Translations under genes and position numbers: made by a program | From: an uncultured Lachnoclostridium sp. | GTDB lineage: Bacteria > Bacillota > Clostridia > Lachnospirales > Lachnospiraceae | DNA: 35,302 bases | Assembly (NCBI GenBank): GCA_946499505.1 | Contig: CAMMSL010000023.1 | Location: 1-35,302, forward strand | Direction of reading: 5' to 3' | The notes under the pieces: generated by a model | What the model was told of the DNA's origin: nothing | Seen by the model: only the letters and a program-made list of their open reading frames with translations | Database searches by the model: none | Shown: piece by piece, positions 1 to 35,302 of the stretch | Numbering within the stretch: the first letter of the stretch is position 1 | Layout: the number at the start of each line of letters is the position of its first letter

Positions 1-200
1 GAAATTCGTATTTTTCGTATTAGCAAAGTATCCGCCAGGAGACAGGTATTGCTAACGCACTCGTTTTCACTCGGTCGCAGCGTAGCGGTACATAAGAGCG
101 CAAAAGACGCGCTCTAAGTGCCGACGCTGCTCCAACGGTGCGTACGCAATACCTGTCTCCCGGCTGCTTTCTTTCCTAGCCCGAAAAACAAATTTGAACG
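1..200. repeat. long nested inverted repeat 1 (hairpin)
   Basis: GGAGACAGGTATTGC (38-52) is exactly complementary to 146-160. The pairing continues inward (ACGCAC 55-60 with GTGCGT) and ends in an inner AGAGCGC/GCGCTCT hairpin. It also extends outward, imperfectly, to the window edge: AAATT..TTTTTCG near 3-17 against CGAAAAACAAATTT near 182-195. No coding frame is supported. The left end may lie outside the window. Confidence 0.7.
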
Positions 201-295
201 GAAGGATTAAAATCGGAACTTTATCGACTGAGATTTATTTGGATTCTGATTGATAAAGGATCGGTTAAGCCAAGGGTTCGAATTCGAGCCGCAAT

Positions 296-429
296 GATTT
301 CTGGTCCGCTTGATTAATATTTATCTGCAGGATGCTCCCATGTCAAACCTGCGAAGCACCTGTTAACAGGCAAGGGCTTGACATGGGAGCATCCTGCAGA
401 CATAAAGCAGACAAGCGGAACCAGAAATC
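296..429. repeat. long nested inverted repeat 2 (hairpin)
   Basis: An outer 17-bp stem (296-312 with 412-429, one bulged base) encloses a perfect 22-bp stem (325-346 with 378-399). The loop contains the palindrome CCTGTTAACAGG. No gene is seen here, and no U-run follows, so it is not an ordinary terminator. Confidence 0.8.
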
Positions 430-535
430 TCTATAACCGGAAACGGTTCTTCTCCTGATATATAAATAAGCCCTTTTCGGTCGCTTCCCCGTCAACCGGT
501 TTCTTTGACTTTTAGTTTTGTCGGAGTGAGTGCCG

Positions 536-832
536 AATCCGATAAAGCAGAAAACAGGCGGAGATGGGGCACAGGAAAACTTAAAAAGAGCTGAGAGGTA
601 TGTGAGGAAGGCGACTTCGAAATAATCTGTTAGAAAAAGTTAAGGGTCTGGAAGCTGATGTTAAGCCGCAAAATGGACTGTTTGAGCCAAAGGCAAGTTG
701 TCCATTTTGCGGCTTTGCTTTTAATCAGATTTCAGAGCCTTTAGTTTTTCTCAGATTATGGAGCGGAGCCTGAAGCACATGCCTTTCAGTTCAAAAAGTA
801 TTTCCGTGCCTCATCTCCGCTTGTTTTCGGAT
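536..832. repeat. ~290-nt near-complete hairpin (inverted repeat 3)
   Basis: Almost the whole segment folds on itself. 550-572 pairs with 806-828, the next ~30 nt pair with 775-803, ATAATCTG..AGAAAAA near 622-637 pairs with 747-759, and AGCCGCAAAATGGAC (664-678) pairs with GTCCATTTTGCGGCT (700-714). Most mismatches are transitions that would still form G-U pairs, which suggests the RNA form matters. No ORF is supported. It lies just beyond the stop of the symporter gene. Confidence 0.75.
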
Positions 833-868
833 ATTATGCGCAAGGCATTTAATCCGACAAATTAGAAT

Positions 869-2206
869 TTAGCCAATACCTCCAAAGAAGATCCCGAGTA
901 CATACACCACCAGCGCCACCCCGCAGAATACATACTTTGTCATGGGCTCGAACCAGCGCCCCAGTGTGCGCCTGCGCCCCAGCTGTACGGCATTGCGGGC
1001 AAACGTCTTTCCGCATACCCAGAACATGGTGATGCCTGCAAGCAGCGCGCCGAGCGGAATGACATAGATGGAGATGGAATCCATCCACGGGCTTAAAAGA
1101 TTGCCCTCTACGAAGAGTCCGACAATTGCGGTTACCGCTCCTACAAGGATCAGGGCGGATCGTCTGGACCATCCGAATCTGGACTGCAGGGCTTCCACCG
1201 GGCTTTCCAGCAGATTGATCAGTGATGTCGTTCCGGCAAAGAGTACCGCAAGGAAAAACAGAATGGCAAATATCTGTCCGAAAGGAATGCTCCGGATAAC
1301 TGCAGGAATTGTAATGAAGAGAAGTCCCGGGCCGGAATTCGGTTCCATGCCGTAGGCGAAGACAGCGGGAATGATGACCAGACCTGCAAGGAGGGCGGCG
1401 ATGGTGTCAAAAAATGCCACATACTTTGCACTGCTGACAATATCTACATCTGATTTCAGATAGCTTCCGTATACAACTGTCCCGCTTCCGGCGATGGAGA
1501 GGGAGAAGAAGGCCTGTCCCATGGCGTATACCCATGTCTGCGGATCGGCCATGGCTGACCAGTCCGGCTTGAACAGATAGGCGTAGCCCTCTGCCGCGCC
1601 GTCAAGAAAGGCAACCCTTATCGCAAGAAAAAGGAACAGGACAAAAAACGCGGGCATCATGATCCTGTTTACTTTCTCGATGCCCCGGGCGATACCGAAA
1701 GACGTGCAGATCAGCGCGAGCACAAGACCCAGCAGATGCCACGGGATACTGCCGAAGTCACGGGAAAGCACGCTGAATACCTGTGCGGGATCCTCGTCAT
1801 TGACAATTGCTCCGGTGACGGAATCTGCAAGGAACTTTAAGATCCAGCCGATGATCACACTGTAGCCGATGGCGATACCAAGGGAGCCTATGACGGGAAT
1901 CGGACCGATAACTGTTCCGATGTGGGATTTTTTCTGAGGACTTTTCATATCGAAAGCTTTCTTAAATGCTCCAAGAGGGCCTGAATGCATGGCGCGCCCG
2001 AAAGCCATTTCACCGATCACGCCGGTAAAGCCGATGAGCAGGACAAAGATAATATATGGGATCAGGAATGCCGCGCCGCCGAATTCGCCGATGCGGTACG
2101 GGAACATCCATATGTTTGCCATACCTACGGAACTGCCGATGCAGGAGATGACAAATCCCCACTTGTTATTGAATTTATCTTCTGATACCATATTTTTTGA
2201 ACGCAT
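869..2206 (-). CDS. sodium:neurotransmitter symporter (SNF/NSS) family transporter
   Basis: The 445-residue, highly hydrophobic protein is a Na+-coupled amino-acid or amine symporter of the LeuT-fold NSS family. The N-terminal signature WGFVISCIGSSVGMANIW followed by FPYRIGEFGGAAFLIPY is the conserved TM1 unwound region that binds Na+ and substrate. The rest alternates long hydrophobic stretches with short loops, consistent with 11-12 membrane segments and the family's bacterial length. I start at the ATG at 2206 (MRSKNMVSEDKF): everything upstream in frame lacks transporter character. The Shine-Dalgarno is weak. The gene is divergent from infC, and its substrate cannot be told from sequence. 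Confidence 0.93.
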   Translation of the reverse strand: MRSKNMVSEDKFNNKWGFVISCIGSSVGMANIWMFPYRIGEFGGAAFLIPYIIFVLLIGFTGVIGEMAFGRAMHSGPLGAFKKAFDMKSPQKKSHIGTVIGPIPVIGSLGIAIGYSVIIGWILKFLADSVTGAIVNDEDPAQVFSVLSRDFGSIPWHLLGLVLALICTSFGIARGIEKVNRIMMPAFFVLFLFLAIRVAFLDGAAEGYAYLFKPDWSAMADPQTWVYAMGQAFFSLSIAGSGTVVYGSYLKSDVDIVSSAKYVAFFDTIAALLAGLVIIPAVFAYGMEPNSGPGLLFITIPAVIRSIPFGQIFAILFFLAVLFAGTTSLINLLESPVEALQSRFGWSRRSALILVGAVTAIVGLFVEGNLLSPWMDSISIYVIPLGALLAGITMFWVCGKTFARNAVQLGRRRTLGRWFEPMTKYVFCGVALVVYVLGIFFGGIG

Positions 2207-2287
2207 GGATATTTTTCTCTCTTTCTTTATTATTATGTCCGGGAACTCTGTACAAAATGTTTTCTGCCGGATAGATAGAACAGCAGT

Positions 2288-2318
2288 ATTATAACACGGG
2301 CAGGACGCAGAATGTGAA
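2288..2318 (-). promoter_or_regulatory. possible promoter of the symporter gene
   Basis: On the minus strand, TTCACA (318-313 of the 2.0 kb block, i.e. 2318-2313) and TATAAT (2293-2288) are separated by 19 bp, about 80 bp upstream of the start. The -10 is perfect but the spacer is long. Confidence 0.4.
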
Positions 2319-2406
2319 AAAAGAAATGAAATTCGATTTCTCAAATCCCAAAATATTCGCGATACCCAAAATATGCAAAAAATAGCAGAAAAATAGCAGT
2401 ATATTG

Positions 2407-2435
2407 TTGACAAAGCGGATAGGATATGGTAGATT
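2407..2435 (+). promoter_or_regulatory. sigma70-type promoter of infC-rpmI-rplT
   Basis: A perfect TTGACA (2407-2412), a 17-bp spacer and TAGATT (2430-2435) lie about 200 bp before infC. This leaves room for an attenuated leader. Confidence 0.75.
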
Positions 2436-2444
2436 AAACACTGC

Positions 2445-2584
2445 GTGAAGCAAAAAACAAAGTAGAGTATCCACTCTCACCATAGCACAATCGGGTGACT
2501 ATTGGTCTGATAATGATGCAGCGGTTCCGAGGTTCGGGACGTTTTATTGATTGTCGGGTGGATATGATATTCACTCGTTTTTTT
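2445..2584 (+). promoter_or_regulatory. infC operon leader with intrinsic terminator (attenuator)
   Basis: The transcribed leader ends in a 10-bp stem, CGGGTGGATA (2555-2564) with TATTCACTCG (2568-2577), followed by seven T residues, still ahead of infC. The CGGGTG motif also occurs upstream (about 2493), offering a competing partner. Firmicute infC operons are known to be autoregulated through such leaders (L20 leader). Assigning this one to L20 is inference from position. Confidence 0.65.
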
Positions 2585-2636
2585 GTGTTTTCGCATAGGA
2601 AACCTGAAGGAATTCATGTGACGGAGGTATACAACA

Positions 2637-3143
2637 ATTAGCGATTTAATGATTAACGAGCAGATCAGAGACAGAGAAGTACGTCTGATCAGCGAGAATG
2701 GAGAGCAGTTAGGTATCATGTCAGCCCGGGAGGCTTTTAAAATCGCACAGGAAGCAGAACTCGATCTGGTGAAGATCGCGCCCATGGCGAAACCGCCGGT
2801 CTGCAAGATCATCGACTACGGTAAGTACAAGTACGAGCAGACAAGGAAAGAAAAAGAGGCGAGAAAGAAGCAGAAGACGGTCGAGATCAAAGAGGTCCGT
2901 CTGTCACCGAATATCGACACAAATGACCTGAACACGAAGATAAACAACGCCAAGAAGTTTATCTCCAAGGGAAATAAAGTGAAGGTTACACTGCGTTTCC
3001 GCGGAAGAGAGATGGCTCATGTTCAGCAGAGCAAGCATATCCTCGATGATTTCGCAGAGACTCTTGCGGACATTGCGGTCGTTGAGAAACCGGCCAAGAT
3101 GGAAGGAAGAGCGATGAGCATGGTTTTAACTGAAAAACGTTAA
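2637..3143 (+). CDS. infC: translation initiation factor IF-3
   Basis: IF-3 binds the 30S subunit, keeps it from joining 50S and proofreads the start codon. The protein shows the family opening (MINEQIRDREVRLISENGEQ), the N-domain, a Lys-rich linker (KEKEARKKQKTVEIKEVRLSP is just beyond this) and the C-domain ending MSMVLTEKR. Start choice: GGAGGT at 2623-2628 sits 8 nt from an ATT at 2637 but 20 nt from the first ATG (2649). I therefore take the rare AUU start typical of infC, giving 168 residues (ISDLMINEQ...). The ATG would give 164. AUU starts are known to let IF-3 repress its own translation. First gene of an operon with rpmI and rplT. Confidence 0.95.
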   Translation: MSDLMINEQIRDREVRLISENGEQLGIMSAREAFKIAQEAELDLVKIAPMAKPPVCKIIDYGKYKYEQTRKEKEARKKQKTVEIKEVRLSPNIDTNDLNTKINNAKKFISKGNKVKVTLRFRGREMAHVQQSKHILDDFAETLADIAVVEKPAKMEGRAMSMVLTEKR

Positions 3144-3199
3144 ATTTGATATGTCCGGGATGAAGTCCGGCAGGCAGCACAATAAAGGAGGAAATTATC

Positions 3200-3397
3200 A
3201 TGCCAAAAATCAAAACAAACAGAGCAGCAGCAAAGCGCTTCAAAAAGACAGGTACAGGAAAACTGAAAAGAAATAAAGCTTACAAGAGCCATATCTTAAC
3301 GAAGAAGTCTACAAAGAGAAAAAGAAATCTCAGACAGTCTACGATTACAGATGCAACAAACGTAAAGAACATGAAGAAAGTTCTTCCGTATCTGTAA
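3200..3397 (+). CDS. rpmI: 50S ribosomal protein L35
   Basis: The 65-residue, very basic protein opens [20 protein letters not shown] and ends MKKVLPYL, both typical of bL35, and it has the usual length. A strong AAAGGAGG lies about 8 nt before the ATG. It is the second gene of the conserved infC-rpmI-rplT operon, 56 nt after infC, and is incorporated into the large ribosomal subunit. Confidence 0.98.
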
Positions 3398-3485
3398 ATT
3401 GCGGTTCGGCTTTGCAAATGGCAGGTCTGAACGGAAAGACACGATTACAGACACACTGTTTTAAATGAAATAGGAGGATTAAGAA

Positions 3486-3842
3486 ATGGCAAGAATCAAA
3501 GGCGGAATGAACGCTAAGAAGAAACATAACAGAACACTGAAACTGGCAAAAGGATACAGAGGAGCACGCTCCAAACAGTACAGAGTGGCAAAACAGTCTG
3601 TCATGAGAGCTCTTACTTCTGCATATGCAGGAAGAAAACAGCGCAAACGTCAGATGAGACAGCTCTGGATCGCACGTATCAATGCTGCAGCAAGAATGAA
3701 CGGTCTGTCCTACAGCAAATTCATGCACGGTCTGAAACTGGCCAACGTTGATATGAACAGAAAGATGCTGGCTGAGCTGGCTGTAAATGACAAAGAAGCA
3801 TTCGCAACACTCGCAGCACTTGCAAAAGAGAAAGTAGCGTAG
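3486..3842 (+). CDS. rplT: 50S ribosomal protein L20
   Basis: The 118-residue basic protein begins [20 protein letters not shown] and carries the conserved [19 protein letters not shown] segment of bL20. L20 binds 23S rRNA early in 50S assembly and in many Firmicutes also represses this operon by binding its leader. Last gene of the operon: AATAGGAGG precedes the ATG and an intrinsic terminator follows the stop. Confidence 0.98.
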
Positions 3843-3852
3843 TAGAATAAAG

Positions 3853-3897
3853 GCAGAAGCCCGGTCCCGGTTGGGATTCGGGTTTTTCTTTTTCTGC
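3853..3897 (+). terminator. intrinsic terminator after rplT
   Basis: A GC-rich stem (CCCGG/TCCC with GGGA/TCGGG, 3860-3882) is followed by TTTTTCTTTTT. Flanking GCAGAA and TTCTGC can extend the stem. Confidence 0.85.
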
Positions 3898-3992
3898 AGG
3901 AAATCTCAGAGAAATTATCCTGTACGCTGAGGGAAGAATAAACTGCGGTGAAAAAGCATTTGATATTTCACCGGAAACGGGGTGTGACAGAT

Positions 3993-5012
3993 ATGAGAAA
4001 TCATGAAGTAACGAAAGAACAGCCGCTGCTTGGAGAAGACGGCAGGATTGCGGAACCGGGCTGGGCACGCCGCCAGGTCTGGAAGTATGACAGAAAGCGT
4101 ATTCAGTCACCTGCTTTCCGTATCAAGGAGTGGGACTACTATCTGGTGATGAATGAGGATTATGCTGCGGCATTTACTCTGTCTGACGACGGATATATCG
4201 GACTTCAGTCGGTATCTCTTTTGAACTTTAAAGAGAGATGGGAGCATACAGAGACGATCCTTACGCCTTTTCCTTTGGGAAAGATGAAGATGCCGTCTTC
4301 CTCGTCAAAGGGAGATATCATTTACCGCGATAAAAGGATGCGTCTGGAATTCCGCGTGGATTCGGGGAGGCGCATGATTTCCTGTGACTTCAAAGATTTT
4401 TATGAGGGAAAACCATTCTACTGTGAGATCGCGCTGGACCAGCCGGATATGGATACCATGACGATCGCGACTCCGTGGAGCGGAAAGAAAGCCTTTTACT
4501 ATAATCAGAAGATTAACTGTATGCCTGCGGAGGGATATATGTCTTTTGATGATATCACTTACTGGTTCAGCCCGGATAAAGATTATGGCACGCTCGACTG
4601 GGGAAGAGGCGTCTGGACCTACGATAATACATGGTACTGGGGATCTGGGAATGGCACGGTAGGAGGAAAGCCTTTCGGATTCAATATCGGATACGGGTTC
4701 GGCGATACTTCTGCCGCCACGGAAAATATCCTTTTCTATGACGGGATAGGACATAAGCTGGGCGATGTGGCGTTCCATATACCTGAGGACGACTATATGA
4801 AGCCGTGGAGATTTTCCTCCAGTGACGGACGGTTTGAGATGGAATTTGAACCTGTGCTGGACCGTGCGGCCGCCATGTCCGCTTTACTGGTGTCCTCAGA
4901 CCAGCATCAGGTGTTCGGCAGAATGAGTGGAAAGGCTGTACTGGATGACGGGAAGTTTATAGAGCTGAAAGATTTCATGTGCTTTGCGGAAAAAGTGCAT
5001 AACAGATATTAA
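3993..5012 (+). CDS. DUF2804 family protein
   Basis: The 339-residue protein has the features of DUF2804: N-terminal EPGWARR and VWKYDRKRI, then a central part rich in Trp, Tyr and Gly (GRGVWTYDNTWYWGSG) and a C-terminal DGKFIELKD. The fold is likely beta-rich. No signal peptide or membrane segment is seen, so it should be cytoplasmic. The family has no established reaction that I can name. I start at the ATG at 3993, which has GGGGTG about 10 nt upstream. An in-frame GTG at 3948 would add 15 residues without family character. It stands alone between the rplT terminator and the T-box leader. Confidence 0.85.
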   Translation: MRNHEVTKEQPLLGEDGRIAEPGWARRQVWKYDRKRIQSPAFRIKEWDYYLVMNEDYAAAFTLSDDGYIGLQSVSLLNFKERWEHTETILTPFPLGKMKMPSSSSKGDIIYRDKRMRLEFRVDSGRRMISCDFKDFYEGKPFYCEIALDQPDMDTMTIATPWSGKKAFYYNQKINCMPAEGYMSFDDITYWFSPDKDYGTLDWGRGVWTYDNTWYWGSGNGTVGGKPFGFNIGYGFGDTSAATENILFYDGIGHKLGDVAFHIPEDDYMKPWRFSSSDGRFEMEFEPVLDRAAAMSALLVSSDQHQVFGRMSGKAVLDDGKFIELKDFMCFAEKVHNRY

Positions 5013-5080
5013 GCTGCTGTCTGAGCATGAGGCATTCCATTGAGAATTGAGAATTTTCTACCAAGGATGAGAATTTGTGG

Positions 5081-5109
5081 TTGACATCCATGTTGTGACG
5101 TGGTAAAGT
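5081..5109 (+). promoter_or_regulatory. promoter of the T-box/trpB transcript
   Basis: TTGACA (5081-5086), a 17-bp spacer and TAAAGT (5104-5109) lie immediately upstream of the T-box stem I region. Confidence 0.65.
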
Positions 5110-5117
5110 CATTTTAA

Positions 5118-5437
5118 ACCGTTGACGAAGAGTAAGTAACTTTAATGGAAACCACACAGAGAGCTGCGGCAGGTGGAAAGCGGCAGGTGTACATGGAGTG
5201 AATGGGCTTCTGAGGGCGAACTGAAAGCATATTGCAGACAAAATGACGTGATTTATAGTTCTGCTGCATGTGAGTAGGTGAGACGGAGAATGTAACTTCG
5301 TTAAGAAAAGCAGCATATGTCGGTATGCGATGAGTGGATGTGAAAAGCATCAAGCCGGGTGGCACCGCAGGAGTTTTGAATGTATATAAGCTCTTGTCCC
5401 TGCAATAGTTTAATTGTATGGGACGAGAGTTTTTTTA
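5118..5437 (+). promoter_or_regulatory. T-box leader, probable tRNA-Trp specificity
   Basis: The leader has an AGTA-type motif early in stem I (around 5130-5137), the diagnostic T-box GGGTGGCACCGCAG at 5357-5370 and a terminator hairpin (CTCTTGTCCC 5391-5400 with GGGACGAGAG 5420-5429) followed by a T-run. The likely specifier loop on the 3' side of stem I reads GAATGGGCTTC, giving TGG (5203-5205) as specifier codon, i.e. Trp. Uncharged tRNA-Trp should stabilise the antiterminator and switch on trpB. The specifier was read by eye; the T-box call itself is firm. Confidence 0.88.
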
Positions 5438-5499
5438 TTTGCAGAATACTCACAGCATTCTCGAGTCCCGCATAGAAATGTTTGAAAGGAGAAAGGAAA

Positions 5500-6885
5500 A
5501 TGAGCGAAAAGAAGATCCCTTACAAAATCTACCTTGAAGAGAGCGAGATGCCGAAGGAATGGTACAATGTCCGCGCAGATATGAAGAATAAGCCGGCGCC
5601 GCTTCTCAATCCGGCTACGCTAAAGCCGATGACAGCAGAGGAACTTGGCGTTGTATTCTGCGAAGAGCTGGTGAAACAGGAACTCGATAACGACAATCGT
5701 TATATTGAAATCCCGGAGAAGATCCGTGATTTTTATAAAATGTATCGTCCGGCGCCGCTTGTCAGGGCTTACTGCCTTGAGGAGAAGCTTCAGACCCCGG
5801 CGAAGATCTACTATAAATTCGAAGGAAATAATACATCAGGAAGCCATAAACTTAATTCAGCTATTGCACAGGCTTACTATGCAAAAGAGCAGGGGCTGAA
5901 AGGCGTTACGACAGAGACAGGAGCAGGCCAGTGGGGAACGGCACTTTCCATGGCGTGTGCATACCTTGATCTGGACTGTAAAGTGTTCATGGTAAAATGC
6001 TCTTATGAGCAGAAACCGTTCCGCCGCGAGGTGATGCGGACATACGGAGCGAGTGTAACTCCGTCACCGTCCGATACGACAGAGGTCGGAAGAAAGATCC
6101 TTGCCGAGCATCCGGGCACTACAGGAAGTCTTGGATGCGCGATCTCCGAGGCAGTCGAGGTGGCGACACATACAGAAGGCTACAGATATGTTCTCGGCAG
6201 TGTGTTAAATCAGGTACTCCTGCATCAGTCCATTATAGGAGTGGAAACAAAGATCGCGATGGATAAATACGGAATTAAGCCGGATATTATCATCGGCTGT
6301 GCCGGCGGAGGTTCCAACCTGGGAGGGTTGATCTCTCCGTTTATGGGCGAGAAGCTCCGCGGTGAGGCTGATTATCAGTTTATCGCAGTAGAGCCTGCAT
6401 CCTGCCCGAGCCTCACGAGAGGTGTGTTTGCATATGATTATTGTGATACCGGAATGGTGTGCCCGCTGGCAAAGATGTATACACTCGGAAGCGGATTTAT
6501 CCCGTCGGCGAACCATGCGGGAGGACTGAGATACCATGGTATGAGCTCAACACTGTCACAGCTCTATGCTGATGGGTATATGGAAGCCCGTTCGGTAGAG
6601 CAGACTTCGGTATTCGAGGCTGCGGAGCAGTTCGCGAGAGTAGAAGGCATCCTGCCTGCACCAGAGAGCAGCCATGCGATCCGCGTTGCAATTGACGAAG
6701 CTATGAAGTGCAAAGAGACGGGAGAAGAAAAGACAATCCTGTTCGGACTCACAGGAACCGGATATTTTGATATGGTTGCATACGAGAAATACAATAATGG
6801 CGAGATGACAGACTATATTCCGACAGATGAAGACCTTCAAGCCGGATTTGATGGCATTCCCAAATTTGACGGAAACATGCAATAA
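5500..6885 (+). CDS. trpB: tryptophan synthase beta subunit-like protein (TrpB2 type)
   Basis: This PLP-dependent fold type II enzyme joins indole to serine to make tryptophan. Its 461 residues exceed the ~400 of classical TrpB1 and fit the TrpB2 subfamily. Visible elements are the PLP lysine in GNNTSGSHKLNSA, the catalytic Glu in TETGAGQWG, the phosphate-binding GCAGGGSN and the TrpB2-like HAGGLRYHG. The start is the ATG at 5500, with GAAAGGAGAAAGG upstream. No trpA or other trp gene lies nearby. TrpB2 enzymes often work without TrpA, salvaging indole, and the upstream Trp T-box fits that role. Confidence 0.92.
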   Translation: MSEKKIPYKIYLEESEMPKEWYNVRADMKNKPAPLLNPATLKPMTAEELGVVFCEELVKQELDNDNRYIEIPEKIRDFYKMYRPAPLVRAYCLEEKLQTPAKIYYKFEGNNTSGSHKLNSAIAQAYYAKEQGLKGVTTETGAGQWGTALSMACAYLDLDCKVFMVKCSYEQKPFRREVMRTYGASVTPSPSDTTEVGRKILAEHPGTTGSLGCAISEAVEVATHTEGYRYVLGSVLNQVLLHQSIIGVETKIAMDKYGIKPDIIIGCAGGGSNLGGLISPFMGEKLRGEADYQFIAVEPASCPSLTRGVFAYDYCDTGMVCPLAKMYTLGSGFIPSANHAGGLRYHGMSSTLSQLYADGYMEARSVEQTSVFEAAEQFARVEGILPAPESSHAIRVAIDEAMKCKETGEEKTILFGLTGTGYFDMVAYEKYNNGEMTDYIPTDEDLQAGFDGIPKFDGNMQ

Positions 6886-6900
6886 GCATTGAGCCATGCA

Positions 6901-6958
6901 CAGGAAGAGAGGGAGAGCTGTTTGTGCTTGCACAAATACAGCTCTCCCTCTCTTCCTG
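6901..6958. repeat. very stable hairpin after trpB
   Basis: A perfect 21-bp arm pair (6901-6921 with 6938-6958) continues into an inner TTTGTGC/GCACAAA stem, leaving almost no loop. No T-run follows on either side, so it is not a standard terminator. It directly precedes the 53-bp direct repeats. Confidence 0.85.
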
Positions 6959-6962
6959 TATA

Positions 6963-7120
6963 GGGCGAAAGCCCGCAGTGAGATGGAGCGAAGCGGAATC
7001 GAACTGGCATGGCTGGGGCGAAAGCCCGCAGTGAGATGGAGGGGAGCGGAATCGAACTGGCATGGCTGGGGCGAAAGCCCGCAGTGAGATGGAGGGGAGC
7101 GGAATCGAACTGGCATGGCG
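6963..7120. repeat. 53-bp tandem direct repeat, three copies
   Basis: Units begin GGGCGAAAGCCCGCAGTGAG at 6963, 7016 and 7069. Copies 2 and 3 are essentially identical. Copy 1 differs at GGAGCGAAGC versus GGAGGGGAGC. The period is not a multiple of three, so reading frames through it are not genes. A related degenerate unit occurs near 30.6 kb. The rest of this intergenic region, to the tRNA promoter, is AT-rich with no gene. Confidence 0.9.
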
Positions 7121-7220
7121 GAAAAAGCCCCGCTTGTGTTTGAAAAAAGTTGTTGAAATTTTCGGTATTTTTCAAAAAAACAGAATAATTTTCGAACTTT
7201 AATTTTTTCGCGAATATTAG

Positions 7221-7249
7221 TTGACATTTTGCGTTTGTGATAGTATTAT
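7221..7249 (+). promoter_or_regulatory. promoter of tRNA-Leu
   Basis: TTGACA (7221-7226), a 17-bp spacer and TATTAT (7244-7249) lie 50 bp upstream of the tRNA. This marks the left tRNA copy as the one driven by the host promoter. Confidence 0.85.
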
Positions 7250-7299
7250 ATTACTTGTGGTCAGCACGAGAAATCAAACAGACCACTATGAATATGGAA

Positions 7300-7387
7300 T
7301 GCGGAAGTGTCGGAACTGGCAGACGAGCAAGACTAAGGATCTTGTGACATTCGTGTCGTGTGGGTTCAAGTCCCATCTTCCGCATTA
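7300..7387 (+). other. attL: 88-bp att core containing the whole tRNA-Leu
   Basis: Positions 7300-7387 are identical to 23449-23536, and identity ends abruptly on both sides. The dyad CAAGACTAAGGATCTTG in the anticodon arm is the probable core binding and strand-exchange site, as is usual for tRNA-targeting tyrosine integrases. Confidence 0.85.
7301..7384 (+). tRNA. tRNA-Leu (anticodon AAG), left copy
   Basis: The 84-nt gene has acceptor arms GCGGAAG/CTTCCGC, anticodon stem CAAGA/TCTTG around the loop CTAAGGA (anticodon AAG), a long variable arm GACA-TTCG-TGTC (class II tRNA) and T-loop TTCAAGT. The discriminator A is present and CCA is not encoded. Leu follows from the anticodon and long variable arm. 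The gene is also the integration site of the element, and the identical copy is at 23450-23533. Confidence 0.95.
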
Positions 7388-7392
7388 TAAGT

Positions 7393-7430
7393 CCCTATTT
7401 TACTGGGCTTCCGGTAAGATAGGGTTTTTT
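7393..7430 (+). terminator. intrinsic terminator behind left tRNA-Leu
   Basis: CCCTATTTTAC (7393-7403) pairs with GTAAGATAGGG (7414-7424, one G-U), followed by TTTTTT. It lies inside the element and would isolate the integrase from tRNA transcription. Confidence 0.85.
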
Positions 7431-7455
7431 CTTGTCTAAAACATCTTCAATTTCC

Positions 7456-7465
7456 GCGCAAGACT
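7456..7465 (-). promoter_or_regulatory. candidate integrase arm-type site (left)
   Basis: GCGCAAGACT here is the exact inverse complement of AGTCTTGCGC at 23381-23390 and shares GCAAGACT with the tRNA anticodon arm (7327-7334). In the circle the two would flank attP in inverted orientation, as expected of arm sites. Confidence 0.5.
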
Positions 7466-7506
7466 ATCAGACCAAAAATCAAGTAGTCTTACACGGAGGT
7501 ATTATC

Positions 7507-8451
7507 ATGAAGAGACAAGTTATCACTATGCAAAAATCTAAAAATTTATCAATCGATGAAGCGTTTTCCAATTTTATTAAAAAATCAAAAATTCGCAATT
7601 TGTCAGACGAAACATTAAAAACCTATCACAATCACTATAAGGTGTTTTCGGAACTCATAGACAATGCAACTCCTATTGCGGATGTTACATCTGACACATT
7701 GGATGATTTTATCGTCTATCTCCGGGAAAAACGTAAAGTGAACGATGTTACCGTAAACACATATCTGAGGACGCTCCGAGCATTTTTGTACTATTGCATG
7801 GACTGCGGATATTTAAAAGCATTTAAGATAAAAATGCCAAAAGTCGAGAAAAAGATAAAAGAGACATACACGAATGACGAATTGGAACGGCTACTAAAGA
7901 AACCCGATGTTGATAGTTGTGGCTTTGCTGAGTTTAAAACATGGGTATTTGAAAACTATCTGCTTGGCACTGGTAATCGTGTTTCGACCGCTCTAAACGT
8001 CCGTATAAGAGATGTTGACTTTACAGGCGGTACAATTACCCTCCGCAAGACCAAGAGCCGTAAACAGCAGATTATACCGCTCTCAGCCACATTGTCTGAT
8101 ATCTTGTCAGAGTATCTGGCGTATCGTGGCGGCGAGGGTGAAGATTTCCTCTTTTGCAATAACTACGGAGAACAGGCAAGCGTTAGGACATATCAGGATC
8201 TTGTAAGAAAATATAATCGCGTGCGCAATGTCAACAAGACCTCCATCCATGTCTTTCGGCATACGTTTGCTAAAAACTGGATACTTGCAGGCGGTGATGT
8301 TTTCAGATTGCAGAAAATACTCGGACACTCTGACTTAACGGTAACACGGGAGTATGTCAATATGTTTGGACAAGACCTTCAGATGGATTTCGAGAAATTC
8401 AATCCTTTAGATAAAATCTCAAAATCCAAAAAAACGATAATCAGGATGTAG
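7507..8451 (+). CDS. int: tyrosine recombinase/integrase
   Basis: The 314-residue enzyme catalyses site-specific integration and excision at the tRNA-Leu att sites. The N-terminal SAM-like core-binding domain spans about 14-105 and the catalytic domain about 118-290. Catalytic residues are visible: R158 (GTGNRVSTALNV), K183 region (RKTKSRK), H248 and R251 (HVFRHTF), H274 (ILGHSDL) and the nucleophile Y283 (TREYVN). GGAGGT lies 6 nt before the ATG at 7507, which rules out the longer frame from 7432. It adjoins attL, reading away from the tRNA, and is followed 14 nt later by the Ig-like gene, so both may share a transcript. Confidence 0.95.
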   Translation: MKRQVITMQKSKNLSIDEAFSNFIKKSKIRNLSDETLKTYHNHYKVFSELIDNATPIADVTSDTLDDFIVYLREKRKVNDVTVNTYLRTLRAFLYYCMDCGYLKAFKIKMPKVEKKIKETYTNDELERLLKKPDVDSCGFAEFKTWVFENYLLGTGNRVSTALNVRIRDVDFTGGTITLRKTKSRKQQIIPLSATLSDILSEYLAYRGGEGEDFLFCNNYGEQASVRTYQDLVRKYNRVRNVNKTSIHVFRHTFAKNWILAGGDVFRLQKILGHSDLTVTREYVNMFGQDLQMDFEKFNPLDKISKSKKTIIRM

Positions 8452-8465
8452 GAAGGGGTGAAACA

Positions 8466-9563
8466 TTGAACATAGATAATATTACGCAGCGACAGTTTGA
8501 TTTCTCGTTCCGGAGGGAGAAAATAACAATTACAGATTACTATGACTCGTCAATACAGTATGATGTTTTCTTCCGGCGTGATAATCGCGGAACATCGCCG
8601 CAAGGTAAACTCAGATTATTTTATGCTGATGATACGCCTATATGTATCGGTACAATCTTTATACTAGGCAATGCCAATTATCTTGTTATAAGCAAAGAAG
8701 CAGTTGAGGGCGTTGTATATCGGTCTTCGATGGCGGTCAAATGCACCGAACAAATAAGTATCAAGAATACAGATGGCACATATACAGTTGTACCGTTTGC
8801 AATGGACACAGGACGATATGTCACAGCCTCAAATGGTACAATCAGTATCATTGACGGATCGGTGACAATCTATACTGGACTGAATGACACTGTAAAACAG
8901 ATGGATGGAGATTATAACTGCTTTGGCGGCAGATACAGCGTCCAGAATCATCTATATAATGATGGGATTGCTTATATCTATCTGAGCAGAGAGGCGGATA
9001 TGCCAGACGTATATGCTCTCACATATAATGGCGATACCTCAGTTGAACTTGAAACAGGTACATATCAGTTATCCTATACTGCGACCGTTAATAATATACC
9101 TGTGCAAAATCCAACGTTGTCTTATGTATCCGGTAATACTGAGGTTGCAATAGTATCAGACTCAGGATTGCTCACTTTGTTATCAGCCGGTGATACTACA
9201 ATCACGGCTACATGGACGGAGCAAGAGATAACCTGTGAGACAAGCATAACTGTTACGGCACAGACAACATCAGGCACAACATCAATTGAAGGAAAAACTA
9301 ATCTCATCAACGGATTTAGCAGGGAATATACAGGTAAGGTGTTAGATGGTTCGGGTACAGAAGTGCCAGGCATTACAGGTGTATGGACTATCACGGACTG
9401 TACCTTTACAGATGAAATTGAGCAGATTGTAGACGGTAACAAGATAACACTCTCTGTAGACAACAGGAGTTTGATCGGTGATACGTTTACACTTAATTTC
9501 TCTGTACAGGATGAAAATTATACACCGTCCTCGCTTGTAATAACTGTCACTTCACTTTATTAA
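8466..9563 (+). CDS. phage structural protein with Ig-like (Big_2-type) domain
   Basis: The 365-residue protein starts at TTG 8466 behind GGAAGGGGTG. Its N-terminal half (about 1-190, with YDVFFRRDNRGTSPQGK and DYNCFGGRYSVQNHLYNDG) resembles the N-terminal part of head- or connector-associated proteins of Firmicute phages. It is followed by a bacterial Ig-like domain (about 195-270, with VSDSGLLTLLSAGDTTITATW) and a second beta-rich module to the C-terminus. No signal peptide or membrane segment is present. Ig-like domains on virions usually decorate the surface or bind hosts. Its place directly behind the integrase is unusual. In the circle it follows the connector gene, which is the more usual neighbour. 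The exact virion role is inferred. Confidence 0.7.
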   Translation: MNIDNITQRQFDFSFRREKITITDYYDSSIQYDVFFRRDNRGTSPQGKLRLFYADDTPICIGTIFILGNANYLVISKEAVEGVVYRSSMAVKCTEQISIKNTDGTYTVVPFAMDTGRYVTASNGTISIIDGSVTIYTGLNDTVKQMDGDYNCFGGRYSVQNHLYNDGIAYIYLSREADMPDVYALTYNGDTSVELETGTYQLSYTATVNNIPVQNPTLSYVSGNTEVAIVSDSGLLTLLSAGDTTITATWTEQEITCETSITVTAQTTSGTTSIEGKTNLINGFSREYTGKVLDGSGTEVPGITGVWTITDCTFTDEIEQIVDGNKITLSVDNRSLIGDTFTLNFSVQDENYTPSSLVITVTSLY

Positions 9564-9639
9564 AGTAAAATCTTTTGAGGGCAGGATGCAGAACATATTG
9601 TATCTTGTCCTCTGTCTCAAAAAGTTCCCTTTTTAATTT

Positions 9640-10095
9640 TTGAAAACGTCATTTTTCCCCGTGGTTAAGGGATATTTTAGAGATTGAGATAAGGAAACCA
9701 TAGGGAGAAGATAAAAATGCATTTTTTTTGATATCGCAAAAGTGCGTTTTATCCCGTGGTTAAGGAATTTTTTGAAGGTTCGGATAAGGGAACCATAGGA
9801 GAGAATGATTTAGGAAAAAACTAATGCCCACAATAGCAGTGTTTTCAATGGTTTTTGGAGTATTATCCCGTTTTCCTTTTTATGTATAGTATATATCTGT
9901 GCGTTGATTTTTAGGAAAAGCATACAAGCCTACAATCCAGTAAAATCAAGGGTTTCGCGGCTTTGTCACATTTTTCTTTTTATGTAATAGTATGGAATGA
10001 TCACAACTAGACTTTTTTGATTGCCGGTTTTCATTGATTTTACAGGCTTTTCGGGGCACATATCCCGTTTTTCTTTTTATGTATATAATGAATCA
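9640..10095 (+). repeat. array of five degenerate ~100-bp units (non-coding)
   Basis: CCCGTGGTTAAGG occurs at 9658 and 9753 in two ~65-bp units that end AACCATAGG and can fold (GTGGTT with AACCAT). Three further units carry TTTTTCTTTTTATGTA-like blocks at 9871, 9971 and 10068, two of them preceded by TATCCCG. Successive units are 95, 114, 100 and 97 bp apart. The last ends in TATAAT. No ORF is seen in 9564-10141. Possible roles are clustered promoters, a packaging site or an iteron region. None is proven. Confidence 0.65.
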
Positions 10096-10141
10096 ATGCT
10101 TACAGAGATGAGAGGAAACCGGTCAATACATTGTCAACAAT

Positions 10142-10312
10142 TTGGAAAATAATCTTAATGTAAGAAAAACAAAATATATCCAATGTATTGATTGCGGCGA
10201 ATGGGTTGAGGTGGATATATATTCAAACGCAATAAGATGTAAAAAATGCCAACATGAATATAGAAAAATGTATTATCGCGAAAGGAAACGGAAAAATTCC
10301 ACAAACCCTTAA
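10142..10312 (+). CDS. zinc-ribbon micro-protein
   Basis: The 56-residue frame encodes two CxxC knuckles (CIDC and CKKC, 16 residues apart) followed by a basic Tyr-rich tail (YRKMYYRERKRKN). Short phage-encoded zinc-ribbon proteins with this layout are common in Firmicute phages, with DNA or RNA binding presumed. Start codon: the only in-frame candidates after the stop at about 10108 are non-ATG. I chose TTG 10142; an ATT at 10130, closer to GAGAGG, is also possible. Existence is likely, the start uncertain. Confidence 0.55.
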   Translation: MENNLNVRKTKYIQCIDCGEWVEVDIYSNAIRCKKCQHEYRKMYYRERKRKNSTNP

Positions 10313-10335
10313 ACATTTTTTTCGCCCACTATATA

Positions 10336-10371
10336 CGGACGTTTTCAAAATCATAAAAATTAAAACGTCCG
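10336..10371. repeat. inverted repeat, possible operator or attenuator
   Basis: CGGACGTTTT (10336-10345) pairs perfectly with AAAACGTCCG (10362-10371), and flanking ATATA/TATAT can extend the stem. It lies between the zinc-ribbon and HU-like frames. No T-run follows on the plus strand. Confidence 0.6.
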
Positions 10372-10514
10372 ATATATGCGGACGAAGAAATGTGTTAATA
10401 AGAGAGAACTATTCATATCGCTACATAACTAAAGGAGATTGAGAATGTTATTATTTACAACACAAGATATGAGTTCATATATCAGATCTGACGGAATGGA
10501 GGGAATTAAACTAT

Positions 10515-10667
10515 TTGATTTTAACACAGGATGATTTAATAAAACGAATAGCGAAAAAAGAAGATATGAATGTGGCGATGGTTCGTAAGGTATTCAAATC
10601 TGCCGAGAAGATAATTTTCGACCACCTATCTTCTACTACTCCATCTGAAACAATAAAGAAACGATAA
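10515..10667 (+). pseudogene. truncated HU/IHF-like DNA-binding protein
   Basis: From TTG 10515 the frame reads MILTQDDLIKRIAKKEDM then VAMVRKVFKSAEKIIFDHLSS, which matches the helical N-terminus of HU-like proteins encoded by Firmicute phages. It stops after 50 residues, before the DNA-binding beta-arm region, so about half of a normal ~90-residue protein is missing. A Shine-Dalgarno (GGAGGG) lies 11 nt before the TTG. A second short frame starts at ATG 10445 with AAAGGAGATTGAG upstream but ends after 29 codons. The locus may therefore be frameshifted as well as truncated. A terminator follows directly. Confidence 0.5.
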
Positions 10668-10671
10668 AAAG

Positions 10672-10701
10672 AGTCATGCTCCCCCGGGAGTGTGGCTTTT
10701 T
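10672..10701 (+). terminator. intrinsic terminator before the capsid operon
   Basis: AGTCATGCTCCC pairs with GGGAGTGTGGCT (12 bp with G-U pairs), loop CC, then TTTTT. It separates the left part of the element from the scaffold-capsid genes. Confidence 0.85.
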
Positions 10702-10786
10702 GTAATTACACAACAATCTGGGCCGCAAGCAGAGAACTATTTATAGGGCAATGTTACCGGCGGAACAGGGAAAGGAGCACAAATTT

Positions 10787-11281
10787 ATGGAACTTAATGA
10801 AATCACGGGGCTTACAGAGGAACAGATTGAGCAGGTAAAGCGTTATGCACAAGGATGTGAGGATCGCGTCCGGACAGACTACAGCAAGCAGTTAAAGGAT
10901 GTACGTGCGGAACTCGACAAATACAAACCTGCCGAAAAATCTGAAACCGAAAAAGACCTCGAAGCACGTCTCTCTAAAATCGAAGCAAGAGAAAAAGAAC
11001 TTGCTGCTAAAGAGAGACAGATGACAATTTCTACGAAACTGAAAGAAAAAGGGTTGCCCTCCGATTTGGCACAATATCTCAACATTGGTGAGGATATTGA
11101 TAAATCCATCGATGGAGTCAATACGGTACTGGCATCTGTAATCCTGAATAATGGAAACAAGCCGACAACTCACACAACAAATCAAGGAGTGACCAAGGCT
11201 GACTTTCGGAAAATGTCATACGGAGAACGAGCAAAACTTTTTCAGACAAATCCAGAACTTTATAAATTACTGGCTAAATAA
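10787..11281 (+). CDS. phage capsid scaffolding protein (DUF4355-like)
   Basis: The 164-residue, highly charged protein has a long coiled coil (about 15-90, rich in Glu, Lys and Arg) and a short C-terminal domain ending ELYKLLAK, the usual build of scaffolds that guide HK97-fold procapsid assembly and then leave. The start is the ATG at 10787, with AAAGGAG 9 nt upstream. The longer frame from 10751 lacks a ribosome site. It lies just before the capsid gene, with only the small membrane-protein gene between, supporting the call. Confidence 0.75.
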   Translation: MELNEITGLTEEQIEQVKRYAQGCEDRVRTDYSKQLKDVRAELDKYKPAEKSETEKDLEARLSKIEAREKELAAKERQMTISTKLKEKGLPSDLAQYLNIGEDIDKSIDGVNTVLASVILNNGNKPTTHTTNQGVTKADFRKMSYGERAKLFQTNPELYKLLAK

Positions 11282-11295
11282 AGGACGGTGATAAA

Positions 11296-11592
11296 GTGGA
11301 TCTTGCTCAAATGGTTGAACACGCCATTACAACGCTAGGATTTCCCATTGTCTGTGTCGTTTTCCTTGGATGGTTCGTCTGGAAAATCTGGCTACGCCAA
11401 CAGGAACAGAATGAAAAGCGTGAGGAAAAATTATATGCCTGTATCACTGAAGCACAGAGCGTAAACGAGCGATTGATTGAGACAAACTCAGAGTTTATGG
11501 AAGTGCTGACGGACTACAAGACAGATCTTGATGAAATTAAACAAAATGTAACTGAGATAAAGAATACTATTACGAAAGGATTAGGTGAATAA
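11296..11592 (+). CDS. BhlA/UviB-like small membrane protein (possible holin)
   Basis: The 98-residue protein has one N-terminal membrane helix (about 13-33, GFPIVCVVFLGWFVWKIW) followed by a long charged, probably coiled-coil region ending in KNTITKGLGE. This is the layout of BhlA/UviB holin-like proteins. It starts at GTG 11296, 14 nt after the scaffold gene, and its stop lies 1 nt before the capsid start, so it is translated with the morphogenesis genes. No endolysin is found, so a lytic role is uncertain. A membrane anchor in capsid assembly or another function is possible. Confidence 0.65.
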   Translation: MDLAQMVEHAITTLGFPIVCVVFLGWFVWKIWLRQQEQNEKREEKLYACITEAQSVNERLIETNSEFMEVLTDYKTDLDEIKQNVTEIKNTITKGLGE

Positions 11593-11593
11593 T

Positions 11594-12463
11594 ATGGCAA
11601 CAATTAATACAGGACTTATTGTACCTGAGGTTTATTCTCAACTTGTTCGTGAGAAAATTGCAGGTCGTATGCAGGTAGGTCAGTTTTTGAAGAAAATCGA
11701 TGATCTTACAGGTGATGTTGGCGAAACTGTTACAATGCCTGCATGGTCTTATGTCGGCGATGCTAGTGATTGGACTGTTGGAACTGCAATGACAACTAAG
11801 AAACTTGCTCAGACAAAGAAAACGGCAACCATCAAGGCAATCGCCGCTCCGGGAGTCGAAGTTTACGATTATGATAACAAAGTCGCTCTCGGCAATGCAC
11901 TTGATGAGGCGGCAAAGCAGCAGGCAATCTCCATTGCTCGAAAAATTGATATTGATGCAATCAACGCTGCATATGGCACACCGCTTAAACAGGCACTTGC
12001 AACTAAGGATGCTATCACACAGACTGAAATCCTCAGTGCGCTTTCTATTTATGGCGATGAGCGTGATGCGGAGGATTTCTCTCGTGGCGCCATTGTGATG
12101 CACTCTGCATTTGCAGATGATTTATATTCGATGGATCTCTTCACAAGCAGAGAGAGAACGACCGTAGCAGCCGGTTCTGAAAACGGAATTACAAAGAATG
12201 GCGTGATTGGTCAATTTTTAGGAATTGATGTTGTTCTCTCTGATAGACTCTACGATAGTGCGACTTCCGAGCCGTATCTTATGTTTATCAAGAATGATAG
12301 TATCGGTTGGATTCCGAAAGAGGCCCCGTTCGTTGAGACGGAAAGAGATGCATCCAAGAGACTGACAAATATCTATTGCTCCGAGTTTTACGCAATGGCT
12401 CTCGTCCGTGATGATGGCGTTGTGCTTTGCAAAAAGACTCTCCCGACACAGGACGAAGATTAA
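11594..12463 (+). CDS. major capsid protein (HK97 fold, N4-gp56-like family)
   Basis: The 289-residue protein is the probable shell protein. Family features include the opening INTGLIVPEVYSQLVREK, GETVTMPAWSYVGDA with a following lysine-rich strand, the long central helix (EAAKQQAISIARKIDIDAIN), and the C-terminal FLGIDVVLSDRL and ETERDASKRLTNIYCSEFYA. The length matches small phage capsid proteins of this group. I start at ATG 11594, one base after the preceding stop, with AGGATTAGGTG upstream. No head protease gene lies nearby. The scaffold two genes upstream fits a protease-free assembly route. Confidence 0.88.
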   Translation: MATINTGLIVPEVYSQLVREKIAGRMQVGQFLKKIDDLTGDVGETVTMPAWSYVGDASDWTVGTAMTTKKLAQTKKTATIKAIAAPGVEVYDYDNKVALGNALDEAAKQQAISIARKIDIDAINAAYGTPLKQALATKDAITQTEILSALSIYGDERDAEDFSRGAIVMHSAFADDLYSMDLFTSRERTTVAAGSENGITKNGVIGQFLGIDVVLSDRLYDSATSEPYLMFIKNDSIGWIPKEAPFVETERDASKRLTNIYCSEFYAMALVRDDGVVLCKKTLPTQDED

Positions 12464-12480
12464 ATCTCAGTCAGATACAT

Positions 12481-12505
12481 AGGGGTGTTGAATATCAGCA
12501 CCCCT
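12481..12505 (+). promoter_or_regulatory. 11-bp hairpin behind the capsid gene
   Basis: AGGGGTGTTGA pairs with TCAGCACCCCT around a 3-nt loop (one G-U). It lacks a T-run, so it is more likely an mRNA-stabilising or partial-termination hairpin that keeps capsid mRNA abundant. Confidence 0.6.
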
Positions 12506-12526
12506 CTATAATAGGAAGGTGATTGG

Positions 12527-12751
12527 ATGTTATCAGGTGAAAAATTACAGTTTTTGCGAATTACCCATAAAATCACACAGCGACAAATGGCTGAGTGGTG
12601 CGGCGTATCAACTCGATTTATCGGCATGATTGAACATAACGATAGACAACCATCGCCGGAGGTCTACAATGCAATGATAAATTGCATCTACGGCATAGGT
12701 AAGCCATTAAAGAAGAATAAATCAAACAATCAAGAACAAGAATCAGAATAA
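12527..12751 (+). CDS. small XRE-type helix-turn-helix protein
   Basis: The 74-residue protein carries one XRE/Cro HTH (about 6-50: KLQFLRITHKITQRQMAEWC and VSTRFIGMIEHNDRQPSPEVY) and a polar, Lys/Asn-rich tail. GGAAGG lies 7-8 nt before the ATG. Standing directly behind the capsid gene on the same strand, it may regulate late genes or the replication block that follows. Its target is unknown. Confidence 0.8.
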   Translation: MLSGEKLQFLRITHKITQRQMAEWCGVSTRFIGMIEHNDRQPSPEVYNAMINCIYGIGKPLKKNKSNNQEQESE

Positions 12752-12883
12752 TCTCAAAAATTCAAAAGTATAAGACATTTCATTTTTTATCAATTTAATT
12801 TCCAAAAAAGAATATATAAATGTGGGATAAACGATAGCCACAATAAATAAACGCAATAATCAAATAACGATAGAAAGGCTGGG

Positions 12884-12953
12884 TGAGACGATGCATGAAT
12901 CATAATGCAGTTTTCACTTCACTTTTCTACCAATGGGATGATGCATTGTCTCA
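12884..12953 (+). promoter_or_regulatory. inverted repeat spanning a translation start region
   Basis: TGAGACGATGCAT (12884-12896) pairs with ATGCATTGTCTCA (12941-12953) with a single G-U. The stem contains the first ATG (12891) of a four-codon frame (MHES) whose stop TAATG overlaps the ATG at 12905. This looks like translational control of the next gene. Confidence 0.5.
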
Positions 12954-13858
12954 TCTTGATGGTAGAAAGATTGAAGGACGAATTAAAGCAAAGAATACCT
13001 CAATGGTACCAAGACACAGAAAACAAATATGGACTCATACTCACGGATGATATTGATTCACTTTTCGGTTGTGCAATCCTGAAAGCACAAATGAACTGGA
13101 ACATTCAAGAAGTCATGTTATTTAATGCAAAGCACAATTCAGAAATATCCATTGACTGGCATGGAGTAGCCGACAACGCCACACATGAAGCAATTGGCGT
13201 TGATTTTGCAAGAGTCAACGGAAAATGTTTTGACAATCATTTGTGTATGTTTAATTCAGACGATACATATAATAATGAAGCAATTAATCTAAATCATATC
13301 TACGGGATCAACAGAAACTCCTATACAAAAAAATACAACTTATCCACGGCATTGTTATTATGGAGTCTTTACGATCTCCCGAAGGACAATTTGCCGGATG
13401 AATTAATGATGTTGTTATTGTGCATCGACAGCAGTTTTTACAGTTTCTTTCACGGCTTTCAACGACAGAATTACAGATGGCTTGTGGATGAGTTGGATTT
13501 GCCAGAATTTTATGAGTGTCAGAAACGTCACACAGAATACGAGTTTATCAAGATCGCAAAAAAATATGGAGTAAAAGAGAAAATATATGTGAAGGATCAT
13601 CACTTACATACAGATATTGACATTGATGGAATCAATGATTTGCTGTTATGGGATACGCCATGTTGGATAGAGTTACCAACCAACAAGTTTTACACAAAGG
13701 ATTTCTACAAGGATATCACAGTGGATATAAAAGGTAATCCACAGAGTATCTATGATATCTGCGATGATCCGTACTGCTATGCCATCACAAGGAAAAATCA
13801 AATCAAATTTTCAGAGAGGATCGATTTGGATGCACTACGACAGCGAGTTAAAAAATAG
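12905..13858 (+). CDS. divergent DHH-phosphoesterase-like protein
   Basis: This is a 317-residue protein if it starts at 12905, or about 299 from the internal ATG at 12959 (MVERLKDELKQR). I do not recognise it securely. It has GLILTDDIDSLFGCAIL, which resembles DHH motif I (two Asp then Ser), and IGVDFA..CFDNHL, which could be motif III with DNH in place of DHH. Later parts are rich in Trp, Tyr and Leu (STALLLWSLYDLP). DHH proteins cleave phosphodiesters in nucleic acids or cyclic dinucleotides, so any activity here is speculative. A second frame from 12895 (MNHNAVFTSLFYQWDDALSH) looks protein-like for ~30 residues, so the true N-terminus may lie across a frameshift. Confidence 0.6.
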   Translation: MQFSLHFSTNGMMHCLILMVERLKDELKQRIPQWYQDTENKYGLILTDDIDSLFGCAILKAQMNWNIQEVMLFNAKHNSEISIDWHGVADNATHEAIGVDFARVNGKCFDNHLCMFNSDDTYNNEAINLNHIYGINRNSYTKKYNLSTALLLWSLYDLPKDNLPDELMMLLLCIDSSFYSFFHGFQRQNYRWLVDELDLPEFYECQKRHTEYEFIKIAKKYGVKEKIYVKDHHLHTDIDIDGINDLLLWDTPCWIELPTNKFYTKDFYKDITVDIKGNPQSIYDICDDPYCYAITRKNQIKFSERIDLDALRQRVKK

Positions 13859-14018
13859 AATAATAATTTATAGCGGACGGATCGCAAACGCACTACTGGA
13901 CAAAGGATATCAAATCGTGCAGGTACGTCCAGACAAGCGTAACAAGATAAAATCAGTTTTTGTGTTCAGGGCCGATGATGGAATTGAGGATGAACTGTGC
14001 ATGATGATTAATTTATAG
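13830..14018 (+). CDS. DUF5659-like small phage protein
   Basis: The 62-residue protein has the DUF5659 pattern IYSGRIANALLDKGYQIV then VRPDKRNKIKSVFVF, seen in many Firmicute phages without known function. It starts at ATG 13830, with AGAGAGGA 9-10 nt upstream, and overlaps the end of the preceding gene by 29 nt. It is the first of two paralogous copies in this element. Confidence 0.7.
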   Translation: MHYDSELKNRIIIYSGRIANALLDKGYQIVQVRPDKRNKIKSVFVFRADDGIEDELCMMINL

Positions 14019-14020
14019 CC

Positions 14021-14430
14021 GCTACCCTCATATTGAGGGTGCCGGTGAATGGTTAGAGGTTAGCCCTAGATTGGGGCTGACCTGATCCAAGAAAATACAA
14101 ATCAAATGAAGAATAATGTAAATGTCCACGAGACGGACATTGAAAATAGGTTTTGATAAATTTGCCAAAAGCGGTTTCGACCGTTTTGAAGAATTCTGCA
14201 AGACAGTATTTAGCAATTACCGAATTATTCGGTTTTTGCTACTTATCAAGCCAGTAGTAGCCAAATTGTCTAGTACTGAGTATTAACCAGAATGGTTAGT
14301 ACTGGAAAACAGGTAGGCTCGTTTTGATACCCATCTGATAAATATGCTTCGTACACCAGACGGACGAAGGCAAAGAATAATTTTCTCTTTACTGGCTAAC
14401 CCGAAAGGGTTTGGTGCGTTAGCACCTTTT
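14021..14430 (+). ncRNA. candidate structured non-coding RNA (~410 nt)
   Basis: No ORF is supported here, but local stems are dense: ACCCTC/GAGGGT (14024-14040); an 11-bp stem (14057-14067 with 14073-14083); ATGTCC/GGACAT (14122-14140); a TTCG-capped stem (14167-14187); nested TAGCAA/TTGCTA around ACCGAA/TTCGGT (14211-14241); AGTATTAACC/GGTTAGTACT (14279-14303); CTTCGT/ACGAAG (14347-14369); and a GAAA-capped AACCC/GGGTT stem (14398-14411). It ends in GGTGC/GCACC plus TTTT (14413-14430), an intrinsic terminator. Large ornate RNAs such as ROOL and GOLLD occur in phage-like elements. Membership in a known class is not shown. Confidence 0.45.
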
Positions 14431-14516
14431 ATTTAATTCTACCGATAGGAATGAAGAATATATAAGTAGGGCAAGTTCACATTACACAAAATCATTTTAC
14501 AGAAAGGAAATGAATT

Positions 14517-14693
14517 ATGAAAAAAGAAGTTATTACAGTATTTACAGCAAAGAAAGCAAGGAAGTTGTTAAAAGAAGGATTTACTATCGTAGATATCAAA
14601 CCGGATAAGACAGATTTTGAAGGTAAGAGGACACTCTTCCTATTCAAATACGAAGATGGAATTATGGAGAGTTTATCAACAAAAGAAAATTAA
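14517..14693 (+). CDS. DUF5659-like small phage protein, second copy
   Basis: The 58-residue protein MKKEVITVFTAKKARKLLKE, then GFTIVDIKPDKTD and RTLFLFKYEDGIMESL, has the same pattern as the 62-residue protein 500 bp upstream: basic helix, GF/GY-x-I-V, KPDK, FLF or VFVF strand. GAAAGGAA lies 6-7 nt before the ATG at 14517. The two paralogues bracket the structured non-coding stretch. The function is unknown. Confidence 0.65.
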   Translation: MKKEVITVFTAKKARKLLKEGFTIVDIKPDKTDFEGKRTLFLFKYEDGIMESLSTKEN

Positions 14694-14715
14694 ACCTAAA
14701 AAAAGAATATGATTG

Positions 14716-14897
14716 TTGGACTCGTTGAACGAACAAAATCCGTCAGGATTTTGTAAATGTGGGAGTCCAAATAATTTAATCTTTTACTGATTCAATTATC
14801 TGTTACTTATATGAGTGACAAAAGTGGTCGAAAAACGCATAGATTTGACTCAAAATTTATGTCAAATGTCATCAAAAAACGGGTACTTTTGGCACTC
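14716..14897. other. nested inverted repeats upstream of rep (origin-like)
   Basis: TTGGACTC/GAGTCCAA (14716-14770) encloses AAAATCC/GGATTTT. Then GAGTGACAAAAGT (14813-14825) pairs with ACTTTTGGCACTC (14885-14897, one mismatch) around an inner ATTTGAC/GTCAAAT (14843-14867). Such nested palindromes directly before an initiator gene suit a replication origin or rep operator. The word GACTCAAAA recurs at about 20097 and 20297. Confidence 0.45.
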
Positions 14898-14940
14898 TGG
14901 AAAACTACTCAACTAAAAATGAAACGGAGCGATAAAAAGT

Positions 14941-16032
14941 ATGACATTATTTTTGAACAAAGAAACAGTGACAAGTGACATGAGTGATAACGCTTTACTG
15001 GCGTATGTTGCATTGCGACACGCAATGAGTGATTCGATTGCATTGGTCGGCAAATCTACTACCAAGATGTATGTATCCTCGGAGCAATTGTGTTATAACC
15101 TTACAGGCAACATCGCAGCCGGATATCTCTCGATGATAAACAAGGGCATAAGCGAACTTCAGGCCCGTGAGATGATAACGTTGGAGGATGCAGGTAAATA
15201 TGGATTGATATTCGATGTTGAAAAATTATATCTTGACACAAAGAAACAATACTTTGTCATGATTGAGGAAAGGGAAGTCAGGAAGATACTTAACTGTGAA
15301 CAGATTACATATTGTAACAAGCGTGTGTCTCTAATGAGATATTTTATTGCATTGATTAGCACCTTTGACAATTCAGCATCCTTTGAATATGGTGCCGGAA
15401 AGATTGGTCACATGACGATTGATTTTATAGCGGCGCAGGCGCATACATCGTTGCGTACTGCTAAGAGATACAATGATGAGTTATCCGACATGCAAATAAT
15501 TTACATATATAGGACAAATGACAAATTAGTAGTCGATGGTAAACTAAAGCAAATCAAGAATACCTACAGCCGATATAAGGACAAAGATATATGCATTAAT
15601 TTCGGTGAGAACTCAGAAAGTCAAGGATATATCCATCAGGTCGTAATACCACGAAAGAACAAAGAGCAAGCAGATCGAAACCGTAGTCTGGGAGCAAAAT
15701 ATAATGCTCTGCTCAATTGGCACACTGACGGTAGAGAATATAAATATGATGAGGACACAATCCGTGAGGTATATCGATACGTGGACAATAAAAACAAACA
15801 ACTGAATGAACTGATTTCGGAGAAAGAAGAAGAATGCAAACGGGTTGGAAAAATTTCAGAGAGTGAGCAAAAATATCTTGATGGATTAAAAGAGCAACTT
15901 CGGGATCTTGATTTCCTGGAAGAGTATAAACCTATTCCGGCGAAGGATAAAACTCAGGAGGTATGGGGTGATCCGTTGCCGGTGGACGATTGGTCAGATG
16001 AAGAGTTGTTATATTATTTGGATCAACTGTAA
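14941..16032 (+). CDS. replication initiator-like protein (winged helix)
   Basis: The 363-residue protein opens MTLFLNKETVTSDMSDNALL and has two winged-helix-like segments: about 13-85, and about 155-200 with DFIAAQAHTSLRTAKRYNDE. A charged C-terminal half ends with an acidic WSDEELLYYLDQL tail. This architecture is seen in initiator or primosome-like proteins of Firmicute plasmids and phages. CGGAG lies about 11 nt before the ATG, and the nested palindromes directly upstream suit an origin. It probably starts replication of the excised element. Alternatively it is another DNA-binding regulator. Confidence 0.65.
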   Translation: MTLFLNKETVTSDMSDNALLAYVALRHAMSDSIALVGKSTTKMYVSSEQLCYNLTGNIAAGYLSMINKGISELQAREMITLEDAGKYGLIFDVEKLYLDTKKQYFVMIEEREVRKILNCEQITYCNKRVSLMRYFIALISTFDNSASFEYGAGKIGHMTIDFIAAQAHTSLRTAKRYNDELSDMQIIYIYRTNDKLVVDGKLKQIKNTYSRYKDKDICINFGENSESQGYIHQVVIPRKNKEQADRNRSLGAKYNALLNWHTDGREYKYDEDTIREVYRYVDNKNKQLNELISEKEEECKRVGKISESEQKYLDGLKEQLRDLDFLEEYKPIPAKDKTQEVWGDPLPVDDWSDEELLYYLDQL

Positions 16033-16093
16033 GATGCAATGTATATGAGATGTACGAAATCCATTGGACGTTAAACGTCTATTGGGATGCAAT

Positions 16094-16126
16094 GGTGGTG
16101 ACTTAATATTATTTGAAGTCACCACC
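16094..16126 (+). promoter_or_regulatory. 11-bp hairpin between rep and packaging genes
   Basis: GGTGGTGACTT (16094-16104) pairs perfectly with AAGTCACCACC (16116-16126). Only AAAATTTT follows, so it is a weak terminator at best. It may separate early from late transcripts. A smaller GACGTTAAACGTC palindrome lies just upstream. Confidence 0.55.
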
Positions 16127-16181
16127 GAAAATTTTCGGGAGTGAAATGTATATTATATAGAAGAAAGTGAGGATTTTTACT

Positions 16182-16424
16182 ATGATAAACAGAACAAATA
16201 GAACAACGGAGACAGCAAGGTTTGCAGGACTTGAGGATGAATTCCTCTATAAAAATTATCTTGGTATCAAGCAGAGAATTGCAGAGATGTTAGAGGATGA
16301 TTATTTTGACGTGGATAAGGTAAAGTTTACTCTCTGGTATCTGGACGAGGAGCGACATAAATTAGATGAACTGAAAGCACACAGATACGTGGAACGGATG
16401 CAGAAAAAAGAAGGTGAGGACTAA
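16182..16424 (+). CDS. hypothetical protein upstream of terS
   Basis: The 80-residue, charged and probably all-helical protein (FAGLEDEFLYKNYLGIKQRI, LDEERHKLDELKAHRYVERM) has no recognisable family. It starts at ATG 16182, behind GTGAGG, and its stop TAA overlaps the terS start in TAATG, so the two are translationally coupled. Position suggests a packaging accessory or regulator. Confidence 0.65.
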   Translation: MINRTNRTTETARFAGLEDEFLYKNYLGIKQRIAEMLEDDYFDVDKVKFTLWYLDEERHKLDELKAHRYVERMQKKEGED

Positions 16425-16858
16425 TGGCAACTATTACGAAAGATTATAAGACGATAATCCAGAAGATGCAGGAAGTTGCACCGAATTACATTGCGAAATA
16501 TGTAGAGTGGTATCTGACTGATCCAGAGGACAGATGCACATGGGAGGAATTGTGTACCTGTGACCAACAGTTTAAGTCTCGGAGCGGCGGATATAAGACC
16601 GAGGAATTTGCCAAGGAAAACTGGCTGACTCGAGAGGATACTCAGAGAGCAATCCAGATATATATGAAGCACATGAAAACCTACAACACAATGCGGATTT
16701 ACCGGAAGATGTTGGACAAGGCATTGCAGGGAGATGTTAATGCGGCAAAATGGGTTGAGCAATTCCATGAGTCAGATTTCTTTGATGAGTCCACAGATGA
16801 AATTGATGAATTTCTCAACAAGGTAAACATCCCGAAATTGAAAAAGGTCAGGGAATGA
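16424..16858 (+). CDS. terS: terminase small subunit-like protein
   Basis: The 144-residue protein has an N-terminal helical region, a segment with WLTREDTQRAIQIYMKHMK that could be an HTH, and the C-terminal signature KALQGDVNAAKWVEQFHESD followed by an acidic tail, common in small terminase subunits. TerS rings recognise the packaging site and load TerL. It lies 4 nt before terL and shares a TAATG junction with the preceding gene. Family assignment rests on the C-terminal motif and position. Confidence 0.7.
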   Translation: MATITKDYKTIIQKMQEVAPNYIAKYVEWYLTDPEDRCTWEELCTCDQQFKSRSGGYKTEEFAKENWLTREDTQRAIQIYMKHMKTYNTMRIYRKMLDKALQGDVNAAKWVEQFHESDFFDESTDEIDEFLNKVNIPKLKKVRE

Positions 16859-16862
16859 TGTT

Positions 16863-18443
16863 ATGGCAATCAGTAAACAAAATATGAAAAAACTGGAATG
16901 GCTGTTTGCGGATGAAAACAAATGTGACTTTATTCAGAACTTTATCAAGATTGCCGATAAGAACGGTAATATTGTGCCGTTTGTATTGACACATGAGCAA
17001 CGGGAATTGATTGAGGGGCTGGATCATCTCAATATCATCTCTAAGAGCCGACAACTGGGAGTAAGTGTGTGCTGTGCTGCGTTGGCAATCAGAGAATGTA
17101 TAGTTAAGGAACACTCGACCAATGTATTAATATCACACTCTCAGGCAAGTACCAATGCGGTATTTGATAAGTTGAAGCAGATGTTTTATTCATTGCCGGA
17201 GTGGATACGTCCTGATTTGTTGGCTAACAACAGACAGGCACTTACTTTTGCTAATGGCTCATCTATCGTATGCCAGACAGCAGGCAACAAAGAATTGCTC
17301 CGTGGTAATACGGTCACAGGTATCTTACACGCTTCTGAGTTTGCCTTTTGGAAAGATCAGGATAAAGCACTGCAATCAATGATGCAGGCGGTATCATCTT
17401 CATCTACAGTTATTGTGGAGTCAACATCTAATGGATTCAATCGATTTTCAAAAATATATATGGAAGCAAAGAATGGTGAGAGTGCTTTTAAACCATTCTT
17501 TTTCAATTTTATCAATGGACGGACTCTGTTTGAGAGCCAGTATAAGCAAGCAGTGAAGTTGTACAAGGCTCAAAATAATGGGAAGATGCTCACGGAAGAT
17601 GATTATGACGATGAGGAAAAGCGTCTTGCCAAGTTAGGAATGACACCGGATCAGGCAATCTGGCGGCGACAGAAAATATCAACATCATCGCCGGAGGCGT
17701 TTCGTGTGGAGTTCCCTGCAACACCTGAGGAAAGTTTTCTTGCTACTGGCACAAGTGTATTCGACAGTATGCGGGTATCGAAGTTACAACAGGCACTTGT
17801 TACGAAAAAAATTAAGCCTTTGACCAAAAATCAGATTGTGGGAATACCTGCAATCCTGCAAACATATCTAGGCAAATCATTATTAATCTGGAAAATCCCA
17901 CAACACGGAATGAAATATTATATTGGAGTCGATGTGTCGGAAGGACTCGGCGGCAAGCATGACTACTCTACTATGTTTATCATGGACAAGGACGGTCACC
18001 AAGTAGCCGAGTTTCGTAATAACTCCATCAAACCGTATCTGTTTGCGGATATTGTTGACGCAATGGGCCGTTGGTATAACAAAGCATTGCTCACAGTTGA
18101 GAAAGCGTCTGGCGGTCACAGTGTCATCGAACGTCTACGATATGAGAAGCACTATATGAATATGACCAAGTATAAGACCTATGACGAGTTTAAGCGTGTG
18201 ATCTGGAATGTGGGATTTGACACCAATAACAAAACTAAGAGTATTGCTGTTAATGATGCACGGGAATGGTTTGACAAGGGGCTTGTAGATATAAACAGTA
18301 ATAATCTTTTAGAGGAAATGAAAACTTTTGTTGCGGATGATAAGGGTGGCTTCAATGCAGTGTCAGGCAGCCATGATGATTTAATTAGTGCGCTATGGCT
18401 GTGCATACAGGGATATAAACAAAATCTGTGGTATCCATTTTAG
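16863..18443 (+). CDS. terL: terminase large subunit (ATPase-nuclease)
   Basis: The 526-residue DNA-packaging motor has an N-terminal ATPase and a C-terminal RNase H-like nuclease. Visible features: a Walker A-like SKSRQLGVS (about residue 60), the Walker B region GILHASEFAFWKD in which Ser replaces the usual Asp but the catalytic Glu is kept (as in HGSEVAFW-type terminases), a coupling STSNGF, then nuclease acidic residues in IGVDVSEG, TVEKASGG and GSHDDLISALW. The length is typical. With its own TerL the element should not need a helper's packaging motor. Confidence 0.93.
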   Translation: MAISKQNMKKLEWLFADENKCDFIQNFIKIADKNGNIVPFVLTHEQRELIEGLDHLNIISKSRQLGVSVCCAALAIRECIVKEHSTNVLISHSQASTNAVFDKLKQMFYSLPEWIRPDLLANNRQALTFANGSSIVCQTAGNKELLRGNTVTGILHASEFAFWKDQDKALQSMMQAVSSSSTVIVESTSNGFNRFSKIYMEAKNGESAFKPFFFNFINGRTLFESQYKQAVKLYKAQNNGKMLTEDDYDDEEKRLAKLGMTPDQAIWRRQKISTSSPEAFRVEFPATPEESFLATGTSVFDSMRVSKLQQALVTKKIKPLTKNQIVGIPAILQTYLGKSLLIWKIPQHGMKYYIGVDVSEGLGGKHDYSTMFIMDKDGHQVAEFRNNSIKPYLFADIVDAMGRWYNKALLTVEKASGGHSVIERLRYEKHYMNMTKYKTYDEFKRVIWNVGFDTNNKTKSIAVNDAREWFDKGLVDINSNNLLEEMKTFVADDKGGFNAVSGSHDDLISALWLCIQGYKQNLWYPF

Positions 18444-18458
18444 GAAGGAAGGTGCGGA

Positions 18459-19766
18459 ATGAATAAGACAGAAGAATATATATTGAAACAATACAGTGGT
18501 GATCCGCTATGGTTTACCGAAGAGGTGAATCAGGGCAATCATGTCGCAAGGATCGCCAGTGTGATTTCAAATAGAAATTATCTGGCTGGACGGCATAAGG
18601 TGTTACAACGTGAGGACAGCCACTATAAGGGAAAAGAGTTTATTGTAAGGAAAACGATACTGAACTACGCAAAGACAGTTATCAGATTCCATAATACATA
18701 CTTACTTGGCAGACCAACACAGTTATCTTCATCTGATGCAGATACGGTCAAGACATTTAATGAGATTTATAAGATGGCTCATTATGATACTGTGGATTAT
18801 GAGGTGATTGATCGTGTCAATAAGTTTGGGGATGCTTATGAGGTTGTGTACTTTGATGAGGGTATGATTAAGAGCAAGGTGCTTGACAGTTCGTGTTGTT
18901 ATCCTGTTTATGATGATTGCGGTAATTACATTGCATTTATTGAGTACTGGACTGACGCATATACGAATATCAGTTATTATAATGTATATTATCCTGAGTA
19001 CGTGGATCATTGGAGTAATGAAGGCGGCGATCTGTATCTTGTCTCAACCGATACAAGCGTTGGACTTCCGATACATTACCATAATTTCTCGGATGAGGAT
19101 TATAATTTTGGTGTGAGTTTACTGACGGACATTAAACCGATCATGGATGATTTAGAGGATATGATGAGTAAACTCGGTGATGCTATCTATACCAATAGCA
19201 TGAGTGTCATGCCTATTGCTATCGGTCAGAGGATTGAATCCAGTATCCCTGCGGATGCTATGGGATATGTGCTTAATTTGGATAACGGTGATTTTAAATA
19301 TGCGTCTGCGACAATGGATTACAATACCATAAAACTGTATCTGGATAATCTCAAGCAGATGCTAAATGATATTGCCTGTATACCGAGTGTACTGGGCAGC
19401 AGTACCTCGATTGCGAACATATCAGAAATTTCAATGGAAATACTCATGATGATGGCAAACCTTAATGCGGATGAAACAAAGAAGTGGCTGAATATTGGAT
19501 TTGCTAAGAGGTTTGAGAAATTTCAGAAGATACTGGCAATGCAAGGTATTGCGGTGACAACGGATGTATCTGTGATCTATAACGTGTCGGCTCCGATTGC
19601 ATCAAGTGATATGATTGCTAATCTGAAAGCGTTGAAAGAACTTGGAGCGATTTCAACGGAGAGTATCATGGAGAAGAGTGATGTGATTAGTGATGTAGAT
19701 GCGGAGAAGGAACGATTGAGGATTGAGAAAAGCACCGGCGGAGGTGCTGAAAATAAGGGTGAATGA
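18459..19766 (+). CDS. portal protein (SPP1 gp6-like)
   Basis: The 435-residue protein forms the dodecameric DNA gate at one capsid vertex. Family features are the N-terminal YLAGRHKVL, FHNTYLLGRPTQL, the DVNKFGDAYEVVY-like beta segment (residues about 125-145), the DIKPIMDDLEDMMSKLGDAI helix, GSSTSIANISEISMEILMMM and a C-terminal coiled region ending in a Lys/Glu tail. A Shine-Dalgarno GGAAGGAAGG precedes the ATG, 15 nt after terL. The terS-terL-portal order is standard. What follows is not: no minor head protein comes next. Confidence 0.9.
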   Translation: MNKTEEYILKQYSGDPLWFTEEVNQGNHVARIASVISNRNYLAGRHKVLQREDSHYKGKEFIVRKTILNYAKTVIRFHNTYLLGRPTQLSSSDADTVKTFNEIYKMAHYDTVDYEVIDRVNKFGDAYEVVYFDEGMIKSKVLDSSCCYPVYDDCGNYIAFIEYWTDAYTNISYYNVYYPEYVDHWSNEGGDLYLVSTDTSVGLPIHYHNFSDEDYNFGVSLLTDIKPIMDDLEDMMSKLGDAIYTNSMSVMPIAIGQRIESSIPADAMGYVLNLDNGDFKYASATMDYNTIKLYLDNLKQMLNDIACIPSVLGSSTSIANISEISMEILMMMANLNADETKKWLNIGFAKRFEKFQKILAMQGIAVTTDVSVIYNVSAPIASSDMIANLKALKELGAISTESIMEKSDVISDVDAEKERLRIEKSTGGGAENKGE

Positions 19767-19771
19767 TGGAA

Positions 19772-19850
19772 ACTATATATAGTGTTGCGTAAAAGAATAA
19801 ATGTACTATATATAGTAGAACATAATACTTTAGTGTAGTAAAGTATTGCA
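19772..19850. repeat. paired palindromes after the portal gene
   Basis: The 12-bp palindrome ACTATATATAGT occurs at 19772-19783 and again at 19805-19816 (33 bp apart), followed by the hairpin AATACTTTA/TAAAGTATT (about 19824-19847). Together they could be a twin operator or a transcript end. Confidence 0.5.
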
Positions 19851-20049
19851 GTTAAATTTTCGCCATTCTATTAAATTGTGCACACAATTATATGATATCC
19901 AGTATAAAGCCAAATGTACCCTAATACTACACTATTATGGTATGTTTGGTGGCTGGATACTTTACCGTGATAAAGTAAAATGCAGGTATAAGACGAAATC
20001 TGCCATGCAGGGGTATTTGCAGTTTTGGAGAATGTGCAAATGTCACTAA
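19846..20049 (+). CDS. possible small protein, unrecognised
   Basis: A 67-residue TTG-started frame ending in a compact segment (FGGWILYRDKVKCRYKTKSA then MQGYLQFW) that looks protein-like. There is no convincing ribosome site, and the start overlaps a hairpin. The function is unknown. The wider 19767-20345 interval otherwise holds only palindromes and no clear gene. Confidence 0.25.
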   Translation: MQLNFRHSIKLCTQLYDIQYKAKCTLILHYYGMFGGWILYRDKVKCRYKTKSAMQGYLQFWRMCKCH

Positions 20050-20213
20050 AATGTTGCTCAAAATTCGCAAGACTCTTAATCTTACGAACGATTTTGACTC
20101 AAAATGGCGTGTTTTTGGGGCTTTTTGGGGGTAAATAATCGGATGAAAGCAAAATTTCATGAGGTGGTATAAGTGTTGTGCAGGATATACAATGCTGCCG
20201 GAGATGGATTTAT

Positions 20214-20264
20214 CGGCATATATAACAAAATTATGGTGCGAATTTTGTGCAATATTATATGCCG
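20214..20264. repeat. nested inverted repeat
   Basis: CGGCATATA (20214-20222) pairs with TATATGCCG (20256-20264), and inner ACAAAATT (20225-20232) pairs with AATTTTGT (20241-20248). It lies between the portal gene and the converging XRE gene. Confidence 0.6.
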
Positions 20265-20315
20265 TTACCCCTCTTTTGAAATGGGGCGAAAATGTGACTC
20301 AAAAAATCCGCACAG

Positions 20316-20351
20316 ACAAAAAATGAGATATCCGGACAGGACACCTCATTT
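20316..20351 (-). terminator. intrinsic terminator of the minus-strand XRE gene
   Basis: On the minus strand AAATGAG..CTCATTT stems (20351-20345 with 20327-20321) lead into TTTTTTG. The XRE stop codon overlaps the upstream arm. Confidence 0.65.
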
Positions 20352-20630
20352 ATCTCTTAACATATTAACAATCTGCATAACAGCACTAATCTCATCATTG
20401 CTTAATCCAGTAACATCTATATTGCGTGTTTCCGTAATACCGAGCAAATAATCTGTTGATACATGAAAGATCCGGGAGAGACTAATCAGTACTTCATAGG
20501 ATGGATACCTGCTACCAGATTCGTAAGAAGAGATTGCACTAACGGCAACACCAAGTAATTCAGCGAGTTGCTGTTGGGTAAGCCTTTTTTCATGTCTTAA
20601 TTCCTTTACTTTATCTCCAAAATTCACCAT
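20346..20630 (-). CDS. XRE-family repressor-like regulator
   Basis: The 94-residue protein has a classical HTH (about 3-60: FGDKVKELRHEKRLTQQQLA, ELLGVAVSAISSYESGSRYP) and a short C-terminal helix (ISAVMQIVNMLRDK). The start is the ATG at 20630, with GAGGG 8 nt upstream; three extra codons to 20639 are less likely. It is the only gene of the element on the minus strand. It diverges from a strong promoter at 20724, so it probably represses the lipoprotein cluster and itself, and may be the element's master regulator. Confidence 0.85.
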   Translation of the reverse strand: MVNFGDKVKELRHEKRLTQQQLAELLGVAVSAISSYESGSRYPSYEVLISLSRIFHVSTDYLLGITETRNIDVTGLSNDEISAVMQIVNMLRDK

Positions 20631-20723
20631 TAGTATCACCCTCTTTCACATATGGTGATGTTACTGTATCAAAAAGAATATCTGCATAGGTGAAAATATA
20701 TACACTAAAACAGAAAATTATTG

Positions 20724-20752
20724 TTGAATTTAGATGTGCAGAATACTATAAT
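20724..20752 (+). promoter_or_regulatory. promoter of the lipoprotein cluster
   Basis: TTGAAT (20724-20729), a 17-bp spacer and TATAAT (20747-20752) precede the lipoprotein ATG by about 35 bp. The 95 bp between this promoter and the XRE start is the likely operator region. Confidence 0.8.
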
Positions 20753-20786
20753 TGAATTATCTAAATTTAACAGGGGGATATTATCA

Positions 20787-21206
20787 ATGAAGAGAAAATT
20801 TCTCAAAGTACTATCTGGCGTGAGTGTATCATTGCTAATAGGCGTAACATTGTGCGGTTGTGAGGATACAGATACTTATGATTCGAATAATGAATATGAG
20901 TCCACGTCTACAAGCAATGATTATTCATCGGGATATGAGGATGACTATGACTATGGATCAACTGATAACTATGATACATACGAAAATGACTATGATTCAT
21001 ATTCGGATGATTATTCAAGTGATACGGAGGATTCCGCCGGAGATGGATATAGTTACAGTGATACAGACCCTTTTTACAAGGCAAATGATCATAATGGAGA
21101 TGGCAAAATAAATGATGAAGAATTTTCTGATGCAATGTCAGATGCTATAGATTATTATTATGATGCGTATGAGCAAATGATGGAGGAAGAAGGAAATGGC
21201 GAATAA
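20787..21206 (+). CDS. acidic lipoprotein with C-terminal EF-hand
   Basis: The 139-residue protein has a basic N-terminus, a hydrophobic stretch and the lipobox TLCGC (Cys about 23), so it should be lipidated on the outer face of the membrane. The middle is a low-complexity Asp/Tyr/Ser/Glu linker. The C-terminus carries a textbook 12-residue EF-hand loop, DHNGDGKINDEE, suggesting Ca2+ binding. AGGGGG lies about 9 nt before the ATG at 20787. It is the first gene of a five-gene cluster of envelope-like proteins under its own promoter. No family function is known to me. Confidence 0.8.
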   Translation: MKRKFLKVLSGVSVSLLIGVTLCGCEDTDTYDSNNEYESTSTSNDYSSGYEDDYDYGSTDNYDTYENDYDSYSDDYSSDTEDSAGDGYSYSDTDPFYKANDHNGDGKINDEEFSDAMSDAIDYYYDAYEQMMEEEGNGE

Positions 21207-21294
21207 CAATAATAATAACGGCGGCGGTATGGGTTTTTGGGGAATGGTTGGTGCAATTTTAGTTGCTCTCTTCATTTTTTCAGTGATTGGCTGA
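21196..21294 (+). CDS. 32-residue single-pass membrane micro-protein
   Basis: ATG 21196 lies 4 nt after GAGGAAGAAGG inside the end of the lipoprotein gene. The product starts MANNNNNNGGGMGFW, then has one hydrophobic helix (GMVGAILVALFIFSVIG). The poly-Asn/Gly head and lone helix resemble small membrane effectors or pore-formers. It overlaps the lipoprotein by 11 nt and ends 1 nt before the next gene, so it is tightly coupled. Confidence 0.65.
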   Translation: MANNNNNNGGGMGFWGMVGAILVALFIFSVIG

Positions 21295-21295
21295 T

Positions 21296-21673
21296 ATGGT
21301 TCGTAAAAACATAATATTGATACTCATAACATTAGTCATATATGCAATCAATCAAAATGTAAAGATGAGTATTGCCAATGATGCTATTCGGTGGTTTATG
21401 ACTTGTTACTTTAATGACATGATAGGCGGTATTACTTTTACCGCCTATTGTTGTATTTTTGTCGAGTTATATAAGGGTTCAATTATAAAACTGTATCAAA
21501 TTGAAGGAATACTTTTTCTGAGTGGTGTATTTTGGGAATATATTACACCCTTGTATAGAAATACTACAAGTGATCCGTGGGATATTGTCGCATATATGTT
21601 TGGAGGATTATTATACTGGGTGATTATAAAGATATGGACGAAGAACGAGAAGAGCGGTTTTGGAAATTCATAA
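21296..21673 (+). CDS. four-helix membrane protein, VanZ-like architecture
   Basis: The 125-residue protein has four membrane segments (about 5-20, 40-58, 70-88, 97-115). The last loop and helix, FWEYITPLYRNTTSDPWD then IVAYMFGGLLYWVI, resemble the Glu-xx-Asp/small-residue pattern of VanZ-like proteins. No enzymatic role is assigned. ATG 21296 follows the micro-protein stop by 1 nt; a TTG at 21287 is an alternative. Third gene of the envelope cluster, whose 3' end overlaps the next gene by 40 nt. Confidence 0.65.
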   Translation: MVRKNIILILITLVIYAINQNVKMSIANDAIRWFMTCYFNDMIGGITFTAYCCIFVELYKGSIIKLYQIEGILFLSGVFWEYITPLYRNTTSDPWDIVAYMFGGLLYWVIIKIWTKNEKSGFGNS

Positions 21674-21870
21674 CAGGTGATGATCTGGACTTCTATGAAG
21701 AATACACCATTCATCTCACGGATGAAGAACAGGAAAAGTTTTTTGAGGAAAATCCAGATTTTATGTGTGATTATCCTGTGAGTCGTGATAAAATGTATCT
21801 ATTGAGAGATGTGGTGTTTCGAGGAATTTTGAGGAGAATCAGAGAGTACGAGGGAGGAAAAAGTCTATGA
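21634..21870 (+). CDS. small acidic hypothetical protein
   Basis: The 78-residue soluble protein MDEEREERFWKFITGDDLDF has a central TDEEQEKFFEENPDFMCDYP and a basic C-terminal helix. I know no family. ATG 21634 lies within the end of the membrane-protein gene, and its stop overlaps the next start in ATGA, so it is translated with its neighbours. It may bind or regulate the membrane proteins. Confidence 0.65.
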   Translation: MDEEREERFWKFITGDDLDFYEEYTIHLTDEEQEKFFEENPDFMCDYPVSRDKMYLLRDVVFRGILRRIREYEGGKSL

Positions 21871-22913
21871 AAAAGTGTCCAAAATGTAACAATTTGTGTG
21901 AAGACAAATTTGATTATTGTTTGACGTGTGGGTATCATTTTACAGGGAATGAAGAAACTATTGAAAATCCTGAAAGTGATAAGACATCAGATAATGAAGA
22001 TATTGAAAACCATGACATTATTGAAAAAGCGACTACTGAGGAAAATGTAGAGTCAGATGAAAATAAAAATATCGACTTTGATGCTCATGCGGAGAAAAAT
22101 GAAGAAAGTCCAGATGTACAAGAAACTGACTCGCCAATAAATCATGAACCTGTAAAGAAGATAAAACGAAATCTTGGTAAACGTATGATAGGAGAAGTCA
22201 TTGGCGGTGTAGTGTTAATAATTGCGTTAATTGTGGCAATTAGTAAAAGCGTACAGGTGACTTCACTTCAAAAACAGTATGATGAAGTTTCACAGGAATT
22301 AGAAGCGGCAAACGAGCAAATTGCTTCTCTTACAGATGATAATGCAGAATTATCACAGGCCAATGATGAATTGACAAGCAAAAATGATGAACTTGAAAAT
22401 GGTGCGGCTAAACAGTTAGTTGATATTAAGAATGCATATGAAGATGGAGATTGGGAAACGGTAATAAGTTTAGCGGATACTTTGCATGAGCAGTATAATG
22501 GCAGTGAAGAGGACAAAGAAGCACAGGAGTTAGCATCTGCAAGTCAGGCTAAGATTGATGAAGCAAATGCAGCCAAAGCCGCAGAAGAAGCAAAAGGTTA
22601 TGAAACAGGAATTACATATGACCAACTTGCACGTACTCCAGACGATTATTATGGAAAAAAAGTAAAATTTTACGGTAAGGTTGTTCAAGTAATTGAGGGC
22701 AGTGGAGATGATGTCCAGATTCGACTTGCTGTAGACGACAATTATGATACTATTCTGTTTGGACAGTATAGCAGTGATATTGTATCATCAAGAGTTTTGG
22801 AGGACGATTATATTACTATATATGGAACGTCTGTAGGTACAATAAGTTATGAGTCTACTATGGGCGGTACGATTACAATACCGGGCGTATATATTGATAA
22901 AATAGATCAATAA
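21867..22913 (+). CDS. zinc-ribbon/TM/coiled-coil/OB-fold membrane protein
   Basis: The 348-residue protein has an N-terminal zinc ribbon (CPKC..CLTC, residues 4-20), an acidic linker (about 30-95), one membrane helix (about 110-132, GGVVLIIALIVAI), a coiled coil (about 133-175) and a C-terminal beta domain (about 248-345, YDQLARTPDDYYGKKVKFYG) typical of OB-fold/tRNA_anti-like modules. The zinc ribbon should be cytoplasmic and the OB domain extracellular. Last gene of the cluster: ATGA overlap with the preceding gene and a terminator after the stop. Its role is unknown; sensing or envelope remodelling is possible. Confidence 0.75.
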   Translation: MKKCPKCNNLCEDKFDYCLTCGYHFTGNEETIENPESDKTSDNEDIENHDIIEKATTEENVESDENKNIDFDAHAEKNEESPDVQETDSPINHEPVKKIKRNLGKRMIGEVIGGVVLIIALIVAISKSVQVTSLQKQYDEVSQELEAANEQIASLTDDNAELSQANDELTSKNDELENGAAKQLVDIKNAYEDGDWETVISLADTLHEQYNGSEEDKEAQELASASQAKIDEANAAKAAEEAKGYETGITYDQLARTPDDYYGKKVKFYGKVVQVIEGSGDDVQIRLAVDDNYDTILFGQYSSDIVSSRVLEDDYITIYGTSVGTISYESTMGGTITIPGVYIDKIDQ

Positions 22914-22920
22914 AACACAT

Positions 22921-22953
22921 AAAGGGATTACGGCAAACACCGTAGTCCTTTTG
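22921..22953 (+). terminator. intrinsic terminator of the envelope cluster
   Basis: AAGGGATTACGG pairs with CCGTAGTCCTTTT around a short loop, ending in a short T-run. It separates the cluster from the connector gene. Confidence 0.8.
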
Positions 22954-22973
22954 TTACGAAAGGGGGGCATACA

Positions 22974-23321
22974 ATGCAGATATTAGACCGATTAAAAATG
23001 GAACTGTCTAACCAAAAGTATTTCCCGGATGAACAATACACTCAATTCCTGACAGAGAACGGGCTGACAGCAACGGCGGAATACAACAAGGAAACCGACC
23101 AGAGGAAGTTACTCTTGACGGTACTGGATATTTTAGAAGCAATCTCCAATGACATTGACATTATGACAAGCGTGACCACAGAGTTTAATACTACAGGTGC
23201 GGCATACAAATATATTGAGCAGAGGATTGCACAGGTTAAGGATAAGATTTCATCCTTACCGGATGAAAATGAGGAAGAAGAATACAGTTGTTTTTCGTTG
23301 ATGTTTACGCACAATGGATGA
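22974..23321 (+). CDS. head-tail connector-like protein
   Basis: The 115-residue helical protein (MQILDRLKMELSNQKYFPDE, LLTVLDILEAISNDIDIM, TGAAYKYIEQRIAQVKDKI) resembles the short head-completion connectors found behind capsid genes in Firmicute phages, which seal the portal and dock tails. GAAAGGGGGG precedes the ATG. It is the last gene before attR. In the circular form it is followed by att, integrase and the Ig-like structural gene, restoring a head-completion neighbourhood. Family recognition is from sequence pattern only. Confidence 0.7.
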   Translation: MQILDRLKMELSNQKYFPDEQYTQFLTENGLTATAEYNKETDQRKLLLTVLDILEAISNDIDIMTSVTTEFNTTGAAYKYIEQRIAQVKDKISSLPDENEEEEYSCFSLMFTHNG

Positions 23322-23380
23322 TAAAATTTATGATTGACAGGTCGGTGATCTGAGGGTAATATAGTGATGTAACAAAAAAG

Positions 23381-23413
23381 AGTCTTGCGCGATAGACTTA
23401 AAAAAGTCTTGCG
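23381..23413 (+). promoter_or_regulatory. candidate integrase arm-type sites (right pair)
   Basis: AGTCTTGCGC (23381-23390) and AGTCTTGCG (23405-23413) are direct repeats 24 bp apart, complementary to GCGCAAGACT near attL (7456-7465). Another CGCAAGACT lies at 20066-20074. They sit 36-68 bp from the att core. Confidence 0.5.
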
Positions 23414-23448
23414 AAGATGATTGGAAACCCTTATAAATAGGGCCTTTT

Positions 23449-23536
23449 TGCGGAAGTGTCGGAACTGGCAGACGAGCAAGACTAAGGATCTTGTGACATT
23501 CGTGTCGTGTGGGTTCAAGTCCCATCTTCCGCATTA
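23449..23536 (+). other. attR: second 88-bp att core
   Basis: Identical to 7300-7387 and containing a complete tRNA-Leu. Because the full gene is duplicated, attP must carry the whole tRNA sequence and not only its 3' part. Confidence 0.85.
23450..23533 (+). tRNA. tRNA-Leu (anticodon AAG), right copy
   Basis: Identical over 84 nt to the copy at 7301-7384, with all arms intact. No clear promoter lies just upstream (it is preceded by the arm-type sites and a weak hairpin with TTTTT), so it may be silent in the integrated state. Confidence 0.9.
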
Positions 23537-23539
23537 GGG

Positions 23540-23572
23540 AAAAAGTCTTGAGTTATCATCAAGGCTTTTTCT
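23540..23572 (+). terminator. intrinsic terminator behind right tRNA-Leu
   Basis: AAAAAGTCTTGA (23540-23551) pairs with TCAAGGCTTTTT (23559-23570). This is probably the original host terminator of tRNA-Leu. Confidence 0.8.
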
Positions 23573-23599
23573 TTACTAAAAATGCAGGAGCGGATGACC

Positions 23600-24325
23600 A
23601 TGAAGAAAAAAATACTAATATTGACCTTTGCATTGATAGTCGGATCAACGGGACTGACCGGGTGTACAGAAGAGAAAAAAGCGGGTAAGTCTACTACAGA
23701 GAAAGTGGACAGCTATACATCCGAGATGGAGGACACACTGGGTGGCCAGCTTAGTGCGCCAAGCGAGGCTGTGACGAAGGCTATTTCAAACACTTGGGCT
23801 GTTCAGGGAAACAATGATATATACGAATTGAAATCAGATGGCACAGGGAAGAAGAATGATGAGGATCTTACTTTCGAGTGCGGATTCGATGATGAAAATA
23901 ATATAACATTACTGATGAGGATCGGTGATGACGAAATGCTCTATGCAATCTCAACTGATGAGACGGGGTATGGAATTGAACTGACCTCTCTGGACGGTGG
24001 TGAGGATTTATATTTTCTGCCGGCTAATCTCGAATTCCTTGAAATGACAGATGAACGCGCTGAGGGAATATTGGGAGAGTGGTCGGATGAGAGCGGTAAC
24101 ACATACAAGTTTGACGAAGACAAAAGTATGGAGATCAAAGGAGAAAGCGGTAAGACAGAAGGTACCTTCAGTGTTGTTCAGGATGAAAATGGTACTCTTC
24201 TTCTCAGGATCGTGGTATCAGGCGGCTCTCTTGAATATGAATATACTCTGAATGAAGATAATACACAGATGGATCTTGTGAGTCCTGGAACGGATACGGT
24301 GCATCACTGGACGAAGAATAAATAG
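23600..24325 (+). CDS. lipoprotein with two beta-barrel-like repeats (DUF5640-like)
   Basis: The 241-residue protein has a basic start, a hydrophobic helix and lipobox LTGC (Cys about 22), so it is an exported, membrane-anchored lipoprotein. After a Ser/Thr/Glu linker come two related modules: about 60-150 (NTWAVQGNNDIYELKSDGTG) and about 157-241 (ILGEWSDESGNTYKFDEDKS). Both have the W-x-n-DG-Y-F pattern of small lipocalin-like domains such as DUF5640. The start is the ATG at 23600, with AGGAG upstream; an earlier ATG at 23582 lacks one. First host gene after the element; the ligand is unknown. Confidence 0.75.
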   Translation: MKKKILILTFALIVGSTGLTGCTEEKKAGKSTTEKVDSYTSEMEDTLGGQLSAPSEAVTKAISNTWAVQGNNDIYELKSDGTGKKNDEDLTFECGFDDENNITLLMRIGDDEMLYAISTDETGYGIELTSLDGGEDLYFLPANLEFLEMTDERAEGILGEWSDESGNTYKFDEDKSMEIKGESGKTEGTFSVVQDENGTLLLRIVVSGGSLEYEYTLNEDNTQMDLVSPGTDTVHHWTKNK

Positions 24326-24338
24326 TTTATATATTACC

Positions 24339-24384
24339 AAAAAGGATGTCCTGCGGCAGTTATGGCTGCGGAACATCCTTTTTT
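24339..24384. terminator. bidirectional terminator between convergent genes
   Basis: AAAAAGGATGT (24339-24349) pairs with ACATCCTTTTT (24373-24383), with CTGC/GCAG-type pairs inside. T-runs exist on both strands, serving the lipoprotein gene and the minus-strand XRE gene. Confidence 0.85.
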
Positions 24385-24631
24385 AGCGTCTGACCTTATG
24401 GGGAGACTTACTGCTTCTCCCGGTAAGTTCATCTAAAGTTACATCAAAAAAATCGGCAATCCTGATGAGCAAATAGATATCGGGCAGAGTAACACCACGT
24501 TCATATGCAGAGACAGACTGTCTTCCGATATTCAGTTCCAGAGCAAGAGTTGTCTGCTTCATTTCTTTCTGCACTCGTAGATTTCGTATGTTTTCACCGA
24601 TCGTATTTGTATTTTTTTTATATTCTTTCAT
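24383..24631 (-). CDS. XRE-family transcriptional regulator
   Basis: The 82-residue protein has an XRE HTH (about 11-66: IGENIRNLRVQKEMKQTTLA, IGRQSVSAYERGVTLPD) followed by DFFDVTLDELTGRS and a basic tail. GGGGA lies 6 nt before the ATG on the minus strand. It lies outside the element, converging with the lipoprotein gene. Its target is unknown; self-regulation is typical of such single-domain proteins. Confidence 0.85.
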   Translation of the reverse strand: MKEYKKNTNTIGENIRNLRVQKEMKQTTLALELNIGRQSVSAYERGVTLPDIYLLIRIADFFDVTLDELTGRSSKSPHKVRR

Positions 24632-24710
24632 CTAGATCCCCATATAAGATTTTCTTTTTATTATTCTAACATCATTTATATTATGAAAGACAGGAGTATG
24701 CTAAAAATGA

Positions 24711-24800
24711 GCGCAACAATACGTTGCACTTGCAGATGATACAACAGTTTACCAGATGGAGCTTACATACATGGCGAAAGAGGACTTGAATCCACTGTAA
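24711..24800 (+). pseudogene. possible gene remnant (29 codons)
   Basis: After a TGA, the frame reads AQQYVALADDTTVYQMELTY and ends MAKEDLNPL before TAA. It has protein-like composition but no start codon or ribosome site. It may be the tail end of a lost gene. The rest of the 24632-24893 interval shows no gene. Confidence 0.2.
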
Positions 24801-24805
24801 ATTTT

Positions 24806-24834
24806 TTTTCTTTTTATTGATTATATGATATAAT
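24806..24834 (+). promoter_or_regulatory. possible promoter of the PPK2 gene
   Basis: TATAAT at 24829-24834 lies about 60 bp before the ATG, but the -35 (TTTTCT-like) is poor. Confidence 0.35.
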
Positions 24835-24893
24835 TACAATAATTTAGAGGAAGTCGTCAATAATATCAGAATAAGAGTGATGGAGGAAGTGTT

Positions 24894-26474
24894 ATGTTAG
24901 AAAAAGTGGATCTGACGAAAAAAATCTCAAAAGAAGAATATAAGGAGAAAATGCCGCAGCTCGAAGTAAGGATCGGAAGACTTCAGAGAGAGTGCAAAGC
25001 TTTGGGAATCCCAGTTCTGATCGTATTCGAGGGATTTGGAGCGGCTGGAAAGGGGCTGCAGATCGGACATCTGATCCAGAGTATGGATCCGAGAGGATTT
25101 GAGGTTCATCCGATCAAAAATGAGACCGAAGAGGAGCGGATGCATCCTTTTATGTGGAGATTCTGGACAAAGACACCGGCCAGGGGAAGGATTGCCATTT
25201 ATGACGGGAGCTGGTATAGACGGGTGCTCATAGACCGCTTTGAGAAACGTACGAAAAATAAAGATCTTCCGGCAGCGTTCCATTCCATCAATTCGTTTGA
25301 ACAGCAGCTTGCGGAAGATGGAAATCTGATCATTAAGCTGTTCCTGGATATTGATAAAAAGGAGCAGAAAAAGCGTTTTGACAAACTTGCAAAAAATAAA
25401 GAGACTGCGTGGCGTGTCAGCCAGGGGGACAGGGAACGCAATGCACATTATGATGAATATGCTGCGATGATGGAGGATATGCTCTTTAAAACAGATACGG
25501 ATTATGCACCGTGGACGATCATTGAGGCTATGGACCGCAGATTCGCGACTCTTAAGATTTATACTACAGTGATCAAGGCTATGGCGGATCAGATCGAGAA
25601 AGTACAGCGCCAGAATACCGAAAAAGCGGCGGCGAAGGCGGAGCAGGCAAAGGCAGAAGAAGGGATACAGTCAGCAGGAACAGGCAAAAATGGCTGTGAA
25701 AATGATATAGAAGAAATCGCGCGCGAGACAGATGCCGAAATGAAGGAGCTCCAGGTGTCGATCCTGTCCAAGGCGGATTTGACTTTGAGTTATACGAGAG
25801 AAGAATATAAGGAAAAGCTGGACAAACTCCAGAAGAAACTGGAGAAGCTCCATGGAGAGCTGTACCGCAGAAGAATTCCGGTCGTTCTCGGGTTCGAGGG
25901 CTGGGATGCCGGCGGAAAAGGCGGGGCGATCAAGAGGCTTACGCAAAAAATGGATCCCAGAGGTTATGTGGTAAACCCGACGGCTTCGCCGAATGATATC
26001 GAGAAAGCTCATCATTATCTCTGGAGATTCTGGAGGGCAATGCCGAAGGATGGCCATGTGGCAATCTTCGACAGAACATGGTATGGACGTGTGATGGTAG
26101 AACGCATTGAGGGGTTCTGTACGACAGAGGAATGGAAACGAGCCTATAAGGAAATCAATGATATGGAGAAAGACCTGTATGATGCAGGAGCCATTGTGAT
26201 CAAATTCTGGATGCATATCGACAAAGATGAGCAGGAACGGAGATTCAGAGAGCGCCAGGAAAATCCGGAGAAACAGTGGAAGATCACGGATGAAGACTGG
26301 AGAAACCGCGAGAAATGGGATCAGTACGAAGATGCAGTCAATGAGATGCTGATGCGTACATCTACCGATTATGCACCGTGGGTCGTCGTAGAAGGCAACA
26401 GCAAGTATTATGCACGTGTGAAAGTGCTCAAAACAGTAGTAGATGCAATTGAACAGCGTCTGAGAGAGGAATGA
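24894..26474 (+). CDS. pap: two-domain PPK2, polyphosphate:AMP phosphotransferase
   Basis: The 526-residue cytoplasmic enzyme is predicted to phosphorylate AMP to ADP with polyphosphate. Two PPK2 domains lie in tandem (about 10-235 and 285-525) joined by an Ala/Glu/Lys-rich linker. The C-terminal domain has intact Walker A (GFEGWDAGGKGG) and B (VAIFDRTWYGR), plus MDPRGYVVNP. The N-terminal domain has GFGAAGKG and IAIYDGSWYRR, losing the Asp of the consensus. This matches tandem class II enzymes in which the C-terminal half is the active one. GGAGGAAG precedes the ATG. It is 4 nt upstream of dgt, so probably cotranscribed. Confidence 0.9.
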   Translation: MLEKVDLTKKISKEEYKEKMPQLEVRIGRLQRECKALGIPVLIVFEGFGAAGKGLQIGHLIQSMDPRGFEVHPIKNETEEERMHPFMWRFWTKTPARGRIAIYDGSWYRRVLIDRFEKRTKNKDLPAAFHSINSFEQQLAEDGNLIIKLFLDIDKKEQKKRFDKLAKNKETAWRVSQGDRERNAHYDEYAAMMEDMLFKTDTDYAPWTIIEAMDRRFATLKIYTTVIKAMADQIEKVQRQNTEKAAAKAEQAKAEEGIQSAGTGKNGCENDIEEIARETDAEMKELQVSILSKADLTLSYTREEYKEKLDKLQKKLEKLHGELYRRRIPVVLGFEGWDAGGKGGAIKRLTQKMDPRGYVVNPTASPNDIEKAHHYLWRFWRAMPKDGHVAIFDRTWYGRVMVERIEGFCTTEEWKRAYKEINDMEKDLYDAGAIVIKFWMHIDKDEQERRFRERQENPEKQWKITDEDWRNREKWDQYEDAVNEMLMRTSTDYAPWVVVEGNSKYYARVKVLKTVVDAIEQRLREE

Positions 26475-26478
26475 TACC

Positions 26479-27480
26479 ATGACGATCAGGGAGCAGCTTG
26501 AAGAAAGGGAAACCAAAAACTTAAGCCGTTATGCGACACTGAGCCGTGATACAAAGGGGAGGGTACGGGAGGAGCCTCAGTGTGATATACGTCCTGTATT
26601 CCAGAGAGACCGGGACCGGATTCTGCACTGTAAGGCTTTCCGAAGACTGAAACAAAAGACACAGGTGTTTCTCCTGCCCAGCGGGGACCATTACAGGACC
26701 AGACTGACACATACGCTGGAAGTTTCGCAGAATGCAAGGACAATCGCAAAGGCTCTGCGCCTGAATGAAGATCTGGTGGAGGCAATTGCTCTCGGTCATG
26801 ATCTGGGACATACTCCGTTTGGTCATGCGGGTGAGAGAGCTCTGAACACGGTCTATCATTTCTCACACAATAAGCAGAGCCTGCGGGTTGTCGATTGTAT
26901 TGAAAAAGAAGGAAAAGGACTGAATCTTACCTGGGAAGTAAGAGACGGAATCCTCAATCATCAGACGGCAGGGCATCCCCATACTCTTGAGGGGCAGGTC
27001 ATGAGGATTTCGGACAAACTGGCATATATCTATCATGATATGGATGATGCGATCCGGGGAGGGATACTGACAGAAGAGGATATTCCCGCCGATATCCGTA
27101 ATGTGCTTGGAAATTCCTGTAAGGAAAGACTCAATAAACTGATCCACGATGTGATCATCAACAGTATGGACCGCCCGGAAATCTGTATGTCCCCTGCGGT
27201 GGAAAAGGCCATGACGGATCTCAGAAAGTTCATGTTTGAGAATGTCTACCTTAATCCTAAAGCAAAGGGGGAGGAAGATAAAGCGGTACATATGATCGAA
27301 CAGCTCTTTGATTATTATATGAAGCGTCCGGAGGCGCTCCCGCAGCAGTTCAGAAATATGCTGGAACACACGGATACCAGCCGTGAACAGGTCGTATGTG
27401 ACCATATCGCAGGAATGACGGATTCCTATGCGGTAAAGAAATTTCAGGATTATTTTGTTCCGGAATCATGGAAAATTTAA
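26479..27480 (+). CDS. dgt: deoxyguanosinetriphosphate triphosphohydrolase-like HD protein
   Basis: The 333-residue HD-superfamily hydrolase is predicted to cleave dNTPs to nucleoside and triphosphate. The metal-binding pattern is visible: H in RTRLTHTLEVSQNARTIA, the HD in ALGHDLGHTPFGHAGE and the later D in KLAYIYHDMDDAIR. The opening RDRDRILHCKAFRRLKQKTQ is typical of the dGTPase-like family of Firmicutes. The start is ATG 26479 behind GAGAGAGGA. It sits directly upstream of dnaG, a conserved arrangement. Confidence 0.92.
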   Translation: MTIREQLEERETKNLSRYATLSRDTKGRVREEPQCDIRPVFQRDRDRILHCKAFRRLKQKTQVFLLPSGDHYRTRLTHTLEVSQNARTIAKALRLNEDLVEAIALGHDLGHTPFGHAGERALNTVYHFSHNKQSLRVVDCIEKEGKGLNLTWEVRDGILNHQTAGHPHTLEGQVMRISDKLAYIYHDMDDAIRGGILTEEDIPADIRNVLGNSCKERLNKLIHDVIINSMDRPEICMSPAVEKAMTDLRKFMFENVYLNPKAKGEEDKAVHMIEQLFDYYMKRPEALPQQFRNMLEHTDTSREQVVCDHIAGMTDSYAVKKFQDYFVPESWKI

Positions 27481-27547
27481 AAAAATAAAGGAAACCAAAA
27501 ACTTTTGTCGAATATATATTATAGGGTATTCTTTATGGAGGCGGAAC

Positions 27548-29329
27548 ATGTACTATCCAGACGAGCTGATCGAAGAGATAAGGACAAGAAATGATATAGT
27601 AGATGTGATATCCGGCTATGTCCGGCTTCAGAAAAAGGGCAGTTCATATTTTGGACTCTGCCCTTTTCATAATGAGAAATCTCCCTCCTTTTCTGTCAGC
27701 AGACAGAAGCAGATGTACTACTGCTTCGGATGCGGCGCGGGAGGAAATGTCTATACTTTTCTGATGGAGTATGAGAATTTCTCTTTTGTGGAAGCAGTGA
27801 AATTTTTGGCGGACCGGGCCGGAATTGAACTCCCGGAGATGGAATATTCAAAAGAGGCAAAGGAAAAAGCAGACCTTAAGGCATCAATCCTGGAGGTGAA
27901 TAAAAAAGCCGCGAAATATTATTATGTACAGCTGAAATCCGACCGGGGCAGGAAAGCTCTGGGCTATTTGAAAGACAGAGGACTCTCTGATGATACGATC
28001 AAGACTTTTGGCCTCGGGTATTCAAATGTATTTAGTGACGATCTGTATAACTATCTGCGGGGAGAAGGGTACAGTGAGGAACTGATCCGCCAGGCCGGAC
28101 TGATCAACACAGATGAAAAAAAAGGTGTTTATGACAAATTCTGGAACAGGGTTATTTTTCCGATCATGGATGTGAACAGCCGGGTGATCGGTTTCGGAGG
28201 ACGTGTTATGGGGGATGCGAAGCCTAAGTATTTGAATTCTCCGGAGACACCGGTGTTTGACAAGAGCAGGAATCTTTACGGCCTGAACAGAGCAAGAACA
28301 TCGCGGAAGCCGTATTTCCTTTTATGTGAAGGATACATGGATGTGATCTCACTGCATCAGGCCGGTTTTACCAATGCCGTGGCCTCTCTTGGAACAGCCC
28401 TTACACCCGGACATGCTTCCCTGATCAAGAGATATGTCAAAGAAGTATATCTTACATATGACAGCGACGACGCCGGCACCCGGGCTGCGCTTCGTGCAGT
28501 CCCCATTTTACGGGAAGCCGGGATCTCTGCAAAGGTCGTGCGTATGGATCCTTACAAAGACCCGGACGAATTCATAAAAAATCTGGGCGCAGAGGAATAC
28601 GAGAAACGGATACAGAAAGCAAGAAACGGCTTTATGTTCAGCCTGGAGATGCTGGAAAAAGAGTATGATATGGCTTCACCCGAGGGCAAGACAGAGTTCT
28701 TCAAGGAGACAGCGAGGCGGCTGCTGACTTTTGAAGATGAATTGGAGCGCAATAACTATATTGAGGCTGTCGCGTCTGCCTATAAAGTAAGCAGAGAAAG
28801 TCTTGAAAAACTTGTAGCGAAGACTGCTGTCAATGCGGGAATGGCCAGACCTGCATCCAGACCAAAACGGGCAGAGGGAGGCACAAAAGAAAAACATCGT
28901 GAGGACGGAATCCTGACATCCCAGAAAGCACTTCTTACATGGATGATAGAGGATGAAAAGCTGTTCGGGAAGATCAGCAGTTACATTCATCCGGATGATT
29001 TCGCCCCGGGGATTTATCGGAAAGTGGCAGAACTGCTTTATGAACAGTACGATAATGGAGGACTGAATCCTGCCGGGATCCTGAATCACTTTACTGAAGA
29101 AGCGGATCACCGGGAGGCTGCATCGCTGTTTAATACGAAGATCAGGCAGCTGGAGACAAAAGAAGAAGAGGAACAGGCTTTAAAGGAAATTATCCTCCGG
29201 GTGAAAAGCCACAGCATCGATGAACGAACCCGTGAACTTGACCCTGCAGATATGGCGGGACTTCAGCGACTGATGGAGGAGAAGCGTAAGTTGGAAGGCT
29301 TACGGACACTGCATATTTCTATTGATTAA
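27548..29329 (+). CDS. dnaG: DNA primase DnaG
   Basis: The 593-residue primase makes RNA primers at the replication fork. The CHC2 zinc finger (residues about 38-62: CPFHNEKSPSF..YYCFGCGAGG) is followed by the RNA polymerase core and a TOPRIM domain (LCEGYMDVISLHQAG, TYDSDDAG). The C-terminal region after ~430 should bind DnaB helicase. I start at ATG 27548 (MYYPDELIEEIRTRNDIVDV), with GGAGG 6 nt upstream; the in-frame extension from 27455 overlaps the end of dgt. Part of the dgt-dnaG-rpoD block. Confidence 0.97.
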   Translation: MYYPDELIEEIRTRNDIVDVISGYVRLQKKGSSYFGLCPFHNEKSPSFSVSRQKQMYYCFGCGAGGNVYTFLMEYENFSFVEAVKFLADRAGIELPEMEYSKEAKEKADLKASILEVNKKAAKYYYVQLKSDRGRKALGYLKDRGLSDDTIKTFGLGYSNVFSDDLYNYLRGEGYSEELIRQAGLINTDEKKGVYDKFWNRVIFPIMDVNSRVIGFGGRVMGDAKPKYLNSPETPVFDKSRNLYGLNRARTSRKPYFLLCEGYMDVISLHQAGFTNAVASLGTALTPGHASLIKRYVKEVYLTYDSDDAGTRAALRAVPILREAGISAKVVRMDPYKDPDEFIKNLGAEEYEKRIQKARNGFMFSLEMLEKEYDMASPEGKTEFFKETARRLLTFEDELERNNYIEAVASAYKVSRESLEKLVAKTAVNAGMARPASRPKRAEGGTKEKHREDGILTSQKALLTWMIEDEKLFGKISSYIHPDDFAPGIYRKVAELLYEQYDNGGLNPAGILNHFTEEADHREAASLFNTKIRQLETKEEEEQALKEIILRVKSHSIDERTRELDPADMAGLQRLMEEKRKLEGLRTLHISID

Positions 29330-29386
29330 GGATAAAATAAAACAAGATAGCCCGCGCCTGTGCGCCGGCAAAGGAAGGATGGACAC

Positions 29387-30505
29387 ATGGAAGAGAACAC
29401 ACAGAAATTTCTGGAAAGAATGAATGAACTGGTAGCGCTGGGAAAGAAAAAGAAGAGCATACTGGATGTTCAGGAGATCAACGATTTCTTTACAGATATG
29501 GAACTGACGCCCGATCAGATGGAAAAAGTATTTGACTATCTGGAGGCAAATAATATTGATGTCCTGCGTATCAATTCAGATACAGATGACGATGCAGGGA
29601 TAGAGATCGATGATATGATATCTGATGAAGAAGAGGTCGATATGGAAAATATTGATCTGTCTGTTCCGGAAGGTGTGAGTATCGAAGATCCGGTCCGCAT
29701 GTATTTAAAGGAGATCGGCAAAGTTCCTCTTTTAAGTGCCGAGCGCGAGATCGAGCTTGCAAAGAGAATGGAGGAAGGCGATGAAGACGCGAAGAAAGAG
29801 CTGGCAGAAGCAAATCTCCGCCTTGTTGTCAGTATAGCCAAAAGATATGTCGGCAGAGGGATGCTCTTCCTTGATCTGATCCAGGAAGGAAATCTGGGCC
29901 TGATCAAAGCGGTAGAGAAGTTTGACTATCATAAGGGATACAAATTCAGTACCTATGCAACATGGTGGATCCGTCAGGCAATCACAAGAGCGATCGCAGA
30001 CCAGGCGAGAACAATCCGTATTCCGGTGCATATGGTGGAGACGATCAACAAGTTGATCCGTGTGTCCAGACAGCTGCTTCAGGAGCTGGGAAGAGAACCG
30101 CTCCCGGAGGAGATCGCGAAGGAACTGGACATGCCTGTGGACAGAGTGCGTGAGATCCTTAAGATTTCCCAGGAACCGGTCTCTCTGGAGACTCCGATCG
30201 GCGAGGAAGAGGACAGCCATCTTGGCGATTTTATCCAGGATGACAATGTACCGGTTCCGGCTGAGGCGGCTGCACAGACTTTATTGAAAGAACAGCTTGA
30301 CGAAGTGCTGGATACTCTGACAGAAAGAGAACAGAAAGTACTTCGGCTGCGCTTCGGAATGAACGACGGACGTGCCCGTACACTTGAGGAAGTGGGCAAA
30401 GAGTTCGATGTTACAAGAGAACGTATTCGTCAGATCGAGGCAAAGGCCCTGAGAAAACTGAGGCACCCGAGCCGCAGCAGGAAGCTGAGAGACTACTTAG
30501 ACTAA
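29387..30505 (+). CDS. rpoD: RNA polymerase primary sigma factor (SigA/RpoD)
   Basis: The 372-residue housekeeping sigma factor has a short acidic region 1.1, region 1.2 ([20 protein letters not shown]), region 2 ([40 protein letters not shown]), region 3 ([15 protein letters not shown]) and region 4 HTH ([20 protein letters not shown]) ending LRDYLD. The length is that of Firmicute SigA. ATG 29387 has AAGGAAGG 8 nt upstream. It lies 57 nt after dnaG in the conserved macromolecular-synthesis order. Confidence 0.98.
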
Positions 30506-30513
30506 CAGTTCAG

Positions 30514-30575
30514 CCATGCGTAGCTGTATCCAAAGGAATATGCTCGCATATTCAATCGGATACAGCTACGCATGG
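30514..30575. repeat. very stable hairpin after rpoD
   Basis: An 18-bp perfect arm pair (CCATGCGTAGCTGTATCC 30514-30531 with 30558-30575) plus an inner 8-bp GAATATGC/GCATATTC stem. No T-run follows. As at 6901-6958, it directly precedes direct repeats. Confidence 0.85.
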
Positions 30576-30594
30576 AGTGAGCGCCTTTCTATGA

Positions 30595-30743
30595 GGAAAT
30601 CGGCGGCGATAGCCGCGGGAAGCACGGAGTGCGGATTTCCGAATGGCGCGGCTGAACTGTGGACGCGCAGAGCGGGAAATCGGCGGCGATAGCCGCGGGA
30701 AGCACGGAGTGCGGATTTCCGAATGGCGCGGCTGAACTGTGGA
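30595..30743. repeat. 69-bp direct repeat, two copies, 80-bp period
   Basis: 30595-30663 and 30675-30743 are identical over 69 bp. Each contains GGAAATC..GATTTCC and GCGGC/GCCGC inverted arms and so can fold. The unit shares spaced words with the 53-bp unit at 6963-7120 (CGAxAGCC, GGAG, GCGGA, CGAA, TGGC, GGCTG). The second copy ends in the ribosome-binding region of trmK. Confidence 0.9.
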
Positions 30744-30753
30744 TGGAGAAACT

Positions 30754-31509
30754 ATGGAATTATCGAAACGTTTAAATGCAGTTGCCTCTCTGGTGACGAG
30801 TGGATACAGATTAGCAGATATCGGGACAGATCATGCATATATCCCGATTTTTCTGGTTAATACCGGGAAGATACCGGCGGCGGTTGCTATGGATGTAAAC
30901 CGCGGACCTCTCCTGAGAGCAGAGGAAAATATACGGACGCACGGACTGCAGAACAAGATTACGACCCGTATTTCAGACGGTTTTGCCTCACTGAAAAGAA
31001 ATGAGGCAGATGCGGCAGTAATCGCAGGGATGGGAGGACCGTTGACAATCCGTATTCTAAAAGAGGGAAAGGATATTGTCTGTTCTTTGAAAGAATGTAT
31101 CCTTCAGCCCCAGTCGGAGATAGAAAAAGTCAGAGCCTTTCTTTTAGAGGAGGGCTTTTTCTTTCTCGGGGAGGAGATGGTGGAAGAGGACGGGAAATAT
31201 TATCCTATGATGAAAGTAAGACCGCCCAGGGGCGAGCACAAAGCTGAAAGTGAAATGAATTGTGAAGAGCTGGATGGGAGACAATGCAGTGTGCAAGGCT
31301 GGGATGAGGCAGAACTACGGTATGGAAAAATTCTGTTGGAAGAGAAGAATCCGGTGCTCCGGGAATACCTTCAAAGAGAGATTCGCATCCGTGCTCAGAT
31401 TCTGGACACGCTGAAAGATAGAGATTCAACAGATGTGCGGCGAAGGATAACGGAACTTGAGAAAGAACTAAAAATAGCTGAGAAAGGGATGGGACATTAT
31501 GCTGTGTAA
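30754..31509 (+). CDS. trmK: tRNA (adenine(22)-N(1))-methyltransferase TrmK
   Basis: The 251-residue SAM-dependent enzyme methylates A22 of tRNA in Gram-positives. SAM motifs are visible: LADIGTDHAYIPIFL (motif I), AMDVNRGPLLRAEENI, and the catalytic-region AGMGGPLTIRIL followed by LQPQSEIEKVRAFL. A C-terminal coiled-coil part (about 195-251, ELEKELKIAEKG) is typical of the family. ATG 30754 has GGATGGAG upstream, and that sequence begins at the end of the 69-bp repeat. Its 3' end overlaps the Nif3-like gene by 11 nt, the usual pairing in Firmicutes. Confidence 0.93.
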   Translation: MELSKRLNAVASLVTSGYRLADIGTDHAYIPIFLVNTGKIPAAVAMDVNRGPLLRAEENIRTHGLQNKITTRISDGFASLKRNEADAAVIAGMGGPLTIRILKEGKDIVCSLKECILQPQSEIEKVRAFLLEEGFFFLGEEMVEEDGKYYPMMKVRPPRGEHKAESEMNCEELDGRQCSVQGWDEAELRYGKILLEEKNPVLREYLQREIRIRAQILDTLKDRDSTDVRRRITELEKELKIAEKGMGHYAV

Positions 31510-32281
31510 AGAAATCATGCAAGTTATCGAGGCAACATACCCGAGAAGTGCGGCACTTGATTTTGATAATGTAGGGCTTCTTGCGGGTAGGGCAGAAAAG
31601 GAAGTAAACCGCGTATATCTGGCGCTTGACGCAACAGATGGAGTTATTGACCGTGCGATCGAAGCGGGGGCAGATATGCTGATCACCCATCATCCGCTGA
31701 TCTTTTCTCCTCTGAAAAGGGTAACAGATGAAGATTTTATCAGCAGAAGAGTGGTCAAACTAATCCAGAATGACATCGCTTATTATGCTATGCACACAAA
31801 CTACGATGTGCTCGGCATGGCGGCTCTTTCGGAGAAAATCCTGGGGATAAAAAATACACAGGTGCTGGATGTCACTATGAATGAAGACGGAAGAGAGGAA
31901 GGAATCGGGCGCATCGGAGATCTTGAAAAAACAATGACTCTGGAGGAATGCTGTGTCTATGTGAAGCATAGACTGAAGCTGGGCAGCCTGAAAGTGTTTG
32001 GAGACATGGATAAGAAAGTATCAAGGCTTGCAATATCACCGGGATCAGGTAAATCGTCTGTTGCTCCCGCTATTGCAAAAGGAGCGGACGTGCTTGTTAC
32101 GGGAGATATAGGACACCACGACGGACTGGATGCTGTCGAGCAGGGGCTTTCAGTCATTGATGCGGGGCATTACGGGACAGAATATATATTTATTGATGAT
32201 ATGAAGCGGTTTTTAGAAGAAAAGCTGCCTGTACTGGAAATTGTGACAACTCCGATCGTCCACCCATTTCAGGTGATCTAA
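31499..32281 (+). CDS. Nif3-like dinuclear metal center hexameric protein
   Basis: The 260-residue protein is the short form of the Nif3/YqfO family, without the PII-like insertion of longer Bacillus homologues. Metal ligands are visible in ITHHPLIFSPLK (two His), HTNYD and the C-terminal DAGHYGTEYIF (His, Glu). The family forms hexameric toroids. A GTP cyclohydrolase I type 2 annotation is common but its physiological reaction is unsettled. ATG 31499 lies inside the end of trmK, so the two genes are translationally coupled. Confidence 0.92.
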   Translation: MLCKEIMQVIEATYPRSAALDFDNVGLLAGRAEKEVNRVYLALDATDGVIDRAIEAGADMLITHHPLIFSPLKRVTDEDFISRRVVKLIQNDIAYYAMHTNYDVLGMAALSEKILGIKNTQVLDVTMNEDGREEGIGRIGDLEKTMTLEECCVYVKHRLKLGSLKVFGDMDKKVSRLAISPGSGKSSVAPAIAKGADVLVTGDIGHHDGLDAVEQGLSVIDAGHYGTEYIFIDDMKRFLEEKLPVLEIVTTPIVHPFQVI

Positions 32282-32347
32282 AAAGACAGACTGCTCCGAG
32301 AACAGTAAAAAGCGGGTGGCTCTTTTGGGAGCGGAAGGAGGAGACAG

Positions 32348-34018
32348 ATGGCTGCACGTATGTGTAAAGTTACGATAGACGGCGAGACAAGAGAATATAA
32401 AGCGGGAACCACGTACCAGGAGATCGCGGCAGATTTTCAGCCGCATTATGAGCATCAGATCGTGCTCGTATTTGCCGGCGGATTCCATCTGCAGGAACTC
32501 AGAAAGACACTGGAAAAAGACTGCGAACTGCGATTTGTGACGACCGGGGATGCAATCGGGCATGCGGCTTACAAGAGAAGTATGTGTTTTCTGCTCGTTA
32601 AAGCCGTCCATGACGCAGCAGGACATGATAAAGTAGAGCGCGTCAGGATTCATTTTTCTCTCGATAAAGGCTATTACTGTACTGTGGAGGGGAGTGTGGG
32701 CCTCGATGAAGAATTTCTCAAAAAAGTATCAGACCGTATGAAAGAACTCATCGAACAGCGGATACGGATTGACAAGAGATCTGTGCATACGGATGATGCG
32801 GTGGAGCTTTTCCACAGACACGGAATGTATGACAAAGAGCGTCTCTTTGAGTACAGGCGTGTGTCGAAGGTCAATATATACAGCATCAATGAATTTGAGG
32901 ATTATTATTACGGATATATGGTTCCGGATGCGGGATGTCTGAAATATTTTTCTCTGCATCTCTATGACGAGGGATTTGTGCTTCAGATGCCTGTACGGGA
33001 AAAGCCGGAAGAGGTGCCGGAGTTCGTTCCCAGTCCGAAACTTTTCCATGTCCTGAAAGAATCTGTACAGTGGGGAGACTGCCAGGATATAGAGACGGTA
33101 GGTGCACTCAACGATATGATCACGAAGAATGATATGCGTGAAGTCGTGCTCGTGCAGGAGGCCCATCAGGAACGGCAGATCGGAGAGATTGCAAAGCAGA
33201 TATCCGAAAAGGAAAATACAAGGTTTGTCCTGATCGCAGGACCTTCTTCCTCGGGCAAGACGACGTTTTCCCACAGGCTCTCAATACAGCTCAGGGTCAA
33301 CGGGCTCAAGCCTCACCCCATAGCTGTGGACAATTACTTTGTGGACAGGGAGCATACACCGAGAGATAAAGATGGAAATTATAATTTTGAATGTCTGGAA
33401 GCAATTGATATTGAAAAGTTTAATACAGATATGGAGATGCTTCTGCGCGGCGAAGAAGTGTATCTGCCGGTGTTTGATTTCAAAACAGGTAAAAGGAAAT
33501 ATGAGAATCGACCGAAGAAACTGGGACCGGATGATATTCTCGTGATCGAGGGAATCCATTGTCTGAATCCAAAGCTGACAGAAGCGATGAGAGATGACTG
33601 CAAGTTTAAGATCTATATCAGCGCCCTGACCCAGCTTAATATCGATGAGCATAACCGGATCCCGTCCACAGACGGTCGCCTGATCCGCCGGATCGTGCGG
33701 GATGCCCGTACCCGTGGCTCTTCAGCCATGCGAACCATATCCATGTGGCCTTCCGTCCGGCGGGGAGAAGAGGAAAATATTTTCCCGTATCAGGAGCAGG
33801 CAGACGTTATGTTCAATTCATCGCTCCTCTATGAGCTGGCAGTCCTTAAACAGTATGTGGAGCCGCTGCTGTTTGGTGTGGATAAGGAATCAGAAGAGTA
33901 TCTCGAGGCAAAGCGGCTGCTTAAGTTTTTTGACTATTTTGTGGGGATCGGAAGTGAATATGTACCGACGAATTCTCTGTTAAGAGAATTCATCGGCGGC
34001 GGATGCTTCCGCGTATAG
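32348..34018 (+). CDS. uridine kinase-like nucleoside kinase with TGS domain
   Basis: The 556-residue protein has an N-terminal TGS-like domain (about 4-62, KVTIDGETREYKAGTTYQEI), a ThrRS-like second domain (about 65-180), then a P-loop kinase of the uridine kinase/phosphoribulokinase family. Its Walker A is GPSSSGKTTFS (about 300), followed by DNYFVDREHTPRD, VIEGIHCLN and RIVRDARTRG. The fusion is known in Clostridia and is usually annotated as nucleoside kinase. GGAAGGAGGAGA precedes the ATG. It lies 66 nt after the Nif3-like gene, possibly on the same transcript. The true substrate is not set by sequence. Confidence 0.9.
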   Translation: MAARMCKVTIDGETREYKAGTTYQEIAADFQPHYEHQIVLVFAGGFHLQELRKTLEKDCELRFVTTGDAIGHAAYKRSMCFLLVKAVHDAAGHDKVERVRIHFSLDKGYYCTVEGSVGLDEEFLKKVSDRMKELIEQRIRIDKRSVHTDDAVELFHRHGMYDKERLFEYRRVSKVNIYSINEFEDYYYGYMVPDAGCLKYFSLHLYDEGFVLQMPVREKPEEVPEFVPSPKLFHVLKESVQWGDCQDIETVGALNDMITKNDMREVVLVQEAHQERQIGEIAKQISEKENTRFVLIAGPSSSGKTTFSHRLSIQLRVNGLKPHPIAVDNYFVDREHTPRDKDGNYNFECLEAIDIEKFNTDMEMLLRGEEVYLPVFDFKTGKRKYENRPKKLGPDDILVIEGIHCLNPKLTEAMRDDCKFKIYISALTQLNIDEHNRIPSTDGRLIRRIVRDARTRGSSAMRTISMWPSVRRGEEENIFPYQEQADVMFNSSLLYELAVLKQYVEPLLFGVDKESEEYLEAKRLLKFFDYFVGIGSEYVPTNSLLREFIGGGCFRV

Positions 34019-34020
34019 AA

Positions 34021-34046
34021 CATCCCTGAAAGACAGGGATTAAGAA
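34021..34046. terminator. weak hairpin between convergent genes
   Basis: ATCCCTG (34022-34028) pairs with CAGGGAT (34034-34040) around a 5-nt loop. No strong T-run follows immediately on either strand. It is the only terminator-like structure between the kinase and aroC. Confidence 0.4.
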
Positions 34047-34051
34047 TTTGA

Positions 34052-35146
34052 TCAATAAATTTTTTTCAGATTGTCCATTCTGGCTGTCATATTCTGAAGA
34101 AGCAGGTCAACGAGTGTGATCGCAGTCATTGATTCTACGACTACGACTGCACGTGGAACAATCACTGGATCATGACGTCCGAGCACTGTGATGTCCGTAT
34201 TTTCACCGGAAGTATTGACGGTGTGTTGTGTCCTGGCGATAGAGGAGGTTGGCTTGACAGCAGCTCTCAGGATCAGTCTGGAGCCGTCGCTCATGCCGCC
34301 GAGCGTTCCGCCTGCATGGTTGGATTCCTTGCGGATATGCCCATCTTCAGCACGGAATGGATCATTGTTCCGGCTGCCGGTTGACAATGAAGCTTTAAAT
34401 CCATCGCCGATCTCCACTCCTTTGACAGCGCCCACTGACATGACAGCCTGCGCAAGAAGAGCGTCAAGCTTGTCAAACACCGGCTCTCCAAGGCCGACAG
34501 GAAGATGGTCGGCTATGCACTCGATAATACCGCCGCAGGAGTCTTTTTCTGCCATTAGAGAACTGATATATTCCCCAGCCTGTTCTGCTACAGCATTGTT
34601 TGGCATGTACAGGCTGTTTTCTTCTATTTCGGAAAAATGATAATCCTCTTTGTTGACAGAGAATGGACCTATGGCTTTTGTGTATGCGCGTACAGAGATG
34701 CCCAGTTCGTTCAGGACAAGAGAAGCAATGGCTCCCGCCGCTACACGTCCGATCGTCTCTCTGCCTGAGGAACGGCCGCCGCCTCTGTAATCCCGGATCC
34801 CATATTTTTCTGTAAAAGGATAATCTGCATGTCCAGGGCGGAACAGCTCGGCTATATTGCCGTAATCACGGGGGCGCTGGTCCTGATTACGCACAAGAAG
34901 AGAGATGGGGGTTCCGGTAGTTTTCCCCTCGAATACCCCGGAAAGTATCTCTACCGAGTCTGCTTCGTTTCTCTTTGTTGTATATTTGCTCTGTCCAGGT
35001 TTTCTGCGGTCAAGGAACTTTTGGATGTGCTCCTCGGAAAGCGCAAGTCCGGCAGGACATCCGTCTATTACAACTCCGATACCTGGGCCATGGGATTCCC
35101 CCCATGTTGTTATGCGGAATATTTTTCCAAATGTTGAACCACTCAT
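34052..35146 (-). CDS. aroC: chorismate synthase
   Basis: The 364-residue enzyme catalyses the last shikimate-pathway step, converting EPSP to chorismate with reduced FMN. Signatures are GESHGPGIGVVIDGCPAGL near the N-terminus, GRSSGRETIGRVAAGAIA in the middle and a C-terminal HDPVIVPRAVVVVESMTAIT. I start at the ATG at 35146 (MSGSTFGKIFRITTWG), with AAAGGAGA upstream; an extension to 35185 has no family match. It converges with the kinase gene. A promoter is visible 40 bp upstream. Confidence 0.97.
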   Translation of the reverse strand: MSGSTFGKIFRITTWGESHGPGIGVVIDGCPAGLALSEEHIQKFLDRRKPGQSKYTTKRNEADSVEILSGVFEGKTTGTPISLLVRNQDQRPRDYGNIAELFRPGHADYPFTEKYGIRDYRGGGRSSGRETIGRVAAGAIASLVLNELGISVRAYTKAIGPFSVNKEDYHFSEIEENSLYMPNNAVAEQAGEYISSLMAEKDSCGGIIECIADHLPVGLGEPVFDKLDALLAQAVMSVGAVKGVEIGDGFKASLSTGSRNNDPFRAEDGHIRKESNHAGGTLGGMSDGSRLILRAAVKPTSSIARTQHTVNTSGENTDITVLGRHDPVIVPRAVVVVESMTAITLVDLLLQNMTARMDNLKKIY

Positions 35147-35183
35147 AATAGATGTTCTCCTTTCTGATCTGTACATAGAAACC

Positions 35184-35213
35184 ATTATATAGGATGATAC
35201 CTGTTATTGACAA
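35184..35213 (-). promoter_or_regulatory. aroC promoter
   Basis: On the minus strand TTGTCA (35213-35208), an 18-bp spacer and TATAAT (35189-35184) lie about 40 bp upstream of the aroC start. Confidence 0.7.
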
Positions 35214-35225
35214 GTGGAAGTGCAC

Positions 35226-35254
35226 TTTACTTTTTGTACTGTACGTACTATAAT
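35226..35254 (+). promoter_or_regulatory. possible divergent promoter toward the window end
   Basis: TTTACT (35226-35231), a 17-bp spacer and TATAAT (35249-35254), with a GTACGTAC palindrome in between. It would drive a gene beyond the window. Confidence 0.35.
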
Positions 35255-35302
35255 CCCGTCTTTGACAGTTTAAGAAAGAAAAAATGGCTATATCCCTGAT
35301 TT

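Follow-up and report, generated by a model that had tools for sequence, protein, structure and literature searches.

The segment from 7300 to 23536 of the window (the whole 35,302-nucleotide stretch of uncultured Lachnoclostridium contig CAMMSL010000023.1) is an intact integrated element of 16,149 bp, which lies in tRNA-Leu and has identical 88-bp repeats at its ends. With a probability of roughly 0.7, it is a member of a family of capsid-forming, tail-borrowing satellites of Clostridia. As the element carries head genes up to the neck and no recognised tail, and has many similar relatives, it probably spreads with the tails of other viruses.

Insertion site and gene content of the element

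The exact direct repeat (7300-7387 and 23449-23536) contains a complete tRNA-Leu(aag) gene at either end (7300-7385 and 23449-23534, ARAGORN). Nine loci of congeners (L177-L185) were examined, and in seven of them (L178, L179 and L181-L185) the site was uninterrupted, with a TrpB-like left-flank gene, the tRNA-Leu and the right-flank genes within 2.2-4.3 kb. L177 contained the right flank only and L180 the left flank only; in L184 the tRNA was present in two copies. The repeats and the empty sites confirmed that the element of about 16 kb in tRNA-Leu, proposed in an earlier sequence-only reading, is real. Its features are as follows.

7300..7387, +, attL, complete tRNA-Leu(aag) gene (ARAGORN; 88-bp exact repeat)
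7507..8451, +, tyrosine integrase (Phage_integrase 8.2e-29; phrog_1 1.8e-43)
8466..9563, +, predicted head-closure/stopper protein with two C-terminal Ig-like domains (AlphaFold2 model)
10751..11281, +, capsid assembly scaffold, Gp46/DUF4355 (Pfam 4.3e-7; phrog_172 8e-14)
11296..11592, +, UviB/BhlA-type holin-like small protein (phrog_2429 6.5e-7; phrog_1625 1.1e-6; phrog_9829 8.9e-12)
11585..12463, +, major capsid protein (MCP), HK97 fold (phrog_544 1.4e-36; PDB 9m66 Gp6 6.2e-35)
12527..12751, +, small HTH regulator, conserved place after the MCP (HTH_3 1.1e-5)
12905..13858, +, c7, lineage-typical conserved protein of unknown function (alignment; 58/70 elements)
13752..14018, +, c9-like small protein, C-terminal part of the ORF (resemblance to cluster c9 by eye)
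14517..14693, +, c9-family small protein (family membership)
14941..16032, +, replication initiator-like protein, Rep19 family (weak phrog_1408 0.033)
16424..16858, +, small terminase subunit, TerS (position and family; adjoins TerL in relatives by alignment)
16863..18443, +, large terminase subunit, TerL (Terminase_6C 2.7e-13; Terminase_6N 6.7e-8)
18459..19766, +, portal, SPP1 Gp6-like (PF05133 5e-51)
20346..20639, -, Cro/CI-type repressor-like HTH protein (HTH_3 4.5e-16; phrog_8 2e-26)
20721..22913, +, element-specific cargo, four ORFs (blastp, Pfam, PHROG)
22974..23321, +, c6, predicted head-tail adaptor or connector (structure model)
23449..23536, +, attR, complete tRNA-Leu(aag) gene (ARAGORN; 88-bp exact repeat)

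Nineteen element ORFs of roughly 74 aa or more were searched against Pfam and PHROGs, overlapping ORFs on the reverse strand being left aside. The integrase, scaffold, MCP, TerL and portal named in the sequence-only reading were each confirmed by profile matches; for the PDB match of the MCP the family profile served as the query. The integrase ORF opens at 7432, and the ATG at 7507 is preceded by GGAGG. TerS and the replication initiator, also named there, have weak profile matches of their own and were retained by position and relatives: the TerS call rests on its place beside TerL and its conservation, and the slot of the Rep protein is occupied in relatives by replication initiators or by a primase-like or helicase-like protein (profile matches).

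The protein previously called connector-like is c6, which is predicted from its structure model to be a head-tail adaptor. Phage necks were singled out for this model by VIA-align only; an hmmsearch of PDB gave no credible match (best E 0.045, a haemagglutinin) and Foldseek against BFVD nothing under 0.001. The Ig-domain protein beside the integrase is predicted to be a head-closure "stopper". Its AlphaFold2 model had a mean pLDDT of 86 and a pTM of 0.48, and the two top-ranking BFVD matches were both annotated "Head closure knob" (E 1.5e-19 and 1.8e-19), with low query TM-scores of 0.41-0.43, an rmsd of about 18 and the matching half of the protein not distinguished. The result list against PDB was filled by Ig domains. 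All 19 stopper family members searched matched phrog_16444 (unknown function), and in Clostridium relatives the family follows the adaptor. With this predicted head-closure protein the head set is fuller than originally stated, and with adaptor and stopper as modelled the virion gene set would stop at the neck.

Tail-tube, tape-measure and tip genes had no credible match in the 19 ORFs, a head maturation protease and an HNH endonuclease had no match, and no endolysin was recognised, in agreement with the claim that tail, protease and endolysin genes are lacking. Nor was a fibre gene recognised in the element. Weak coiled-coil-type spanin matches (holin-like protein, 0.0026; zinc-ribbon-like protein, 0.0006) were regarded as noise, as was a tape-measure match of the scaffold (0.072). 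The earlier picture of lysis held for the endolysin, but the holin-like gene had been overlooked. Two of the PHROGs that it matches, phrog_2429 and phrog_1625, are labelled "bacteriocin production or immunity"; its family is present in 11 of the 70 elements described below, and a similar family, c17, in 20.

In the alignment of c7 the positions D..D and NH were invariant. No match to c7 was found in Pfam or PHROGs, by tblastn among 50,697 phage records, or below E 3.9 in a profile search of PDB. A DHH-type phosphoesterase, suggested by the two motifs, was rejected, as DHH proteins encoded in the own genome gave no match in hhalign; this control comprised three valid ORFs, and a fourth (L089), without the DHH motif, was probably a wrong ORF. 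For the c9-like ORF that overlaps the end of c7 the true start is likely later. The cargo consists of a lipoprotein-like protein of 161 aa that weakly matches an EF-hand (0.001), a 128-aa protein, a 97-aa ORF and a 348-aa zinc-ribbon-like protein; for the three larger proteins blastp found no counterpart among the other loci used for comparison. The cargo ORF at 21867-22913 matched phrog_5319, "outer membrane protein" (5.2e-32).

Relatives of the element

The same TerL and portal families were found in 70 distinct elements including that of the window, mostly from the IMG/VR viral contig collection; TerL matches L021 and L057-L066, all at 32% identity or less, were left out of the gene-content counts. 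Of these elements, 49 were near-complete, and they contained the MCP (48/49), the scaffold (47/49), the adaptor (47/49) and the stopper family (39/49). The recurrence of this set in 70 distinct elements is more than chance. Elements delimited by repeats measured 16,149, 18,519, 19,919, 16,777 (17,370 if a second copy of the tRNA upstream is taken as the starting point), 16,770, 19,766 and 15,455 bp, and three more, of 15,642, 16,607 and 16,334 bp, came from genomes found via c7 in whole-genome draws; the range for those carrying the full set is 15.5-19.9 kb. None of the 28 viral contigs with a TerL of at least 38% identity and none of the 29 found by the MCP exceeded 19,433 bp, many being fragments. 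The compact set that the sequence-only reading had proposed to look for thus recurs.

In Clostridium elements c6 and the stopper are adjacent or nearly so, and in Lachnospiraceae the att site lies between them, so that the order is identical on a circle. Close pairs of relatives showed purifying selection on the head genes, which argues against random decay: dN/dS was mostly 0.05-0.25, and 0.05-0.24 for TerL, portal, TerS and MCP among the pairs listed. The ORFs of the window element are close to the family median length. Together with the clean att repeats, these values bear out the earlier judgement that its genes are intact; decay of the window element was rejected on the same evidence, the empty site and the recurrence in 70 elements. 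One relative, L053, is decayed, with broken MCP and TerL.

A full tail module in relatives, which would have marked this element as a deletion, was not seen alongside this TerL and portal in the part of the accessory genes that was examined. The accessory scan used 94 proteins standing for 215 (at least 120 aa, plus strand, 83 loci including some contigs fetched twice), and PHROG matches were evaluated for 25 of the 101 families matched. Accessory clusters between portal and adaptor were small, the largest having 5 members in the 83 loci; c14, a small gene of unknown function, recurs near portal and adaptor in 8 loci. Fibre-like proteins were present in some relatives, namely c15 in 7 loci (one member with a weak tail-protein match) and c35 in 3 loci (in one of which an S74 chaperone domain was scored). 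Two circular relatives of Herbinix type, of 17,986 and 18,198 bp, contain the c35 protein and had no integrase-profile match.

Among genomes of the host family TerL was found in 2 of 299, and c7 was found in 6 of 398 genomes of the phylum and 6 of 391 of the class, the own genome being counted each time. Carriers do occur in Lachnospiraceae, the setting first suggested, but the range is wider and takes in Clostridium, Dethiosulfatibacter and several further families of the class or phylum. The portal had no tblastn match in the 50,697 phage records at 1e-5. A plasmid form was considered and rejected; in the 8 records concerned the TerL matches were distant, with at most 29.4% identity in those that covered most of the query.

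As a satellite-only marker c7 failed, since it also occurs, together with a c16-like protein, in three contigs of 20-28 kb (L124, L134 and L138), none of which has the portal of this family. By eye these were read as HK97-type siphophages (TerL, portal, capsid), and L124 and L138 have a 962-aa tape-measure-like protein, also assigned by eye, and a tail-endopeptidase protein. L196, in which c7, an integrase, tRNA-Pro, a tail-endopeptidase and an amidase occur along with transposases read by eye, looks like a prophage remnant from a decayed siphophage. In L201, c7 and an integrase are present, but a head gene was not recognised. L192 has c7 and profile matches for portal, scaffold and MCP, but its TerL is of phrog_38 and it carries a phrog_115 minor head protein; its gene order is phage-like, three more ORFs downstream had no match, and it was excluded from the 70 elements. 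The head module is also present in a 38-kb contig (L152/L205), which was scanned in part.

Comparison with known satellites and phages

Phi29-like small podoviruses have a phage-type DNA polymerase, a protein primer and tail genes, none of which found a match in the 19 ORFs. Classical PICIs and SaPIs and EfCIV583 resemble the element in size, integrase and replication gene; in the portions of the sources available they have no phage structural modules and take their capsids from a helper (PMC6092414, PMC3675006). The element does have structural genes, and so lies outside the classical Gram-positive type, defined by their absence in the portion of PMC6092414 available.

Capsid-forming PICIs (cf-PICIs) are described, in the accessible part of PMC10803314, as having their own capsid and packaging genes, no tail and about 14 kb on average; Clostridia are not among the host groups named in that part. 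The definition in the accessible part of PMC10690885 comprises an own MCP, portal, connectors, TerS, TerL, head-maturation protease and HNH endonuclease. The element has the first five, the connectors by structure models and TerS by position and family. In contrast to the published descriptions, it gave no protease, HNH or AlpA match and its capsid module is of the scaffold type; regulation of AlpA/Stl type found no AlpA match in the 19 ORFs and a single minus-strand Cro/CI-type HTH protein. Because protease and HNH were not found, the element was not placed among the cf-PICIs. A satellite of that type, as first proposed, therefore stands as to its own head and packaging genes, the lack of a recognised tail and the compact relatives, but not as to its filing.

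The nearest precedent in gene set is MulchRoom, a Streptomyces satellite (OQ784832, 14,787 bp) with TerS-TerL-portal-scaffold-MCP-adaptor-stopper, an integrase and no tail genes. According to the part of PMC10690885 consulted, its particles carry tails of helper length; its genome has terminal repeats of 1.6 kb, and a primase was not recognised in it. Long direct terminal repeats on a linear genome are a feature of the Mulch/Flayer satellites; of the present element, the window contains the integrated form. Both have an integrase, head genes and neck genes (predicted from models in the window element) and no recognised tail. The MCP family of MulchRoom aligned with that of the window (hhalign 89.3%; hmmsearch 5.9e-7 in a 19-protein set), while its TerL, adaptor and stopper gave no alignment, and hmmsearch found no credible match for its portal, scaffold or TerS. 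MiniFlayer (OQ357865, 17,449 bp) is a satellite phage that enters attached to the helper virion and has its own capsid and packaging set, a fibre gene and no integrase; the same portion of PMC10690885 reports that it traded the integrase for the fibre. The circular Herbinix-type relatives resemble it in gene set. MiniFlayer is virulent and not integrated; the window element encodes an integrase, a fibre was not recognised in it, and the TerL of MiniFlayer gave only a faint signal with the window family (2.3e-4, 19-protein set). A homologous structural module shared with the Mulch/Flayer satellites was thus absent, the MCP being clear for MulchRoom and TerL faint for MiniFlayer.

Proposed tail borrowing and its alternatives

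The satellite reading draws on the head-to-neck set, the compact size, the recurrence in 70 elements, purifying selection and the MulchRoom precedent; on this reading the element would work like cf-PICIs and MulchRoom. Infection by a helper phage, or its induction, would relieve the repressor, the integrase would excise the element at the duplicated tRNA-Leu, and the Rep protein would replicate it. Its scaffold and MCP would build a head that its terminase fills with element DNA, and the adaptor and the Ig-decorated stopper would close this head and offer a docking face to the long tail of the helper. For lysis the holin-like protein would act along with a lysin of the helper or the host, and the hybrid particle would bring the element into a new host. 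We infer the dependence on a helper tail from these genes. The own genome had no match to PhageMin_Tail, Sipho_tail or TerL_ATPase, the three families searched, and of the 12 carrier genomes, the own genome among them, only 4 matched each of the two tail families.

Some observations sit less easily with a satellite. The fibre-like c15 and c35 might form a private adsorption device in the relatives that have them; the low TM-scores of the stopper, c14 near portal and adaptor, L192 and the 38-kb contig L152/L205 also count on this side, as do the missing tail and terminase matches in the own genome and the small number of carrier genomes that matched a tail family.

An autonomous mini-phage is unlikely, yet it is the strongest of the alternatives. 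Its adaptor and Ig stopper, joined in some relatives by c15 or c35, would form a podovirus-like nozzle, a very short unrecognised tail that needs no helper. The fibre-like genes fit this idea, the stopper Ig domains resemble those of phage capsid and tail proteins, and most carriers tested matched neither tail family. Against it, the window element has neither a recognised fibre gene nor a recognised endolysin, the clusters between portal and adaptor are small even with c14, and the best named matches of the stopper model are head-closure knobs of siphophages. Still less probable is a head-only device that is transferred capsid-protected on lysis or enters attached to a helper virion. The circular relatives seem to have made the same trade as MiniFlayer, but the window element has an integrase and lacks a recognised fibre, and an adaptor and a stopper would serve no purpose if there were no tail or similar partner to join. 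An inert siphophage derivative that lost its tail and lysis module, for which the phage-type head and neck proteins, the decayed L053 and L196 and the phage-like order of related head genes in L192 could be cited, is very improbable in view of the set common to 70 elements, the near-median ORFs, the low dN/dS, the clean att repeats with an empty site and the portal without a match in the phage records.

Beyond the tail-borrowing satellite itself, we tentatively consider, at slightly less than even odds, a Clostridia-wide lineage of head-and-neck-only satellites apart from the PICIs. It would have a fixed circular order, two interchangeable capsid proteins (phrog_544-type and SU10-type) and a branch in which the integrase was lost and an S74 fibre and a DPBB-like RNA polymerase were acquired, a second occurrence, in Clostridia, of the transition from MulchRoom to MiniFlayer.

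No description of this Clostridia family was recognised in a literature search of titles and abstract openings; the founding paper on cf-PICIs, which was beyond the reach of that search, may contain one. Such elements sit among the phage contigs in IMG/VR. If the satellite reading is true, a large satellite family is added for Clostridia, and the strategy of an own head with a borrowed tail evolved once more, from another set of capsid, portal and neck proteins. As a docking interface that can be put to the test, the conserved stopper may decide which helper tails, and hence which hosts, an element can reach.

Insertion site and gene content of the window element

The window is contig C23 of a 3.08-Mb genome in 84 contigs, and the element under study occupies positions 7300–23536. 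A complete tRNA-Leu(aag) gene lies at each end, inside one of two copies of an 88-bp exact repeat that are 16,149 bp apart. The GC content, taken in 1-kb steps, was 0.35–0.42 within the element and 0.43–0.53 in the flanks, except at 24001–25000 (0.38). At seven of the nine congener loci examined (L178, L179 and L181–L185), a gene that we take to be TrpB-like (flank genes were named by inspection of their sequence), the tRNA-Leu and the right-flank genes were found inside a single locus of 2.2–4.3 kb; the other two contained the right flank only (L177) or the left flank only (L180). The tRNA-Leu repeats, the GC shift and the uninterrupted congener sites mark the element as cleanly inserted into a tRNA gene site. 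Upstream of the tRNA, at about 6800–7090, an intergenic repeat was observed with copies on C28, C33 and other contigs of the same genome.

Features of the window element referred to in the text
starts at 7300: tRNA-Leu(aag), complete gene, left end
8466–9563: Ig-domain protein (predicted stopper)
12905–13858: conserved protein c7
22974–23321: predicted head-tail adaptor (c6)
starts at 23449: tRNA-Leu(aag), complete gene, right end

The Pfam and PHROG scans covered 20 ORFs, of which 19 lie in the element and one beyond it on the right. The sequence-only reading had listed an integrase, a scaffold, a major capsid protein (MCP), the large terminase subunit (TerL) and a portal, and all five gave clear matches, the MCP being HK97-type and the portal SPP1-type. 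Its replication initiator and small terminase subunit (TerS) had no clear profile match of their own and are putative assignments from position and family context. It had also described tail tube, tape measure, baseplate, receptor-binding, head protease and endolysin genes as missing, and no credible match to these, to HNH or to AlpA was obtained among the 20 ORFs. Weak coiled-coil-type matches to spanins (0.0006–0.0071) and a tape measure (0.072) were rejected as noise. The Ig-domain protein matched phrog_341 (major tail protein, 5.5e-5) and phrog_215 (structural protein with Ig domain, 5.2e-5), both within its Ig part. The start of the MCP overlaps a small protein, presumably of the UviB/BhlA type, that matched phrog_2429 and phrog_1625 ('involved in bacteriocin production or immunity'), and weakly a holin.

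Relatives and their shared gene set

The TerL search was positive in 2 of 299 family genomes, including the own genome, and yielded 16 genome contigs and 38 viral contigs. Of the latter, 28 had at least 38% identity and none exceeded 19,433 bp; the remaining ten (identity at most 32%, contigs of 4–221 kb) were left out of further analysis. The MCP search gave 29 viral loci, every contig being at most 19,433 bp, and the c7 search gave 59, of which 53 were on contigs below 20 kb. Since many viral contigs are fragments, short length is by itself not proof. The largest contig with this family's head module (38,018 bp; L152/L205/L206) was reached via c7, its MCP having escaped the MCP scan; it carries large cargo including a 633-aa protein, and no tail gene was noticed in the part scanned.

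Named carriers of the TerL included Konateibacter massiliensis, Roseburia porci, Anaerostipes sp. MSJ-23, Dethiosulfatibacter aminovorans, Clostridium acetireducens, C. carboxidivorans, C. guangxiense and C. muellerianum. The check for relatives with the compact gene set, proposed from the sequence alone, found them: repeat-delimited copies span 15,455–19,919 bp and sit in tRNA-Leu, tRNA-Lys, tRNA-Phe and other sites. For the C. carboxidivorans and C. muellerianum elements, the search for flanking repeats gave nothing above 17 bp. In class and phylum genome draws, c7 occurred in ten other genomes (11 regions): L193, L198 and L200 had the full gene set and were repeat-delimited (15,642, 16,607 and 16,334 bp), L191, L194 and L195 had most of it, L197 and L199 were cut by the end of the stretch, and L192, L196 and L201 differed from the family plan. 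L192 combines c7 and profile matches to portal, scaffold and MCP with another TerL (phrog_38) and a phrog_115 minor head protein; its gene order is phage-like, and this locus is a possible link between the family and ordinary phages.

After merging copies with TerL at least 98% alike and requiring a TerL of at least 400 aa plus a portal, 103 loci gave 70 distinct elements, including the window. An integrase plus c6 or stopper was present in 49, among which MCP was found in 48, scaffold in 47, c6 in 47, c7 in 45 and the stopper family in 39. The Clostridium-type order is integrase, (cargo), scaffold, MCP, HTH, c7, replication gene, TerS, TerL, portal, (cargo), adaptor and stopper. In Lachnospiraceae-type elements the integrase is followed by the stopper, placing the att site between adaptor and stopper, and on the excised circle the two orders are identical. 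In a few members the integrase is displaced, as in L050, where it follows the portal. Different elements have an initiator, a primase-like or a helicase-like protein as replication gene, and a second capsid family (SU10_MCP, 1.6e-82) occurs in 31 of the 70. The c7 protein, present in 58 of the 70, shows invariant positions (D..D and NH) and matched no database entry; it was also seen on three contigs resembling tailed siphophages (L124, L134 and L138).

The window proteins are close to the family medians in length, which bears out the earlier statement that the genes present are intact. Among close pairs of relatives, the window being too distant to be included, dN/dS (NG86; up to 8 pairs listed per gene, some sharing twice-fetched sequence) was 0.08–0.18 for TerL, 0.05–0.16 for portal, 0.06–0.16 for TerS, 0.07–0.24 for both MCP and c7, 0.05–0.39 for c6, 0.26–0.42 for stopper (3 pairs) and 0.12–0.39 for scaffold, plus one scaffold pair at 0.90 involving the broken L053. 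In L016 (4382–5300) and L027 (4517–5420) the capsid gene is split by a frame break, near residues 90 and 51; as the codons differ, these are probably separate errors or mutations and not a programmed shift.

Search for tail genes and a circular branch

From 215 accessory proteins of the relatives, 94 representatives were scanned with PHROGs; 101 families matched, and no tail family was among the 25 most matched. One representative, c35, matched tail-fibre families. The loci with TerL and portal held 18 non-core ORFs of at least 550 aa, duplicates included and several located outside elements. The profile scan, covering part of the 18, recognised no tape measure; c35, a phrog_8308 protein of C. 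carboxidivorans and a transposase were matched, and the 737-aa protein of L015/L139 had no Pfam match.

Two relatives appear as circles, L073 (Herbinix MAG contig; 18,085 bp with a 99-bp terminal overlap, 17,986-bp circle) and L106 (IMG/VR contig; 18,325 bp with a 127-bp overlap, 18,198-bp circle), with aligned blocks at 71–90% nucleotide identity. Besides the head set and c16, each encodes a c35-type protein (583–585 aa), for which an S74 domain was scored in L029 (same contig as L073). Neither matched the integrase profile built for this analysis. The c16-type proteins (L029/L073, L024, L015, L040, L041 and L031:1429–4566) have D-x-D-[SG]-D motifs, DCDGD in C. carboxidivorans, and the two scanned matched phrog_8308, a family of unknown function; single-chain double-psi-barrel RNA polymerases (YonO/QDE-1) have a catalytic loop that these motifs may resemble. 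A cargo protein of L024 (13769–14515) matched the SeqA C-terminal domain (3.2e-6). Upstream of one element, L207 (26,000–38,000 of a 55,897-bp contig) contains ORFs of 549 and 1428 aa, a holin-like gene of the c17 family and an ORF named amidase-like by eye, possibly another phage-like element adjoining the satellite-type one.

Proposed source of the tail and class of the element

The particle of the window element would consist of a self-made head and a tail from elsewhere, which fits the gene anatomy. PMC10690885 gives an experimental precedent for this in the Streptomyces satellite MulchRoom (OQ784832), and describes the satellite phage MiniFlayer (OQ357865) as attaching to its helper. L073 and L106, with a fibre-like protein and no integrase-profile match, parallel MiniFlayer, which has a fibre and no integrase. 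The main rival reading is a self-sufficient short-tailed mini-phage, and its case is stronger in those relatives that carry fibres than in the window element.

The own genome had no match to the three tail or terminase families searched. This was by itself not counted against a satellite because, according to PMC11389934, resident prophages need not be helpers and some genomes with hitchers have no possible helper.

Read from its genes, the window element probably works like a capsid-forming PICI. As protease and HNH were looked for in it and not found, it is not filed in that class; the part of the sequence-only reading that stands is the capsid-forming satellite kind. The element is real, its parts are ordinary and the whole is unusual, and it would represent a variant of that kind.
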